The notes beneath the pieces are model-generated. The model ran no database searches. It saw nothing but the letters and a program-made list of their open reading frames with translations, and was not told the origin of the DNA. From Maribacter antarcticus DSM 21422 (GTDB lineage Bacteria; Bacteroidota; Bacteroidia; Flavobacteriales; Flavobacteriaceae), in the NCBI RefSeq assembly GCF_000621125.1, contig NZ_JHZC01000007.1, forward strand, positions 248,001-312,000: a stretch of DNA of 64,000 bases, read 5' to 3'. Positions 1 to 64,000 of this stretch are shown one piece after another; the first letter of the stretch is position 1; every line of letters begins with the position of its first letter. Both the position numbers and the translations under genes were made by a program.

Positions 1-2
1 CA

Positions 3-389
3 TTATTCCATATCCTTGAGTTGAATGGAAAGTGCTTTGGTAGATAATTGGACTTCTATTAAACTTAGGACCAAGGAAGTCATCAAAGCCATAAGACTAA
101 AGCCAAAAACTACGTTGGCCAATGTGGAATGTTCTAAGTAAATCAATGCCATCGTAATAACCGCTAATAAAAAACTGAAAATCGCAGTGGCCTGCATATG
201 CTTTATGATGGTTAATCTTCTACTCAGCTTTTTGACTTGTAATCTAACAGATTCGGATGCTGTCTCTTGATATTTTTGGTGTAATTGACGGATTAATGCT
301 GCAATCGCTAGATAGCGCGCGTTATAGGCTAGCATAGTTAAAGAAATAGCTGGAAATAATAGGGCGGGAATACTTAAAGTGAGCTCCAT
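3..389 (-). CDS. DUF2721 family small membrane protein
   Basis: This 128-residue protein resembles the DUF2721 family of unknown function. It has a hydrophobic N-terminal segment (residues 1-22), a basic, Arg/Lys-rich cytoplasmic stretch (about 35-65) and two further membrane segments (about 68-88 and 92-112), so it is probably a three-helix inner-membrane protein. The frame stays open 46 codons upstream, but that extension is Lys/Asn-rich and unlike the family, whereas the Met at 389 starts directly on the first membrane helix. I therefore choose 389. The stop codon lies at the window edge, so the gene is complete. Function is unknown and the family call is by pattern only. Confidence 0.72.
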   Translation of the reverse strand: MELTLSIPALLFPAISLTMLAYNARYLAIAALIRQLHQKYQETASESVRLQVKKLSRRLTIIKHMQATAIFSFLLAVITMALIYLEHSTLANVVFGFSLMALMTSLVLSLIEVQLSTKALSIQLKDME

Positions 390-531
390 ATATTTTACTG
401 TGGATATAAGTTGTTTAATTTTTTTTAGATACTTCATATTCATTCTATAGCTATTGTTTCTTTTAGCAATGAGCGTATCCTTAAAAACCAAACTTAGTAA
501 AACAAAACAATAAGACTTTTTAAGCATATAC

Positions 532-1497
532 TCAATACTCGGTTGATAAAGAGCTCGACTTTTCTTCTGAAGGGAAGTTCTCGGGAATTTCTTGGGTTAC
601 CTGGCCTGTTGCCGCCCATTCTGTTCCTCTCAACATTGTTGTTATAAAGCCGACACAGGCAACAGAATAATCAGCATGTCCCATAATGTTATGGAATATG
701 CGCCCTTTGCCATAGGTCAGAGTCATTAGGGCCGGTTCGTGCCGTCCCGTGCCTTTGTTATCGGGGTCGGCAAAAGCCGTTGCTAAAATCTCCATATTCT
801 CTGCGGGGCCTCTTAATTTAGCATAGAGTTCGTCCTTGGTATGCATCCATAGGGTAGGCATCCCTTTTGTAATGGGATGTTCTGTAATTCTAAGCTGAAT
901 CTGATATTCACTTTGTGGGCCATGTTCACCGCCGTTGCCAGGCTCCGTATCATAGACTAGTTCATCTTCATCGTTATAATAAACGTATGGACCATCTTTT
1001 TCATTACGATCGCCCCATCCACCAAGACCGATCATTTTATTATAGACCTCCCATTTTGGGAAAGAGTTGTCTGCTGCATGAAATACAACCAATCCACCCC
1101 CATTTTCTATATAGTTTTCAAAGGATTTTTGAGTTGCATCTGTCCAATCCGCTGCATTCCAACCAAAATTGGAGATGATCACATCGTATTTAGAGAATTC
1201 TGGACTAAAATTTGAATCAGGTTTTGGATTTTCCAAGGCTTCGGTTTTTTGGTCTATAGGAAATTCTAGGATGAATTCTTCTCCTTTCCAGGTGTAAGCA
1301 GAGCGTTGAACATCCACCTTAAAAAGACCACTTTCCTCTAAATAGGCCTTTAGCATATGGGTAGTCTTTGGCCATTGTACATGGTTATTCTGGCCATCGA
1401 TAATTAATACGTTTATAGTTTTATCTAATCCTTGTGCGTTCGAGTAAACTCCTAGAAATAACAGAAGCATAGCCAGTAATATTTTATGTTGTTTCAT
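532..1497 (-). CDS. ThuA-like domain secreted protein
   Basis: This is a 321-residue exported protein with a signal peptide (residues 1-20, ending SNAQ) and a ThuA-like, type 1 glutamine-amidotransferase-like fold over most of its length. Recognisable pieces are VLIIDGQNNH near the N terminus, GGGLVVFHAADNSFP in the middle, HPITKGMP and GKGRIFHNIMGHADYS near the end. ThuA domains are linked to sugar or trehalose utilisation, but the reaction is not established. The Met at 1497 is chosen because it begins the signal peptide. The longer frame runs back into the upstream gene. It lies 7 bp after the stop of the Asp-box protein, so the two are probably cotranscribed. Confidence 0.85.
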   Translation of the reverse strand: MKQHKILLAMLLLFLGVYSNAQGLDKTINVLIIDGQNNHVQWPKTTHMLKAYLEESGLFKVDVQRSAYTWKGEEFILEFPIDQKTEALENPKPDSNFSPEFSKYDVIISNFGWNAADWTDATQKSFENYIENGGGLVVFHAADNSFPKWEVYNKMIGLGGWGDRNEKDGPYVYYNDEDELVYDTEPGNGGEHGPQSEYQIQLRITEHPITKGMPTLWMHTKDELYAKLRGPAENMEILATAFADPDNKGTGRHEPALMTLTYGKGRIFHNIMGHADYSVACVGFITTMLRGTEWAATGQVTQEIPENFPSEEKSSSLSTEY

Positions 1498-1504
1498 GTT
1501 ATTG

Positions 1505-4375
1505 TTATTCAATTGTAAATGTTTTGATTTCTTTTGCCCCATTCCCGGCAAGTTCTATGGTATAGGTGCCTTTAGGAAGATAGGTTTTCCCATCTTTTGC
1601 CTGCTCCAACTTGGCTTTGTGTTTTTTAAGGTAGTTTATTTTGCCCATTTTGGAGAATGCTACATCGAATGAAAGTACGTTAAGCCCTTTGTCAGCCTTT
1701 AGTGCTGTTTCGCTAACCACAATGTTATCATCGGTTTTAACCAATGCTTTAATAGTGTCTGGGTTCGAGGAATAAAAAGTTACGTCTAGTCCCGGTGTAT
1801 TAGCCTTCATCCAAGAACTCCAAGCGTTGCCCCATCTGCTGGAATGTTTTATGTTTTCCAAATCAAAAACGGAGAGGTCTTTGACTACCATGTTAGGCGT
1901 CATGAGTTGCAAGGGTGCAATATTTGATTTATAAATACCTCGGCCGTGGGTGGCTATAATCAAGTGTTTGGCTTCTGGTTGTATGACTAGGTCGTGTATG
2001 GCTACATTGGGTATTTCGTTTTGAAAGGTCTCCCAAGATACCCCTTGATTTATAGAGGCATATAATCCGTTATCCGTTCCTACAAAGAGAAGATTTTCGT
2101 TTTCTGGGTCTTCGAGGATTACGTTTACTGGGGAATTTGGAATATTGGAGGCAATTGACTTCCACGTGGTTCCATAATCATCACTTTTATACAAATAGAT
2201 TGTAAAATCGTCATAACGATATCCACTTAACGCTACGTAAACCCGTTCCTTTTTATGGGTTGATGCCAGTACTTGTGCAACCCAAAGCTTTTCGGCTGAC
2301 TTAAGCCCCGTTAAGCCTATATTTTGTCCTATTTCTTCCCAAGTACTACCGCCATTTTTGGAAATATGTACCATACCATCGTCACTTCCAGCGTATAGCA
2401 GTCCAAATTGAAAAGGTGATTCTGAAATTGTAGTCAAAGTACCATACGGTACGTTGCCTTTTTTACCGCCAGCAGTAAGGTCAGGTGAAATAGCCTCCCA
2501 AGTATCGCCTTGGTTCATGGAGCGCATAAATTTGTTCGTTCCAAAATAAAGAATATCCTGATTATGAGAGGACAGTAGGATAGGAGATTCCCAATTAAAC
2601 CGATAAGGTACCTCTCCCAATTTATGGGACGGCTTTATAAAGGTCCGTTTGTCGTTTTCAATATCAATACGGGAATAATAACCAAATTGAGAACCTGTAA
2701 ATACAATATTTGGATTTCGGCGGTCTATCTGAATTTGCATTCCATCGCCTCCCGCGATACCTTTCCAAGGATGGTGTCCGTTCTGTTGCCAGGCAAAATC
2801 GCTTTTGGCATGGTGTGGCCCCATCCAAACTCCATTATCTTGCAGCCCGCCATATACGTTGTAGGGTTCTTGGTGGTCAATGTTAACCGCAAAGAAGGTG
2901 CCTACGGATTCGGAATTGTTCTTGGTCCAGTGCTCTCCATCGTCATATGAAATATTTAAGCCGCCATCGTTCCCGTTGATTAAATGTCCAGGTCTTTTAG
3001 GGTTCACCCAAAGGGAATGATGATCTACATGCACATTTTCCTTTTGAATGGACGAATAGGTTTCCCCCGCATCGTTAGATTTAATGATAGGAACGCCTAA
3101 CAGATAGATTTTGTCTTTATTGGAAGCATCTACGCGCACTTGAGCAAACACATACCCATAGCTATAGAACAGGTCGTCTATATAGTCCTTATTTTGCTTT
3201 TTCCATGTGTTCCCTGCATCATCACTTCGATATACTTCTGCACCAATAACCGGGGTCTTCGGTGCGTCTGGGTTATCTTCCCCTAAATAACGAGCTATAT
3301 CCGAAATTTCAATCTTATTTTTGGAAATCATTTCCTTAACTACCGCTGCTGTATATTCCTCAGGAAACCGATTGTCTTTAAAAAAACTATTCAAATCGGT
3401 ATCACTTAATTTTTGAAAATCATTCGCTGTCATGGAGCTAAAGTCCTTTTTTGATAGACCTTCTGATTTTTTTGATGTGTCGTCCGATTTTTTTGATCTT
3501 CTAAACTGATTGTCATGTACTGCATATACTGTCTTTTCATCGTAAACAGCAAAGCCAATTCTACCAACGCCTTCTCCTGTTGGGAACCCACTTTTTGGTG
3601 TTGAAATTTCAACCCAAGAGCTACCTGAGTCGGTACTTTTGTAAATCCCCGAAGCATTACCGTTTCCTGTAAAATCCCATGCTTTCCGTTCTTTTTCCCA
3701 TGCCGCTGCATACTGTATGGAAAAATCCTTTGGCGCATGTGCCACATCGATTATTCCTGTACTGTTGTTTATGTATAAGGTTTTTTTCCAAGTCGCACCA
3801 CCATCAGTAGTTTTGTACATGCCACGTTCTTCGTTAGTAGTGTAGAGGCTGCCAGTAACACCTACGACTATTTCGTTTTGATTGGTTGGATGCACTAGAA
3901 TACGACCAAAGTGATGGGCATCTTTTAAGCCTTTTAGCTCCCAAGTTTCTCCGTTATCTGTAGTCTTTAGCATCCCAATACCTGAGTAGGAGGATCGTGA
4001 AGAAATATTCTCTCCAGTGCCTACCCAAATGGTTCTGGATGGCCAATGAATCCCTATGTCCCCAACATTGATGCTTGGGGCATTATCCATAATGGGCGTA
4101 AACGTAGTGCCATTATTTTTGGTGTGCCAAACGCCTCCTGATGCATAGCCCACGTAGAATTCAGTTGGGTCTTCTGGGTTGACTTCCAAATCAGCAACGC
4201 GACCACTCATGACCGTAGGTCCAATGCTGGTTAACGGTATGTTTTTGAATAGGGATTGTTCAGAAAGGGTCGCTTTTGATTTCAGCGCGCTGCTCACTTG
4301 CTCAGATGAAGTGGGTTTAATTTGCGCTAGTCCAACGCTCAAACTGAATAAAGTAAGTAGATAAAATAATTTCAT
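1505..4375 (-). CDS. Asp-box (BNR/sortilin-like) propeller protein, secreted
   Basis: This is a 956-residue exported protein with a signal peptide (about 1-18, ending VGLAQ). It carries at least nine Asp-box repeats of the form S/T-x-D-x-G-x-T-W, for example TTDGGATW, STDSGSSW, SDDAGNTW, SKNGGSTW and SDDYGTTW. These mark a large beta-propeller of the sortilin/VPS10 or BNR kind. Such proteins are often labelled glycosyl hydrolase in Bacteroidota, but I see no sialidase active-site signature. A Lys/Ser-rich low-complexity insertion interrupts the propeller at about residues 290-340. The frame has a TTG five codons upstream, and the ATG at 4375 starts the signal peptide. A second, larger relative is encoded at 8753-11914. 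Confidence 0.85.
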   Translation of the reverse strand: MKLFYLLTLFSLSVGLAQIKPTSSEQVSSALKSKATLSEQSLFKNIPLTSIGPTVMSGRVADLEVNPEDPTEFYVGYASGGVWHTKNNGTTFTPIMDNAPSINVGDIGIHWPSRTIWVGTGENISSRSSYSGIGMLKTTDNGETWELKGLKDAHHFGRILVHPTNQNEIVVGVTGSLYTTNEERGMYKTTDGGATWKKTLYINNSTGIIDVAHAPKDFSIQYAAAWEKERKAWDFTGNGNASGIYKSTDSGSSWVEISTPKSGFPTGEGVGRIGFAVYDEKTVYAVHDNQFRRSKKSDDTSKKSEGLSKKDFSSMTANDFQKLSDTDLNSFFKDNRFPEEYTAAVVKEMISKNKIEISDIARYLGEDNPDAPKTPVIGAEVYRSDDAGNTWKKQNKDYIDDLFYSYGYVFAQVRVDASNKDKIYLLGVPIIKSNDAGETYSSIQKENVHVDHHSLWVNPKRPGHLINGNDGGLNISYDDGEHWTKNNSESVGTFFAVNIDHQEPYNVYGGLQDNGVWMGPHHAKSDFAWQQNGHHPWKGIAGGDGMQIQIDRRNPNIVFTGSQFGYYSRIDIENDKRTFIKPSHKLGEVPYRFNWESPILLSSHNQDILYFGTNKFMRSMNQGDTWEAISPDLTAGGKKGNVPYGTLTTISESPFQFGLLYAGSDDGMVHISKNGGSTWEEIGQNIGLTGLKSAEKLWVAQVLASTHKKERVYVALSGYRYDDFTIYLYKSDDYGTTWKSIASNIPNSPVNVILEDPENENLLFVGTDNGLYASINQGVSWETFQNEIPNVAIHDLVIQPEAKHLIIATHGRGIYKSNIAPLQLMTPNMVVKDLSVFDLENIKHSSRWGNAWSSWMKANTPGLDVTFYSSNPDTIKALVKTDDNIVVSETALKADKGLNVLSFDVAFSKMGKINYLKKHKAKLEQAKDGKTYLPKGTYTIELAGNGAKEIKTFTIE

Positions 4376-4606
4376 TGTTGTGGTATTCAATTTGTAAAGT
4401 GGAAGTTAGCGATAAGTTTTAGGGACAGCAAAAATAATAATAATACGGTTAAACGAGAGACTTTAGTTGTCCGTTCCCAATGTGTTTGACTACGCTTTAC
4501 GTGTTTCCAACAATAACACTGATTTACTATTTCCTTATGCTCAGCTCTAAAGATTACGTATATCATTTTAACAGTGTTAATATGTAACCATTTGATTATC
4601 CATATA

Positions 4607-4861
4607 ATGGAAGAATATTTACCTTTAATTATTCAATTAGTCTATGGTGCTGTCGGAGGAGATGTAGTAGCCGAAATATTGTCTAAATTAAATCTAGGTG
4701 CGGTAGGGAATTCCTTATCGGGGATTTTAGGTGGAGGACTAGGCGGTTAGCTGCTAGTAATGTTGGGCATAGGTGCAGGAGCTACTGCCGGTACTAATGG
4801 CGGTGGCGTACTTATGGCTATTGTTGTTGCTATCAAAAGTGCTATGGGAAAAAGTCAATAA
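4607..4861 (+). pseudogene. small Gly-rich protein gene broken by TAG
   Basis: An 84-codon frame starts MEEYLPLIIQLVYGAVGGD and continues with a Gly-rich helix-breaker segment (GILGGGLGG). It then hits TAG at 4748-4750 and stays open to TAA at 4859-4861, ending MAIVVAIKSAMGKSQ. From memory, this matches a short conserved hypothetical family of Bacteroidota in which GGLGGQLL is continuous, so the TAG probably replaces a CAG (Gln) codon by one C-to-T change. A rho-independent terminator follows at 4886. Either the gene is dead, the base is an error, or only a 47-residue fragment is made. Confidence 0.6.
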
Positions 4862-4885
4862 TTTAGTACCAACCAAAATTTAGAA

Positions 4886-4911
4886 AGAGGTCTTGTTAGG
4901 CCTCTTTTTTT
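4886..4911 (+). terminator. rho-independent terminator
   Basis: A 7-bp stem (AGAGGTC with GGCCTCT, including one G-T pair) surrounds a 6-base loop, followed by seven T. It ends the small broken gene at 4607-4861. Confidence 0.8.
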
Positions 4912-4938
4912 GTAGTTTTAAAACAGAAATTCCAACAT

Positions 4939-5517
4939 ATGAAAAATAGTACGCTTGTCGGTGCACTTCTCATTGTTTTGAGTGCATGTTCAACGGTCAA
5001 AAGTTACGAAGTAGGTCAAATTTTAACACCACAAGGGGAGATGTTGGTTTGGCTTTATGAGGAAACGCCAAACCATAAAAAGAGTTTTATAGGGTTAGCG
5101 AATGCCGGATATTGGGATCGTCTAACATTTAATCGGGTCATACCTGATTTCGTGGCACAAGCCGGATGCCCAGATACTCCTGAAGGGTTTAATGATCCTG
5201 AATACCTATTAGAACCAGAATTCAATGAAAAACTAACACATACGTACGGTGCTTTTGGAGCGGGTAGGGATGGCAATCCGGATAAGTTATCTGCACGTTG
5301 CCAGTTCTATATCGTTCAGAATAAGGAAGGCGAACACCGTTTGGATGGCGATTATACGGTGTATGGAAAAGTCATAAAAGGGATGGATGTCGTCGATGCC
5401 ATGGTTAGTGTTGCTAGGGATAGTTTGGATGAACCATTAACATCCATAACCATCGATGTTAATGTGTTACTAATGACCGCGCAGGATTTGAAAGGGTATG
5501 ATGTGGATTTGGATTAA
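4939..5517 (+). CDS. cyclophilin-type peptidyl-prolyl isomerase, lipoprotein
   Basis: This 192-residue protein has a lipoprotein signal (residues 1-17, lipobox LSAC) and a cyclophilin domain (about 27-180). The cyclophilin motif FHRIIPGF appears here as FNRVIPDFVAQAG, keeping the catalytic Arg, and the core QFFI strand appears as QFYIVQ. It should catalyse proline cis-trans isomerisation of exported proteins at the membrane or periplasmic face. The GSQ part of the usual motif is altered to ARCQ, so activity may be modest. Its stop overlaps the convergent M28 peptidase by four bases. Confidence 0.88.
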   Translation: MKNSTLVGALLIVLSACSTVKSYEVGQILTPQGEMLVWLYEETPNHKKSFIGLANAGYWDRLTFNRVIPDFVAQAGCPDTPEGFNDPEYLLEPEFNEKLTHTYGAFGAGRDGNPDKLSARCQFYIVQNKEGEHRLDGDYTVYGKVIKGMDVVDAMVSVARDSLDEPLTSITIDVNVLLMTAQDLKGYDVDLD

Positions 5518-7238
5518 TATTTTTCAAGCTGGGCTATTTGTCGCGCTACGGATGTTTTTAAAATTTCTTGGGCGATAGTAATTTTTTCTTTTAATTCTTT
5601 TGAAGGTTTCTGCTCTAAATCGGTAACCGTTTGCATTGTGTTGAAATACCAATCTTGCCATGCCGTTAATATGGCTCGTTCTTCTTTCAGTTTCCCCTCA
5701 TTTTTAAGACTTTCTACGCTTAATTGATATTCCGCTTGCAAGCGTTCGTTTGCTCTTTTTTCTATAGTTACAAGTACCTGTTCCGCTGTGGCGGTATTAG
5801 CATTTGTTAGTGTCAATGCACTTACTAATGCGCCTATTCCAACGTTTCTTAGGGTTTCTTGGGACACGTTATCAATTTTATCGTTGTCTGTATGGTAGAA
5901 CTGGTCGGTAAAGTGCCAAAGGAGCAATCCAGGAATATCGGCATTCAAAAAAGGAGTATGGTCGCTGCCGCCTTCAAAGGGATTGGTGTTCACTTCCCAA
6001 TGAGCAAAGGCTCCCTGATTCTTAAAGTGATCTATCATAAAATCATTGAGGTAATGTGGTTTCATGTCCTCTAAAGACAAGGTTTCGCCTCCCCACTCGG
6101 AATGTTTGTCGTTCCCGCGTGTCCAAATTGCACTAGGGTCAGGCATTTTTTCAATCAAGAAACTCCCGCCTGTAATGGCGGTATTTTCGCCTACCATATC
6201 CAAACTAATGCCCCATTTGATCCCTTTTGCACGTTCAGCATCTTCTTCGATATACCTTCGGGTAGAGATGATTTCATCGCCCCATAAAAAGGTTAAAGTT
6301 CGGTCTAGCTTAATTTGTTGGTTTTTAAATAGGCTAGCAGCCAATGAAGCCATTTCTAATTGTGCACCGACACCAGAAGCATTATCATTTGCTCCAGGTT
6401 CCTGAATATGAGCACTAAATACAAGTCTTTCTTTTGGTAATTTCGCACCTCTAATATGTGCAACTACTGTGAGCTCTTCAGATTCATATATTTTGGTTTG
6501 GATGTTCACCATTACTTCTACTTTTCCTTTTTCTAAAGCGGACTCCAATCGTTCTTTGGCAGCATAGGAAAGCGCAATACCCCAAAATTTAGTATCGGTT
6601 TGGGGGGCTAGGCTTCGGAATTGGATGGAAGTCGTGTTCTTCTTTGGTTGAAGATACCCGGGGTTGTTATACGTAATGATACCCAGAGCACCTTGGTCTA
6701 TTAATTTTTGAACGAGCCTACGCGCGCTAGCTGCTATGTAAATAACCTTCCCTTTAACTTCGTAATTACGGAGGTCTGCCTCATCTTTTAAGTGGACGAC
6801 TTCTACGGTTACCCCTTCCTTTGAAGTGGAAGCCGAGTTGAGGTAGGTCATATTGCCATTACTTTCAGAAACCAGTAGCGGAGCTGTTTCCCCTGTAATT
6901 TGTAAAGATGCAGAAACAGGTTCCCAAGTAGGATGCTCCATGGCACGCGTTTCAATACGGTAGGTGAGTCGGTCTTTATCTGTCGCCTTACGCTCCAACA
7001 CATAGCCCGCCTTTTCCAATTGTTCCGAAATCCAATAAACGGACTTATTAAATCCTGTATTTCCTGCCACACGCCAATATTGCGCAACAAAATCTGTGGT
7101 TTTATAGGCCAAATCGCCCTCGAATTCAGGACGAATGATATCGAAATATTTTTGGGATAGTGGCTGAGGCTCCACTTCTTGGGAGCAGCTATGCGACACT
7201 ATTAAAATAGACAATACAAATAATAACTGATTTCTCAT
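5514..7238 (-). CDS. M28 family peptidase-like protein with PA-type insert
   Basis: This is a 574-residue exported protein with an N-terminal signal ending SHSC, so it is probably a lipoprotein. It has a PA-type insertion domain (about 110-220) and an M28 zinc-peptidase domain (about 250-480). Visible metal-site pieces are HIQEPGANDNASG (His and Asp ligands), SLDMVGEN (Asp) and GGSDHTPF (His). The usual EE pair of M28 enzymes, where the first Glu is the general base, reads WGDEIISTRRY here, with Asp in the first place. The enzyme may therefore be divergent or inactive. A Glu/Lys-rich helical tail follows. The next gene upstream is a second M28 peptidase. Confidence 0.82.
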   Translation of the reverse strand: MRNQLLFVLSILIVSHSCSQEVEPQPLSQKYFDIIRPEFEGDLAYKTTDFVAQYWRVAGNTGFNKSVYWISEQLEKAGYVLERKATDKDRLTYRIETRAMEHPTWEPVSASLQITGETAPLLVSESNGNMTYLNSASTSKEGVTVEVVHLKDEADLRNYEVKGKVIYIAASARRLVQKLIDQGALGIITYNNPGYLQPKKNTTSIQFRSLAPQTDTKFWGIALSYAAKERLESALEKGKVEVMVNIQTKIYESEELTVVAHIRGAKLPKERLVFSAHIQEPGANDNASGVGAQLEMASLAASLFKNQQIKLDRTLTFLWGDEIISTRRYIEEDAERAKGIKWGISLDMVGENTAITGGSFLIEKMPDPSAIWTRGNDKHSEWGGETLSLEDMKPHYLNDFMIDHFKNQGAFAHWEVNTNPFEGGSDHTPFLNADIPGLLLWHFTDQFYHTDNDKIDNVSQETLRNVGIGALVSALTLTNANTATAEQVLVTIEKRANERLQAEYQLSVESLKNEGKLKEERAILTAWQDWYFNTMQTVTDLEQKPSKELKEKITIAQEILKTSVARQIAQLEKY

Positions 7239-7284
7239 CGAACTATATTTTCCTTAATCTAAAACACCTGTAAAGGACTCCTGC

Positions 7285-8736
7285 CTACGCTCCCCACTTC
7301 CAATCTCCACCAATAATCAGTTTTTCTTTCAGATTATTGTCAATCATAAACTGTTTGGTCGTTTCGCTATCCATTTTCATTGCAGGTAAGGTTTCGGCAT
7401 CGGCTAACCCGTAAAGCATCATGGTCCCAAAGCGCGCGGTATTGGTAATGTGGTCTTTATTAACCAAAGGGAAATCATCGCAATCGCTATGGTAGCATCC
7501 ATAAATAGAACGGTCTAAATTACTATGCACAGATAAAATAGGAACACCTTCCAGCATAAACGGTTGGTGATCGCTATGCAATCCGGACCGGTTAGAAAAT
7601 GTATTCTGATAAATGGTGTCCTGCTGTTGTATGGCCGCGCCTAATTCCGTAAAAAAGTTTTCGGTTTCTAATTGTCCACCAGCGTTCATACCAATTGGGT
7701 TTCCAGCCATATCCAAGTTCATCATGTATTTAATATTCTCTACGGTATTATTCGCTATGGCTTGATTGACTAAATATTTGGAACCTAATAAACCTTGTTC
7801 TTCGCCCATGAACATAATGAATTTAATAGTTCTTTTTGGCTGAAGGTTATTTGCCTTAAAAGCACGTGCAATATCCAATACGGCAAAGGAACCGATACCA
7901 TTGTCTATGGCGCCCGTTGCCAAATCCCACGAATCTAAATGGCCCCCAATAACGATTTCTTCTTTTGGAAGTTCACTACCTAGTAAGGTAGCCACTACAT
8001 TTCGTGCTTTAATGACATCACTTTTATTGGTCATTTCTACATGTGCCAAAACTTTTTGACGCTTCAATTTCTCTTTTAAAGCCATCCCGTCTTCCATGCC
8101 TATACACACTGCAGGAATTGGAATAAGTGCTCCGGTAACCGATGCAGTTCCAGTCAATAAAACACCATTAGGTACTTGGTTGATGATAATGATTCCAATA
8201 GCTCCGTATTTCATAGCTAAGGAAGTTTTTTCGCTACGGTGGAGATTTGTTACTCCTTCCGGACTTCCTTCTAAAATATTGATGTAGACTAAGGAAATTT
8301 TGTCCATTACCGCTTCTGGGTTGGCAGCATAATCGGCCTCCAGCCCATTACCCATATCTATAATGTCTCCGGTTACGTCCGCTATTATAGGGGAATGGCC
8401 TAATGTTACCACTTTTATAGCTTCGTTGTCTATTTCCAAAGCAACTGTTCCACGCGCCCAAGCTTCTACCTCAAACGTCTGGTAGGCAACGTCGTCATAA
8501 CCGTATTCTTTGAATTTGTTATACGTATATTCCTCTGCCTTAGACCCATTTTCTGAACCAGTAAGGCGATGACCAATGGTTTCACTAGCCTCTTTTAAGG
8601 TACTGTAAGCTTTAGAATTTTGTTGTATTTCCGTGTCGACTCTAGCGAACAGTTCTGCTTGGGTTTCTTCTATTTTTGTTTCAGCGCAAGAGCTGATAAA
8701 AATAATGAGTAAGGAAAGTAAGGTTAGTTTTTTCAT
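7285..8736 (-). CDS. M28 family metallopeptidase, lipoprotein
   Basis: This 483-residue protein has a lipoprotein signal (lipobox ISSC), a PA domain (about 110-225) and a well preserved M28 aminopeptidase/carboxypeptidase domain. Metal and catalytic motifs are all present: GGHLDSWD (His, Asp), GAIDNGIG (Asp), FMGEEQGLLGS (catalytic Glu and ligand Glu), NLDMAG (Asp) and SDHQPF (His). It should cleave peptides at the cell surface or in the periplasm. It sits 16 bp downstream of the large Asp-box gene on the same strand and 46 bp before the divergent M28 paralogue, so the three are probably one transcription unit for extracellular protein handling. Confidence 0.9.
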   Translation of the reverse strand: MKKLTLLSLLIIFISSCAETKIEETQAELFARVDTEIQQNSKAYSTLKEASETIGHRLTGSENGSKAEEYTYNKFKEYGYDDVAYQTFEVEAWARGTVALEIDNEAIKVVTLGHSPIIADVTGDIIDMGNGLEADYAANPEAVMDKISLVYINILEGSPEGVTNLHRSEKTSLAMKYGAIGIIIINQVPNGVLLTGTASVTGALIPIPAVCIGMEDGMALKEKLKRQKVLAHVEMTNKSDVIKARNVVATLLGSELPKEEIVIGGHLDSWDLATGAIDNGIGSFAVLDIARAFKANNLQPKRTIKFIMFMGEEQGLLGSKYLVNQAIANNTVENIKYMMNLDMAGNPIGMNAGGQLETENFFTELGAAIQQQDTIYQNTFSNRSGLHSDHQPFMLEGVPILSVHSNLDRSIYGCYHSDCDDFPLVNKDHITNTARFGTMMLYGLADAETLPAMKMDSETTKQFMIDNNLKEKLIIGGDWKWGA

Positions 8737-8752
8737 GTTGTTTTAAGGTGTT

Positions 8753-11700
8753 TTATGATTTTAATTTTTTATTAGTTCGGATTTCAAGTTCACTTTTCTT
8801 CAGTTGGATATTTAATTTTTTAACTTCCATATCCATAAATATTTTGAATTTGGCATCCACATTCTGTAAGCGTTTATTAAATATGGCATATACTTCACGC
8901 TGCTGGTTCGTAGGTTTAAAGTCGGCTCCAAATCCGCCTATGTCGCTGGCAAGTGAACTTATACGTCCGTAGAGCTTCATAGGAGACCTAAATGCATCCT
9001 CGCGTGCTCCAGTAAGATGGATGTCATAGAGAGAACCGGCAATAGATTCGGCTAACATCCGCAGTTCCTCTGCTTTTTTACGGTCACTGTTCTTCGTCAA
9101 TTTTGGAATGATTTCGTTGAGCTCTGCTCGGATGGTTTCAATATCATTGATCATGGTTACAGCCAAGTTCATGGCATCACGCAGTTCTAAGGAAAAGGCC
9201 ACCTGCTCTTTTAGTTCGTTTAAGGTACTTTCTGTATCGGGGTCTTTCAACACGTCTACTTCTCTGATGAATTCCTCTTTGCCAACAATTAATTTTACTT
9301 TGTATCGCTTTGGTACTACACGTGGCCCAAATTGTCCGCGCCACAAGTCTAAATCCCAAGTAACCAAAGGCCTCCAACCTTCCCCATTTAACTGTACCCA
9401 TGGTCTTCCTGGAGGGGTCGACTGTAATTTGGGTTTATACGTAGGTTCATATCTCAAATCCCACATCACCCGATGAATGCCTGCATCGGTTTTGCCTTCT
9501 AGGCTTCGGATAAGTTGATTATCCATAGTCAGTATTTCAATAGACACTTTTTGATCTGTGCTGTCCTTTAGATAATAATGTATGTCCGCACCGTAAGACG
9601 GATTATTACCCGAATTCATACTTGGACCATCTGTTTTTATGGCTTGCTGGTCTATAAATCGATAGGCAGGTCGCATACTGAATAAATGCGCTTCTTCATC
9701 TTTTGCATCCATATCAAATTCTCGTAGGGGAGCTACATTATCCAAAATGTAATAGCCACGGCCATAGGTTCCTACGACCAAATCATCAAAACGTTCTTGG
9801 ATTTCTAACCAATATACAGGGGCAGGGGGCAGATTGTTACGCAAACGCATCCAATTTTCGCCATCATTATGACTTATATATAGCCCGTTATCTACCCCTA
9901 AATATAACATGCCTTCCCGTTTTGGGTCTTCTTTAATCGCATGGACAAAACTGTGCACCGATTTTGGTACCGAGGCAGTAATCAATTTCCAGGTTTGCCC
10001 GTAATCCACTGTTTTATAGGCATAGGGGTCAAAATTGCCCATTTGGTGTAAGTCAACAGTTATGTAAGCTGTTCCTTTCTTGTAGCGAGACACTTCAATA
10101 TTTGCAATAGTACCCCATTTAGGGAGGTCGGGAATATTCGCAGTAAGGTTTGTCCAATTTGCACCTCCATCTTTCGTAAGCTGCACCTGTCCGTCATTAG
10201 TCCCTGCCCAGATGAGTCCTGGTTCCAATTTAGATTCCGTAATGCTGAACAGGACAGAACCGTCAAAGGTCATCAAATTATCTACGGCAACACCACCTGA
10301 ACTCTGTTGGTGTGATTTGTCATTCAGAGTCAAGTCTGGACTTATTACCTGCCAGCTCTGTCCGCCATCATCGCTTTTATGCACGTATTGGCTGCCTACA
10401 TATACCCGGTGTTTGGTATGGGGCGAAAAAGCTAAGGGGAAATTCCAATGCCACCGGTATTTTAGTTTACCAGGCTCCCATCCATAACCGGCCTCTGGCC
10501 AAACCCGAACATCTCTTGCATTACCTGTTTTTGCATCGTACCGCTGTAGCCCGCCATCGTAGCATCCAGACCAAACAATATCATTATCAAAAGGGTCAGG
10601 TTGTGCAAATCCACTTTCGCACCCGCCAACACCTTTCCATAAGCCTAAGGGAATATAACCCTGCCTGCTATTGCTTGGCCCCATATAAGAATAGCCATCC
10701 TGTCTATTGCCGTATACGTTATAGGGTACTTGATCGTCTACCGAAACGTGATACATCTGTGCAATAGGTAACACAATCCGTTGAAAGCTTTTACCGTGAT
10801 TTAAACTGATGCTTGCACAGCCATCATGGGCTACTAATATACGATCAGGATTGCTAGGGTCTATCCAAATATCATGGTTGTCGCCACCTGCTCTGTAGCC
10901 ACTTTTAAACGTTTTGCCACCGTCCATGGTGGTACTGAATTTTACACTGGCAAAATGAACTTCGTTTGGATTATCGGTTCCAACTGCCATACGGGTATAA
11001 TAAGGAGCACGCTCCGCGATATCATGATTTCTGGATTGTAAGGTCCAAGTTTCTCCAAAATCCGCTGATCGGTATAAGGCTGGGCTATCGATTTCAAAAA
11101 GGGCATACACAATATTAGGGTTGGAATGAGATATGGCTACCGCAGTTTTACCCACGGGATTATCCTTACCTCCGGGAAGTCCTTTTGAAGTCATTGCCTC
11201 CCATGAATTTCCACCGTCCATAGTTCTGTAAATACCACCCCCGGCACCACCACTTCGCAATCCCCAAGTATTGATATGAATGGACCACATGCCTACTAGG
11301 AGTCGGTCTGGATTTTTAGGATCAAGCGCCAATTCTGCTGCTCCCGTATTTTCATCTACAAAAAAAATGCGCTCCCAGTTTTTACCACCATCTATGGTTT
11401 TGTAAACACCCCTTTCCTGTTGGGGCCCATAGGTATGACCAAGTGCTGCAGCATATACAATATCTGGATTTGTGGGATGCACGATAACACGTCCAATACG
11501 ACCCGTTCTTTCAAGCCCCATGTTTTTCCATGTCTTTCCGCCATCTTCAGATTTATAAATTCCGTCACCCATGGCATGTGCAGGGCGTATCACAAAAGTT
11601 TCCCCTGTGCCTACCCAAACAATATCTGGGTTGGTAGGTGTAATGGCTAATGAACCAATGGAGGAAACATCTTGGTCGTCAAAGATGGGGTCCCAATTGA

Positions 11701-11914
11701 GTCCACCATCCGTTGTTTTCCATAGTCCGCCCGAAGCTGCTCCAATATAATTAAGCATGGGGTCGCCAGGAACTCCGGCAATTGCGATAGCTCGGTTGCC
11801 TTCCGGACCAATAAAACGAAAGTCTAAGTTTTCGAAGACCGATGGGTCATTTTGACCGAGTATTGAAAATGAAATACTGTATAGGAAAGCAAAGAAAAGT
11901 AGTCTTAATTTCAT
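8753..11914 (-). CDS. large Asp-box (sortilin/VPS10-like) propeller protein, secreted
   Basis: This is a 1053-residue exported protein (signal peptide about 1-20, ending SILGQ). At least ten Asp boxes are visible, including TTDGGLNW, SEDGGKTW, TIDGGKNW, TMDGGNSW, SDDGGQSW, TKDGGANW and TVDYGQTW. They define one or two beta-propellers covering about residues 25-720. The remainder has a beta-rich region (about 730-900) and a charged, helical C terminus (about 900-1053). It is a paralogue of the 956-residue protein nearby but has a different C-terminal half. The function is unknown. Its place directly before two M28 peptidases suggests a role in extracellular protein binding or processing, which is inference. 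Confidence 0.85.
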   Translation of the reverse strand: MKLRLLFFAFLYSISFSILGQNDPSVFENLDFRFIGPEGNRAIAIAGVPGDPMLNYIGAASGGLWKTTDGGLNWDPIFDDQDVSSIGSLAITPTNPDIVWVGTGETFVIRPAHAMGDGIYKSEDGGKTWKNMGLERTGRIGRVIVHPTNPDIVYAAALGHTYGPQQERGVYKTIDGGKNWERIFFVDENTGAAELALDPKNPDRLLVGMWSIHINTWGLRSGGAGGGIYRTMDGGNSWEAMTSKGLPGGKDNPVGKTAVAISHSNPNIVYALFEIDSPALYRSADFGETWTLQSRNHDIAERAPYYTRMAVGTDNPNEVHFASVKFSTTMDGGKTFKSGYRAGGDNHDIWIDPSNPDRILVAHDGCASISLNHGKSFQRIVLPIAQMYHVSVDDQVPYNVYGNRQDGYSYMGPSNSRQGYIPLGLWKGVGGCESGFAQPDPFDNDIVWSGCYDGGLQRYDAKTGNARDVRVWPEAGYGWEPGKLKYRWHWNFPLAFSPHTKHRVYVGSQYVHKSDDGGQSWQVISPDLTLNDKSHQQSSGGVAVDNLMTFDGSVLFSITESKLEPGLIWAGTNDGQVQLTKDGGANWTNLTANIPDLPKWGTIANIEVSRYKKGTAYITVDLHQMGNFDPYAYKTVDYGQTWKLITASVPKSVHSFVHAIKEDPKREGMLYLGVDNGLYISHNDGENWMRLRNNLPPAPVYWLEIQERFDDLVVGTYGRGYYILDNVAPLREFDMDAKDEEAHLFSMRPAYRFIDQQAIKTDGPSMNSGNNPSYGADIHYYLKDSTDQKVSIEILTMDNQLIRSLEGKTDAGIHRVMWDLRYEPTYKPKLQSTPPGRPWVQLNGEGWRPLVTWDLDLWRGQFGPRVVPKRYKVKLIVGKEEFIREVDVLKDPDTESTLNELKEQVAFSLELRDAMNLAVTMINDIETIRAELNEIIPKLTKNSDRKKAEELRMLAESIAGSLYDIHLTGAREDAFRSPMKLYGRISSLASDIGGFGADFKPTNQQREVYAIFNKRLQNVDAKFKIFMDMEVKKLNIQLKKSELEIRTNKKLKS

Positions 11915-12065
11915 CGGAAGGTCTTTTTGGTCAATTTAAAATAAAAAGAACTAAATATAACCAAGATTTATATAAGAAATATATGTATTTCAATTTTAGA
12001 GATTATCTAAGATAAGTTGGGAAGGCATTTTGGAATCCTTAAATTTATACGCAAACGAAATAACA

Positions 12066-13358
12066 ATGAAATACGAACAAATCTCCAATTCACTGTTTAT
12101 AAAGAACCGTAAAAAATTTATGGCCCAAATGCAGCCAAAAAGTATAGCGGTTTTTAATTCTAACGATATCTATCCTATAAGTGCCGATAGCGTGCTTCCT
12201 TTTGAGCAGCATCGGGATATTTTTTACTTGAGTGGTGCCGACCAAGAGGAAACGATTTTGTTACTTTTTCCTGATGCTATAGACAAAAAACATCGTGAAA
12301 TTTTATTCGTTACGGAGACCAACGACCATATTGCAGTTTGGGAAGGAGCTAAATTGACAAAGGAACAGGGAACCGAAGTATCAGGAATCCAAACCATTTA
12401 TTGGTTGTCAGATTTTGACAAGGTCTTTTTTAATTTGATGACCGAGGCCGATACCATTTATTTCAACACCAACGAGCACTACCGGCAGGCGGTAGTCAAC
12501 GAGACGCGTGAAGATCGTTTTATCAAAAAAACCAAGGAACAGTATCCGGCACATAAGGTAGCCAAGAGCAATCCTATTTTACAGGAAATTAGAGGTATTA
12601 AGGAGCCTGAAGAGTTAGAATTGATGCAAACAGCTTGTAACATCACGGGAAAGGGATTTCGAAGGTTATTGGGTTTTGTAAAACCTGGGGTTTGGGAACA
12701 TGAGATTGAGGCAGAACTGATTCATGAATTTATTCGTAATCGCTCCAAGGGGTTTGCATATCCGCCAATAATCGCATCTGGGAATAACGCCAATGTGCTA
12801 CATTATTTAGAAAATAATAAAGCGTGTAAGGATGGTGATTTAATTTTGATGGATGTTGCTGCGGAATATGCGAATTACTCCAGTGATCTCACCCGTACAA
12901 TTCCGGTCAATGGAAAATTTACCAAGCGTCAAAAGGAGGTTTATGAGGCGGTTTTACGTGTCAAGAAGGATGCAACCAAGCTTTTAGTGCCTGGGATGCT
13001 TTGGGCGGAATACCACAAAGAATGTGGTAACTTGATGACTTCGGAATTATTAGCACTTGGATTGTTGGACAAGGCTGATGTACAGAATGAGAATCCGGAT
13101 AGGCCTGCGTACAAGAAATATTTTATGCATGGCACTAGTCATCATATCGGGCTCAATACACACGATTACGGTGAATTAAAAAAACCGATGCAGGCGAATA
13201 TGGTTTTTACGGTTGAGCCTGGCATCTATATTCCAGAAGAAGGTTTTGGAATACGTTTGGAGGATGATGTGGTTATCCAAGAAAAAGGCGAACCCTTTAA
13301 TTTGATGGGGAACATTCCTATTGAGGCAGAAGAAATTGAGAGTTTAATGAATGCTTAA
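12066..13358 (+). CDS. pepP: Xaa-Pro aminopeptidase (M24B, aminopeptidase P)
   Basis: This 430-residue cytoplasmic metallopeptidase removes N-terminal residues that precede proline. It has an aminopeptidase P N-terminal domain (about 5-130) and a creatinase-fold catalytic domain (about 165-420). Metal-binding pieces are visible: LMDVAAEYANYSSDLTRT (both Asp ligands), GTSHHIGLNTHD (His), VFTVEPGIY (Glu) and IRLEDDVV (Glu). The frame is open 12 codons further upstream, but the ATG at 12066 begins the family's usual MKYEQI-type N terminus, so I use it. It is divergent from the Asp-box gene, and exonuclease III follows after 44 bp. Confidence 0.93.
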   Translation: MKYEQISNSLFIKNRKKFMAQMQPKSIAVFNSNDIYPISADSVLPFEQHRDIFYLSGADQEETILLLFPDAIDKKHREILFVTETNDHIAVWEGAKLTKEQGTEVSGIQTIYWLSDFDKVFFNLMTEADTIYFNTNEHYRQAVVNETREDRFIKKTKEQYPAHKVAKSNPILQEIRGIKEPEELELMQTACNITGKGFRRLLGFVKPGVWEHEIEAELIHEFIRNRSKGFAYPPIIASGNNANVLHYLENNKACKDGDLILMDVAAEYANYSSDLTRTIPVNGKFTKRQKEVYEAVLRVKKDATKLLVPGMLWAEYHKECGNLMTSELLALGLLDKADVQNENPDRPAYKKYFMHGTSHHIGLNTHDYGELKKPMQANMVFTVEPGIYIPEEGFGIRLEDDVVIQEKGEPFNLMGNIPIEAEEIESLMNA

Positions 13359-13402
13359 TACTTATTTAGAACATAAGTAGTTCAATTAAAAAAGTAAAAA
13401 AT

Positions 13403-14173
13403 ATGAAATTAGTGTCTTGGAACGTAAACGGTATTCGTGCTTCTGTAAAAAAGGGTTTTGCCGATGTGGTAGCCGATTTTGATGCCGATATATTTTGCGT
13501 TCAGGAAACCAAAGCACAAGATGATCAAGTGAGTGAAGCGCTAACAGAGATTGTCGGGTATGAATTGCATAGCAATAGTGCGGAGCGCAAAGGCTATTCT
13601 GGCACAGCAATACTTAGTAAAGAAAAACCACTATCCTTTTCTGTTGATATGGGCAAAGAGGAACATGATATGGAAGGCCGTATTACCCATGCCGAATATG
13701 AGCACTTTCATTCTGTAAATGTATATGTGCCCAACAGTGGCAGCGGATTAAAAAGACTGGACTACAGGCAAAAATGGGATGTAGCTTTTACGGTGTACCT
13801 AAACAAGTTATCTAAAACGAAGCCTTTGGTCGTTACCGGAGATTTTAATGTAGCACATACGGAGAACGATTTAGCCAATCCAAAATCTAACTACAATAAA
13901 ACTTCGGGGTTTACCCAAGTAGAAATTGATGGGTTGGATAATATGATGAAAGAATTGAAATTGGTCGATACCTTTAGAGCAAAACACCCTACCACTTTTG
14001 ATAAATATAGTTTTTGGAGTATGCGTGGTGGTGCCCGTAACCGAAATGTAGGTTGGCGATTGGATTATTTTCTGGTGAGTGAATCGCTTTGGCCTAACGT
14101 AATTTCGGCTGAAATCCATGACCAGGTTATGGGAAGCGATCATTGTCCTATTAGTTTGGAACTTAAATTTTAA
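13403..14173 (+). CDS. xth: exodeoxyribonuclease III
   Basis: This 256-residue AP endonuclease / 3'-5' exonuclease acts in base excision repair. Family motifs are in order: VSWNVNGIRA at the N terminus, FCVQETKAQ (metal-binding Glu), VTGDFNVAH (catalytic Asp and Asn), a WRLDYFLVS segment, and the terminal GSDHCPISLEL (Asp-His pair). Length is normal for the family. It lies 44 bp after the aminopeptidase gene on the same strand and is directly followed by a small interrupted membrane-protein frame. Confidence 0.95.
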   Translation: MKLVSWNVNGIRASVKKGFADVVADFDADIFCVQETKAQDDQVSEALTEIVGYELHSNSAERKGYSGTAILSKEKPLSFSVDMGKEEHDMEGRITHAEYEHFHSVNVYVPNSGSGLKRLDYRQKWDVAFTVYLNKLSKTKPLVVTGDFNVAHTENDLANPKSNYNKTSGFTQVEIDGLDNMMKELKLVDTFRAKHPTTFDKYSFWSMRGGARNRNVGWRLDYFLVSESLWPNVISAEIHDQVMGSDHCPISLELKF

Positions 14174-14178
14174 AGAAC

Positions 14179-14346
14179 ATGAGTTTATAAGATGCGGCGG
14201 CTATTGAGCAAAAGATGGTGGAAGCTCCCGACATGGCCGTTGAAATTGGCGTGGTCATAGGCACCTATTTGCCTTTTGTGGTTTTGGTACTAATAGCTTA
14301 TTTGTTTTATTACGTTTCTAAGGAGCGGAAGAGGATGAAGGAATAA
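14179..14346 (+). pseudogene. small single-pass membrane protein, early TAA
   Basis: Five bases after xth an ATG at 14179 opens Met-Ser-Leu and meets TAA at 14188-14190, after which the same frame stays open to TAA at 14344-14346. The 43 codons from an internal ATG at 14215 encode an acidic N terminus, one hydrophobic helix (about 20 residues, IGTYLPFVVLVLIAYLFYYV) and a basic tail KERKRMKE, a clean single-pass membrane protein. If the TAA were CAA (Gln), the whole 55-codon frame would be continuous. The functional product, if any, is therefore either a 43-residue protein from 14215 or none. I do not recognise the family. Confidence 0.5.
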
Positions 14347-14434
14347 GTCCACATCGTTTTCGAATAACGTACAGCAAGGAATATGTTATTAATTATCTAG
14401 AATAAAAAACTAATATGTGATTTTACTCAACAGA

Positions 14435-15706
14435 TTATTTTTTTATTTTTAAGATATTCATCAACACAAAAATAACCAAAGCCGGCAATACCCAGCCCAT
14501 ACTATATGTACTTAGGGGGATATACCCTTGTAGAAAAACTAATTCTTCGGAGAGTCCAACCGACCCTAAAAAATCAGGAATACTAAAAATAACCGTGGCT
14601 ATCACTACAGCCTTAAATACCTTTGCCGACGCGTATTTTTCTGGAATTACATTTAACACAATAAGAACGATGGTAATAGGGTATATAAACATGAGTGCTG
14701 GTAAGGCTACTGCAATTATATAGGCCACATTAAACTGACCTATTGCTACACCCAAAATACAACCAATAATAGCGGTAAGGATATAGGCTATTTGAGAATT
14801 TTTAAAACGTGATTTTACAAAGTCTGAGGTGCCAGTTACAATACCCACAGCAGTGGTAAAACAAGCTAAGCTTACCAGAATACTAAGGCAAAGATTGCCA
14901 AAGGACCCTAAACTTAAGGTGGTCATTCCGCTAAGCAACGCCGTTCTTGATATAGCAGGACCAAACGATCCGTGGACCATAGCGCCAGAAATAATCAATC
15001 CTGTATAAATAAGAAAGAGCCCCAACCCAGCCAACCAGCCCGCTTTACGGATAAGCACTTTCTTATCGGCATAAGAGCCTTGGTTGCTTTCTAGGTTTAT
15101 GGAAATGATAATGACGCCGCCAACGACCACAGCACCAATGGCATCAAAGGTTTGGTAGCCCTCTAAAATTCCATCTGTGAAAGGACTTGGAAATTTGACC
15201 TCTGAAAAATCGAAAGGAAATGAAAATAGGATATTGCCTATTAGTAGTAATAGAATTATAATGATAGCTGGGGTCAATACCTTACCAATAATATTTAGAA
15301 TCTTAGATCTATTGATAACAAAAATGAATACTAGTCCAAAGTAGATGGTACTAGTGAGCCATGAAGGGCTATCAAAAAAAGGTTGGATGCCCATTTCGTG
15401 AGTGACGGATGCAGTTCGTGGCGATGGCAAGCTAATAGAAATGGCATATATGATAATAGAATATACCAAGGCGAAGGTGGGGGACACTTTTTTACCAAAA
15501 TCAAAAATAGTTCCCTGAAGCTTGGCGTGTGCTAAAATACCTGATATAGGAATAATTACTGACGAAACACAAAATCCTAAGGCAACCAACCACCAAACAC
15601 TACCTGAATTAAAACCTAATAGGGGTGGTAGGATAAGATTTCCGGCTCCAAAGAATAAGGAGAAAAGAGCAAAGGCCGTGACTAGTATTTTTTTGTTAGG
15701 ATGCAT
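14435..15706 (-). CDS. brnQ: branched-chain amino acid transporter (LIVCS family)
   Basis: This 423-residue polytopic inner-membrane protein has about twelve hydrophobic segments. The N terminus contains the family signature LFFGAGNLILPP, followed by the GFCVSSVIIPISGILA segment. BrnQ carriers import leucine, isoleucine and valine by cation symport. The length is normal. It is convergent with the xth region and is followed upstream by a 256-bp intergenic region in which no gene is evident. Confidence 0.92.
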   Translation of the reverse strand: MHPNKKILVTAFALFSLFFGAGNLILPPLLGFNSGSVWWLVALGFCVSSVIIPISGILAHAKLQGTIFDFGKKVSPTFALVYSIIIYAISISLPSPRTASVTHEMGIQPFFDSPSWLTSTIYFGLVFIFVINRSKILNIIGKVLTPAIIIILLLLIGNILFSFPFDFSEVKFPSPFTDGILEGYQTFDAIGAVVVGGVIIISINLESNQGSYADKKVLIRKAGWLAGLGLFLIYTGLIISGAMVHGSFGPAISRTALLSGMTTLSLGSFGNLCLSILVSLACFTTAVGIVTGTSDFVKSRFKNSQIAYILTAIIGCILGVAIGQFNVAYIIAVALPALMFIYPITIVLIVLNVIPEKYASAKVFKAVVIATVIFSIPDFLGSVGLSEELVFLQGYIPLSTYSMGWVLPALVIFVLMNILKIKK

Positions 15707-15962
15707 ATTAAAAAACTAAAGCGAAAGATAATTTAAATATAGTAAAGAGCACCTCGTAAAATAGTACACCTATACATTTTGGAAGTTGACAACAAGAATA
15801 GGACACATCACAACAAATTATGGGTCAGGTGATTAATATTATATATCTTGAAAAAAATAATAAAAACGCCTATTACCAATTGGCAAACACCTAAAATTAA
15901 ATTATAACCAAAGCATTATAAAGATTCCCAAATCCTGCCGATGCATTCTAAAACCCTACCAA

Positions 15963-16181
15963 ATGAAAAAAATATTCTGTAATATTTTTGGCCATCACTA
16001 CTCCATCTCAAAAAAAGTAACTTCCCACATTAAAGAGTACAAATGTATTCATTGTCAAAAGCAAGTAACAACGGATGTTAGTGGCAACCTTTCTATATTG
16101 ACTCCTGAATTACAAGATATCAATAGAACATTGGAACATATTTACCAGAGAAGACATCATGCTGCGCAACAAGTAGCATAA
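15963..16181 (+). CDS. small conserved protein with CXXC motif
   Basis: This is a 72-residue protein beginning MKKIFCNIFGHHYSISK, with Cys6, a His pair and a CIHC motif (about 28-31) that together could bind a metal. The C-terminal half (ILTPELQDINRTLEHIYQRR) is probably helical. I recognise this only as a short hypothetical of the kind common in Flavobacteriaceae, and no function is assigned. The start is the first ATG in the frame. It stands alone, upstream of the candidate structured RNA. Confidence 0.6.
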   Translation: MKKIFCNIFGHHYSISKKVTSHIKEYKCIHCQKQVTTDVSGNLSILTPELQDINRTLEHIYQRRHHAAQQVA

Positions 16182-16244
16182 TTCACCTGTGTAAAAAACA
16201 CATAAACCCCATTCCCATGGCTGGAGAAGGAGTTTAATGGTTAT

Positions 16245-16334
16245 TCCCGAAAATTAAGTAAGTAGCTTTCATCTTAACTGTCGTAACGCCCCACAACGGA
16301 TAAGAAGCAACTGCCCTTGTTTTCGGGATTTTTT
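16245..16334 (+). ncRNA. candidate structured small RNA with terminator
   Basis: Two perfect 9-base arms, TCCCGAAAA (16245-16253) and TTTTCGGGA (16320-16328), enclose further nested pairings: AGTaGCTT (16261-16268) with AAGCaACT (16305-16312), and CTTA (16273-16276) with TAAG (16301-16304). A run of T follows the closing arm (16329-16334). This makes one long, bulged hairpin that ends like an intrinsic terminator and is read rightward. Upstream, a small hairpin around 16190-16205 may belong to it. It could be an independent RNA (for example 6S-like), or only an elaborate terminator of the small gene before it. Confidence 0.35.
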
Positions 16335-16336
16335 AT

Positions 16337-17386
16337 TTACTTACGTTCAAAAGAATTCCACCCCTGAGCGGTCAAAGGGATCTTGGTTTCCGCCCTAGTC
16401 ACAAGGTGTGCACCCTCTGATTCCTGTGTCATATGACCAATGATAGACAAACTTGGATTGCCTTTTATTTTCAGGAAAGCGGATTGATCTACGGTAAACA
16501 GTAATTCATAATCCTCACCCCCGCTTAGCGCGATCATAGTACTATCCACTTTAAATTCTTCACAGCTAGAAATCACAGTAGGGTCTAACGGAATTTTATT
16601 CTCAAACAAATTGCAACCCACCTTGCTACTTTTGCAGAGATGTAATATTTCAGACGATAATCCGTCACTGATATCTATCATTGAAGTAGGTTGCACTTCT
16701 AATTGTTGCAGTAAATTGACGATATCCTTTCGTGCCTCTGGCTTTAACTGACGTTCTACAATATAAGAATAGGGTTCCAAGTCGGGTTGGTTGTTCGGAT
16801 TTACCTTAAACACTTCTTTTTCTCGTTCTAATACTTGTAGGCCCATGTAAGCACCACCTAAATCTCCGCTGACGACTAAAAGATCATTTGGTTTTGCTCC
16901 TGAGCGGTATGTAATTTTTTCTTCGTCTACTTCTCCAAGTGCAGTAATACTAAGCATTAACCCTGTCTTAGAGGAAGTGGTATCTCCACCAATCAAGTCC
17001 ACTCCATACGTTTTACAGGCCATGGCAATACCTGCGTACAATTCTTCCAAGGCTTCTAAGGGGAATCGATTGGAAACCGCGATAGATACGGTTATTTGGG
17101 TGGCGGTGGCGTTCATTGCGTATACGTCGCTCAAATTTACCACAACCGATTTATAACCCAAATGTTTCAAGGGCATATAGCTGAGGTCAAAATGAACCCC
17201 CTCTATGAGCAGGTCTGTGCTAAGTATCGTTTTCTTATTGTTAAAGTCCAAAACTGCGGCATCGTCGCCAATTCCGGTTACTGTAGATGTTTGTGTAATT
17301 TCAAAATCTTTGGTCAGATGGGTTATAAGTCCAAATTCGCCTAATTTTTCCAATGAGGTAAGCTCGTTGTTTTTGTTTTCTAGCAT
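16337..17386 (-). CDS. thiL: thiamine-monophosphate kinase
   Basis: This 349-residue cytoplasmic kinase phosphorylates thiamine monophosphate to thiamine diphosphate, the last step of the pathway. Family features are visible: FGLITHL near the N terminus, TGIGDDAAVL (the ATP/Mg site), STDLLIEGVHFD, GGDTTSS, DISDGLSSEI and LSGGEDYELLF. The length is normal. It is transcribed alone and leftward, and its stop lies directly against the T-run of the candidate RNA on the other strand. Confidence 0.95.
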   Translation of the reverse strand: MLENKNNELTSLEKLGEFGLITHLTKDFEITQTSTVTGIGDDAAVLDFNNKKTILSTDLLIEGVHFDLSYMPLKHLGYKSVVVNLSDVYAMNATATQITVSIAVSNRFPLEALEELYAGIAMACKTYGVDLIGGDTTSSKTGLMLSITALGEVDEEKITYRSGAKPNDLLVVSGDLGGAYMGLQVLEREKEVFKVNPNNQPDLEPYSYIVERQLKPEARKDIVNLLQQLEVQPTSMIDISDGLSSEILHLCKSSKVGCNLFENKIPLDPTVISSCEEFKVDSTMIALSGGEDYELLFTVDQSAFLKIKGNPSLSIIGHMTQESEGAHLVTRAETKIPLTAQGWNSFERK

Positions 17387-17430
17387 GGTGCAAAAGTAAG
17401 GAGTTACTGCAAATTGTCGGGTATAAAAAA

Positions 17431-17452
17431 ACTGAAGCTTTTAGGCTTCAGT
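17431..17452 (-). terminator. bidirectional rho-independent terminator
   Basis: Perfect 8-bp arms ACTGAAGC and GCTTCAGT surround a 6-base loop, with a T-run after them on one strand and an A-run before them on that strand, so it can work both ways. From its place, 30 bp before thiL and downstream of the convergent flank, I see it mainly as the end of the leftward oxidoreductase gene at 17482-18939. Confidence 0.85.
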
Positions 17453-17481
17453 TTTTTTGTGATATTTTAGGATAAGGACTA

Positions 17482-18939
17482 TTAACCTACGGAATAACCG
17501 TCCCTATAAGTACGTTTTACATACTTGTTAGCAGGATCAAAATTGGTCACTTTCATATTTTCTGCGTCCCATTGAAGTCGTTTTCTACCATGGTATTGTT
17601 TTCCACCGCCCCAGAAACTTTTGTTTTCGGCAGCTGGATCGATTTCAAAATAAGCTTTTAATGCTAAGTTTCCAATAAGGATACTCTCTGTAAAAGGACC
17701 AGCATAATCAAACGAAGAGCTAGTCTCGGCGTTACCATATCCTGCCATACAAGCATTTACCCATTGTAGGTAGTGACCTTCTGGTACACGTGTTATGGTT
17801 TCCTCAATTTCAAACTGTTCGTTCAAAGTCAACGGCAATAGTCTTGGATTGCCTCCGTAGCAATCTGCCAGCAGCTTTCCTTTGTCCCCAATAAAGAGCA
17901 CACCACCGTCCCAGTTACCCAAATCTTCGTCGTCCCCAAGTTCCTCAGGTCTTTCAGGCAGTAGGCCGCCATCCATCCATGAAACCTTTATGTTTCCTTT
18001 ACCATCCGTTCTTGGATAGCTCAGGTGTATTTTGCTAGAATTCGGAAAACTTTTAGGATAATCAGCCGTTTCGAACTTACCTTTAAAGGAATCAGATACA
18101 CTACACTCTACGGTATCTGGATATAATATCGGAAGAATACGGTATACTGGGTCCATAATATGGCAAGCCATATCACCTAGCGCACCAGTTCCAAAATCTG
18201 ACCAGCCTCTCCAGTCAAACGGAAGATATGCGTTATTATAATCGCGCATTTGAGCAGTACCTAACCAAAGGTCCCAGTTGAGTCCTCTTGGAGTTTTATC
18301 TTTTTTGGCAGGTGTTTGTAGTGCTTGCGGCCAAATAGCACGGTTGGTCCAGCATTTTACAGTATGAACGTCACCAATGATTCCGCTATCATAGATTTCC
18401 TTCATTTTACGCACACCATCGCCAGAACCTCCTTGGTTGCCCATTTGTGTAACTACCTTAAATTCCTTGGCAGCCTCAGTAAGCATTCGCGCTTCCCAAA
18501 TATCATGTGTTAATGGTTTTTGTACATATACATGTTTCCCCATAGACATGGCCTGGTAGGCTGCAACGGCATGGTTATGATCTGGTGTAGATACGGATAC
18601 GGCATCGATATTCTTACCTTCTTTATCTAGCATTTCTCTAAAATCATTGTAATAACTAGCTTTTGAGAAGGCTTTTCTAGAAGCTATTGCTTGACGGTCG
18701 TCTACATCGCATAAGGAAACAATATTCACATTTGGACTTTCAGCAAAAGAGGAAAGATCACTTTTACCTTTACCACCTGCACCAATACCGGCAATGTTCA
18801 ACATATCACTTGGTGCTACATAACCTTGGCCGCCCAATACATGTCTTGGTACGATCATAAACCCTGCGGCTGCAATACTAGATTTTTTTACAAATGATCT
18901 TCTAGATTCGTTCTGGAGAAAGGAAGTTTTTTTTGGCAT
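17482..18939 (-). CDS. Gfo/Idh/MocA family oxidoreductase, Tat-exported
   Basis: This is a 485-residue NAD(P)-dependent dehydrogenase of the Gfo/Idh/MocA family. The N terminus carries a twin-arginine signal (SRRSFVKKSS, then a hydrophobic stretch), so the folded enzyme is exported. The nucleotide fold begins at about residue 46 (IAGIGAGGKGKSDL) and the dinucleotide-binding domain contains VSVSTPDHNHAV and the family lysine region GKHVYVQKPL. The C-terminal domain includes FGTGALGDMACHIMD. Members act on sugars, sugar acids or glycosides. The substrate cannot be read from the sequence. It is a single gene with its own terminator. Confidence 0.9.
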   Translation of the reverse strand: MPKKTSFLQNESRRSFVKKSSIAAAGFMIVPRHVLGGQGYVAPSDMLNIAGIGAGGKGKSDLSSFAESPNVNIVSLCDVDDRQAIASRKAFSKASYYNDFREMLDKEGKNIDAVSVSTPDHNHAVAAYQAMSMGKHVYVQKPLTHDIWEARMLTEAAKEFKVVTQMGNQGGSGDGVRKMKEIYDSGIIGDVHTVKCWTNRAIWPQALQTPAKKDKTPRGLNWDLWLGTAQMRDYNNAYLPFDWRGWSDFGTGALGDMACHIMDPVYRILPILYPDTVECSVSDSFKGKFETADYPKSFPNSSKIHLSYPRTDGKGNIKVSWMDGGLLPERPEELGDDEDLGNWDGGVLFIGDKGKLLADCYGGNPRLLPLTLNEQFEIEETITRVPEGHYLQWVNACMAGYGNAETSSSFDYAGPFTESILIGNLALKAYFEIDPAAENKSFWGGGKQYHGRKRLQWDAENMKVTNFDPANKYVKRTYRDGYSVG

Positions 18940-19086
18940 AATTATACACTACTTTTTAAAAATGGTTTAAAATCAATGTTCAAGATAATCCAATTATTTG
19001 TATTCCAAGACCTATGGCTTAATATATTTCAATTGTCTGCCTATGTATTTGTTATCTTTACAAGGAATATCACACAAGAAAATCGT

Positions 19087-20313
19087 ATGAAAAAGATTCT
19101 TTTTTTTAGCATCATAAGCCTATTTCTCTTAGCGTGCTCTAGCTCTAACGATTCTTTTATGATAGATAAAGAGGATACAGAAATGGTAGGTTCTTTAGTG
19201 CCCTGCGAGAATGGAATGGCGGGCGAATATCCTTGTAATGGCTACGATTTGTTGGCTCAAATTTCTTTAGCCGGTTTTGAAGCTGCTTCTGGAAATGATA
19301 TTTGGGGCTGGACAGATACCACTACAGGGAAAGAGTATGCGTTAATGGGGTTGGATGATGGTACCGCCTTTGTTGATATTTCAGACACTGAAAATTTAAT
19401 CTATTTAGGAAAGTTACCAACAGCTACAACAGCTAGTTCTTGGAGAGATATAAAGGTGTATCAGGACTATGCCTATATTGTTGCTGAAGCCAATAATCAC
19501 GGTGTTCAAGTATTCGATTTAAAAAAATTGAGGGATGTAAGTGCTGCTCCTATAGTTTTTTCAGCCGATAATCGGTATACCGATATCGGGAATGCTCATA
19601 ATATCGTTATTAACGAGGCAACAGGTTTTGCTTATCCTGTAGGTACAAATCGAGATGATGCCTTTAATGGTGGCGTTCACTTTTTGGATTTACAAAACCC
19701 TGTAGCGCCAATTTCAGCAGGAGGTTGGGGCGTAAACGGATATACGCACGACGCCCAAGTAATTAATTATACCGGACCTGATGCAGACTATAGTGGTGCA
19801 GAGATTTTCGTGGGCGCCAACGAAAATCAAGTGGTGCTAGTTGATATTTCACAAAAGGATACTCCGGTACCCTTGTCCACTTTAGATTATCCCTTTATAG
19901 GGTATACCCACCAAGGCTGGTTTACGGAGGACCAACGCTATTTTATTTTTGGAGATGAACTGGATGAAATCAACTCTGGTTTCAGATCAAGAACGCTCAT
20001 ATTTGACATGACCGATTTGGATAACCCTATATTACATCACACCTATTTAGGGCCAACCAGTGCTATTGACCATAACGGATACGTGCTCGGTGATGAATTT
20101 TTTCTTGCTAATTATACAGCCGGTGTTCGTGTTTTGGATATTTCTGGAATAGCTGAAAAATCAATTTCCGAAATAGGTTTCTTTGACACTTATCCTGCTA
20201 GCGATAACACACAGTTTGATGGGGTATGGAGCATCTACCCCTTTTTCGAAAGTGGTAAAATTGTGGTTAGCGACATCAATAGTGGACTTTTTGTAATTAA
20301 AAAATCGGACTAA
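19087..20313 (+). CDS. choice-of-anchor B family beta-propeller lipoprotein
   Basis: This 408-residue lipoprotein (signal MKKILFFSIISLFLLAC, Cys in the lipobox, then Ser-rich linker) is followed by LVIP-like repeats such as ALMGLDDGTAFVDISDTEN, VFDLKKLRDV, HFLDLQNP and RVLDISGIAE. These repeats are typical of the choice-of-anchor B family. The frame is open 37 codons further upstream, but the ATG at 19087 begins the lipoprotein signal and is chosen. It is followed after 3 bp by a second repeat lipoprotein, so the two form an operon. Function is unknown and surface display is likely. Confidence 0.85.
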   Translation: MKKILFFSIISLFLLACSSSNDSFMIDKEDTEMVGSLVPCENGMAGEYPCNGYDLLAQISLAGFEAASGNDIWGWTDTTTGKEYALMGLDDGTAFVDISDTENLIYLGKLPTATTASSWRDIKVYQDYAYIVAEANNHGVQVFDLKKLRDVSAAPIVFSADNRYTDIGNAHNIVINEATGFAYPVGTNRDDAFNGGVHFLDLQNPVAPISAGGWGVNGYTHDAQVINYTGPDADYSGAEIFVGANENQVVLVDISQKDTPVPLSTLDYPFIGYTHQGWFTEDQRYFIFGDELDEINSGFRSRTLIFDMTDLDNPILHHTYLGPTSAIDHNGYVLGDEFFLANYTAGVRVLDISGIAEKSISEIGFFDTYPASDNTQFDGVWSIYPFFESGKIVVSDINSGLFVIKKSD

Positions 20314-20316
20314 ACT

Positions 20317-21660
20317 ATGCGCAACGGTTGTCTCTTATTTTTAGGTCTTTTTTTCTTTTCCTGTGCAAAGGAACAAGGGAATAATGAGCTTATAGTAGCT
20401 GAAACTAATTTTTTGGGCGAGTTGGAATGGGTTAAAACGATAGGAGGTAGTGGTGAGGAAACTGGCCAGGCGATTATCAAAACTCTGGATGGCGGTTATG
20501 CGGTGTTAGGTTTTACAAATAGCACGGATGGAGATGTTCAGGAAAAATCAAGTTCTGTAAACGATTATTGGCTTTTAAAATTGGATACGAACGGGAGTCT
20601 AGAATGGAGCAAGACCTATGGCGGCAGCAAAGACGACAGAGGCCAAAGTTTGGCGCAGACCACCGATGGTGGATACGTTTTAACGGGTTATGCTATGAGC
20701 GATGATGGTGACGGTTCCATAAATAACGGATTTCATGATAATTGGGTTTTAAAAGTAGATTCCTCTGGGACTATACTGTGGGAGAAAAGCTTTGGTTTTT
20801 CTGGTCACGACCACTCGTATGATATTATAGAAGCTCAGGATGGGGGTTATTTCTTTACTGGTTTTTTGGATATAACTTCGGCACGTTCTGATGGAAATAC
20901 CGAAAAGGCAGGTTCCTTGACGAGACATGGTGTTGGCGAATTTTGGGGGACTAAAATAGATAAACAGGGCACATTGCAATGGCGGGGTTATTTTGGTGGC
21001 ACTAATAACGATAGGGCACATGCGGTGGTTCAAGCAGAGGACGGAAGCTTTGTAATGGTTGGCTTTTCAGAAAGTAATGATTTTGATATTACCGACACCC
21101 AGGGCAGTTATGATTTTTGGATGGTAAATGTAGATGATAAGGGCAATATGCTTTGGGAGCGTTCTTTTGGGGGTTCTGGGATAGAGATTGCCCATGATAT
21201 TGCTAAAACAACTGACGGGGGCTATGTAATTGCAGGAAATACGTTTAGTACGGATGGCGATATCTCGCAGGCGAATGGAGAATCTGATTTCTGGCTTATA
21301 AAAGTCGATAATACTGGTGGTTTGGTTTGGGAACAAGCCTATGGCGGATCGGGTTTTGATGCTGCCCAGGCCGTAGTTTCCAGTAAAGATGGAGGCTATT
21401 TTGTGGTGGGGAATTCAAAAAGCACGGATACCGATGCCAGTATTAATTATGGAGAAAATGACCTTTGGATGATCAAGACCGATGCAGATGGCAACCTGGT
21501 CTGGCAAAAATCCTTTGGTGGTAGCGGATTGGATTTTGCCTTTGACATTGTTGAAAATGAGGATGGAAGTGTAATGGTTGTTGGGGAGACTTCCAGTACT
21601 GATTTTAAGGGTAGTATGTCAAAAGGAAAGTCGGATATTATTTTGATTAAAGTTAAGTAG
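20317..21660 (+). CDS. repeat-rich surface lipoprotein
   Basis: This 447-residue lipoprotein (signal ending FFSC) is built from about seven repeats of roughly 55-60 residues. Each carries a pattern like WxKxxGGSxxDxGQ, then DGGYVxxGxTxSxDGD, then NDxWxLKxDxxGxxxW. The repeats look like a beta-propeller of the kind found in many uncharacterised Bacteroidota surface proteins. The binding partner is unknown. It starts 3 bp after the stop of the choice-of-anchor B gene, which implies translational coupling. No T9SS tail is visible. Confidence 0.82.
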   Translation: MRNGCLLFLGLFFFSCAKEQGNNELIVAETNFLGELEWVKTIGGSGEETGQAIIKTLDGGYAVLGFTNSTDGDVQEKSSSVNDYWLLKLDTNGSLEWSKTYGGSKDDRGQSLAQTTDGGYVLTGYAMSDDGDGSINNGFHDNWVLKVDSSGTILWEKSFGFSGHDHSYDIIEAQDGGYFFTGFLDITSARSDGNTEKAGSLTRHGVGEFWGTKIDKQGTLQWRGYFGGTNNDRAHAVVQAEDGSFVMVGFSESNDFDITDTQGSYDFWMVNVDDKGNMLWERSFGGSGIEIAHDIAKTTDGGYVIAGNTFSTDGDISQANGESDFWLIKVDNTGGLVWEQAYGGSGFDAAQAVVSSKDGGYFVVGNSKSTDTDASINYGENDLWMIKTDADGNLVWQKSFGGSGLDFAFDIVENEDGSVMVVGETSSTDFKGSMSKGKSDIILIKVK

Positions 21661-21748
21661 CCATTCCTTTATGTCTTCCATAGAAAATTCCTATCAAATT
21701 ATATGTTATAATAATGTTAGGTTCTATGGAATACACCTACTTATCCCA

Positions 21749-21756
21749 TATATTTG
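21749..21756 (+). promoter_or_regulatory. Bacteroidota -7 motif, suf locus
   Basis: TATATTTG fits the Bacteroidota -7 consensus TAnnTTTG and lies 29 bp before the sufA start. I do not see a clear TTG -33 box at the right spacing, so this is a tentative assignment of the promoter for the sufA-sufB-sufC-sufD run. Confidence 0.45.
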
Positions 21757-21785
21757 TGTAATTACTTAGACCAAAACCAATTGAG

Positions 21786-22115
21786 ATGATAGAAGTATCT
21801 GAAACGGCAAAAAAGAAAGTTATCGACCTCATGACAGAGGGAGGTTTCGATGCAGGCAAGGATTATGTTCGTGTTGGGGTAAAAAGCGGCGGATGCAGCG
21901 GTTTGTCCTACGAACTGGATTTTGATAATAAAGTAGAAGAGACCGATAAACTTTTTGAAGATAACAATGTACGTATTATTGTAAATAAAAAGAGTTTTTT
22001 ATATTTAGTGGGTACTGTTTTAGAGTACTCCGGCGGATTAAACGGTAAGGGCTTTGTTTTCAATAACCCCAATGCACAGCGTACCTGCGGATGTGGGGAG
22101 AGTTTTTCCCTTTAA
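21786..22115 (+). CDS. sufA: HesB/IscA/SufA-type iron-sulfur carrier
   Basis: This 109-residue A-type carrier protein accepts iron-sulfur clusters from the SufBCD scaffold and passes them to apoproteins. The three conserved cysteines are present: VKSGGCSGLSY in the middle and CGCGESF at the C terminus. The length matches the family. It opens the SUF locus, which supports the name SufA over IscA or ErpA. The gap of 116 bp to sufB contains a short palindrome. Confidence 0.92.
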   Translation: MIEVSETAKKKVIDLMTEGGFDAGKDYVRVGVKSGGCSGLSYELDFDNKVEETDKLFEDNNVRIIVNKKSFLYLVGTVLEYSGGLNGKGFVFNNPNAQRTCGCGESFSL

Positions 22116-22171
22116 AAACAGTGTTAGTGTAAAAAGTATGAAAACGAATAGGTGAAGATAAGATGTTTTAG

Positions 22172-22189
22172 GATGACTTATAAGTCGTC
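22172..22189. promoter_or_regulatory. palindrome upstream of sufB
   Basis: The sequence GATGACTTATAAGTCGTC contains the perfect palindrome GACTTATAAGTC. It lies 42-60 bp before sufB, the place for an operator or a leader hairpin. No known regulator site is recognised, so the role is a guess. Confidence 0.3.
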
Positions 22190-22231
22190 TTTAATACGTT
22201 ATGTTTTTTCACTTTTCACTTAAAAAAAATT

Positions 22232-23677
22232 ATGGCATATACAGAAGAGGAATTAAAGAAAGAGCTAGAAACTAAGGAGTATGAGTACGGATTTTATACA
22301 GACCTGAAATCGGAAACATTTCCAAAGGGCTTGAATGAGGCTATTGTTAGGGCTATTTCTAAAAAGAAAGATGAGCCAGAATGGATGACCGAATGGCGTT
22401 TAGATGCCTACAGGATATGGGAGCAAATGGAAGAACCGGAGTGGGCTAATGTTCACTACGAAAAGCCAGATTATCAAGCTATAAGTTATTACTCTGCTCC
22501 TGTAGTAGCAGATCCGAATAAAACCTTGGACGATGTAGATGCGGACTTGTTGGAAATGTACAGGAAGCTGGGAATATCTGTAGATGAACAAAAGAAGTTG
22601 CAAAATGTAGCCGTAGATATCGTGGTTGATTCGGTTTCTGTCGCCACTACATTCCAAAAGAGTTTAGGTGAAAAAGGGATTATTTTTATGCCTATTTCCG
22701 AAGCGATACAGAAACATCCAGACCTTGTAAAGAAATACATGGGTACTGTAATACCTAAAAAGGATAATTTTTATGCAGCCTTGAATTCGGCAGTATTTAC
22801 TGATGGTTCTTTCTGCTACATTCCAAAAGGTGTTAGATGTCCCATGGAACTTTCTACGTATTTTAGGATAAACGAAGGAGGTACTGGACAATTTGAACGC
22901 ACCTTGGTCATAGCAGATGAGAGTAGTTATGTAAGTTATTTGGAGGGCTGTACTGCGCCATCGCGAGATGAAAATCAGTTGCATGCTGCCGTGGTAGAAT
23001 TAATTGCCATGGACGATGCAGAGATAAAATATTCTACCGTTCAAAATTGGTATCCTGGTAATAAAGAAGGGAAAGGCGGAGTTTACAATTTCGTAACAAA
23101 AAGAGGCCTATGTGAGACCCGTTCCAAAATTTCATGGACGCAAGTAGAAACTGGTTCTGCGGTTACTTGGAAATATCCTTCTTGTATTTTAAAAGGGAAT
23201 AACTCCGTTGGAGAGTTTTACTCCATAGCCGTGACTAATAACTACCAACAGGCGGATACGGGCACCAAAATGATTCACTTAGGGAAGAATACCAGAAGCA
23301 CCATTATATCCAAAGGAATATCTGCAGGAAAATCTCAAAATAGTTATAGAGGATTGGTACAGATAGGTTCTAGGGCAGAAAATGCAAGGAACTTTTCACA
23401 GTGCGATTCCCTTTTAATGGGTAACGAATGTGGTGCACATACCTTCCCTTATATAGAAGCTAAAAATAAAACGGCTCAAGTTGAACACGAAGCCACCACA
23501 AGTAAAATTGGTGAAGACCAGCTTTTTTACTGCAACCAAAGAGGTATAGATACTGAAAAAGCTATTGCTCTTATCGTTAATGGTTTTAGTAAAGAGGTGT
23601 TGAACAAGTTGCCTATGGAGTTTGCGGTAGAAGCGCAAAAACTGTTGGAAATAAGCCTGGAAGGTTCCGTAGGATAA
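22232..23677 (+). CDS. sufB: Fe-S cluster assembly scaffold SufB
   Basis: This 481-residue SufB is a subunit of the SufBC2D scaffold that builds iron-sulfur clusters in the cytoplasm. Typical pieces are [16 protein letters not shown]-like sequence, [34 protein letters not shown] and the C-terminal [17 protein letters not shown] and [14 protein letters not shown]. The Cys of the CTAP motif is present. The next three genes complete the scaffold but are interrupted by one unrelated gene, the lactonase-like lipoprotein. Confidence 0.96.
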
Positions 23678-23726
23678 CAAATCCCACTTGCCCTTAGAGG
23701 ATAATGTTCAATAGCCGTTAGCGCAC

Positions 23727-24599
23727 ATGAAAAGAATACTATATATAGTCCTAATTACCGTTTTAATCTTTGCTTGCAAAGAAGTGAAGAAAGAAAACGG
23801 TAATTCTGTTTTGGATGTTCAAAAACCGGTAATTCAGTTATACACGTTTAGTGGTGGCATTGTGATGGTGAACAATTTAGAGCTCTTTTCCCAAGACACA
23901 ACCTACCAGGGTCAGACCAAGGAATTTGCTAATCCCTTTTATGTGATTAGCCACCCAAAGGGGAATCTTATGTGGGATGCTGGTTTGCCAGAAGCTCTTA
24001 TAGCAGCTCCAGAACCTATTACGCCAGAAGGAGGCGCGTTTACCATTTCAAGAAAGGATTCGGTACTTAATCAATTAAATGTAATTGGGATGACTCCGGA
24101 CGATATCGATTTTCTAGCCCTTTCGCACACGCATTTTGATCATAGTGGTCACGCTAATGTGCTACATAAATCAACATGGTTGGTCCAGGCTGCGGAATAT
24201 GATATGATTACCAGTGATGAAATTAAGAACGGTAAAAATGTTGGACTATATGATGCTATTAAGGAATTAAAGAATGTAGAAAGAATTGAAGGAGATTATG
24301 ACATATTTGGAGATGGCACCGTAGTTATTAAGTCTATGCCAGGGCATACACCAGGGCACCAAGTATTGTATTTAGAACTTGCCGAGCATGGACCTTTGTT
24401 ACTGGCTGGGGATTTGTATCATTTATACGAGAACAGAGAACATAAAAGGGTGCCAAGTTTTAATTATGACGTAGATCAGACCCTATCCAGTATGGATGCT
24501 TTTGAAGCTTTTGCTAAGGAAAAAAACGCGAAAGTATATCTGCAACATCAAAAAGAAGATTTTAATAAAATGCCTAAGGCACCAGAATATTTAAAGTAG
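23727..24599 (+). CDS. MBL-fold lactonase-like lipoprotein inside suf locus
   Basis: This 290-residue metallo-beta-lactamase-fold protein resembles N-acyl-homoserine-lactone lactonases. The zinc motif SHTHFDHSGH (HxHxDH) is intact, with a downstream GHTPGHQ His, an Asp in LLAGDLYH and a late His in YLQHQKEDF. The N terminus has a lipobox (LIFAC), so it is anchored outside the cytoplasm. That is unusual for a quorum-quenching lactonase and odd beside cytoplasmic SUF genes. It lies 49 bp after sufB and 6 bp before sufC in the same direction, so it is cotranscribed. The substrate is unknown. Confidence 0.85.
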   Translation: MKRILYIVLITVLIFACKEVKKENGNSVLDVQKPVIQLYTFSGGIVMVNNLELFSQDTTYQGQTKEFANPFYVISHPKGNLMWDAGLPEALIAAPEPITPEGGAFTISRKDSVLNQLNVIGMTPDDIDFLALSHTHFDHSGHANVLHKSTWLVQAAEYDMITSDEIKNGKNVGLYDAIKELKNVERIEGDYDIFGDGTVVIKSMPGHTPGHQVLYLELAEHGPLLLAGDLYHLYENREHKRVPSFNYDVDQTLSSMDAFEAFAKEKNAKVYLQHQKEDFNKMPKAPEYLK

Positions 24600-24605
24600 A
24601 AACAC

Positions 24606-25358
24606 ATGTTGACAATAAAGGATTTACACGCTCAAGTAGAGGATAAAGAAATTTTAAAAGGTATTAACCTAACAGTAAACGCTGGAGAGGTACATGCTAT
24701 TATGGGACCTAACGGTTCCGGTAAAAGCACCTTAGCATCCGTAATTGCCGGAAAAGAGGAATTTGAAGTGACAAAAGGATCTGTTACTTTGGAAGGTGAA
24801 GACCTGGAGGATATTTCTCCAGAAGATAGAGCGCACAAAGGAGTGTTTCTTTCGTTTCAATATCCTGTAGAAATTCCGGGAGTGTCCGTGACTAATTTCA
24901 TGAAAACAGCTATCAACGAAACTAGGAAGGCAAAAGGTTTGGAAGACATGCCAGCCAAGGATATGTTGAAGATGATTCGTGATAAGGCGGAGCTTTTGGA
25001 AATAGACCGTAAGTTTTTGTCACGTTCCTTAAACCAAGGTTTTTCTGGTGGAGAAAAGAAACGTAATGAAATTTTTCAGATGGCGATGCTAGAGCCTAAA
25101 TTGGCTATTTTGGATGAAACGGATTCAGGACTGGATATTGATGCACTTCGAATCGTTGCTGCTGGTGTAAACAAACTAAAAAGTAAGGATAACGCTGTTA
25201 TCATTATTACACACTACCAAAGATTGTTGGATTATATCGTGCCTGATTTCGTACACGTAATCCACAATGGGAAAATTGTAAAATCAGGCACTAAAGAATT
25301 GGCGTTGGAATTAGAAGAAAAGGGATACGATTGGTTGAAGAACGAAGCGGTAGTTTAA
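24606..25358 (+). CDS. sufC: Fe-S assembly ATPase SufC
   Basis: This 250-residue ABC-type ATPase powers the SufBCD scaffold. Walker A (GPNGSGKST), the signature region FSGGEKKRNE, Walker B (LAILDETDSGLD) and the H-loop (IIITHYQRLL) are all present. The length is usual for SufC, and ERNE-like signature bases are replaced by KKRNE as in the SufC family. It starts 6 bp after the lactonase-like gene and is followed by sufD after a 103-bp gap that contains a 6-bp hairpin (25429-25444). Confidence 0.96.
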   Translation: MLTIKDLHAQVEDKEILKGINLTVNAGEVHAIMGPNGSGKSTLASVIAGKEEFEVTKGSVTLEGEDLEDISPEDRAHKGVFLSFQYPVEIPGVSVTNFMKTAINETRKAKGLEDMPAKDMLKMIRDKAELLEIDRKFLSRSLNQGFSGGEKKRNEIFQMAMLEPKLAILDETDSGLDIDALRIVAAGVNKLKSKDNAVIIITHYQRLLDYIVPDFVHVIHNGKIVKSGTKELALELEEKGYDWLKNEAVV

Positions 25359-25461
25359 CGCTGTATTGTTTTCTTTTTCGCGAATGCGGGAATTAGTTGA
25401 AGTAGTATATAAGTTAAATTGAAAAGACTCCCTTCTTCAAGGGAATGACATTAATAGTATT

Positions 25462-26778
25462 ATGGATTTAAAAGAAAAATTAATTTCTTCCTTTATGGCC
25501 TTCGAGAATAATGTGGATGTTGAACATCCCGTTCACGATGTGCGTACGGAAGCCATAAAGAATTTTGAGAATAAGGGATTCCCTTCCAAAAAAGAGGAAG
25601 CTTGGAAATACACTTCTTTAAATAGTCTTCAAAAAATAGATTTCAGTATTTTTCCAAAACAGGATAATGCGATTGAGTACAAGGACGTTAAAAAGTATTT
25701 TATTCACGAAATAGACACGTATAAAATTGTTTTTATAGATGGTGTGTATAGCTCAAATCTTTCTGAAACGACGCATGATGGGGTGGATATCTGTTTGATG
25801 AGCTCGGCCCTGACCAAGCCCATGTACAAGCAGATTATAGATGTGTACTTTAATAAAGTTGCCTCCAAGGATGAATCTTTAACGACCTTGAACACTGCTT
25901 TTTGTAGGGAGGGTGCTTATATTTATATTCCAAAGAATAAAATGCCTAAAAAACCTGTCGAAATCTTACATTTTGCAACAGGGAACGAGGCATCCATAAT
26001 GTTGCAACCTCGAAACTTGATTATTGTAGAGGAAAATGCAGAGGTACAGATTATAGAACGGCATCAGAGCCTTACGGCCAATGAGGCGCTTACGAACTCT
26101 GTAACCGAAATATTTGCTGCGAAAAGTGCTATTGTAGACTATTACAAGATACAGAACGATACGGCGAACGCATCATTGATAGATAATACATACGTTGATC
26201 AAAAAGGCAAGAGCCATGTAAAAGTACACACATTCTCTTTTGGTGGAAAATTAACTCGTAACAACCTTAATTTCTATCAAAACGGCGAGTATATGGACTC
26301 TACCCTGAAGGGGGTTACTATTTTAGGTGAAAAGCAGCATGTAGACCACCATACTTTGGTGCATCATATTGAACCGAATTGTGAGAGCCATCAGGATTAT
26401 AAAGGAATTTATGGCGATAGTTCTACAGGGGTGTTTAACGGGAAGATTATCGTAGATAAGATTGCCCAAAAAACCAATGCGTTTCAAAAAAATAATAATA
26501 TTTTGATAAGCGACAAGGCTACGATAAATTCAAAGCCGCAGTTGGAGATTTTTGCCGATGATGTAAAATGCTCCCATGGTTGTACGATTGGTCAATTGGA
26601 TGAAGACGCTATGTTCTACATGCAGACTAGGGGAATTCCTCAAAAGGAGGCAAGAGCTTTATTAATGTATGCCTTTGCTAACAATGTTTTAGAAAGTGTT
26701 AGTATTCCGGAGCTAAAGGCAAGAATAAATAAGTTGATTGCTAAAAAATTGGGAGTTAATTTAGGTTTCGACTTATAG
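25462..26778 (+). CDS. sufD: Fe-S cluster assembly protein SufD
   Basis: This 438-residue SufD pairs with SufB in the SufBC2D scaffold. Family features are the N-terminal FPSKKEEAWKYTSL, then DHHTLVHHIEPNCESHQDYKG-like sequence and the C-terminal CSHGCTIGQLDEDAMFYMQ and GIPQKEARALLMYAF. The length is normal. It is followed after 4 bp by an outer-membrane barrel gene on the same strand. Confidence 0.95.
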   Translation: MDLKEKLISSFMAFENNVDVEHPVHDVRTEAIKNFENKGFPSKKEEAWKYTSLNSLQKIDFSIFPKQDNAIEYKDVKKYFIHEIDTYKIVFIDGVYSSNLSETTHDGVDICLMSSALTKPMYKQIIDVYFNKVASKDESLTTLNTAFCREGAYIYIPKNKMPKKPVEILHFATGNEASIMLQPRNLIIVEENAEVQIIERHQSLTANEALTNSVTEIFAAKSAIVDYYKIQNDTANASLIDNTYVDQKGKSHVKVHTFSFGGKLTRNNLNFYQNGEYMDSTLKGVTILGEKQHVDHHTLVHHIEPNCESHQDYKGIYGDSSTGVFNGKIIVDKIAQKTNAFQKNNNILISDKATINSKPQLEIFADDVKCSHGCTIGQLDEDAMFYMQTRGIPQKEARALLMYAFANNVLESVSIPELKARINKLIAKKLGVNLGFDL

Positions 26779-26782
26779 GAAA

Positions 26783-27448
26783 ATGATATTTAGTAACATA
26801 ACATATAAAAGAGCCGTTTTAACAACGGCTCTTTTTATGTTTTTATACCAAGGGGTAACCGCCCAAGAAACCCGCTTTGGTATAAAAGGCGGGTTTAATT
26901 ATTCTTCTATTGTGGGAGACTTGACAGATGGACTCAAATTTCGATTTTCCGGGCACGGGGGTATTTTCTTGGAAATTGATTTTTCGGAAAAATTCAAGTT
27001 GCAACCAGAAGTGTTATATTCTTCTCAAGGATTCCAGTTTAGTACAGATTTGGCGGCTATACAAAACGGAGGCACAGCTGCAGACGATAACGACTTTAGA
27101 ACCAACGTGCAGTTAAACTTTCTTACGATTCCCATTTTAGGGAAATTTGCTTTGAATGATAAGTGGGATGTAGAATTTGGCCCACAGTTTGGTTTTTTGT
27201 TGAATCAGGTTACTAAAATAAAAAGTTTAGACGAATCTCCTAATGTAGATGCAGATAGAAGCGGGTCTATTTCTGGTAATTTTCAGTTGGACTATGGTGC
27301 GGCTGTCGGATTAGAGTATAAATTGACCGACAACGTATCGGTTTCTCCCAGGTTTTATGTAGGGCTTCGAAACCGGCTTAACGGGCTAGCAGGCGCACAG
27401 AATTACAATGCTGCTATCCAGTTATCGTTGAACTATATGTTCAGATAA
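26783..27448 (+). CDS. porin-family outer-membrane beta-barrel protein
   Basis: This 221-residue exported protein (signal about 1-25, ending VTAQE) has a small beta-barrel architecture of the PorT/outer-membrane family. Alternating hydrophobic strands such as FGIKGGFNYSSI, KLQPEVLYSSQGFQF, FLTIPILGKFAL and FGPQFGFLLNQV are visible, and the last strand ends in an aromatic residue, as barrels need. It follows sufD by 4 bp and therefore shares its transcript. No functional link to iron-sulfur assembly is known to me. Confidence 0.85.
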   Translation: MIFSNITYKRAVLTTALFMFLYQGVTAQETRFGIKGGFNYSSIVGDLTDGLKFRFSGHGGIFLEIDFSEKFKLQPEVLYSSQGFQFSTDLAAIQNGGTAADDNDFRTNVQLNFLTIPILGKFALNDKWDVEFGPQFGFLLNQVTKIKSLDESPNVDADRSGSISGNFQLDYGAAVGLEYKLTDNVSVSPRFYVGLRNRLNGLAGAQNYNAAIQLSLNYMFR

Positions 27449-27555
27449 TTAAACTGGCGTTATGGACTGCTGGTGTTAAATAGGAATGTAATTTTTTAGG
27501 ATTTTATTGGCTACGATTTAACTTTTTGTTGGATTTTCTTACATCGATTAGGGTT

Positions 27556-27563
27556 TATATTTG
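27556..27563 (+). promoter_or_regulatory. Bacteroidota -7 motif
   Basis: TATATTTG matches TAnnTTTG and lies 30 bp before the next barrel gene at 27594. Several TTG triplets lie about 25 bp upstream, slightly far for the -33 box. It suggests that this gene has its own promoter. Confidence 0.4.
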
Positions 27564-27593
27564 ATTTAGGCAAACCTATAAAAACCTATTCTT

Positions 27594-28172
27594 ATGCATG
27601 TAAAACAGCTTTTGGGACTGCTTTTCCTCGTTTCTGTAACTACTTTTGCCCAAGACAAAAAATGGAGTGTGGAGGCCAATTATCCTATTTCGATTGCAGG
27701 TGATTTGGGTAATGATAATCCAGGAATAGTCGATTTAGGTATCAAGTATCGTTTTCTTGATTTTAAAGTGGCTAAAATTGGGGCAGGATTTAATGTTGGG
27801 GCGTTAACGGATAACATCCAATCATTTGACGGTTTTAATGGGATGTCGAACACTACAGATTTCAGGGAGACCAATTGGTTGTTTCAACCCAAAATATTTT
27901 CAGAATTTCAGATTTTAGGCGCACCTAAATTTAGTCCTAGTATAGGTGTTGGCTACACTTTTATTAATTCGTATTCTGAAGGACGTGCCGGTGGTGAGAC
28001 TTTTGACAACACAAATACGGACAGCGGCTTCAATTTTAATGTGGGCCTTTCCTATGATCTTAGCGATAAGTTTTTTATCCAAGGACAGTATGATAATATA
28101 AGGCACTCCTCAGGTTTCCGACCAGATTATAACTTAGGATTCTTAAAATTCGGTCTAGGGTTTCGGTTTTAA
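27594..28172 (+). CDS. outer-membrane beta-barrel protein
   Basis: This 192-residue exported protein (signal about 1-19, ending TTFAQ) has beta-barrel strands such as WSVEANYPISIAG, IGAGFNVGAL, FSPSIGVGYTFI, GFNFNVGLSYDL and a terminal strand ending FGLGFRF. The C-terminal Phe is the usual barrel signature. It lies between the sufD-linked porin and sufS, with its own candidate promoter. Function is unknown. Confidence 0.8.
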   Translation: MHVKQLLGLLFLVSVTTFAQDKKWSVEANYPISIAGDLGNDNPGIVDLGIKYRFLDFKVAKIGAGFNVGALTDNIQSFDGFNGMSNTTDFRETNWLFQPKIFSEFQILGAPKFSPSIGVGYTFINSYSEGRAGGETFDNTNTDSGFNFNVGLSYDLSDKFFIQGQYDNIRHSSGFRPDYNLGFLKFGLGFRF

Positions 28173-28258
28173 TACCTGTTTTTAGACCACCGCTTGTTTT
28201 ATGGTTCCTCTTCCTAAAGGAATACCATGAAAGAGACTTTATTTTAGGCTACAGTAAG

Positions 28259-28266
28259 TATCTTTG
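28259..28266 (+). promoter_or_regulatory. Bacteroidota -7 motif before sufS
   Basis: TATCTTTG fits TAnnTTTG, 19 bp before the sufS start. The -33 box is not clear. It suggests that sufS can be expressed apart from sufABCD. Confidence 0.45.
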
Positions 28267-28284
28267 TAAATCAATTGAATTGCT

Positions 28285-29499
28285 ATGTTTGATGTAACTA
28301 AAATAAGAACCGATTTCCCAATTTTAAAAAGAGAGGTCAATGGGAAACCATTGGTGTATCTAGATAATGCGGCCACTTCGCAAACCCCACAGCAGGTTAT
28401 CGATGTTATTGTGGACTATTATTCCAATTACAATGCGAATATACACAGAGGGGTGCATGCACTTTCTCAGGAAGCTACCGATAAATACGAGCAGGCGCGA
28501 ATTAAAATTCAAAAGCATTTCAACGCTAAGCATACCCATGAGATTATTTATACTTCGGGTACTACACACAGTATAAACATCGTTGCCAATGGCTTTTCTG
28601 CTTTTATTAAAAAAGGAGACGAAGTTTTGGTGTCTGCCATGGAGCACCACTCTAATATTGTGCCTTGGCAAATGCTCTGCGAACGCACGGGGGCTATCTT
28701 AAAAGTTATTCCTATGAATCAGGAAGGGGAACTTTTAATGGATGTATATGACACCTTACTTTCCGATAAAACAAAATTGGTTTTTTGTAACCATATTTCC
28801 AATGCTTTAGGCACTATTAATCCTATAGAAGAAATAATAAGCAAAGCGCACAATGTAGGTGCGGTAGTCTTAATCGATGGCGCTCAGGCGGCACCACATT
28901 TGGTTGCTGATATGCAGGCCTTAGATGTTGATTTTTATACGGTTTCTGCACATAAAATATGCGGCCCGACTGGGGTAGGCATGTTATTTGGCAAGGAAGA
29001 ATGGTTAAATAAATTACCGCCCTATCACGGAGGTGGCGAAATGATTGCGGAAGTTACGTTTGAAAAGACTACCTACGCTGGCCTACCACATAAATTTGAA
29101 GCGGGTACGCCCAATATTTGTGGCGGTATTGCTTTTGGTGCAGCCGTGGATTATATGAACCACATTGGTTTTAAAGACATAGCTGAGTATGAGCATGAGT
29201 TACTGGAATACGCTACGGAAGAACTACTAAAGATAGACGGACTTAAAATTTACGGCACCGCACAACAGAAAACTTCGGTAATTTCTTTCAATATCAATGG
29301 CGTTCACCCATATGATATAGGAACTATTTTGGATAAATTAGGAATTGCGGTACGCACAGGTCACCATTGTGCTCAGCCGATTATGGACTTCTATAAAATT
29401 CCTGGTACGGTTAGAGCGAGTTTTAGCTTTTACAACACCAAAGAGGAAGTAGATGTATTGGTAGCAGGTGTAAAACGAGCTACAGCTATGCTTGTGTAG
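28285..29499 (+). CDS. sufS: cysteine desulfurase SufS
   Basis: This 404-residue PLP-dependent cysteine desulfurase supplies sulfur for cluster assembly. Family motifs: VYLDNAATSQTP at the start, the TSGTTHSIN region, SAMEHHSNIVPW, DGAQAAPH, SAHKICGPTG (the PLP lysine) and RTGHHCAQP (the active-site Cys of group II desulfurases). The length is normal. SufE follows. Confidence 0.96.
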   Translation: MFDVTKIRTDFPILKREVNGKPLVYLDNAATSQTPQQVIDVIVDYYSNYNANIHRGVHALSQEATDKYEQARIKIQKHFNAKHTHEIIYTSGTTHSINIVANGFSAFIKKGDEVLVSAMEHHSNIVPWQMLCERTGAILKVIPMNQEGELLMDVYDTLLSDKTKLVFCNHISNALGTINPIEEIISKAHNVGAVVLIDGAQAAPHLVADMQALDVDFYTVSAHKICGPTGVGMLFGKEEWLNKLPPYHGGGEMIAEVTFEKTTYAGLPHKFEAGTPNICGGIAFGAAVDYMNHIGFKDIAEYEHELLEYATEELLKIDGLKIYGTAQQKTSVISFNINGVHPYDIGTILDKLGIAVRTGHHCAQPIMDFYKIPGTVRASFSFYNTKEEVDVLVAGVKRATAMLV

Positions 29500-29527
29500 T
29501 GCTACTCGTTATCATTGTCCTAAAGTA

Positions 29528-29558
29528 TTGAAATCTATCTTTTGTTATTGTATTTTTG
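29528..29558 (+). promoter_or_regulatory. promoter of sufE
   Basis: A TTG at 29528-29530 and TATTTTTG at 29551-29558 are separated by 20 bp, a good match to the Bacteroidota -33/-7 promoter. The ATG of sufE at 29573 leaves only a very short leader. Confidence 0.55.
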
Positions 29559-29572
29559 TATAAACTGTGGAG

Positions 29573-29995
29573 ATGAATATTAAGGAGATACAACAAGAAA
29601 TAGTAGAAGAATTTGCCCTATTCGAGGATTGGATGCAACGCTACGAGTACATGATAGACTTAGGGAAGTCTTTACCTCTTATTTTGGAAGAATACAAAAC
29701 AGATGACAATATTATAAAAGGGTGCCAGAGCAAGGTATGGGTGCATGCCGATTTAGAAACGGATAAATTGGTCTTTACTGCAGATAGTGATGCTATTATT
29801 ACTAAAGGAATAATAGCAATCTTGATACGCGCCTTCAGTGATCAAAAGCCTCTGGATATTATTGAGGCCGACACGCAATTTATAGACGAAATCGGATTAA
29901 AAGAACATTTATCCGCAACTCGGGCCAACGGTTTGGTAAGTATGATCAAGCAGATTAAACTTTACGCCGTTGCCTATCAAACACAATTAAGTTAA
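29573..29995 (+). CDS. sufE: SufE sulfur acceptor
   Basis: This 140-residue SufE protein activates SufS and carries its sulfane sulfur to the scaffold. The active-site Cys is in IIKGCQSKVWV, and the N-terminal YEYMIDLGKSLP is typical. A GTG two codons upstream is in frame, but the ATG at 29573 is the family start. It is followed by a sufT-like gene after 3 bp. Confidence 0.93.
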   Translation: MNIKEIQQEIVEEFALFEDWMQRYEYMIDLGKSLPLILEEYKTDDNIIKGCQSKVWVHADLETDKLVFTADSDAIITKGIIAILIRAFSDQKPLDIIEADTQFIDEIGLKEHLSATRANGLVSMIKQIKLYAVAYQTQLS

Positions 29996-29998
29996 GAC

Positions 29999-30331
29999 AT
30001 GAGCGAAATAGACACAGACACAGATAGTGCCGACTTAGGCGAAAAAATAGTAAAAGTACTGAAATCCATATATGATCCGGAAATTCCGGTAGACATTTAT
30101 GAATTGGGACTTATTTATGACGTTTTGGTAAACGAGGACAATGAGGTAAAAATACTTATGACGCTTACCTCCCCCAATTGCCCCGTTGCTGAAACCCTTC
30201 CTGTAGAAGTAGAGGAAAAAGTAAAATCTTTGAACGCGATTAAAGATGCCGAGGTAGAAATTACGTTTGACCCACCTTGGACTCAGGATTTAATGAGCGA
30301 TGAGGCAAAGTTGGAGTTGGGAATGCTTTAA
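29999..30331 (+). CDS. sufT: SufT / MIP18-type metal-sulfur cluster assembly factor
   Basis: This is a 110-residue protein of the DUF59/MIP18 family. SYDPEIPVDIYELGLIY-type sequence is present (as IYDPEIPVDIYELGLIYDV), as is TSPNCPVAETLP, which includes the conserved Cys, and VEITFDPPW. Such proteins aid cluster maturation or transfer. It begins 3 bp after sufE and ends the sufE-sufT pair. Confidence 0.9.
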   Translation: MSEIDTDTDSADLGEKIVKVLKSIYDPEIPVDIYELGLIYDVLVNEDNEVKILMTLTSPNCPVAETLPVEVEEKVKSLNAIKDAEVEITFDPPWTQDLMSDEAKLELGML

Positions 30332-30337
30332 TTTAAC

Positions 30338-30370
30338 TTTGGTTATGGTTGCAGGCCTGTGCTAAATTTG
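30338..30370 (+). promoter_or_regulatory. promoter of the DUF2480 gene
   Basis: TTTG at 30338-30341 and TAAATTTG at 30363-30370 are spaced by 21 bp, in keeping with a Bacteroidota promoter. It lies between the sufT-like gene and the DUF2480 gene. Confidence 0.55.
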
Positions 30371-30407
30371 TTTTAGTAGAGCTGTAATCTGATTTTAATT
30401 CGATTTT

Positions 30408-30914
30408 ATGCCAGAAGAAATCATCAATAAAGTAGCCTCAAGCAAACTGATAACGTTTAACCTAGAGGATCACTATCCAAAAGGGGAAAGAATAGTATTA
30501 GACGTGAAGGATTGGTTGTATGAAGGCTTTATTTTAAGAGAAAAAGAATTTAGAGGATATATAACGAATCACAACTGGGAACAGTATAAAGGTACATTTG
30601 TGGCCCTTAGCTGTTCAACGGACGCTATTATTCCAGGTTGGGCTTATATGTTGGTCGTTACCAAACTGCAACCTTATGCCAAAAAGGTAGTGCAGGGTGG
30701 TCTAGTAGATTTAGAAACTGCTATTTATCAAAAAATAATTGATAATTTGGATGTGTCCGAGTTTCAAGATAGACTGGTGATTATTAAAGGATGCACCAAC
30801 AAACCGGTACCGCCAAATGCATATTTGTTTATTACTGAAAAGCTTTTGAACGTTGCCAAATCTGTTATGTACGGTGAGGCCTGTTCATCAGTTCCGTTAT
30901 ACAAGAGAAAATAA
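30408..30914 (+). CDS. DUF2480 family protein
   Basis: This is a 168-residue soluble protein of DUF2480, a family mostly confined to Bacteroidota and often next to suf genes. Conserved stretches include ITFNLEDHYPKGERIVLDVK, DWLYEGFILREKEFR, FVALSCSTDAIIPGWAYML and VIIKGCTNKPVPPNAYLF. Two conserved Cys are seen. No reaction is established. The position after sufT suggests, but does not prove, a part in iron-sulfur metabolism. Confidence 0.85.
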   Translation: MPEEIINKVASSKLITFNLEDHYPKGERIVLDVKDWLYEGFILREKEFRGYITNHNWEQYKGTFVALSCSTDAIIPGWAYMLVVTKLQPYAKKVVQGGLVDLETAIYQKIIDNLDVSEFQDRLVIIKGCTNKPVPPNAYLFITEKLLNVAKSVMYGEACSSVPLYKRK

Positions 30915-30949
30915 AGTAGGTTTATTCCTTTTAACATAGTGACTATTGA

Positions 30950-30957
30950 TATCTTTG
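30950..30957 (+). promoter_or_regulatory. Bacteroidota -7 motif with leader hairpin
   Basis: TATCTTTG fits TAnnTTTG, 27 bp before the DUF3078 start. Directly after it, GCGTTT and AAACGC (30957-30973) can form a 6-bp hairpin in the leader. Confidence 0.45.
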
Positions 30958-30984
30958 CGTTTGTAAAAAACGCAACACTATATC

Positions 30985-31905
30985 ATGAAAAATATTTTTT
31001 TAACTTTTGCGCTTGTGTTCACATGCACTTATGCTTTCTCTCAATCAGAAGAGGAACTTAAATCGCAATTAGGTTCTAAGAAAGATTCTATTTCAGATAT
31101 CCAGAGCAGGTTAGACGCAATACAAGGTAAAATAGACGCACTTGCAGGATGGAAGAAGGGTGCTTTTGGAACTATTGGCGCCAATTTAAGTAGCTTTAAT
31201 AATTGGTACGCTCAAGGTTCTCCCAACAACTCAACTGGTAATATTGGTATTACAGTAAATGGTTTTGCAAATTTGAATCAAGAGAAATTTTTCTGGAGAA
31301 ATGCAGGAAATGTAAATCTTGGATGGGTAAAATTCGACGACAAAGACTTAGCTACGGATGACGATAGCTTTAGACAAGCTGCAGATGTTTTTACCATTTC
31401 ATCGCTCTACGGCCACAAATTAAATGAAAAGTTTGCAATCTCTGGTTTAGGTGAATATAGAACTACGATTTTGGATAACTTCAATGATCCAGGATATCTA
31501 GATGTTGGTGTGGGTGCGACATGGACTCCAATTGCTGATTTAGTTGTTGTTATCCATCCTTTAAATTACAACTTTGTATTCAGTAGTAACGATGTGGTTT
31601 TTCAATCTTCTTTAGGAGCCAAAATCCTTGCGGACTATACTAGGAAAATAGGCATGGTAAACTTTAAGACTAATTTCTCTATGTTTCAGAGTTACGAGAA
31701 CGGAGACTTATCTAACTATACTTGGATTAATTCCCTCGGTTATACAATATGGAACGGAATAGGGCTTGGTTTGGAGTTTGGTTTAAGGAATAATAAGCAA
31801 GAGGCGTTGAACTTCGCCCTTAATAATAATCCGACAGCTACGTTTGAAAATGTAGACAATGATTTACAGACCTATTTTCTATTCGGTCTTAATTATTCAT
31901 TTTAA
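30985..31905 (+). CDS. DUF3078 domain outer-membrane protein
   Basis: This 306-residue exported protein (signal about 1-20, ending AFSQS) has a short coiled coil (about 25-55) and then a DUF3078 beta-barrel: GTIGANLSSFNNWYAQGSPN near the N terminus, ISGLGEYRTTILD, and LAYTR- or ADYTRKIGMVNFKTNFSMF-like strands, ending with a Phe (LNYSF). The barrel family is of unknown function. It ends the SUF-linked run and has a terminator. Confidence 0.85.
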   Translation: MKNIFLTFALVFTCTYAFSQSEEELKSQLGSKKDSISDIQSRLDAIQGKIDALAGWKKGAFGTIGANLSSFNNWYAQGSPNNSTGNIGITVNGFANLNQEKFFWRNAGNVNLGWVKFDDKDLATDDDSFRQAADVFTISSLYGHKLNEKFAISGLGEYRTTILDNFNDPGYLDVGVGATWTPIADLVVVIHPLNYNFVFSSNDVVFQSSLGAKILADYTRKIGMVNFKTNFSMFQSYENGDLSNYTWINSLGYTIWNGIGLGLEFGLRNNKQEALNFALNNNPTATFENVDNDLQTYFLFGLNYSF

Positions 31906-31925
31906 AGAACAACTTTTTATAATTG

Positions 31926-31956
31926 AAAAACCCTGCTCGTTAGAGCAGGGTTTTTT
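31926..31956 (+). terminator. rho-independent terminator
   Basis: Perfect 8-bp arms CCCTGCTC and GAGCAGGG with a 4-base GTTA loop are flanked by A and T runs. It ends the suf-DUF2480-DUF3078 run. The flanking A-run would let it serve the leftward hflX transcript too. Confidence 0.88.
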
Positions 31957-32077
31957 GGTTAAGTAAGTATCGTAAAATTTGGGTTTTACTTTAGCGATAA
32001 GTTTTTATTAATTTGGGGTCAACACTATCACTTATTACATGTCAAATGTAGGCCATCAAACCTTTTTTTGGGCAATT

Positions 32078-32109
32078 TATGTTGTGAACACATCCTATTA
32101 TGTTGTGAA
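32078..32109. promoter_or_regulatory. direct repeat TTATGTTGTGAA x2
   Basis: TTATGTTGTGAA occurs at 32078-32089 and again at 32098-32109, so the period is 20 bp, about two helical turns. The pair stands alone between the terminator and the end of hflX. It could be a regulator binding site or a short repeat relic. No match to a known operator is recognised. Confidence 0.3.
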
Positions 32110-32164
32110 AAATATCAGTGGTTTAAATTGATCGATGAACGACACTAATCAACTCGCTGATATA

Positions 32165-33376
32165 TTAATATTCATCCAAATGTTCTGGATATAAAAAGTT
32201 GTTATACGGAAATCGGGTTACGTGAATATCTCTGACTTCATCATAGACTCTTTTTCTAAATTCATCTAGATTTTCTTTATTGAGTGCTGAAATGAATAAG
32301 GCACGATCTCCTACTTTTTCCATCCAAGTTTGTTTCCATTCTCCGATGGTAAAGTGGCGTGAGGTGCGCTCCGTGATAAGGTCGTCCTCTTCTATGGTTT
32401 CGTGCTCGTAATGGTCAATCTTATTGAAGACCATGATTGTTTTCTTGTTAGAACTCTTTATTTCGTCCAGTATCTTGTGAACAGATGCGATATGCTCCTC
32501 AAATTGTGGATGTGAAATATCTACTACATGCAATAACAAATCTGCTTCCCTAACCTCATCCAAGGTGCTTTTAAAGCTTTCTACCAACTGTGTAGGCAGT
32601 TTTCTAATGAACCCTACGGTGTCACTTAAAAGAAAAGGGAGGTTTCCTATGACCACTTTTCGTACAGTAGTGTCCAAGGTAGCAAAGAGCTTATTTTCTG
32701 CAAAGACATCACTTTTACTAACCACATTCATTAAGGTAGATTTCCCTACGTTGGTATAACCTACAAGTGCAACACGGACCAAGGCACCGCGATTTCCTCG
32801 CTGCGTCTCCATTTGCCGGTCTATTTTAAGTAGTTTCTTCTTTAAAAGAGTAATTCTGTCTCGAACGATTCGCCTATCCGTTTCAATCTCTGTTTCGCCG
32901 GGGCCACGCATACCGATACCCCCTTTTTGGCGCTCCAAGTGTGTCCAAAGTCCTGTTAATCTCGGCAGTAGATACTCATATTGTGCCAGTTCTACTTGAG
33001 TACGCGAATAGCTTGTTTGTGCACGTTGGGCAAAAATATCTAGGATAAGGCTGGTACGGTCAATGATTTTACAGCGGAGTTGCTTCTCTATATTTCGCTG
33101 CTGGGTAGGGCTAAGTTCGTCATCAAAAATAACGGAGCCTATGTCATTTTCATGAACAAATGTCTCTACTTCCAAAAGTTTACCACTTCCGATAAGTGTC
33201 TTGGCATTGGGGAGGTCCATGCGCTGTACAAAGCGTTTTATTACTTCGCCACCGGCGGTATAAGTAAGGAATTCTAGTTCGTCTAGATACTCGGTTACTT
33301 TGTCTTCGGGTTGCTCCCTATTGATGATACCAATAAGGACTACTTTTTCGTACGTTGTTGTTTTCTTTTCTAACAT
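32165..33376 (-). CDS. hflX: ribosome-associated GTPase HflX
   Basis: This 403-residue GTPase rescues or splits stalled 70S ribosomes. The N-terminal HflX domain includes FDDELSPTQQRNIE and IIDRTSLILDIFAQRA, then QYEYLLPRLTGLW, GGIGMRGPGETEIE and the G domain with P-loop GYTNVGKST, switch motif DTVGFIRKLP, and NKID. Its C terminus is short. It is divergent from the EEP hydrolase gene. Confidence 0.95.
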   Translation of the reverse strand: MLEKKTTTYEKVVLIGIINREQPEDKVTEYLDELEFLTYTAGGEVIKRFVQRMDLPNAKTLIGSGKLLEVETFVHENDIGSVIFDDELSPTQQRNIEKQLRCKIIDRTSLILDIFAQRAQTSYSRTQVELAQYEYLLPRLTGLWTHLERQKGGIGMRGPGETEIETDRRIVRDRITLLKKKLLKIDRQMETQRGNRGALVRVALVGYTNVGKSTLMNVVSKSDVFAENKLFATLDTTVRKVVIGNLPFLLSDTVGFIRKLPTQLVESFKSTLDEVREADLLLHVVDISHPQFEEHIASVHKILDEIKSSNKKTIMVFNKIDHYEHETIEEDDLITERTSRHFTIGEWKQTWMEKVGDRALFISALNKENLDEFRKRVYDEVRDIHVTRFPYNNFLYPEHLDEY

Positions 33377-33429
33377 ATATGTTTAAAGTACAAAATTAAG
33401 CAAAACAGCCTTCCTATTGTAGTAAATTT

Positions 33430-34431
33430 ATGAACTCAATAGCACCAACTATGCATTTTCCCTTTTTTAAAAGAAAAGCTAAAGACCAATTATATACGAT
33501 TGCTTTTTATAATTTAGAGAATCTCTTCGATGTGGAGAACAATAAAGAGACCTTGGATGAAGATTTTACACCCATGGGATTCAAGGAATGGACTTTAGAA
33601 AGATATGTCAGTAAGCGCAGCAAGCTGGCACGCACTATTTTTGATATTGGTAAAGAAGATAACAAATACCCTCCTGTGCTTATTGGGATTTCGGAGGTTG
33701 AAAACCAAACAGTTATTGAAGATTTGTTGCGCACTACACCGCTTGATGGCTTGAATTATAGTTATGTCCATTACGAGTCACCGGATGAACGCGGAATCGA
33801 TACGGCCTTACTGTACAATCCTAAGTTCTTTCAGGTGATTGTATCAGAGGCATTGCCGTTACTAGTAGACAATTTAAATGGAGCTCGAGATACCACTAGG
33901 GATATATTATATGTAAAGGGAACTTTGAATACTGAAACCGTTCATGTTTTTGTAAATCATTGGCCTTCTAGAAGAAATGGTGGTGACGTTACCGAATACA
34001 AGCGTTTGGCGGCGGCACATGTCATTAAGGAAAAAATAAAAACTATAGAAGAAAGTGAACTGAGCCCTAATTTTTTGGTGATGGGCGACTTTAATGATGA
34101 CCCGATTTCTAAGAGTATTCAAAACTTAATGCAAGATAGTAGTTTATATAACCCCATGGAAAAGCTGCATTATCCAAAGCAACGGGGCAGTGCCAATTAT
34201 AAGAAGACTTGGAGCTTGTTCGATCAGATTATCATTTCCCATAATTTCCTTAATTATGAAAAGGGCACTCATAGTTTCTCAAAGGCGAATATTTTTGATG
34301 CATCTTTTTTAAAGGAGCGGTCCGGAAAGTATAAGGGTAATCCATACCGTACGTATGCTGGTAGTAAATATTTAGGAGGGTATAGCGATCACTTTCCTGT
34401 GTATGTAATCCTAAAATTTAATCTGAAATAA
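33430..34431 (+). CDS. endonuclease/exonuclease/phosphatase family protein
   Basis: This 333-residue protein belongs to the EEP superfamily. The fold markers are present: IAFYNLENLFDVE (Asn), GISEVENQ (metal-binding Glu), NHWPSRRNG (catalytic His), VMGDFNDDP (Asp, Asn) and GGYSDHFPVYVIL (terminal Asp-His). There is no signal peptide, so it is probably intracellular. The substrate may be a phosphoester in nucleic acid or lipid. The first ATG is used, but a second one at residue 8 is equally possible. Confidence 0.85.
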   Translation: MNSIAPTMHFPFFKRKAKDQLYTIAFYNLENLFDVENNKETLDEDFTPMGFKEWTLERYVSKRSKLARTIFDIGKEDNKYPPVLIGISEVENQTVIEDLLRTTPLDGLNYSYVHYESPDERGIDTALLYNPKFFQVIVSEALPLLVDNLNGARDTTRDILYVKGTLNTETVHVFVNHWPSRRNGGDVTEYKRLAAAHVIKEKIKTIEESELSPNFLVMGDFNDDPISKSIQNLMQDSSLYNPMEKLHYPKQRGSANYKKTWSLFDQIIISHNFLNYEKGTHSFSKANIFDASFLKERSGKYKGNPYRTYAGSKYLGGYSDHFPVYVILKFNLK

Positions 34432-34613
34432 GGAGCTACTAGGGTAATTATCACATAAGAAAAAACCTACAAACATCAAAAAAAGACACTTTCACAACAA
34501 GAAAGTACTATTCGGTATGCTATTCATCGAATAAGTAGGTGCTTTAGTCTATTAAATCTTAGTGGGTTCGTATTATTGTAGTCCAAATCTTACAGTTATT
34601 AATCTACTTACCT

Positions 34614-36812
34614 ATGGACTTCCAAAAACCAAGGAACTTTTTCCGTTTTGTTTTATGTTTTTTTGTTCTGCTACTAAGCTCCACAGGAATAATTTCTGCA
34701 CAGTCCGATGCCTCAAAGCAGCTAATTAAGAAAGACTATGATTTTTCTAAAATTGGGGCAATGCACTTCGATTTTGAGGAAAATAGGAAAAAAACCTTGA
34801 TACTTGCTAAAACAAATCATTGGAAACTTAAAGAAGTGATGCCCGATGGAACCAAAGTAGCCCTGCAAGAAGTAGGAGTGGATGGAAGTCCTCTCTATTA
34901 CGAAACCTATTCCGACAACGCTAGTCAAACCTCAAGAGCCAATACTTTGCACATCAATGGAATGCTAGATTTGGATTTAGACGGTTCCGGAATGCAGGTA
35001 GGCGTTTGGGATTCTGGGGTAGCCCTTACCACGCATCAGGAATATGACACTAGGGCAATTGTAGGGGATGGTAGTACCGAAGCGGATAACCATGCTACGC
35101 TAGTTACAGGAAGTCTAATTTCAGCAGGAGTAAAGAAAGATGCCCAGGGCGTTGCCTATGCTGCCAATGTGATAACGAATGACTGGTCTAGAGATAAAAT
35201 AGAGGTTGCCGAGGCCGCTGCGAACGGATTATTGCTTTCCAACCATTCGTATGGTATTATGACAGACCGTGTACCGGATTGGTATTTTGGGTCCTATATA
35301 AAAGTGTCTCAAGACTGGGACAACATCATGTACAATGCGCCGTATTATTTAATGGTAAACGCTGCGGGTAATGCACAAAAAAGAAAGGATAACAAGAACC
35401 CCATTTCAGGAAATTCGGTAGATGGCTTTGATCTAATGCTCGGATTTACACTCACAAAAAATAGCTTAACGGTTGCTGCCGCAGACACCAAAATAGCTAA
35501 CAATGGCGATTTAAGGAAGGCATCGGTTTCTGCTTATAGTAGTTTTGGTCCGGTAGACGATGGCAGGATAAAACCCGACCTAGCTGGCGATGGTTCTTCT
35601 ATATTTTCAACCGCTGCCCAAACGGATAAAAGTTACGGGGTATCCTCAGGCACTTCTATGGCAACACCAGGGGTAACTGGCGCTTTGCTTCTTTTGCAAC
35701 AGTATAACCAACAATTATATGGTACTTACATGAAGGCTGCTACACTAAAAGCACTTGCTTTACATACGGCGGATGACGTTGCTGAAACCGGCCCCGATTA
35801 CAAAATGGGATGGGGTATTATGAACGCTAAAAATGCTGCTGAACTATTACAAAATAAAAAGTATACCAGCATCATAGAAGAAACGAATTTGAAAGAAGGG
35901 CATACGTTCTCGCTAACCCTTACCGCCAATGGGGTAGAAAACCTGAATGCTTCCATCTCTTGGACGGATCCCGCCTCCAATCAAACAAACAGAGGAATCT
36001 TGAATGATACCACTGCTGCTTTGGTCAACGATTTGGATATCCGTATCACGCAAAACGGAGTCGATTTCTATCCTTGGAGACTAAGTGCTGCCAACGCAAC
36101 GGCTGCGGCTATAAAAGCCGACAACCGTGTAGATCCCTTTGAACGTATTGAGATACCAAATGCGGAAGGTAGCTATACCCTAACTGTAACTCACAAAGGC
36201 AATCTTGAAAACGGCGCACAGGATTTTTCCCTTTTGGTTTCCGGAGCAGCGCTTACCAATTGTATACTTACTGCACCTGAAGGACATATGCTTGCCGATG
36301 CCAAGGCCAAGGAGCTAACTGTTCAGTGGAATCCGGTTTTAGATGCGCTTTATGAAGTTCAGTATAAAAATAGTATCGCCGATACATGGCAAACAAAATA
36401 TGTTTCTGACCCTACCATTACGTTAAAATCATTAGAAATAGATGCGAAATATATAGTGCGAGTACGCACTTTCTGCTCTCAAAATGTGGCGTCTGAATAT
36501 AGTATGGAGTATGCGTTTACCTTCTTGGGAGAAGCAACAGAATTAGGTCTTTTGGAGGTTTTGGAACCCTTAGGCTTGGAGTCCGATATCAATTTTTCGA
36601 TTTATCCCAACCCAGCTATTGAATACATCAATCTAAATAACGAAACAAGTGATAATTCGCGCTATTCTATTGTTACCACTTCTGGTACAACGGTAAAGAA
36701 CGGTGCCGCTAAAAATGCAAAAATCAATGTTTCTGATTTAGCTAGTGGACTTTATATACTGCAAGTACTGGATACGAATGGTAAGCGAAGTACAAAATTC
36801 TATAAACAGTAA
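34614..36812 (+). CDS. S8 subtilase with T9SS C-terminal sorting domain
   Basis: This is a 732-residue secreted serine protease. A signal peptide (about 1-29) precedes an S8 domain (about 120-420) with the catalytic Asp in VGVWDSGVAL, His in ADNHATLVTG and Ser in SSGTSMATPGVTGALL. A jelly-roll-like P-type domain (about 440-560), a fibronectin type III-like segment (about 565-640) and a type A T9SS sorting tail follow (SIYPNPAIEYINL, then ASGLYILQV and KFYKQ). It is exported by T9SS and released or anchored at the surface. It has its own terminator. Confidence 0.92.
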   Translation: MDFQKPRNFFRFVLCFFVLLLSSTGIISAQSDASKQLIKKDYDFSKIGAMHFDFEENRKKTLILAKTNHWKLKEVMPDGTKVALQEVGVDGSPLYYETYSDNASQTSRANTLHINGMLDLDLDGSGMQVGVWDSGVALTTHQEYDTRAIVGDGSTEADNHATLVTGSLISAGVKKDAQGVAYAANVITNDWSRDKIEVAEAAANGLLLSNHSYGIMTDRVPDWYFGSYIKVSQDWDNIMYNAPYYLMVNAAGNAQKRKDNKNPISGNSVDGFDLMLGFTLTKNSLTVAAADTKIANNGDLRKASVSAYSSFGPVDDGRIKPDLAGDGSSIFSTAAQTDKSYGVSSGTSMATPGVTGALLLLQQYNQQLYGTYMKAATLKALALHTADDVAETGPDYKMGWGIMNAKNAAELLQNKKYTSIIEETNLKEGHTFSLTLTANGVENLNASISWTDPASNQTNRGILNDTTAALVNDLDIRITQNGVDFYPWRLSAANATAAAIKADNRVDPFERIEIPNAEGSYTLTVTHKGNLENGAQDFSLLVSGAALTNCILTAPEGHMLADAKAKELTVQWNPVLDALYEVQYKNSIADTWQTKYVSDPTITLKSLEIDAKYIVRVRTFCSQNVASEYSMEYAFTFLGEATELGLLEVLEPLGLESDINFSIYPNPAIEYINLNNETSDNSRYSIVTTSGTTVKNGAAKNAKINVSDLASGLYILQVLDTNGKRSTKFYKQ

Positions 36813-36867
36813 CGAATCCTATAATAGAAACGTTCCCCCGAAATATTAATTCCCCTACTTTAAAAAA

Positions 36868-36902
36868 AACCTGTTACGTCTAGTCCGTAGCAGGTTTTTT
36901 AT
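36868..36902 (+). terminator. rho-independent terminator
   Basis: 11-base arms AACCTGTTACG and CGTAGCAGGTT (one G-T pair) surround a 7-base loop, followed by a T-run. It ends the subtilase gene. Confidence 0.88.
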
Positions 36903-37019
36903 TATCGTCCTTTACTTTACTAATTATCGGTCAACATAAGAAATATCAATAGTAAAATAGGACAAAACAAGAGTTTAGCTATTCTAGACCAGTAACAATT
37001 GTATAACTTTAGAGTGTAA

Positions 37020-39536
<2,517 letters not shown>

Positions 39537-39558
39537 AAAACACTAAGATTGATTACAT

Positions 39559-42381
39559 ATGAAACGAAGAAACTTTGTTAAAACCAGTATAGCTGCTACA
39601 TCGGGAGCATTTTTTGTCAACTCAATTTTTGGATGTGTAAATCCGGCTTTGGAAACCGGTTCCCTTGACGAGATTTATCGAGGTTTTCAAAATCCGCCGG
39701 TTGATTCACGAGTCTTTGTACGTTGGTGGTGGAACGGCAACCGGCTTACGAAAAAGGAGATTTTACGAGAACTTGATGTAATGAAAGCTGCCGGAATAGG
39801 TGGTGTTGAAATCAATCCGATTGCATTTCCTCGTGATACCGATCCGGTGGGGTACAAAGCCCTAACCATTTTTGAAGATGATTGGCTGGATATGTTGCAA
39901 ACAGCACTTGAGGGAGCAAAGGAACGAGGCATTATCTGCGATATGATTGTTGGTTCAGGTTGGCCTTTTGGTGGCGAGTTTCTGAAAAAAGAGGAGCAGT
40001 CGCAAATGGTAACTATCGAAACCATTAATTTAAAAGGAGGGGAGAATTATAAATTCAAAATAAATGAATTACTGGATAGAGTAAATCCCAATGTTCATTC
40101 GAAAAATAAAACCGTTTATAAAGATCTGTTAATGGCACGTTTACTTCCAAAAAATTCAACCGAATTTGTTGAGGGAGAAAATTTGATGCAAAGCATAAGT
40201 AACGAAGAACTTTCTGTTGATGTGCCGGAAGGTAGTTTTGTTTTGTATTATGTGGTAAAACTTACCGGATATATGGCGGTTATTAACGGTGCTCCTGGGG
40301 CAGGCGGACCGGTGTTAAATCATTATAGTAAAGAGGCCACCGAAGGATACCTGAATAAGGTTTCCGGGCATATTTCCGGTAAAATCGGAAATATGGGAGA
40401 CTACATTCGAGCCATGTTTTGCGACAGCATGGAATTGGAAGGCGCCAATTGGAATGACGATTTACCTGCTGAGTTTGAGAAAAGAAGAGGCTACTCTTTG
40501 ATTCCCTATTTACCTTTTGTCCTAAAAAAAGTGGGGCACATGGGAAATCCGTTGGATGAGGAATATGGGACAAAATTACCGGAGGAGGTTACAGAACAGA
40601 TTAAGCGCGTTGATTTGGATTTTTACCAAACCAGGATTGAACTGTTTAAGGAACGCTTTATCGATACTTTTAACGACTGGTGTCATCGCAACCATGTAAA
40701 ATCCAGAATGCAGGCATACGGCCGTGGCATGCATCCGCTAGAAGCAAGTATGGAGATTGATATTCCAGAGTGCGAAACCTGGTTGTTTAAAGATGTAGGC
40801 AGGGAATATCCCGATACAGGTTTAGCTGGCAGAGCACCTAGGATGTGTAATAAATATGTTTCGTCGGGAGCCGCATTGGCAGGGAAAAAGATTGTAAGCT
40901 GTGAAGAGATAACAAATACCGCCATGGCGTTTATGGCAACGCTCGAAAACATAAAGGTTGCCGGAGACCAAAGCAATATTTCGGGGGTGAACCACTCCAT
41001 TTTACATGGTTTTAATTATTCGCCACCAGAGGCTAAATTTCCAGGCTGGATTCGTTATGGAGCTTATTTTAACGAACGAAATACCTGGTGGCCGTATTTT
41101 AGAAAATGGGCAGATTACAAGGCCCGGATTTCATATGTACTACAAAATGCCACCCCTCAGGCTAATGTTGCCATTCTTCAGCCCCTTACGGATTTATGGT
41201 TAAAGCATGGTCCGCAGCGTGATCCCTTTCCGCAAAAATGGTATCCCGAATATCAAAATAACCTTTGGGAAGCCATCCATCAAAATGGTGGAGGCTGTGA
41301 TTATGTAAGCGAAAACATTATCAATAATGCTACTTTCAAAAAGGGTAAAATGATATATAATGAACGTAGTTATTCTACCCTGCTGCTCCCCGAAATAGAA
41401 ACCCTGGATTTAAAAACTGCCCAATCATTAGCTGATTTTGTGGAAGACGGTGGAAAAATTGTCTTTATCGGAAAGAAACCATACAAATCGCCGACGTATA
41501 TAAACGGCGATGCCAGTGATGAGGCTATTAAAAACATTGTGAATGATTTAATAAAAACTAATAATGGGATTGTATATCCTTCACCGACCGGTGATGTGAT
41601 TCAGTGGTACGGAGAATTACAGAATGAAATTGGTCTCAGACCTTATGTGAGATTTGACAAAACACATAAATATTTAAGCCAATCGAATTACCTGATTGGA
41701 GAGCATTGTCTGTTTTTTATTGTCAATTCAAGTTTGTCGGAACACATATCGGTGAAGGCCGAATTTCAAGTGAAAGAAAAACTCCGTCCCTGGATATGGA
41801 ATCCCGAAACAGGAGAAAAATTGCTTTATCCAACGAATGGAAGCAACAATAAAATTCAACTGGAACTTCCACGTGCTACCTCAGTAATGATTGTATTCGA
41901 GTCAGAAATAGAAGGAGAACAATTCCAGCCAATGAATTTCAACCAGCAGGAAAAGGAATTAGTCGGAGCATGGCAATTGCAGTTAAATCACATAAACGGG
42001 GAAAAGCAAAAGTTGGAATTAAATTCATTGACAAATCTGATCGAAATTAAGGAGACAAAAGAATTTGCAGGCGAAGTTATTTACGAAAAAACAATAAATA
42101 TCGACTCAAACAATTACCAAAAACTCGATTTGGGAGATGTTCAGGGAGTTTCAGAACTGACTGTAAATGGTAAACTTATCGGAACCAAGTGGTATGGGGC
42201 TCATGTTTATAACATTAAAGATGTCCTGAAAAAAGGGAAAAATAATATGTCAATTAAATTGATCACCATCACCGGGAATTATATGAAAAGTTTAAAGGAT
42301 AACCCGGTTGCAATGGGCTGGACAAGACATCAGGATTATTATCCGATGGGGATTATGGGGCCGGTCCGTATGATTAAATAA
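39559..42381 (+). CDS. GH106-type glycoside hydrolase (alpha-L-rhamnosidase-like)
   Basis: This is a 940-residue exported protein with a Tat-like/lipoprotein start (KRRNFVKTS, then a lipobox-like FGCVN). The catalytic region shows the GH106 hallmark VRWWWNGNRLTKKEILRELD and the YIRAMFCDSMELEGANW segment with candidate acidic residues. The C-terminal third has a galactose-binding-like beta domain. GH106 enzymes release L-rhamnose from plant or algal polysaccharides. It stands alone, downstream of the katG repeat and upstream of palindrome A, with no sugar-uptake (SusCD) genes next to it. Confidence 0.88.
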   Translation: MKRRNFVKTSIAATSGAFFVNSIFGCVNPALETGSLDEIYRGFQNPPVDSRVFVRWWWNGNRLTKKEILRELDVMKAAGIGGVEINPIAFPRDTDPVGYKALTIFEDDWLDMLQTALEGAKERGIICDMIVGSGWPFGGEFLKKEEQSQMVTIETINLKGGENYKFKINELLDRVNPNVHSKNKTVYKDLLMARLLPKNSTEFVEGENLMQSISNEELSVDVPEGSFVLYYVVKLTGYMAVINGAPGAGGPVLNHYSKEATEGYLNKVSGHISGKIGNMGDYIRAMFCDSMELEGANWNDDLPAEFEKRRGYSLIPYLPFVLKKVGHMGNPLDEEYGTKLPEEVTEQIKRVDLDFYQTRIELFKERFIDTFNDWCHRNHVKSRMQAYGRGMHPLEASMEIDIPECETWLFKDVGREYPDTGLAGRAPRMCNKYVSSGAALAGKKIVSCEEITNTAMAFMATLENIKVAGDQSNISGVNHSILHGFNYSPPEAKFPGWIRYGAYFNERNTWWPYFRKWADYKARISYVLQNATPQANVAILQPLTDLWLKHGPQRDPFPQKWYPEYQNNLWEAIHQNGGGCDYVSENIINNATFKKGKMIYNERSYSTLLLPEIETLDLKTAQSLADFVEDGGKIVFIGKKPYKSPTYINGDASDEAIKNIVNDLIKTNNGIVYPSPTGDVIQWYGELQNEIGLRPYVRFDKTHKYLSQSNYLIGEHCLFFIVNSSLSEHISVKAEFQVKEKLRPWIWNPETGEKLLYPTNGSNNKIQLELPRATSVMIVFESEIEGEQFQPMNFNQQEKELVGAWQLQLNHINGEKQKLELNSLTNLIEIKETKEFAGEVIYEKTINIDSNNYQKLDLGDVQGVSELTVNGKLIGTKWYGAHVYNIKDVLKKGKNNMSIKLITITGNYMKSLKDNPVAMGWTRHQDYYPMGIMGPVRMIK

Positions 42382-42395
42382 TTAGATATAAACCA

Positions 42396-42540
42396 CCCTA
42401 ACAAGCGGTCATAAGTAAGGCAGGGGAATGTGTTAAATTTGAAATTGAAAACATGTAACAAACGGTGTTGCAGTTTGATAAGTTGTAGCTTAAAAATCCC
42501 GCACTACTGATACCGCAGGCCGTTATGGGCAATTAACACA
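42396..42540 (+). repeat. intergenic palindromic element A (attC-like)
   Basis: A roughly 145-bp intergenic element starts with CCCTAAC, 14 bp after the GH106 stop, and ends with the box GTTATGGGC (42532-42540). The outer regions CCCTAACAAGCGG and GGCCGTTATGGG are partly inverted copies. The inner sequence TCCCGCACTACTGATA (42497-42512) occurs also in element C (TCCCGCACTACTTATA at 48004-48019). The arrangement resembles an integron attC site, but the pairing is weaker than in element F. Confidence 0.5.
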
Positions 42541-42608
42541 TACGGTCGGAGCAAGCTGAAAATAGAACTCAAACAGGCATAAGCATTTAGAAATAAGTTG
42601 CAGTAAAA

Positions 42609-43331
42609 ATGAAAAGAACTATACTTTACTTAATTGGAATCCTAAGCGGATTATTATTTAGTGTAACATCGTGTAATAAAGATTGTGATACGAATCCACA
42701 ACAAAACACTAATACACTGCAGACCTTAGTTACACGAACTTATACAGGTGTACTTGTTGGCTCAACAGGGGCTTATGAATTGAATTTAATTGAAAATGGT
42801 GCAATCGCTTCTGTTGTATTTGATGACGAAACTTATAATTTGTATTCTAACGAAACTTTAGAAAACAGTCAAAGTTTAACATTAAGCGATGGTTCTATTT
42901 CATTAACTGTCGAAGTTGATGAAAATGGAGATAACCCAGCAATATCATTTACAATTCCAGGACATAATATTGAAGCAACCATAGTTTTATCAAATCAAAC
43001 GAATCCAAATCGAAATTATATTGGATCAACAGAAAGTGTTAGTCCTAGTGAAGCAAAAGTTTACAGAACAACGTTTAACCTTACTCTTCACGATGGCAAT
43101 AAATGGACAGGTATTGAAAGAGTTGATTTAGATATTGACCCTGGTAATCCTAACCATCAAAGTGCTCAAGGGCAAACTATAAAAGTTGATGGAACTTTTA
43201 TAGAAAATGAGAGTACTGTTATCTTAACTAGGAGTAATTCTATTTATACTCTATACAAAGTTAGCGATGAGTTGAAATTATATCAAGCCGCTGGTGGCAC
43301 GTTTGAAGTTATGCTGACTCAAGTAAATTAA
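42609..43331 (+). CDS. lipoprotein of unknown function
   Basis: This is a 240-residue lipoprotein with a clear signal (residues 1-22, VTSC lipobox), followed by Asn/Thr-rich linker and beta-rich sequence (NLIENGAIASVVFDD, SISLTVEVDENGD, FNLTLHDGNKW, GTFEVMLTQVN). No known domain is recognised. It lies alone between two palindromic elements (A before, B after), which fits a single-gene cassette. Base composition looks more A+T-rich than in the GH106 gene. Confidence 0.75.
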   Translation: MKRTILYLIGILSGLLFSVTSCNKDCDTNPQQNTNTLQTLVTRTYTGVLVGSTGAYELNLIENGAIASVVFDDETYNLYSNETLENSQSLTLSDGSISLTVEVDENGDNPAISFTIPGHNIEATIVLSNQTNPNRNYIGSTESVSPSEAKVYRTTFNLTLHDGNKWTGIERVDLDIDPGNPNHQSAQGQTIKVDGTFIENESTVILTRSNSIYTLYKVSDELKLYQAAGGTFEVMLTQVN

Positions 43332-43337
43332 AAAACC

Positions 43338-43409
43338 CAATAACAAAAGCTAAGAAAACAGAACCTCCCTTCGGGACGGCGCTATTCCTTAGCTTAGTCG
43401 TTGTAAGCA
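43338..43409 (+). repeat. intergenic palindromic element B (attC-like)
   Basis: A compact imperfect palindrome directly follows the lipoprotein gene. Perfect 8-bp arms AAGCTAAG (43347-43354) and CTTAGCTT (43388-43395) surround a second, G+C-rich hairpin (CCTCCCTTCGGGACGG). The ends are AATAAC on the left and GTTGTAAGCAA on the right. This is the AAC/GTT-ended layout of an attC-like site. Confidence 0.55.
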
Positions 43410-43419
43410 ATTTTGGACC

Positions 43420-43539
43420 GTCCTGAAATATGACCACACAATTACAAAAGGAGCAATAGATGTAATAGGAGCAGAAATAATTATGAAGAGCACTATTGGA
43501 AATGGAACCTCTGTTACTCTTAACATTCCAAAAACTTAA
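43420..43539 (+). pseudogene. C-terminal remnant of a histidine kinase
   Basis: The frame ending at TAA 43537-43539 encodes IGAEIIMKSTIGNGTSVTLN-type sequence (GNGTSVTLNIP at the end). This matches the last strands of the HATPase domain of NarX-like kinases, in the style of IGGxxxxxSxxGxGTxxxxxIP. Nothing of the rest of a kinase lies upstream, as element B comes directly before. It is therefore a truncated 3' fragment. A sequence like an IS end also overlaps its left edge. Confidence 0.5.
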
Positions 43540-43548
43540 ATAAGCAGT

Positions 43549-43813
43549 ATGTATAGAATAATAATTATAACAGATAGAAGAAGTTTACGATACTCTCTTA
43601 ATGGAAGGTTATAGTGTTTTCCCGGCTGAAAGTGAATTTTGTTTTATAGAAGACATTAAAAAACAGATGCATCCAGAAGTTTTAAAACTATACCCTAGTG
43701 CAGAGTTACCTCATTTAAAATCAGAAATAAAAAGTAAAAAGATATGTGAAATTATCAATAATCCTGTTGGATTAATTCTTAACAGCCACTTTTTGAGTAG
43801 CTCTATGTATTAA
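43549..43813 (+). pseudogene. degraded response-regulator-like region
   Basis: An ATG at 43549, 9 bp after the kinase remnant, opens MYRIIIITDRRSL and stops at 43612-43614, which looks like the first strand of a receiver domain. In another frame, a 70-codon ORF from 43601 begins MEGYSVFPAESEF and continues with a Lys/Ser-rich sequence to 43813. The region is probably a decayed two-component gene, broken by frame changes. I cannot reconstruct a whole gene. The 70-codon ORF may be chance. Confidence 0.35.
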
Positions 43814-43848
43814 GAGTTTTATCATAAATCAAAATACAATATTGTAAA

Positions 43849-46164
43849 ATGAGAGAAAGATCGCGAAACGAGAGGAAGGCGCACTTTTTGGAAACGATTA
43901 ATGCGTTCGGTTCTATACTAATGCGGACTAGTTCGACGCAAGAGTCCGCTTGGTGTGTTGCGAAGCACGCCGTTGGAGAGTTAGGATACATTGATTGCAT
44001 TATTTACTTGATCAATGATGATGGAGAACTTTATCAATGTGCAGCTCACGGAAATAAAAATCCCACTGCACAAGATGTTCTGAACCCTATTAAATTGAAA
44101 ATGGGTGAAGGTATTTGTGGACACGTTGCCCTCACAGGAGTAAGTGAGATTATTGCCAACACTTCAAAAGACCCAAGATATATAGTTGATGATGAAGATC
44201 GACATTCAGAGATAACGGTGCCTATTCTTTCGGATGGCCTTGTAATCGGAATTATCGATTCTGAGCATCCAGAGAAAGATTACTTTTCAAATCATGACTT
44301 GGATATATTGAATACGATAGCATCTATGCTATCTTTCAAAATTTCTCAATCAAAAGCAATTGAAGAACTGGCCATTATTAACAAAGAACTTGCCATTCAA
44401 AACGAAGAGAAACAAAAACGTGCAGACGAATTAGCCATTGCCAATACAGAACTTACCTTTCAAAATGAAGAGAAACAAAAACGAGCAGATGAATTAGCCA
44501 TTGCCAATACAGAACTTACCTTTCAAAATGAAGAGAAACAAAAACGAGAAAAGGAATTAACTCTTGCTAACAGAGAAAAAGAAAAACAAGCAAATGTATT
44601 AACCATCGCTGTCAAAGAGCTTGCCTTTCAAAACGAGCTAGAAAAGACCCGCATCGAAACAGAATCTATTGCTAAGGAATTGCGTCAGTTTATTGAAACG
44701 GCCAATGCGCCAATTTTTGGAATAGACAATAAAGGGTTGGTAAACGAATGGAACCAGACTTCTGAAAAAATTACTGGATTTAAAAAAGAAGACGTTTTAG
44801 GTCAAAATTTAGTTAAAAATTATATCACCAAAAATTACCAAGTTGCAGTAAAAAAAGTATTAGACAATGCACTAAAAGGTGAAGAAACTGCCAACTACGA
44901 GTTTCCGTTATTTACCAAAAGTGGTAAGCGTATAATGGTTTTACTCAACTCATCTACGCGTAGAAATGTAGAGGGTAAAATTATTGGAGTGCTAGGTGTA
45001 GGACAAGATATTTCTGAAATGGATAAACTGCGTACCCAATCAGAATCTGTTGCCAAAGAATTGCGCCAGTTTATTGAAACCGCCAATGCGCCAATTTTTG
45101 GCATAGATAATAAAGGTAGGGTAAACGAATGGAACCAAACTTCTGTAAAAATTACTGGATTTACAAAAGACGAGGTATTAGGTAAAAATTTGGTCGAAAC
45201 GTATATCACCCAAGATTACCAAAAACAAGTAAAAGAAGTATTAGACAATGCCCTAAAAGGACAAGAAACTGCCAACTACGAATTTCCGCTATTTACCAAA
45301 AAGGGACAACGTATAATGGTATTATTAAATGCATCTACACGTAGAGATACTGAGGGTAAGATTACCGGAGTGCTCGGGGTAGGACAAGATATTACCATTT
45401 TAAACGAATACAAAGAAAACTTAGAATCCAAGGTAGAATTCCGTACGCAAGAACTTCAAGAGTCCTTAGAACGTGAAAAGGAATTGGGCCAGCTTAAAAC
45501 TAGTTTTGTTTCGATGGCATCACATGAATTTAGAACACCACTCACATCGATAAGAGCCACTTCTGATGTGATTCTGAGGTACTTTGATAAGTTAAGTAAA
45601 GAGGATATTAACAAGCGTTTGATAAAGATTAAAAACGAAGTAAGTGACATGACCACCATACTAGAAGATATTTTAATTATTGGAAAATCTGATGCACAAA
45701 AATTAGACTATAATCCAGAACTTTTGGATATTATTTCTCTAATAAAAGACATCATTACTGAATACCAACTCAGTGAATTCAAAGACAGAGACATAATCTA
45801 TGATATCCCTTTACCTAAAATTATGATACAGGTAGATAAAAAATGGATTAAACACATGGTTCTTAATCTTCTTAGTAATGCACTGAAATATTCAAAAGAT
45901 GATACACGAGTTGAAATCAGCATTAAAAAAGAGCAGGACAGTGTTTCTTTTTGTTTTAGAGATCGTGGTATTGGCATTTCAAAAGAAGATATTAAACTAC
46001 TGCTTAGTCCTTTTCACAGAGGGAACAACGTAGGTGAAATTTCAGGCACAGGATTGGGATTATCTGTTTTACAAAAAGCAGTGGAGTTACATAAAGGTAA
46101 AATAGAGATTGAAAGCGAAATTAATATAGGCTCTAATTTTAAAGTGATTTTACCTGTTTTCTGA
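43849..46164 (+). CDS. GAF-PAS-PAS sensor histidine kinase
   Basis: This 771-residue kinase has no membrane segment. A GAF domain (about 15-165) is followed by a Glu/Lys/Gln-rich coiled coil (about 170-275) with near-exact 21-residue repeats, two nearly identical PAS units (about 275-401 and 402-528), HisKA with phospho-His559 in SHEFRTPLTSIRA, and HATPase with N box LNLLSNALKYS and G boxes DRGIGIS and GTGLGLS. It senses a cytoplasmic signal, probably through GAF or PAS. The next gene codes for a receiver-kinase partner. Confidence 0.92.
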   Translation: MRERSRNERKAHFLETINAFGSILMRTSSTQESAWCVAKHAVGELGYIDCIIYLINDDGELYQCAAHGNKNPTAQDVLNPIKLKMGEGICGHVALTGVSEIIANTSKDPRYIVDDEDRHSEITVPILSDGLVIGIIDSEHPEKDYFSNHDLDILNTIASMLSFKISQSKAIEELAIINKELAIQNEEKQKRADELAIANTELTFQNEEKQKRADELAIANTELTFQNEEKQKREKELTLANREKEKQANVLTIAVKELAFQNELEKTRIETESIAKELRQFIETANAPIFGIDNKGLVNEWNQTSEKITGFKKEDVLGQNLVKNYITKNYQVAVKKVLDNALKGEETANYEFPLFTKSGKRIMVLLNSSTRRNVEGKIIGVLGVGQDISEMDKLRTQSESVAKELRQFIETANAPIFGIDNKGRVNEWNQTSVKITGFTKDEVLGKNLVETYITQDYQKQVKEVLDNALKGQETANYEFPLFTKKGQRIMVLLNASTRRDTEGKITGVLGVGQDITILNEYKENLESKVEFRTQELQESLEREKELGQLKTSFVSMASHEFRTPLTSIRATSDVILRYFDKLSKEDINKRLIKIKNEVSDMTTILEDILIIGKSDAQKLDYNPELLDIISLIKDIITEYQLSEFKDRDIIYDIPLPKIMIQVDKKWIKHMVLNLLSNALKYSKDDTRVEISIKKEQDSVSFCFRDRGIGISKEDIKLLLSPFHRGNNVGEISGTGLGLSVLQKAVELHKGKIEIESEINIGSNFKVILPVF
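44398..44544 (+). repeat. 63-bp tandem repeat in kinase coiled coil
   Basis: Two full 63-bp units (44398-44460, 44461-44523) and part of a third run in frame, encoding 21-residue blocks with NEEKQKRADELAIANTELTF. A 21-residue period equals three heptads, so repeat number changes the length of the signalling helix without breaking its register. Confidence 0.9.
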
Positions 46165-46202
46165 CAGCCAATTAATCGAAATAAAATATACAAAAAACAC
46201 TT

Positions 46203-47303
46203 ATGAAAGAATCAAGAATTTTAGTCATTGAGGACACTAAGAGTATACTAAATGAACTTAAAGCCATCTTAATTTTTGAGGGAATGAAGGTGATTACTGC
46301 AGAAAATGGTCAAGACGGAATTGATAAAGCAAGAGAACACCTTCCTGATCTTATATTATGTGACATTATGATGCCAAAAAAAAATGGCTACGAGGTATAT
46401 GATGAAATAAAACAGGATTCCAATCTAATGCACACTCCCTTTTTATTCATTAGTGCAAAAGCTACTTCTGAAAATAGACGAGAAGGAATGATATTGGGTG
46501 CAGATGATTATATTACTAAACCTTTTGATGTTGACTTACTAATAAAATCTATTGAGACTCGTTTGCGCAAAGAGAAAAAAAGAAAGCAATCAGAAAAAAA
46601 CAAGTTTAAAACACTGCAATACAATATTAGTTGTGCTATCCCACATGAATTATTGACACCGCTAAATGGTATTATTGGGTTTTCAGGCATAATGAAAGAG
46701 CCCGACTTCGAGATAAACGAAGAGGAAGTTAGAAATTTTTCCTTGGCGATTTATGATTCTAGCAATCGACTATTAAGTACGATACAAAAATTTATTTATT
46801 ATACAGAAATTGAATTGCTACTCAATGATGACGAAAAAAAAGCGGTCTTAAAAGAAGAAATTGCTGAGAACGCAGAATTTGAATTAGAAGAACAAAGTCA
46901 TATTATAGCTAAAAAATTCAATCGAAAATCTGACATTGAAATAAATATTAAGTCTTTTAATGCCAAAATAAGTTCCTTTCATTTTGAGATAATTATTGCC
47001 AATATTTTAGACAATGCCTTTAAGTTTTCAAATAAGGGAGACAAAGTTACTGTTGAGGTAGAACTAAAAGATACCCTAGCTAATATTACAATCATTGATA
47101 ATGGAGTCGGTTTTGATGGAGTAACACTAGATGAAGTTGGAGCTTTCACACAGTTTAACCGATCAAAGATGGAGCAACAAGGTTTAGGACTTGGATTGAT
47201 CACTAGTCAAAAACTTATAAACTGCTATGATGGAGAATTGAGTATAAGTAAAAACGAGCCTAAAGGAAGCCGTGTTAAATTATCGTTTTTGATAGCTGAA
47301 TAA
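46203..47303 (+). CDS. receiver-histidine kinase hybrid, no output domain
   Basis: This 366-residue protein begins with a receiver domain (about 1-125; phosphoacceptor Asp in LILCDIMMPKKNG, Lys in DDYITKPFD). A linker and a HisKA-like segment (ISCAIPHELLTPLNGIIGF) follow, then a HATPase domain with LDNAFKFSNKG, DNGVGFD and GLGLGLIT. No DNA-binding or enzyme output domain is present. It starts 38 bp after the kinase gene and is likely its phosphorelay partner. Confidence 0.88.
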   Translation: MKESRILVIEDTKSILNELKAILIFEGMKVITAENGQDGIDKAREHLPDLILCDIMMPKKNGYEVYDEIKQDSNLMHTPFLFISAKATSENRREGMILGADDYITKPFDVDLLIKSIETRLRKEKKRKQSEKNKFKTLQYNISCAIPHELLTPLNGIIGFSGIMKEPDFEINEEEVRNFSLAIYDSSNRLLSTIQKFIYYTEIELLLNDDEKKAVLKEEIAENAEFELEEQSHIIAKKFNRKSDIEINIKSFNAKISSFHFEIIIANILDNAFKFSNKGDKVTVEVELKDTLANITIIDNGVGFDGVTLDEVGAFTQFNRSKMEQQGLGLGLITSQKLINCYDGELSISKNEPKGSRVKLSFLIAE

Positions 47304-47468
47304 AAAACGGTATAGTAACAATAGGTATGGTGCATTTTACAATGAAAGACCTAAAAATAAATATTATAGCAAAAAATACCATTTACAGCGAGTTGAATAG
47401 GAAGTATTATAAAATACCAAACGCAGCATATTTAATTTTTTGTAAACAATAGCTCAAAAAGCGAAAAG

Positions 47469-47657
47469 ATGGATAAATTATTGAAAAGCAATATTTACAC
47501 AGATATTATTTGGCTACTAATTGGTGTTATTGGAAGTCTATATTATTTCTTTAAACCTAGTTATTGGACATGTGCCATTTTCTCATTTCTCGCTGTTTTA
47601 TACCTAGTCAAAATAATCAATAACTTAATCCAAAAGAATGGTTCAAATTCCGAATAA
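47469..47657 (+). CDS. small two-helix membrane protein
   Basis: This is a 62-residue protein with two hydrophobic segments (about 10-27 IIWLLIGVIGSLYYFF and about 33-52) and a polar C terminus ending GSNSE. It starts with an ATG preceded by an A/G-rich stretch. No family is recognised. It lies 165 bp after the receiver-kinase gene, in a region that has no other gene up to the IS110 relic. Confidence 0.5.
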   Translation: MDKLLKSNIYTDIIWLLIGVIGSLYYFFKPSYWTCAIFSFLAVLYLVKIINNLIQKNGSNSE

Positions 47658-47863
47658 ATTGTAAGCTAAAAAAGCAAGTTTGTGAACGAACGAACCACTC
47701 TATCGAAATCTTTCTACAGATGCATTATTACGCAAATTTGCGCAAATGGACTTCAATCAGAGGCAAATTTTACGCAGAACTTTAATCGGACTGAAAAATA
47801 ACGGAATTTGACGTGCTTACTCAAACGTGTAGAAACTGATTACAACAGAAGCTATAAGTAATG
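47658..47863. other. intergenic stretch with no gene seen
   Basis: Together with element C this makes a 399-bp gap without a coding region. I see no ORF of convincing composition, no terminator and no RNA signature here. A short repeat-like run (ACGCAAATTTGCGCAAATGG) is palindromic but has no known role. Confidence 0.4.
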
Positions 47864-48030
47864 TGGGCTAAGTGCTAAATCGAAAGGTTTGTGTATTTTG
47901 ATAAGGTTGAAAAACCTTTAGAATTTTACTTTAGACTAGAAAAAATAAATTAAAATAAAAAGATTTCGCTGAGCGTTATGGCGCGTGGAAATTGCTTCTC
48001 TACTCCCGCACTACTTATAAGCACTGTGTC
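47864..48030 (+). repeat. intergenic palindromic element C (attC-like)
   Basis: A roughly 165-bp element begins at GGGCTAAGTGCTAAATCG and ends at TATAAGCACTGTG, partly inverted ends. Its internal TCCCGCACTACTTATA (48004-48019) matches element A. A GCGTTATGGCG motif is at 47983. Its right end is cut by the left end of the IS110 relic, so the terminal GTT box of the other elements is missing. Confidence 0.45.
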
Positions 48031-48056
48031 AAAAAGTAAGTTTTTTCTTTAAATTT

Positions 48057-48384
48057 TCAAGAAACAAGTTGCTGTATCAAGTTGTTATTCTGCACAGCAA
48101 GAGCTTCATGCTTTTGCTGCTTTTTCTTTTCAAACCCTGCGTCGTAAACTTCTTCATTCTTCCACAAAGTGTACATGAGGATCAAGCACTTTCTCTGCAC
48201 TACTATTAAGGCAACTAATGGCTTTGCTTTCTTGGACTTCAATCTATTATAGAATTGTTTCAATGTCAGGTTACACGGAACACAAGTAATCGAAGGCATT
48301 TGTAAGGCCGCCCTGATGTGACTGTTTCCCTTTTTACTGTTTCTCGTTTCCCCCTTAAAATTACCAGACTCCCGTAATACGATA
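48057..48384 (-). mobile_element. IS110-family transposase, C-terminal relic
   Basis: A frame on the minus strand is open from the junction at 48384 to the stop at 48057 and encodes a classic IS110 C terminus: ESGNFKG, KKGNSHIRAALQMPSIT, and FYNRLKSKKAKPLVALIVV. The catalytic N-terminal half is absent. It is cut exactly where the katG copy begins. The element is therefore a dead remnant. Confidence 0.8.
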
Positions 48385-48698
48385 TCGCAACCGATTTTAT
48401 AGCAACATGAATCAAGGCGATGAACTTAGATCGTTTTGATTTGGCTTAAGTGACATCAAGTTTTTAATAGTATAATAAAGTGGCCTGTAATAAGGCCACT
48501 TTATTTGTCTACCGATAGCTGTGGCCCAGAAGAATCCAGCGTGCTAAAATGGATTAACTAGTCGTTTGTAAGCGCATATTATAGACATACTATAGCTGTA
48601 GTACCTTTCTGTTTCCTATAAATACTAGATTATGTATATCTTACTGCTATAAATGGAATATACGTACTAGCACGCATATTCAGTTGTTGGGCTTAATT
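48385..48698 (+). repeat. katG 3'-end direct repeat, copy 2
   Basis: This is the second copy of the 314-bp segment, with about 26 substitutions and no gap against 39223-39536. Its katG part is decayed: the Trp codon of the copy-1 sequence ATAGCAACATGG is TGA here, and Val/Thr codons are changed. It ends at the first codons of the DUF3857 gene. Confidence 0.9.
48474..48505 (+). terminator. duplicate katG terminator
   Basis: An exact copy of the terminator at 39312-39343, lying upstream of the DUF3857 pair, so it may insulate that pair from the IS110 side. Confidence 0.75.
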
Positions 48699-50565
48699 GC
48701 CGCCACAAAAAAATTTCACATTGATCACTAAACTTTCACATTTTCTTTCATTCGCTTTTTTGATTGCAGCATCGTTTCAAATGGTATGTGGCCAAATAGT
48801 AAACTATGAAACCAAAGTCACAATTGCTGATGATGGTAAGAAAACGACCCAAAGAACCGTATTAATTCAGATAAATAGTAAAAAAGAAAACTGGCTATCT
48901 CATATTGAACTGAATCATAACCCTAAACAAGAATTTAAGTTGAATTATGCTCAAATATTAGATTTTAAAGGAAATACAGTTAGGAAACTAAAGAAGAAAG
49001 AACTCATTACTCGCAATGACCTTTCCAACCAAACTTTTTACCAAGACGATCTAGTTACTGAATTTAATCTTTATTGGAGTGAATATCCATATAGAGTTGA
49101 ATACTCGTATACAATAAAAGAAGAGGAGTATCTATATTTAGCTTGGTGGACTCCTCTTTATAACTCGCATGTATCAACAATTAATGGTTCACTAGAGGTC
49201 AATATTCCATCTGATTATTCCTTCCGAATTAACGCTTCCGAAAATCTAATTCTCAAAGAATCTGAATTAGAGGGTAAAAAAGTACTGAGTTGGAAATCTA
49301 CAATGGTTAAAAGTGAGTCCCGAGATGAGATTTACTCACCTCCAATGGAATTTCCTAATATTAAAATTGTACCTGAAGAATTTAAATATGGTGTACTTGG
49401 AAAATCAGAATCATGGTCGTCCTTCGGGAATTGGTTAGATCAATTAAATAAAGGCACTGATCAACTAACCCTACAAGAAAAATGGACTGTTGAAAAACTG
49501 ATTGATGGTATTAATAATAGAAATGAAATCATTAAAGCCATTTACTATTACCTACAGGATCAAACTAAATATGTCAATGTTGCTATAGATGTTGGCGGAC
49601 TTAAAAGCTATCCCGCTTCGTATGTCTATGAAAATAAGTATGGAGATTGTAAGGCTCTTACTACTTATATGAAGGCAATGCTTAAAAGTGTAGGGATAGA
49701 ATCATTTTATACCATTGTCAAAGCAGGTGAAAAGAACACAGAAATTGACCTCGATCTTCCAAGTCAGCAGTTCAACCATGTGATCCTCATGATCCCGTCC
49801 GAGATTGATACTTTATGGCTTGAGAATACATCCAGTGCATTACCTTTTGATTACCTCGGAACTTTCACTCAAAACAGGCATACATTGGCTATTAATGGAG
49901 AGAAAAGCCAATTGGTCAAAACGCCTGCACTTTCAATCGATGACGTGCTTCTTGAAAGGAGCTATAATTTTCAAGCAACAGATAATAATGAAGTACAGAT
50001 TGATCTTGATTTAACCTTAAGAGGAAAGGAATTTGAGGATTTTAGATACTTCATTTCTGAGAAAGATGAAGAAAGGCAAGAAGATGAAGTAAGAATGCAA
50101 AATGGAGTCAAAGACTTTAAAGTCAATAACTGGAATGTGGTAGGTTTTAATCGTGATAGCGCTTTTTTACAGCTAAGTGTTAAAGGTATTTATTCTTCCA
50201 TTATACGCCAAATAGGAACATTCCAAGTAATTAATCCACTTAGGATCGCATTGCCAGATTTTGAAAAACCGAATGTGAGGAAACTGGATGTTAGTATCAA
50301 TTTCCCAATCAATAAGTCCGATAAAAGTACGTACAATCTTCAAAAGTTCATAAGAAACGAAATTCAAGTTCCTGAAAGAATCAATATTGAAAACAAGTAT
50401 GGTCTATACAGTACCGATTATTCCAAAAATGGTAATGAATTGATTGTCGAAGAGAAATTCACTTTGTTTGTCAACAAGATTTCAATTAAAGAATATGATG
50501 ATTTCTATGAGTTCATCGATTCAATAAATAATTACAAGAAAAAAGCAGCAATACTTATAAAATGA
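48697..50565 (+). CDS. DUF3857 / transglutaminase-like protein 1
   Basis: This protein of about 614-622 residues has an N-terminal signal (LSFAFLIAASFQMVCGQ), a DUF3857 beta domain (about 30-220) and a transglutaminase-like domain with the catalytic Cys in YGDCKALTTYMKAML and a His in FNHVILMIP. No ATG exists before the signal peptide. The possible starts are TTG at 48697 or TTG at 48721. The katG copy ends exactly here, so the original start was probably replaced. Pairs of DUF3857 proteins are common in Bacteroidota; their substrate is unknown. It overlaps the next gene by 4 bp. Confidence 0.82.
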   Translation: MPPQKNFTLITKLSHFLSFAFLIAASFQMVCGQIVNYETKVTIADDGKKTTQRTVLIQINSKKENWLSHIELNHNPKQEFKLNYAQILDFKGNTVRKLKKKELITRNDLSNQTFYQDDLVTEFNLYWSEYPYRVEYSYTIKEEEYLYLAWWTPLYNSHVSTINGSLEVNIPSDYSFRINASENLILKESELEGKKVLSWKSTMVKSESRDEIYSPPMEFPNIKIVPEEFKYGVLGKSESWSSFGNWLDQLNKGTDQLTLQEKWTVEKLIDGINNRNEIIKAIYYYLQDQTKYVNVAIDVGGLKSYPASYVYENKYGDCKALTTYMKAMLKSVGIESFYTIVKAGEKNTEIDLDLPSQQFNHVILMIPSEIDTLWLENTSSALPFDYLGTFTQNRHTLAINGEKSQLVKTPALSIDDVLLERSYNFQATDNNEVQIDLDLTLRGKEFEDFRYFISEKDEERQEDEVRMQNGVKDFKVNNWNVVGFNRDSAFLQLSVKGIYSSIIRQIGTFQVINPLRIALPDFEKPNVRKLDVSINFPINKSDKSTYNLQKFIRNEIQVPERINIENKYGLYSTDYSKNGNELIVEEKFTLFVNKISIKEYDDFYEFIDSINNYKKKAAILIK

Positions 50566-52523
50566 AAAATCTGTTAATCATTAGTCTTCTTTTGAGTCAA
50601 CTCGCATATTCCCAAACAAAAGAAATAGAATTCGGAAAAATATCTCAAGGAGAAATTGAAATGAAGAGTTATGAAAAAGATAAAGAAGCAAAAGCAGTAA
50701 TTCTTTATGATAAAGGAAAATCCTTATTTTTCGATTCTGATAATGGATATGATATTCGATTTACGAGGCATAAAAGAATCAAAATATTCGATAAGTCCGA
50801 ATCAAAATACGCAGAAGTTTCCATTCCCTATTATGTTGATGGATATGGAAAAACTGAAATTGTTAAATCTATAGAGGCGACAACTTATAATACGATAGAC
50901 GGCAAGTTGACCCAAAAGCGTTTAGATCCGTCAAAAGTCTATGAAGAGCGAGTCAATGAAAGATGGTACAACAAGAAATTCGTGTTCCCAGATGTACAGG
51001 ATGGAGCTATATTAGAATATCGCTACGTTTTAGAAACTCCATTTCATTTTAACTTACCGGATTGGACTTTTCAGGACAAGATTCCAACTGCCTACAGTGA
51101 GTATCAAGTCAGCATGATTCCTTTTTACGAATACGTATTTCTTATTCAAGGCATCTCCAGATTTGATTATCAAAACTCAGTTATAACACGACAAAAAAGA
51201 ACTTGGGGGTTTTCTAACCCAATTAAATTTCAGGACTATGTCCATACTTACGTATTAAAAGATGTATCTGCTTTTAAGGATGAATCGTACATCTCTTCTA
51301 TCAATGACTACATCATCAAAATGGACTTCCAGCTTTCCAAATTTCTTAGCCCAACTGGTGGAACATCCGATATAATATCAACTTGGCCTGACCTTAACGA
51401 GTCACTTCTTAAGCATGGCAAGTTTGGCAAGTATCTAAAAAATAGCTCGAAAATTGCTAAAAAAGTCTTATCAGAGGAGTTAAATATAGGAAACGAGAAC
51501 AATAGAGCAAAGGCAAAACAAATAATTGAGTACGTAAAAAGTAGTTTTGAATGGAATGGCCATTTTGGTAAGTATGCATCACAATCAGCCAAAGACTTCT
51601 TCAATAAAAAAAGTGGTAATGATGCCGATATCAATTTATTTATGATTTCTCTTCTAAATGAAGCTGGAATCAAAGCTGAACCACTGATACTTAGCACAAG
51701 AGTTCATGGAAAAATACCAAATAACTATCCATTCGATCATTTTACGAACTATATAATTGCTTTGGTAAATAACGACTCTCCTTTCCTTGCAGATGGAACA
51801 GAAGACTTACTATCATATAATAAACTTCCAATTAGGTGTAATAATGGTAAAGGACTTATTGTTGAGAAAGCAAATACTTCAAGGTGGATAAGCTTAGATA
51901 ATACCATATTCTCAATTGAAAAGAACACAGTAAGAATGAGGCTTGACACTATTAGCATGAATGTAATAGCCCAAGTATCAATCCAAAATACTGAGTATAA
52001 ATCATATTCAGTCCGTAAGAGATTTGGAAATGATTCTTTAAAAATCAAGAAGTATTATTCAGACAGAATTGGAGATATCAGAGAATCAAAAACAGTCGGT
52101 TATGATCGAATTGAGTTACCGTACTCCATGCACTTCAAAACCAATTATGAAACAGAGAAATTGGGTGATAACGTTGTAATAAAACCTTTTTTGAACTTGC
52201 CTTTATCTACCAACAACTTGACTCAAAAAAAGAGAACTTACCCAGTTGATTTCATCTACCCTTGGGAAGATGTATTTGAAACTACATTTGAAATACCAAG
52301 TAATTTTTCAATAACTGATATTCCTGAAGGGTATAAACTTGCTAACGATTTGGCAGAAATCAATCTGAACTATTCACTTGATAACAATATTTTGATCGTA
52401 AAGGGAAATTATAAGTTTAAAAAATCAACTTACGTGGCTAGTGAGTACTCTCGAATAAAGTATTATTTGGATCAAATAGTGAGGGAATTTAATAAGCCAA
52501 TAGTGCTGGAAAAAATTAACTAA
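50562..52523 (+). CDS. DUF3857 / transglutaminase-like protein 2
   Basis: This is a 653-residue exported protein (signal about 1-18, LSQLAYSQ) with a DUF3857 domain (about 60-240) and a transglutaminase-like domain (about 300-420). In place of the Cys motif GDCKA of its partner it reads KKSGNDADINLFM, so the catalytic Cys is missing. A His motif FDHFTNYIIAL remains. It is translationally coupled to the first protein by the ATGA overlap. A structural or binding role of the pair is more likely than two enzymes. Confidence 0.87.
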   Translation: MKNLLIISLLLSQLAYSQTKEIEFGKISQGEIEMKSYEKDKEAKAVILYDKGKSLFFDSDNGYDIRFTRHKRIKIFDKSESKYAEVSIPYYVDGYGKTEIVKSIEATTYNTIDGKLTQKRLDPSKVYEERVNERWYNKKFVFPDVQDGAILEYRYVLETPFHFNLPDWTFQDKIPTAYSEYQVSMIPFYEYVFLIQGISRFDYQNSVITRQKRTWGFSNPIKFQDYVHTYVLKDVSAFKDESYISSINDYIIKMDFQLSKFLSPTGGTSDIISTWPDLNESLLKHGKFGKYLKNSSKIAKKVLSEELNIGNENNRAKAKQIIEYVKSSFEWNGHFGKYASQSAKDFFNKKSGNDADINLFMISLLNEAGIKAEPLILSTRVHGKIPNNYPFDHFTNYIIALVNNDSPFLADGTEDLLSYNKLPIRCNNGKGLIVEKANTSRWISLDNTIFSIEKNTVRMRLDTISMNVIAQVSIQNTEYKSYSVRKRFGNDSLKIKKYYSDRIGDIRESKTVGYDRIELPYSMHFKTNYETEKLGDNVVIKPFLNLPLSTNNLTQKKRTYPVDFIYPWEDVFETTFEIPSNFSITDIPEGYKLANDLAEINLNYSLDNNILIVKGNYKFKKSTYVASEYSRIKYYLDQIVREFNKPIVLEKIN

Positions 52524-52653
52524 GCCCAACAATGTATAAAAATAATAGCCGGGTCAGAAGTAAATTTAGGGGTTGTATCCCGCTTCAACTTTCTTATAAC
52601 TTGACAGGGATTAAGCCCAGAATCGGCTACTGTTCTTACACTCAAAGTTATGC
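52524..52653 (+). repeat. intergenic palindromic element D (attC-like)
   Basis: This element begins with GCCCAAC directly after the DUF3857 stop codon and ends in GTTATGC. The left arm CAACAATGTATAA...AATAGCCG pairs imperfectly with AATCGGCTACTGTTCTTACAC, and an inner palindrome joins GGGTTGTATCCC with GGGATTAAGCCC. GCCCAAC fits the attC R'' consensus RYYYAAC. It is the sister of element E. Confidence 0.6.
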
Positions 52654-52677
52654 TTCATTATACTCAATCGCTAACCA

Positions 52678-52821
52678 ATGATTAAATTCTTTAGAAAAAG
52701 CAGTCAACAGCTTGTTAAACAGCATAAAGTAGATAAACAACTAATTTTTGAATTGTCAATTCTATCAAGTTTAAATTATATTACATCGAAATTTAACTAT
52801 CAAACGGAACTACTCACATGA
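52678..52821 (+). pseudogene. N-terminal remnant of a DUF6090 gene
   Basis: A 47-codon frame begins MIKFFRKSSQQLVKQHKVDK, very like the start of DUF6090 proteins. It lacks the membrane helix (YAIGEIVLVVIGILIAL) that must follow and ends at the S9 peptidase start. The DNA before it resembles that before the intact DUF6090 gene at 55853. A cassette of that gene was cut here. Confidence 0.5.
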
Positions 52822-55610
52822 ATCTCAATAAAACTAAACGCCTTCTCATTTCTTTATTCGCTATTTCAACAATAGTACTGTTTGTTAATTCTCTAGAAGC
52901 GCAAGAGAAAAAATTGATTACCCCAGAAGAATATGGAAAATGGGAGTTACTGGAAAGCAGCGCGATTTCCAAAGATGGCAAGTGGTCTAGCTATCAAGTA
53001 GACAAGATGAATAAAGACAGAACAACTATTCTTTATAACATTATAAAGAATAAAACAATCTCTTACGATAACACAGCTAAAGCAAAATTTTCTAAAACTG
53101 GTAATTGGTTCGTCTACGAAAAAGTCCTGACTGGTAAAGAACAAAAGATTAAAGATAAGAAAGACAAAAAAGATAAGGAAGATAAGAAAGAAGAGCCTGA
53201 GATGAACGACAAAGTTTTGGTCAATTTGTCAAATTCTGACACCTTGCTTCTAAAAGGTGTTATAAAATATAGTTTCAATGAGAAGGATACTTACTTCGCG
53301 ATGCTTAGGGAAAATGAGGGTGTCAATACCCTCATAATACAAAATCTCAAAACTCAATCACAAATGAGTTTTGGAAATATAAAGTCCTTTGATTGGCAAA
53401 CGAAAGGAGAGCTTTTAGCAATGATCGTGGAAACAAAAGACTCTATTGCGAATGGCATTCAACTATATGATCCGAATCAAGGAATCTTAAAAGTGTTAGA
53501 TCAGTCCGCTCAAATCTATTCTCATTTAGAATGGGGTGAAAAATCGGATTATTTATTTGCCATAAAAGCGATAAAAAAAGAGAGGTCAGAAGAAGAATCG
53601 TACCAATTACTTCATTGGAAAGACTTTTCAAAATTGAACCCCATATTCTCTAACTTTAATCCCAATAAAACAAAATCATTTCCAGATGCTATAAGAATCT
53701 TATCAGATAACATTAAGATTTCAGATGACGGAAACAGCGTATTCTTTGAGACCTATTCTTGGATACAAACTGAGGAAATGCAAAAAAATAAGTCAGAGGA
53801 GGTAGATGAAAAAAACGCAAAGGAAGGTGATGATTATGAAGCTCCAGATCTAGAGATATGGCACAGTAAGGATGAATTAATGATTACCCAGCAAAAGAAA
53901 AGTACAAATAAGAGCTCTGAGGAACCAATCCAATATGTATGGCACGTTGATAAAAATAGCAATCTGCCTCTAAGCGATAAACTAGTTGAAAATATGCGCT
54001 TGCAAGTTAACAATAAGATGATGATAGGTTTTGACCAGTCTCCTTACTCATTTGATGCTATGTTTGGTAGACCTAGCAACGATATTTACATTGTAAATAT
54101 TGAAAAGGGTGAGAAGAAAAAGGTGCTTACTAACATAAAATATACTTCGCCTGTAAGCCCTAATGGTAAATACTTCGTTTTTGTAGAAGATAACAACTTG
54201 CATTTATATGACATTGTAAAAGAGTCATCCACTACTATTACATCTAATTTAGAAGGTACGTTTATACAAGGTGATGCATTCGATTATCCAGTAGATGAAA
54301 AACCGCCATTTGATGGTGGATTGTCCGCTTGGAGTAAAGATGGTAATTCATTCCTATTTAATTCTGAATTTGATGTTTGGCAAGGGTTTGTAAATGGAAG
54401 TCCTTCAAAACGCCTTACTAAGGGAAAAGAAGATGAAATCATTTACAGACATTGGTTCGTCTATGAAGAGGATAAATTTATTGATTTGCAGAAAGAACAG
54501 TTCTTTTCAATGAGAGGTAAGAAATCTAAGAAATCAGGTTACTCAAAAGGAATACTTGGTAAAAAAATGAAGACTTTAATTTATGATGAGGCACGTATTT
54601 ACCCCTTAGATAAACCTCATCAAGATCTTGATATATTAACCTATAGAACTCAGTCTTTTAATCAATCACCAAATCTAAGTATCACAGATTTAAATTTTTT
54701 AAACTCAAAAGGGGTTTCTAATACAAATTCTTTTCAAGACGAATATGCTTGGGGTGAGGCTGAACTGATAACATATACTAATGCTAAAAATAAAAGCGCT
54801 CAAGGAATTCTGTACTATCCAGCTAATTATCAAAAGGGTAAGATATATCCAATGATAACTTATGTATATGAAACGCTTTCTGATAGGTTTCATAGATATA
54901 CTGTACCCTCTAAGACGAACTACTATAACACTACCGTCTGGCAGCAAGAGGGCTATTTTGTGTTGAAGCCAGACATAGAATTTATCGCTGGAGATCCCGG
55001 AGTTTCCTCTGCAAAGACATTAGAGAATGCTGTCGCAGCGGTAATAGAAAAAGGTGATGTTGACCCTAAAAAAGTTGGTCTAATCGGGCATTCTTGGGGT
55101 GGTTACCAAGCAGGTTTTGTACCTACTCAAACGGACATTTTTGCAGCCAGTGTAGCTGGTGCTGGCTTGACTAATTTTATTTCTATGTATTTAGCAATAA
55201 CACCCGCATTTGAAGGATCTCCTGAAAATGCCCATTTTGAAATTTCCCAAGAACGTATGATTAGCCCACCATGGAAATCTCCAGAAAATTACCTTCGTAA
55301 TTCATCTGTAATGAATGTTGAATCATTAAATACGCCAATTCTATTTGAAGTTGGGGACAATGATATGAATGTGAATTGGAGACAAGGAATCGAGTATTAC
55401 AATGCAGCCCGAAGAGCAGGCAAGCAATTTGTGATGCTTGTTTATGCAAATGAAGGCCATGGTATTAAAGAAGACAAGAATGCATCTGACTATCAACAGA
55501 AGATACTAAAGTGGTTTGGCCACTACTTAAAAGGGGAAGAAGCCGAAGATTGGATACTGAAAGGAATTCCTTATAGGGAGCAACTACGCAGGTTAAAAAA
55601 AGCGGAATAG
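52818..55610 (+). CDS. S9 family peptidase (prolyl oligopeptidase type)
   Basis: This is a 930-residue exported serine peptidase (signal about 1-28, ending EAQEK). An N-terminal beta-propeller (to about 630), interrupted by a Lys/Asp-rich segment at about 105-135 (KDKKDKKDKEDKK), is followed by a catalytic alpha/beta hydrolase domain (about 650-920). The nucleophile Ser is in LIGHSWGGYQ, the Asp in VGDNDMNVNW and the His in ANEGHGIK. It cleaves peptides, with substrate not known. It stands between elements D and E. Confidence 0.9.
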   Translation: MNLNKTKRLLISLFAISTIVLFVNSLEAQEKKLITPEEYGKWELLESSAISKDGKWSSYQVDKMNKDRTTILYNIIKNKTISYDNTAKAKFSKTGNWFVYEKVLTGKEQKIKDKKDKKDKEDKKEEPEMNDKVLVNLSNSDTLLLKGVIKYSFNEKDTYFAMLRENEGVNTLIIQNLKTQSQMSFGNIKSFDWQTKGELLAMIVETKDSIANGIQLYDPNQGILKVLDQSAQIYSHLEWGEKSDYLFAIKAIKKERSEEESYQLLHWKDFSKLNPIFSNFNPNKTKSFPDAIRILSDNIKISDDGNSVFFETYSWIQTEEMQKNKSEEVDEKNAKEGDDYEAPDLEIWHSKDELMITQQKKSTNKSSEEPIQYVWHVDKNSNLPLSDKLVENMRLQVNNKMMIGFDQSPYSFDAMFGRPSNDIYIVNIEKGEKKKVLTNIKYTSPVSPNGKYFVFVEDNNLHLYDIVKESSTTITSNLEGTFIQGDAFDYPVDEKPPFDGGLSAWSKDGNSFLFNSEFDVWQGFVNGSPSKRLTKGKEDEIIYRHWFVYEEDKFIDLQKEQFFSMRGKKSKKSGYSKGILGKKMKTLIYDEARIYPLDKPHQDLDILTYRTQSFNQSPNLSITDLNFLNSKGVSNTNSFQDEYAWGEAELITYTNAKNKSAQGILYYPANYQKGKIYPMITYVYETLSDRFHRYTVPSKTNYYNTTVWQQEGYFVLKPDIEFIAGDPGVSSAKTLENAVAAVIEKGDVDPKKVGLIGHSWGGYQAGFVPTQTDIFAASVAGAGLTNFISMYLAITPAFEGSPENAHFEISQERMISPPWKSPENYLRNSSVMNVESLNTPILFEVGDNDMNVNWRQGIEYYNAARRAGKQFVMLVYANEGHGIKEDKNASDYQQKILKWFGHYLKGEEAEDWILKGIPYREQLRRLKKAE

Positions 55611-55698
55611 CTTGTCCTAAATTATCAATAATCAATTTTGTGTCGACTTGGGATTGATGGAGTTTTTGTACAAGCTTATAAAAAAGAAAATAACGAAA

Positions 55699-55829
55699 GC
55701 ACAATAATGTATAAAAACAATAGCCTGTTCAGTACTAAAATCAAGGTTGATAACCACTTTAAACTTTCTTGTAACTTGACGAGGAATGAAGTTTAAACTC
55801 GGCTACCATTCTTATGCTTACCGTTCTAC
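55699..55829 (+). repeat. intergenic palindromic element E (attC-like)
   Basis: This element starts GCACAATAATGTATAA and ends with GTTCTAC. Left TATAAAAACAATAGCC pairs with ACTCGGCTACCATTCTTATG, and an inner CACTTTAAACTT is inverted to AAGTTTAAACTC. It is clearly related to element D in sequence and layout, and precedes the DUF6090 start by 23 bp. Confidence 0.6.
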
Positions 55830-55852
55830 TTTATTACACAAACCACTAACCA

Positions 55853-56572
55853 ATGATAAAATTCTTTAGAAAAATCCGTTACGACCTTATGGAACAAAAT
55901 AAAACAGCCAAATACTTTAAGTATGCCATTGGCGAAATTGTGCTTGTGGTTATAGGTATTCTAATTGCGCTTCAAATAAATAATTGGAATGAATCTAAAA
56001 AAGAACGCAGTTATGAAAATTACATATTAACAGAGATTTCCGCCAATTTAGCTGCAGATATAGTCCAAATTGAACATATTTTAACCCAAAGAAGAAAAAC
56101 ACAGAAATCATTATTACGAATTAAATCCTATTTGAAAACTGAAAATATAATTAAAGATTCTCTCATTTATGACATTGTTCAACTATACACTTTTGAGAGA
56201 TATTTCTCAACTAATACGGCTTATGAAATATCAAAAGCAAAAGGATTACAAATTTCTAATGAATCTCTTAGAACTCAAATAGCAAATTATTATGAACACG
56301 AACAGAACAAAGCACATAGTAGTATTCAAGATATTGAGAGAGCGTTTTTAGATGAATTTCTAATAGGAATGAAAGAATTCATATTAGATTATAATTACGG
56401 GGTAAGTGTTACATTGAAAAAATTTCCAGATGCTGCATTAAATGATTGGTTACAAAATTATCTTGTGGGATTTGAACCTAATCATAAAGCTTCGCTTGAA
56501 ATAATTGAATTGTTTAGCGAAGTAAATAAGAACCTAAGACTTAAAGTAGATCAGGAGTTACTTAGATTTTAA
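55853..56572 (+). CDS. DUF6090 family membrane protein
   Basis: This 239-residue protein has the usual DUF6090 start, MIKFFRKIRYDLMEQNK, then one membrane helix (IGEIVLVVIGILIALQINNW) and a long soluble, helical remainder (about 50-239). DUF6090 proteins are short membrane proteins of unknown function, very common and variable in Flavobacteriaceae. It stands between palindromes E and F, the same neighbourhood as the remnant at 52678. Confidence 0.85.
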   Translation: MIKFFRKIRYDLMEQNKTAKYFKYAIGEIVLVVIGILIALQINNWNESKKERSYENYILTEISANLAADIVQIEHILTQRRKTQKSLLRIKSYLKTENIIKDSLIYDIVQLYTFERYFSTNTAYEISKAKGLQISNESLRTQIANYYEHEQNKAHSSIQDIERAFLDEFLIGMKEFILDYNYGVSVTLKKFPDAALNDWLQNYLVGFEPNHKASLEIIELFSEVNKNLRLKVDQELLRF

Positions 56573-56587
56573 AAAAAGAAAACGAAA

Positions 56588-56721
56588 GGCTAACACGGTG
56601 TATAATTAATTGCTTTGGCAGGTGCTTATCTGGAAAATTCCTTCGGAATTTTCTCTAGTCCGTATTTGTTTACTAATTGAGTTACTTAATCACGCAACTA
56701 ACCATACACGAACCGTTGTGC
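56588..56721 (+). repeat. intergenic palindromic element F (attC-like)
   Basis: This is the clearest element. It starts GGCTAAC 15 bp after the DUF6090 stop and ends GTTGTGC. GTGTATAATTAATTGC (56598-56613) pairs with GCAACTAACCATACAC (56694-56709) with three mismatches, ACGG pairs with CCGT with extra unpaired bases on one arm, and a central hairpin has perfect 9-bp arms, GAAAATTCC (56633-56641) and GGAATTTTC (56645-56653). Terminal boxes, unequal arms and a central hairpin match attC architecture. Confidence 0.65.
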
Positions 56722-56761
56722 TTCATTATGACCCGTTCTGAAATATGTATACAAAAATCAA

Positions 56762-57112
56762 ATGTATATGTATACAAATGATGGATATGTGAGACGTTAT
56801 AGCGAGAGCTTTAAACCCAAAGTATTAGTAGAGCTTACCAAAGGAAACCATTCCAAAAGACAAATTACATTAACTTACGGAGTACGATCTAGTGCGATGA
56901 ATGAATGGATTAAAAAGTATAATCGTAAGGATCTAATGAACACCCGTCTAACCGTGCAAACAGACGATGAATTATCCCGTATTAAAGCACTTCAAAAAGA
57001 GCTAAAACAACTCAAAGACCTTCTTATTAAAAAGGATTTAGAGAAGCTTGTTAACGACAGTTCTCTTGCAGTAGCTGCCCAAGACCTAGGGTATAAAGAT
57101 GTGGAGAATTAA
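56762..57112 (+). CDS. IS3 OrfA, frameshifted C terminus
   Basis: This 116-codon frame encodes an HTH protein (RRYSESFKPKVLVELTKGNH, a helix-turn-helix, then a leucine-zipper-like region), the DNA-binding half of an IS3 transposase. It stops at TAA 57110-57112. In another frame the next bases would read ELKKKLNI and end at TAG 57129-57131, the usual end of such OrfA proteins. One extra or missing base around 57100 explains this. Confidence 0.8.
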   Translation: MYMYTNDGYVRRYSESFKPKVLVELTKGNHSKRQITLTYGVRSSAMNEWIKKYNRKDLMNTRLTVQTDDELSRIKALQKELKQLKDLLIKKDLEKLVNDSSLAVAAQDLGYKDVEN

Positions 57113-57136
57113 AAAAAAGTTAAACATCTAGCCCTA

Positions 57137-57994
57137 ATGAAAGTAGCACCTAAGAAGCGACAGGATAGACTGTTCTCCATAGCGATAATTTGTGAGGCCA
57201 TCTCTTTAAAAAGAGATGCATATTACAAATTCCATAAACGGTATCTAGCTAAAAAAGAGGTGGAACAAATAGTTATTAGCCTCGTTTGAAAAAGTAGAAG
57301 AACACTACCTAGAGAAGGCACTAGAAAACGGTTGAAGTCATTACATAGAGACTTTAAAGAACAACACCTGAAAATGGGTAGGGACATACTATTCAGTATC
57401 ATGAGGGAAAATGAACTGCTCGTTAGAAGAAAAAAACATTCTTCTAGAACTACCAACTCCTATCACTGTTTTTATAAATACAATAACAGGATAAAAAAAT
57501 TGAAAATACATAGGCCTAATCAAGTTTGGGCTGCAGATATCACCTATAACAGAACCATAAAAGGATTCTGTTATCTGGCACTCATTACAGACTTATACTC
57601 GCGTAAGATTGTCGGTTATGACCTTAGTGATAGTTTAGGACTTACCGGCTGCGTAAGAGCTCTTAAGAAGGCCTTATATCAAAACAAAATAACTGAAAAA
57701 CTGATTCATCATTCAGACAGGGGTATTCAATATTGCAGTAATGTGTATGCCAATGAACTCAAAAGAAAAAAGATAGATATGAGTATGACGGAAGGTAACC
57801 ATTGCTATGAAAATGCTATAGCAGAGCGTGTTAACGGAATGCTAAAAGATGAATTTTATCTTAATCAAACCTTTTTTAGTGTTGTTCACGCTAAAAAAGC
57901 AGCTAAAAATCCAATCAAATTATACAACTCTAAAAGATTGCCTTTATCTTTAGAGTACAAAACACCCAATTACGTGCACCAACATGCCGCTTAA
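57137..57994 (+). pseudogene. IS3 OrfB transposase with in-frame TGA
   Basis: A DDE integrase frame runs from 57137 to 57994 but is broken at TGA 57287-57289. Downstream, the catalytic residues are present: VWAADITYN (Asp), IHHSDRGIQYCS (Asp) and YENAIAERVNGMLKDE (Glu). The interrupted place reads LVxKSRRTLPREGTRKRL, where an Arg codon (CGA or AGA) would be expected. Only an internal start at 57332 is open afterwards, and it lacks the N terminus. Confidence 0.82.
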
Positions 57995-58108
57995 ATTTAA
58001 TATCAATCTATAGCCGTATTTCGGGACGTGACAATTTGTAGTTTTCAACTTAAGAACTTGAAAATGCGGACTAAATATAACCTTAAACGAAATAAAATCG
58101 AAACTAAA

Positions 58109-59425
58109 ATGAAAAACACACTTCTATTGCTCCTATTAATCTTGCTTTTGGGTTTTCAAAATACAAACGCCCAATCGAATAGTATCCAAAACAAAATCCA
58201 AACTAACGTAAAAGGGATTGAGCAGAAGGTGATTGATTGGCGCAGGGATATTCATCAACATCCTGAATTAGGCAATCGCGAAGTTCGAACTGCAGCTCTC
58301 GTGGCAACCCATTTACAATCGCTTGGAATGGAAGTACAAACTAATGTTGGTATAACGGGTGTCATAGGTACTCTTAAAGGTAGTCTTCCAGGCCCTGTAA
58401 TAGCGTTACGAGCAGATATGGATGCCTTACCTGTCTTAGAAAGAACTCCTGTTCCTTTTGCCTCCAAAGTTAAAACTATGTACGATGGAAAAGAAACGAA
58501 TGTGATGCATGCTTGTGGTCACGATTCTCACGTAGCCATTCTCATGGGTGTTGCCGAAATTTTGTCTGGCATGCAAAAGGACTTAAAAGGAACCGTTAAA
58601 TTTATTTTTCAACCTGCTGAAGAAGGGGTTCCGAAAGGGGAAGAAGGTGGTGCCGAACTTATGGTTAAAGAGGGCGCATTAAAAAACCCACAGGTTGATG
58701 TTATCTTCGGACTTCATATTAATGCGCAAGTTGAGGTTGGAAAAATCACCTATCGCCCTGGTGGAATGTTTGCAGGAGTTGCTGACTTGAAGATTACAGT
58801 AAAAGGAAAGTCGTCACATGGTGCAGAACCTTGGTCTTCAGTTGATCCGATTGTAACGGCTGCACAAATCATCAATAATCTTCAAACCATAATTAGCCGT
58901 AATATCAATATTACACGAAATGCTGCTGTGGTTACTATTGGTTCTATACATGGTGGTAACCGTTCCAACATAATTCCTGAACAAGTGGAGATGTTAGGAA
59001 CGGTAAGAACGTTAAGTGATGCTGATGAAAAATTGATTTTTGAACGTATTTTTCAAATAGCAACTAAAACCGCTGAAGCAAACGGGGCTGAAGCTATTGT
59101 GGAACTACCGTATTCATCGCATTATCCAGTTACCTTCAATAACCTTGAACTTACAGCCAAAATGTTGCCTTCCTTACAGAAATCTGCTGGCTTGTCAAAT
59201 GTGCTGCTGGTACCGGCAGAAACTGGAGCAGAGGATTTTTCATTTTTTGCTAATGAAGTCCCAGGTTTTTATTTTTATATAGGTGGATTGCCAAAAGGGC
59301 AAGATTCAGAAACTTCAGCGCCTCATCACACTCCAGATTTTTTTATTGATGAAAGTGGGTTTAGTACCGGGATTAATGCAATGGTAAATTTAGTAGCTGA
59401 TTATATGGAAATGGGTAAGTTGTAA
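58109..59425 (+). CDS. M20 family amidohydrolase, exported
   Basis: This 438-residue metallohydrolase has a signal peptide (about 1-22, ending NTNAQ) and an M20 fold typical of hippurate or IAA-amino-acid hydrolases. Metal motifs: ALRADMDALPV, VMHACGHDSHVA (Cys, His, Asp), FQPAEEG (Glu), FGLHINA and, at the end, GAEDFSFF. The dimerisation domain (KGKSSHGAEP, PWSSVDPI) is present. The frame stays open 27 codons upstream, into the IS end, but the ATG at 58109 starts the signal peptide. It hydrolyses an N-acyl or peptide bond in the periplasm. Confidence 0.9.
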   Translation: MKNTLLLLLLILLLGFQNTNAQSNSIQNKIQTNVKGIEQKVIDWRRDIHQHPELGNREVRTAALVATHLQSLGMEVQTNVGITGVIGTLKGSLPGPVIALRADMDALPVLERTPVPFASKVKTMYDGKETNVMHACGHDSHVAILMGVAEILSGMQKDLKGTVKFIFQPAEEGVPKGEEGGAELMVKEGALKNPQVDVIFGLHINAQVEVGKITYRPGGMFAGVADLKITVKGKSSHGAEPWSSVDPIVTAAQIINNLQTIISRNINITRNAAVVTIGSIHGGNRSNIIPEQVEMLGTVRTLSDADEKLIFERIFQIATKTAEANGAEAIVELPYSSHYPVTFNNLELTAKMLPSLQKSAGLSNVLLVPAETGAEDFSFFANEVPGFYFYIGGLPKGQDSETSAPHHTPDFFIDESGFSTGINAMVNLVADYMEMGKL

Positions 59426-59433
59426 AAAAATAA

Positions 59434-59492
59434 AAACGGTACTTAATAATGTTTATGGGGAATTATAAATACATTTTAACTAAACGTTGAAG
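59434..59492 (+). repeat. short palindromic element G, weak
   Basis: Only a partial pairing is seen: AACGGTACTTAA near the left and TTAACTAAACGTT near the right, with GTTGAAG as a terminal box. It follows the M20 stop and is much shorter than elements A-F. It may be a shrunken relative or chance. Confidence 0.3.
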
Positions 59493-59548
59493 TTCAGTAT
59501 GACCCATTGCCCTAACGAATACAAAACTAATTTTGTAAAAAACATAAG

Positions 59549-59986
59549 ATGAAAGTATTAGCAATAGAAGTTATGAGTAATGCAGCAGGGATGCTGCTTA
59601 TAGATGGCAATCAAAAAACGTATTCGGTAACAAATCTTGGCAAAGCACTATCCATACCAAAAGAAGATACGTCAATAAAAAGCATCATAGCGTTTCAAGC
59701 GAATTTCGCTATGCATCTTCAGAATCAAACTATTGATAAGGTTGTTTTATGCGAAGGAGGAAATGACTCAAAGAAAATGAGAGTTAGAATGGAATTTGCA
59801 ATTCTTAGTGAATGTGAAAAGCAGGCTATTGACAATGTAACCTATCCTACAGGTTCTTGCACACGATTAATTAACTCAACGTATAAAAAAGATACAGGCC
59901 GGGAATTTTCAGACGAATTAGCTAGTTTTAAATTGCCTAAATATATGGGGAAATCACTTGCTGCTGGTTGGCGGTTTTTAGAATAA
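59549..59986 (+). CDS. DUF3010-like protein
   Basis: This 145-residue protein begins MKVLAIEVMSNAAGMLLIDG and has the RNase H-like strand order of DUF3010 proteins, as in IDKVVLCEGGND and RMEFAILSE. I assign DUF3010 by impression only. It has no signal peptide. It lies 123 bp after the M20 gene, with the weak element G in the gap. Confidence 0.5.
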   Translation: MKVLAIEVMSNAAGMLLIDGNQKTYSVTNLGKALSIPKEDTSIKSIIAFQANFAMHLQNQTIDKVVLCEGGNDSKKMRVRMEFAILSECEKQAIDNVTYPTGSCTRLINSTYKKDTGREFSDELASFKLPKYMGKSLAAGWRFLE

Positions 59987-60036
59987 TAGCATATTAGGAA
60001 GGCATTAAAAATTCTGATTATAGCCAAATAAAAAGA

Positions 60037-60150
60037 ATGCTATGTGATAGGCTTATCACTATTGAGTGGGGAGATGCCATGGCCTATTTCCATAAAGTTC
60101 CTATGAAAAATTTAAATAGGATTCTGTCTTTAGGCCTAGTTACGCATTGA
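60037..60150 (+). CDS. 37-codon ORF, doubtful
   Basis: The ORF encodes MLCDRLITIEWGDAMAYFHK and ends NRILSLGLVTH. Its amino-acid composition is plausible, but the frame is short and I recognise no family. It may be the end of a lost gene. It sits between the DUF3010-like gene and the next small ORF. Confidence 0.2.
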   Translation: MLCDRLITIEWGDAMAYFHKVPMKNLNRILSLGLVTH

Positions 60151-60180
60151 TTTTGATAGAAAACTCAAGATGTGCGCGCT

Positions 60181-60468
60181 ATGGCTACGGTGACTATAAA
60201 TTCTTTAAAAGATGAATTTTCAAAGAACAATCCTATGAGCTTTAGGTATAGGTTTCATTTTAAATCAGGAAAATTAGCCAAAATTGAAAACCTAGCCCGT
60301 CGTAATGTAAATCGGAAGCTATGGAAGAAAGAAGTGGACTCCTTAGTTAATGGGGTGAAGCTAAACCACCCTGAATTTGAGGGGTTTATTAGCGACTTAG
60401 CGATGAAAGGTACATTAAATTACATGAAAGCAATAGCATTATATAAGAACAGAGAAAGCACCCCTTAG
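60181..60468 (+). CDS. small basic protein of unknown function
   Basis: This 95-residue protein starts at an ATG three codons inside a slightly longer frame that begins with GTG. It is basic and helical (FRYRFHFKSGKLAKIENL, NRKLWKKEVDSLVNGVK, LNYMKAIALYK). No family is recognised. It follows the DUF3010-like gene in the same direction. Confidence 0.45.
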   Translation: MATVTINSLKDEFSKNNPMSFRYRFHFKSGKLAKIENLARRNVNRKLWKKEVDSLVNGVKLNHPEFEGFISDLAMKGTLNYMKAIALYKNRESTP

Positions 60469-60495
60469 CCGATAGTTGCCTGTGAATGTAGCAGC

Positions 60496-60636
60496 TTAAT
60501 GCTGCTTTCTCGCCCTTTTATTTCTACTTCTCCTAAAATTCCTGCTGTTTCTTGTAAAGTAAGCGACTACACCCAACCCTACAGCAACAAAAGTGACTGT
60601 ATACAAGATAGTGTAAGCCTCATTTGGTATATCCAT
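60496..60636 (-). CDS. 46-residue single-pass membrane protein
   Basis: The minus-strand frame MDIPNEAYTILYTVTFVAVG continues LGVVAYFTRN and ends in a strongly basic tail, RRSRNKRARKQH. It has one membrane helix and a positive-inside tail, which fits a genuine small membrane protein. It lies downstream of miaE on the same strand. On the other strand an overlapping ORF has no such logic. Confidence 0.4.
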   Translation of the reverse strand: MDIPNEAYTILYTVTFVAVGLGVVAYFTRNSRNFRRSRNKRARKQH

Positions 60637-60790
60637 ATTCCTAAGATACAAAAAATAGGTAACTTATTGTTTGTTAGCTTAGTGGCGCGGTTTTACGAGG
60701 CTTGAACCGTAACATTCAGTCCTGCGAACGTCAAAGCGCTGCCTGTTTTCACTCGTCTACGGTTTCTTCTTCTGTGTAGTTTTGAATCAC

Positions 60791-61330
60791 TTAAACTTTA
60801 AATGTACCCAACTCTTGCCAGCGTTTGTCTACCTCTATACCCTTCCCGTATTTGCGATTAAAGCCAATAAAAATGGTATAGTGCCCCGCTTCACTGGTCA
60901 TAAGGTCATGGTAGAATTTAGAAAGTTCTGGGTCTTTTATTTCTGCAGAAAGTAGTTTAAAGCGTTCACAGCTTCGCGTCTCTATCATGGCAGAGAATAA
61001 GAGTCTTTCTGCCATAGATTGTAATCTACTACCCCCTTTGCTCATAAATTTGTAAAGCTCGTTTACATAGCTATCCTTGCGTTCTCTGCCTAAGGTATAG
61101 CCGCGCTTCTTTATAATATCATGTGCCATTTGAAAGTGCACCAACTCTTCTTGGGCTAGCAATACTAAATCCGTCACTAAATCTGGGTGTTCAGAATTAA
61201 AGGTAATGATGGTAATTGCGTTTGTTACCGCCTTTTGTTCACACCACGCATGATCTGTTAGTATTTTCTCTATGTTCTTTTCAGCAATGTTGACCCAGCG
61301 CGGATTTGTTGCTAATTTTAAATGAAGCGT
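60791..61330 (-). CDS. miaE: tRNA-(ms2io6A)-hydroxylase MiaE, start codon changed
   Basis: This di-iron hydroxylase of about 179 residues modifies position 37 of tRNA. The iron ligands are in ILTDHAWCEQKA (Glu), QEELVHFQMAH (Glu, His), ETRSCERF (Glu) and SEAGHYTIF (Glu, His). The frame is intact back to LHLKLATNPRWVN, where family members begin MLHLKLAT, but here the codon before CTT is ACG (61328-61330), and a stop lies two codons upstream. The only standard starts are internal, for example GTG at 61177, which would remove the first iron ligand. So either ACG works or the gene is impaired. Confidence 0.75.
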   Translation of the reverse strand, partial: TLHLKLATNPRWVNIAEKNIEKILTDHAWCEQKAVTNAITIITFNSEHPDLVTDLVLLAQEELVHFQMAHDIIKKRGYTLGRERKDSYVNELYKFMSKGGSRLQSMAERLLFSAMIETRSCERFKLLSAEIKDPELSKFYHDLMTSEAGHYTIFIGFNRKYGKGIEVDKRWQELGTFKV

Positions 61331-61591
61331 GGGGGTTTATTTTTGTAAAAACAGGGATATATTCTCCGCTGCTCGTAGCTTTAGTCTCCATAAATTACGC
61401 TTCAGAATAGCTACTTCAACATGAATAGAATATAAGAAAGGGGAAACCTACAGTTGTTCATTATACTTATTTTATTTAGGCGAACATAAAATTTTAAGTA
61501 ACACTTTATGTTACGTTAAAGGACTAATCAGTTATCCTCATTTTTTAAATATATAGTGATAGAGATACCAAAACTTATAATTAATTTACAA
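61331..61591. other. intergenic stretch with no gene seen
   Basis: With element H and the lead-in to the DUF3095 gene this makes a 413-bp gap. It contains no convincing ORF, terminator or RNA gene. It is the probable promoter region for the leftward miaE, although no promoter motif is clear. Confidence 0.4.
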
Positions 61592-61701
61592 GGCCATGTG
61601 TTACTCGGAATATCCTACGAATTGCGCTAAGGTTTGGTTTCCTTGTTCTAAGTTTGTCGCTTAAACACGCAACAAACCATCTGCCTAAACGAACGTTGTA
61701 A
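61592..61701 (+). repeat. intergenic palindromic element H (attC-like)
   Basis: This element resembles the right half of element F: CTTAAACACGCAACAAACCAT here, CTTAATCACGCAACTAACCAT there, followed in both by an ACGAAC(C)GTTGT end. A small internal hairpin (AAGG with CCTT) is present. It precedes the DUF3095 gene by 42 bp. Its left half is less like F. Confidence 0.5.
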
Positions 61702-61743
61702 AAAATAAATTTGTGAATAATTAATTATCAATCACTTGTACTA

Positions 61744-62901
61744 ATGGAAGACATACAATACTATACGGAACTAAAAAACTCAAGTAAAAATCTTATAGAT
61801 TTGTTGGAGAGTGAATCCTATTTTTCTGATGTCCCAAATACGTGGCATGTGGTGGTGGTAGACATTCAAAATTCAACGCAAGCTGTTGATGAAGGGAAGC
61901 ACCATCAGATAAACCTGACTGCAACAGGTGCAATAATATCAGTATTAAATACCATAAGAAAAGAGAAACAACGTACTGAAATACCCTATTTTTTTGGTGG
62001 TGACGGAGCTACTTTCATTCTTCCAACTATGTTTCTAAATAAAGTCATACTAATCTTAGAAAATTATAGCCTTCATATTAAAAGAAATACCAATTTAATA
62101 CTTAGAGTTGGACATATTTCTGTTCAACATTTGGTGACTCGAAAATATAGTCTAAAAATAGCCAAACATCAACTTACACAACAATTATCAATCCCTATTG
62201 TTATAGGTAATGGTTTAAAAAAAGCAGAAGAAATTATTAAAACTAATTTTGAAGAAAACAACTTTGCTGTTTTTGAAAAAGACCTTTTAAATTTAGAAGG
62301 GATGGAATGCAGGTGGAAACAAATTGATCCTACCCAGGCCAAAAAAAAAGTTATTTGCCTATTATTGGATGCTATAGATGAAACTAATCAAAGAGCTATT
62401 TATAGAGAAGTGATAACTAAAATGGATGCTATATTTGGTATATTTAAAAGTAGGCAACCTATAAAGTCTAATACTCTAAAATTAAATTTTAGTTTACTTA
62501 AAATATGGGAAGAAATGAAAATTAGTCTGGTTAATAAGAATTTGATTTACTTGCTTAAAAATTGGATTGCAACCCTTACTGGGAAATTCTATTTAAATCT
62601 CTCTCGCAATGGAAAACAGTATTTAAAACAAATTGGTCAATTATCACATACTTTTATGCTTGATGGTATGATCAATACAATTTTCACAGCCGAACAGCAT
62701 AAAATAGACCTTTTTATAGCGTATCTAAATCAACTAGAAAAAGATAAAAAAATAATCTATGGTATTCATATAACACATGCAGCTGTAATGTCATGTTACG
62801 TTTTGGATAGAAAAACGAAACATTCACATTTTGTAGATGGGACGGAAGGTGGATATACTTCAGCGGCTAAAATATTAAAGAATAAATCACAAAAAGAATA
62901 A
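61744..62901 (+). CDS. DUF3095 (nucleotide cyclase-like) protein
   Basis: This is a 385-residue protein of DUF3095, distantly related to class III adenylate cyclases. The core shows VVVVDIQNSTQAV (a metal-binding Asp in the cyclase manner) and IPYFFGGDGATFILP. The C-terminal part (GIHITHAAVMSCYVLD, HFVDGTEGGYTSAA) is as in the family. No signal peptide is present. The real activity of DUF3095 proteins is not known to me. It stands alone, after element H. Confidence 0.82.
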   Translation: MEDIQYYTELKNSSKNLIDLLESESYFSDVPNTWHVVVVDIQNSTQAVDEGKHHQINLTATGAIISVLNTIRKEKQRTEIPYFFGGDGATFILPTMFLNKVILILENYSLHIKRNTNLILRVGHISVQHLVTRKYSLKIAKHQLTQQLSIPIVIGNGLKKAEEIIKTNFEENNFAVFEKDLLNLEGMECRWKQIDPTQAKKKVICLLLDAIDETNQRAIYREVITKMDAIFGIFKSRQPIKSNTLKLNFSLLKIWEEMKISLVNKNLIYLLKNWIATLTGKFYLNLSRNGKQYLKQIGQLSHTFMLDGMINTIFTAEQHKIDLFIAYLNQLEKDKKIIYGIHITHAAVMSCYVLDRKTKHSHFVDGTEGGYTSAAKILKNKSQKE

Positions 62902-63089
62902 AACCTTAGTCCAACCAATACTATAAATTTTAGAACAGAACAAAGAAACAAAGCCTGTTAAATCGCTTAAAGTGAGTTTTCTGACAAACAGAATTAACGA
63001 AAGCCTTGCGAATAGGAATATGCTCTTTTCCTAGACCTTAGCGGCATAAAATATTTATTTTATATGGGCCGCCATACATTAGGTATAAT

Positions 63090-63323
63090 CTATTCCATAA
63101 AATGTTCGTCACACAAATATTTGTCCTTATCTCTGGTGTTCACACAACCGGTTATGTAGCAAACAAGACTCTCGCTAACATTAGTTATTTTTTTAACGAC
63201 ATAATCTGATAGTAACTCACGTCTCCATAGGTCATTTTCGATAGTCCCTGCAAACTCCATTCCGTCAGCTTGACCCTGCATATCTTGCAAGTCGTCCTTT
63301 ATCTCACTTTTATCTATTTCCAT
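63090..63323 (-). CDS. 77-residue protein with Cys/His tail
   Basis: This small acidic protein has two Cys and a C-terminal CDEH in its last third (LVCYITGCVNTRDKD, YLCDEHFME), which could form a zinc site. No family is recognised. It lies 25 bp after a 49-residue frame on the same strand, perhaps as a pair. Confidence 0.5.
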   Translation of the reverse strand: MEIDKSEIKDDLQDMQGQADGMEFAGTIENDLWRRELLSDYVVKKITNVSESLVCYITGCVNTRDKDKYLCDEHFME

Positions 63324-63348
63324 TTTATTGCGTTTTAACCATTAGAAA

Positions 63349-63498
63349 TCAAACAATATCCTTAACATTATGTGTCTTAAAAGCGTTAAAGAAAAGGGTA
63401 TCCTGCGCTTCAATGACCAATCGATTTTCCGAACGATAAAAACTCATAAATTTCGCGCGTTGTTCATCATCATGGCTCAATAAAATACTCGTATTCAT
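63349..63498 (-). CDS. 49-residue protein of unknown function
   Basis: The frame MNTSILLSHDDEQRAKFMSF continues to FKTHNVKDIV. The composition is that of a real soluble protein with a mixed charge pattern. It lies just upstream of the 77-residue gene in the same direction. No family is recognised. Confidence 0.4.
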   Translation of the reverse strand: MNTSILLSHDDEQRAKFMSFYRSENRLVIEAQDTLFFNAFKTHNVKDIV

Positions 63499-63602
63499 AC
63501 TAACAAATATTTGAATCTTTATAGTGGTGCTGTTCTTATACTTTTTAAGACTGGAATAGTCTTAAGGATACTAAGTTGGTGCTATTTTCTATTTAATTCT
63601 TG

Positions 63603-63785
63603 TTATGTATTCTCCAGGCTATTTCTTGTGCTACTTTTCTCATAATAAACCAAAAAAATATTTCTCCGAATTAGAAAAGTACTTGGAAAAAAGGTTAGCC
63701 CTCCGATGAATTTAGGCCAAAAACTAGTGACAAAATTCAACGAGGACATTCCCTTGGGGGAAAATTTATAGTTGTAATCATCCAA
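63603..63785 (-). CDS. 60-codon ORF, doubtful
   Basis: The frame begins MDDYNYKFSPKGMSSLNF and contains a hydrophobic patch (WPKFIGGLTFFPSTF). It has no recognisable domain and could be chance. It stands before the two small leftward genes. Confidence 0.25.
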   Translation of the reverse strand: MDDYNYKFSPKGMSSLNFVTSFWPKFIGGLTFFPSTFLIRRNIFLVYYEKSSTRNSLENT

Positions 63786-63945
63786 TTTACAATAAGAATA
63801 TCCTGAGACAGTTTTCCTAATACTACCTTATCATTATTCAATTAGAATGCCAAACTTTATTGTTAGAAACATTCATACATATATAATTGAAAATCAAATA
63901 CTTAATACGAACTATTGAACTATATAATAAGCTATATTTTTAAAA

Positions 63946-63987
63946 AAAACTACGACATATCATATTTATACGATATGTCGTAGTTTT
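63946..63987 (-). terminator. strong hairpin terminator near window end
   Basis: Perfect 16-bp arms (AAAACTACGACATATC at 63946-63961 and its inverse at 63972-63987) surround a 10-base loop. A longer A-run on the left makes the T-run on the minus strand, so it most likely ends a leftward gene that lies beyond 64000. The stem is long enough to be a palindromic binding site too. Confidence 0.7.
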
Positions 63988-64000
63988 GAACACTTCTTCT

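Follow-up and report, generated by a model that had tools for sequence, protein, structure and literature searches.

The closest described systems are the IntI integrons, for instance the sedentary chromosomal integrons such as that of Vibrio cholerae; in most known integrons the integrase is not read in the same direction as the cassette array, and the box of the recombination site has the shared form GTTRRRY. The accessible text of PMC9668308 defines a CALIN as two or more attC sites spaced by less than 4 kb, with no integron integrase present. The portion of PMC4792948 that is available describes the IntI-specific domain as unidentified elsewhere, and, as far as the available part of PMC10013915 goes, a run of IntegronFinder 2.0 on one Tenacibaculum reported no integrons. 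The NCBIfam family NF040815 is described as 'site-specific tyrosine recombinase/integron integrase'. No report of a Flavobacteriaceae integron of the kind described below was found in the open-access literature, most subscription papers and all preprints being outside the scope of this search. Our analysis reveals that Flavobacteria and other Bacteroidota possess a widespread integron-like gene-capture system, the integrase of which lacks the domain defining the known integron integrases.

The window, a stretch of 64,000 nucleotides from Maribacter antarcticus DSM 21422, contains at positions 42,393-61,697 an eroded piece of a gene-cassette array, i.e. a relic copy. A sequence-only reading had proposed here an array of genes separated by attC-like palindromes, with no integrase in the window; this organization is supported, and all seven palindromes (A, B, C, D, E, F and H) are real attC-like cassette sites. 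Their core coordinates were determined by reading the sequence, and the features are as follows ('ends x/7' gives the complementarity of the cassette ends):

42393..42531 (core AAC 42400 to GTT 42524), plus strand: attC-like element A, from the sequence; arms like class C
42522..43402, plus strand: cassette A/B with the gene 42609-43331 (240 aa); ends 4/7
43342..43402, plus strand: attC-like element B, short class, from sequence reading
43400..48028, plus strand: cassette B/C, with a histidine kinase and a response regulator/kinase; ends 6/7
43849-46164: GAF/PAS histidine kinase, in cassette B/C
46203-47303: response regulator/kinase, in cassette B/C
47844..48028, plus strand: attC-like element C, R2 class, 167 bits with R2; right GTT mutated to GTG
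48026..52649, plus strand: interval C/D with two DUF3857/transglutaminase genes (48697-50565 and 50562-52523)
52528..52649, plus strand: attC-like element D, 27 bits with R1; 73% identical to E
52647..55825, plus strand: cassette D/E with an S9 peptidase gene (52818-55610); ends 5/7
55703..55825, plus strand: attC-like element E, 25 bits with R2; left AAC mutated to AAT
55823..56717, plus strand: cassette E/F with a DUF6090 gene (55853-56572); ends 4/7
56592..56717, plus strand: attC-like element F, R1 class, 134 bits with R1
56715..61697, plus strand: interval F/H, eroded; ends 2/7
near 56762-57112: transposase-like fragment identified by eye, in interval F/H
58028-59425: M20 peptidase, in interval F/H
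59549-59986: DUF3010-like gene, in interval F/H
about 61564..61697, plus strand: attC-like element H, degenerate R1 class, 45 bits with R1

The earlier element starts were off by 4 bases at A, B, D, E and F, by 20 at C and by 28 at H, and, of the terminal AAC and GTT boxes, the GTT of C and the AAC of E have been lost by mutation. As to the three proposed sequence classes, D and E are alike, F and H have 21 bases in common according to BLAST (H matching also the model of the F class), and A and C are alike only in their arms. The models R1 and R2 were built from element copies in this genome; since C and F were among the sequences used for R2 and R1, respectively, their bit scores are not independent, and the only independent model matches in the window are H, D and E; A and B match neither model. 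Searches against Rfam and for tRNAs found nothing. Copies elsewhere in the genome, the absence of which would have refuted the proposal, do exist: F has 41 BLAST matches (itself included), and F and C each have dozens of copies, beyond chance. Within the window, cassette ends show only weak complementarity: the six consecutive pairs score 4, 6, 1, 5, 4 and 2 out of 7, compared with a mean of 2.1 for the other 43 pairings, and the ends of C/D (1/7) do not match. The product of the gene at 42609-43331 resembles S-layer proteins only weakly, with a Pfam score under the cut-off. The window itself is eroded; the proof rests on other loci.

In the same genome, 407 kb of sequence (including the window) contain 178 R1/R2 elements, which are clustered (as judged with these two models, not with the standard attC model of IntegronFinder) and point in one direction on each contig. 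The suggestion to look outside the window for an integron-type tyrosine recombinase was fruitful in part: a family member does head an array in this genome, on contig C3, where it is followed by an attI-like site, but it is truncated. No other family member was found heading an array here, and the arrays of this genome are thus probably immobile unless assisted in trans. Their cassette ends remain complementary at 75.0% of positions, compared with 36.7% after shuffling (144 pairs).

Intact relatives of this recombinase head arrays in all 19 Flavobacteriaceae loci scanned. After deduplication there are 171 elements, every one of them downstream of the integrase and on its strand; none was found in 134.5 kb upstream, and the raw model rows of two scans (145 and 67) are likewise all on the integrase strand. 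The loci were chosen for long contigs, some having already been seen to have elements; 20 regions were taken, one of which (L117) was left unscanned as its sequence ends just after the gene. The counts exclude partial or cut-off matches, overlapping matches and five opposite-strand matches on palindromes already counted (in L053, L061, L051, L057 and L059 of the set from the Maribacter genome). Among cassettes that contain an ORF, the longest one is oriented like the array in 128 of 137 and in 122 of 130 cases. We observe here, as in IntI-type integrons, tandem cassettes in one orientation with one attC each and complementary ends. R1-class and R2-class sites occur side by side in the array of a single integrase and follow a common box rule and stem plan, from which we infer that separate recombinases for each class, as in the suggested mixture of several mobile families, are not needed.

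Among 199 Flavobacteriaceae genomes, elements occur in 119 of the 125 with an integrase match (some of the integrase copies being broken) and in 50 of the 74 without (p 4.6e-7); six of the 125 have no R1 match. The 50 genomes with elements and no detected integrase, and the six without an R1 match, count against the explanation favoured here. Elements without an integrase are what relic arrays, action in trans or missed integrases would leave. A further group of 13 sub-cut-off matches comprises 12 from other families and one (L160) from Flavobacteriaceae; R1/R2 elements were found in L149, L150, L152 and L160, no attI-like start was seen by eye in L151, L153, L154 and L158, and in L154, L158 and L159 fewer than 600 bases follow the integrase gene.

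The position of attI and the cassette borders were likewise observed. In 16 of the 19 loci a GTT at most 260 bases from the integrase stop matches the left box of the first attC at 6-7 of 7 positions, compared with a mean of 1.7 and a maximum of 8 of 19 when the boxes are permuted among loci; no clean first cassette was found in the other three. An attI located beside the integrase, where the cassettes begin, is also what marks IntI-type integrons. In 5 of the 19 loci a perfect palindrome of 22-28 bases directly precedes the attI GTT. Across the 150 pairs of cassette ends, 94.7% of positions are complementary (38.6% when shuffled), and 137 pairs are fully complementary (4/4; shuffled mean 9.8). 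The genes had been expected to be bounded at the GTT box, and homology between copies does mostly stop there, the comparison being between copies of one cassette, not strains of one species. In 120 same-cassette pairs identity is 0.85 over the last 30 bases and 0.40 after GTT; 71 right edges fall within 6 bases, 36 at 7-20 and 13 elsewhere, and 22 left edges fall at most 3 bases from GTT, 41 at 4-30, 49 at 100-165 (due to a neighbouring site of the same class) and 8 elsewhere. One cassette shared by two species of one genus (L150 and L152) is identical at 599 of 600 positions after GTT, compared with 52 of 104 in the attI regions and 153 of 370 in the integrases; the BLAST alignment ran on upstream of GTT, and the two sides were then compared by separate alignments. 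The set of 275 cassettes has both ends located, lengths of 150-6000 bases and 400 bases of flank; cassette protein scans covered 92 of 100 drawn from 129.

In a phylogenetic tree (a quick one, with long branches) the new integrases share one well-supported branch with IntI, apart from Xer; within it IntI forms a subclade of its own, and the new sequences do not cluster as one group. The IntI insertion of roughly 42 residues (I2 domain) is absent from all 39 distinct ORFs measured, with a spacing of 65-66 residues compared with 107 in 27 of 27 canonical IntI proteins measured (6 of 45 new ORFs and 4 of 31 IntI could not be measured by the motif pattern), and an alignment with IntI4 (2a3v) has a gap at the insertion. 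Two of the new integrases score 213.6 and 207.1 bits with the IntI model TIGR02249, below its cut-off of 265; it was weak matches of this kind that led to the new family. The Pfam scan of 16 integrases gave no convincing named-family match outside the recombinase domains. An N-terminal extension is present in 36 of the 39 measured and missing from L113, L114 and L015; L114 still heads a clean array, hence the N-terminal domain is not essential. A PDB sequence search with the N-terminal 80 residues found nothing below E 1, and a structure search with this domain placed XPB damage-recognition domains in its top seven rows (Z 6.3-6.6, rmsd 1.8-2.8), with the SMARCAL1 HARP domain at Z 4.2; with Z under 8, the predicted resemblance to XPB/HARP is only suggestive.

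Could these be ordinary IntI-type integrons or CALINs, in which IntI escaped detection or has disappeared, the recombinase at the array head being an unrelated neighbour? The general layout is the same, and canonical IntI occurs elsewhere in the phylum, where 105 of 394 sampled genomes exceed the TIGR02249 cut-off; however, none of the 199 Flavobacteriaceae genomes does, and the only such genome of the same class in the phylum sample (G247) belongs to another family. Moreover, the new recombinase heads the arrays in every locus scanned, mostly with attI near its stop, and R1 and R2 match nothing in three canonical IntI loci, which leaves this explanation highly improbable. Even smaller is the chance that the true enzyme is the host XerC/XerD, the linked recombinase being only a helper or passenger. 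The new integrase is indeed related to Xer, and XerCD is said, in the available portion of PMC4792948, to integrate the CTX phage through a folded site; against this stand the position, direction, attI and co-occurrence of the linked recombinase, and the fact that all 16 aligned sequences have the same residues at the positions matching the catalytic set. That the new proteins are themselves Xer chromosome-dimer recombinases does not fit their scores under the TIGR02224 and TIGR02225 (XerC/XerD) cut-offs and their place outside the Xer branch.

The sites were proposed to act by structure more than by sequence, and stem covariation supports this. When six window elements were folded one by one on both strands (C was left out owing to its length), none of the 12 folds was significantly more stable than those of shuffled sequences (z -0.04 to -1.84); it was the alignments that decided the structure question. 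We observed 236 cells changed on both sides of the stem compared with 59 in shuffled alignments (score 0.424 compared with 0.102; 0 of 500 shuffles), the alignment (A5) having been fitted to the structure of the model, which it therefore favours. Conserved A x C mismatches of the top strand become G.T pairs on the bottom strand, and 97.3% of stem positions are paired on the bottom strand compared with 82.4% on the top one (16 positions, including mismatch columns picked after viewing an alignment). For cassettes with at least 5/7 complementary ends, folded in the circular form, the bottom strand is more stable in 113 of 115 R1 sites and in 39 of 44 R1 sites of the Maribacter genome; the bias is weaker for R2 (40 of 52 in that genome, 19 of 23 in others). 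Bottom-strand folding with a strand-determining asymmetry is a hallmark of integron attC sites, observed here as regards folding only, without recombination data. The notion that these palindromes resemble REP or IS200/IS605 elements and were disseminated by a Y1 transposase, with genes lying between them by chance, is in keeping with palindromic, intergenic, multicopy elements but, as judged from the arrays alone, negligible in view of the single orientation over whole contigs, complementary cassette ends, borders at GTT and fixed position behind one recombinase.

We therefore regard it as very likely that the palindromes are attC-type sites of a Bacteroidota integron-like system, with a dedicated IntI-related recombinase devoid of the IntI insertion at the array head; recombination itself is inferred. 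As observed, this close relative of IntI heads the array and is read in the direction of the cassettes, with attI shortly after its stop codon, ending in GTT. In the proposed mechanism, incoming cassettes would be circles with one attC, their outer arms N7AAC...GTTN7 being cassette-specific and complementary, and the bottom strand would fold into a stem kept stable by G.T pairs in place of the top-strand A x C mismatches. Joining of this folded strand to attI by the integrase would take place at G|TT or immediately beside it, and, by analogy with integrons, the product would be resolved by replication. No recombination has been observed: that this recombinase carries out the reaction, that its substrate is single-stranded, that the incoming cassettes are circular, at which bond exactly cleavage takes place, that circular cassettes are excised and inserted in an integrase-dependent way and that the N-terminal domain reads the hairpin are all inferences. 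A more far-reaching combination, for and against which we see even chances, is that a Bacteroidota integron lineage split off alongside or ahead of IntI and functions in the absence of the IntI domain: the hairpin strand would be chosen by G.T pairs existing on one strand only, the matched outer stem of the circles may favour capture over loss, and in most members an N-terminal domain resembling the XPB/HARP readers of distorted DNA would take over hairpin recognition. Flavobacteriaceae may rely chiefly on this system for gene capture. If active, it represents a large reservoir of mobile cassettes not yet listed, candidate anti-phage genes among them, and renders testable the open question of whether the IntI-specific domain is needed to recombine folded single-stranded DNA.

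Compared with CALINs, the window and its genome similarly hold clusters of sites without a complete integrase, but a truncated non-IntI integrase is present in this genome. With XerA/XerC/XerD and NF040815 the new integrases share the core fold, and the two tested pass the NF040815 cut-off; unlike the Xer proteins, they lie outside the Xer branch, are linked to attI and arrays, and mostly carry the N-terminal extension. From IntI integrons the system differs in the missing insertion with its shorter spacing, in an integrase gene oriented like the array, in a box of GTT plus about 7 cassette-specific complementary bases, and in a stem with one-sided G.T pairs, an extra-helical base (column 183, the one column checked) being present in no more than 27 of the 119 R1 sites aligned, with mismatches and loops otherwise. 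It resembles them in combining a tyrosine recombinase, attI and a one-direction cassette array, in hairpin sites that have AAC/GTT boxes and fold better as the bottom strand, and in an integrase on one tree branch with IntI; we take it to be a new variant of the integron.

The seven palindromic elements (A, B, C, D, E, F and H) that the sequence-only reading took for attC-like sites of a gene-cassette array are indeed present, on the + strand at 42.4-61.7 kb of the window. Their proposed division into classes holds in outline: D and E are alike, F and H are linked by the covariance model and a short BLAST match, and C has the arms of A. The stretch is a worn array, in which element C has lost the GTT (right box), element E has lost the AAC (left box), H is degenerate, and matching cassette ends are kept in only some neighbouring pairs; six of the window elements, folded singly, did no better than shuffled sequence. 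Transposase-like gene fragments can be seen by eye within this array at 56762-57112 and about 48040-48480.

In the M. antarcticus genome, element F has 41 BLAST matches (itself included), and element C has 39 in the fetched stretches. Covariance models built from 45 F-class sequences (R1) and 18 C-class sequences (R2) identified 178 deduplicated elements in the window and 19 fetched stretches of this genome, on a single strand per contig barring five weak reverse matches on palindromes. They occur throughout what was fetched of contigs C17, C21, C22, C24, C25 and C26, and in C4 over its last part, starting near 236 kb, from which we infer one large array split by repeats at assembly. No integrase had been seen in the window; at the start of contig C3 of the same genome, a tyrosine recombinase is followed by two genes and then by an element:

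L062:541-3000 (M. antarcticus, start of contig C3), array head with truncated integrase and attI-like site

The left box of this element has its complement in GTTGGCAA, a sequence located between the recombinase stop codon and the first gene. The match of this recombinase to its relatives begins only at their residue 133 and is interrupted by one stop codon. Because the integrase found at the array head is broken, the arrays of this genome are probably relics. By eye, the C3 array head adjoins ordinary chromosomal genes (a CBS-domain protein, a PII-like protein).

Searches with an intact relative (E 1e-40; 17 candidates scored per genome) gave matches in 125 of 199 Flavobacteriaceae genomes, while R1 elements were found in 169. 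Both are present in 119 genomes, the integrase only in 6, the elements only in 50 and neither in 24 (Fisher p 4.6e-7), with a median of 12 R1 matches per genome with the integrase vs 2 without. Twenty integrase regions were fetched and 19 scanned: all 171 deduplicated elements, in 19/19 loci, lie downstream on the integrase strand, and R1/R2 scans of these loci found none upstream in 134.5 kb. Inspection by eye revealed a cassette-like start past the integrase stop codon in the first eight relatives, and likewise in a relative from Maribacter itself (L090). A GTT 26-125 bases past the integrase stop, the best-matching among the GTTs in 260 bases, fits the left box of the first attC at 6 or 7 of 7 positions in 16 of the 19 loci (mean 1.7 and at most 8 loci with boxes permuted among loci); in 5/19 loci this attI GTT is preceded, at a distance of 3-6 bases, by a perfect palindrome of 22-28 bases.

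For the stem we used 119 R1 sites of the 19 integrase loci, all of them absent from the set on which R1 was built. In the 13-pair stem 94.7% of cells are paired (75.6% shuffled), 236 cells are changed on both sides (59 shuffled), and covariation reaches 0.424 (0.102 shuffled; 0/500 shuffles as high), a signal abolished by sliding the partner. These figures are biased towards the structure, since we aligned the sites to the model itself and added three of the pairs. Two top-strand A x C mismatches, which are G.T on the bottom strand, are kept in 102/119 and 111/119 R1 sites, and the C-class sites exhibit A x C at the corresponding place in 18/18. When the mismatch columns are counted in (16 positions in all), 97.3% of cells are paired on the bottom strand vs 82.4% on the top. 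Among circular R1 sites, DNA folding found the bottom strand more stable in 113/115 from the 19 loci and 39/44 from M. antarcticus; for R2 sites the counts are 19/23 and 40/52, respectively.

Comparison of consecutive sites revealed that the bases just after GTT are complementary to those before the same cassette's own AAC: over 4 bases in 150 pairs, 94.7% of positions match (38.6% with shuffled partners), and 137 pairs are fully complementary (shuffled mean 9.8). The corresponding values for M. antarcticus are 75.0% vs 36.7%, with 74/144 pairs fully complementary. Within one linear element the left and right boxes match at only 0.37 (M. antarcticus) and 0.45 (others) over 4 bases, so each cassette bears its own site in two halves. 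The longest ORF follows the array direction in 128/137 and 122/130 of the cassettes having one.

Comparison of 275 cassettes gave 120 pairs of copies of the same cassette; one family of ~582 bp (15 copies in M. antarcticus) accounts for 105 of these pairs, and some of the others are tandem neighbours. In 71/120 pairs the homology stops no more than 6 bases from the cassette end, and mean identity is 0.85 over the final 30 bases vs 0.40 past GTT; clean examples (98.2% over 1005 bases, 99.8% over 431 bases) both stop at GTT. The best case is a cassette common to two species of one genus (L150 and L152), identical at 599/600 bases and adjoining dissimilar attI regions (52/104 aligned positions identical), with a different base preceding GTT and integrases 41% identical. 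The ~582 bp cassette (L046, L047, L048, L052-L056, L058, L060, L061), a runaway one without known benefit, has a reading frame that looks broken or short in the two copies read. Some cassettes stand in tandem, a 99.4% identical pair and three in a row (L107:15403-16683; L112, reverse strand, oriented 16661-18034), a pattern expected from repeated capture or from unequal exchange.

A scan of 92 cassette proteins matched 57 Pfam families at 1e-5, with 1-3 members each among the 25 listed, and 67 PADLOC models at 1e-10, where one protein may match several models; the 25 listed include PDC-S20, PifA, QatA, methyltransferases and PD-T4-1. Models of anti-phage defence genes were matched by some cassette proteins of L098-L115.

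Carriers of the integrase include Winogradskyella ursingii, Seonamhaeicola aphaedonensis, Psychroflexus gondwanensis, Algoriphagus ornithinivorans, Rufibacter and Pontibacter. R1 matches were found in 3 of 28 loci scanned with this model (L196, L197, L200), every one on the integrase strand. Of 33 loci tested, 10 show a 10-base match between attI and cassette end, and several of the loci tested extend only a little way past the gene; by our estimate, chance would give this match in a few percent of loci. Relatives in L213, L217 and L219 are on contigs labelled archaeal (Undinarchaeales, Woesearchaeota), where contamination is possible. True IntI scores above cut-off in 105/394 genomes of the phylum sample.

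The best NCBIfam match of the integrase is NF040815, above cut-off, and its score against TIGR02249 (integron integrase) is below cut-off. The alignment to IntI4 (2a3v) breaks at the point where IntI4 has about 43 extra residues, and two catalytic motifs stand 65-66 residues apart in 39/39 measured distinct ORFs vs 107 in 27/27 measured IntI. Some 75 or more extra N-terminal residues are present in 36/39 measured integrases. Judged by eye, the integrases of L204 and L014 appear to have two copies of the N-terminal domain each. The residues corresponding to R, K, H, R, H and Y, which we take to be catalytic, are invariant in 16/16 aligned integrases. The predicted structure superimposes on IntI4 with Z 21.7 and rmsd 2.8 over 257 residues, and on XerA with Z 24.4 and a much larger rmsd. 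A quick tree of 122 proteins places the integrase family and IntI (31 rows, one clade) on a common branch (SH-aLRT 100) and Xer outside it; the new integrases do not form one clade.

The anatomy is that of the integron, and the enzyme does not satisfy two criteria that define the IntI type. On these two grounds we name the system a putative new integron variant, which would work like an integron, recombination by this integrase family being inferred and not observed. In known attC sites the strand is chosen mainly by extra-helical bases, accommodated by the I2 domain (PMC2727003, PMC4792948). In contrast, the integrase family described here lacks the I2 insertion and the stems of the sites hold one-sided wobbles instead, which suggests, as an inference, that the strand is picked in another way than in the known attC sites.
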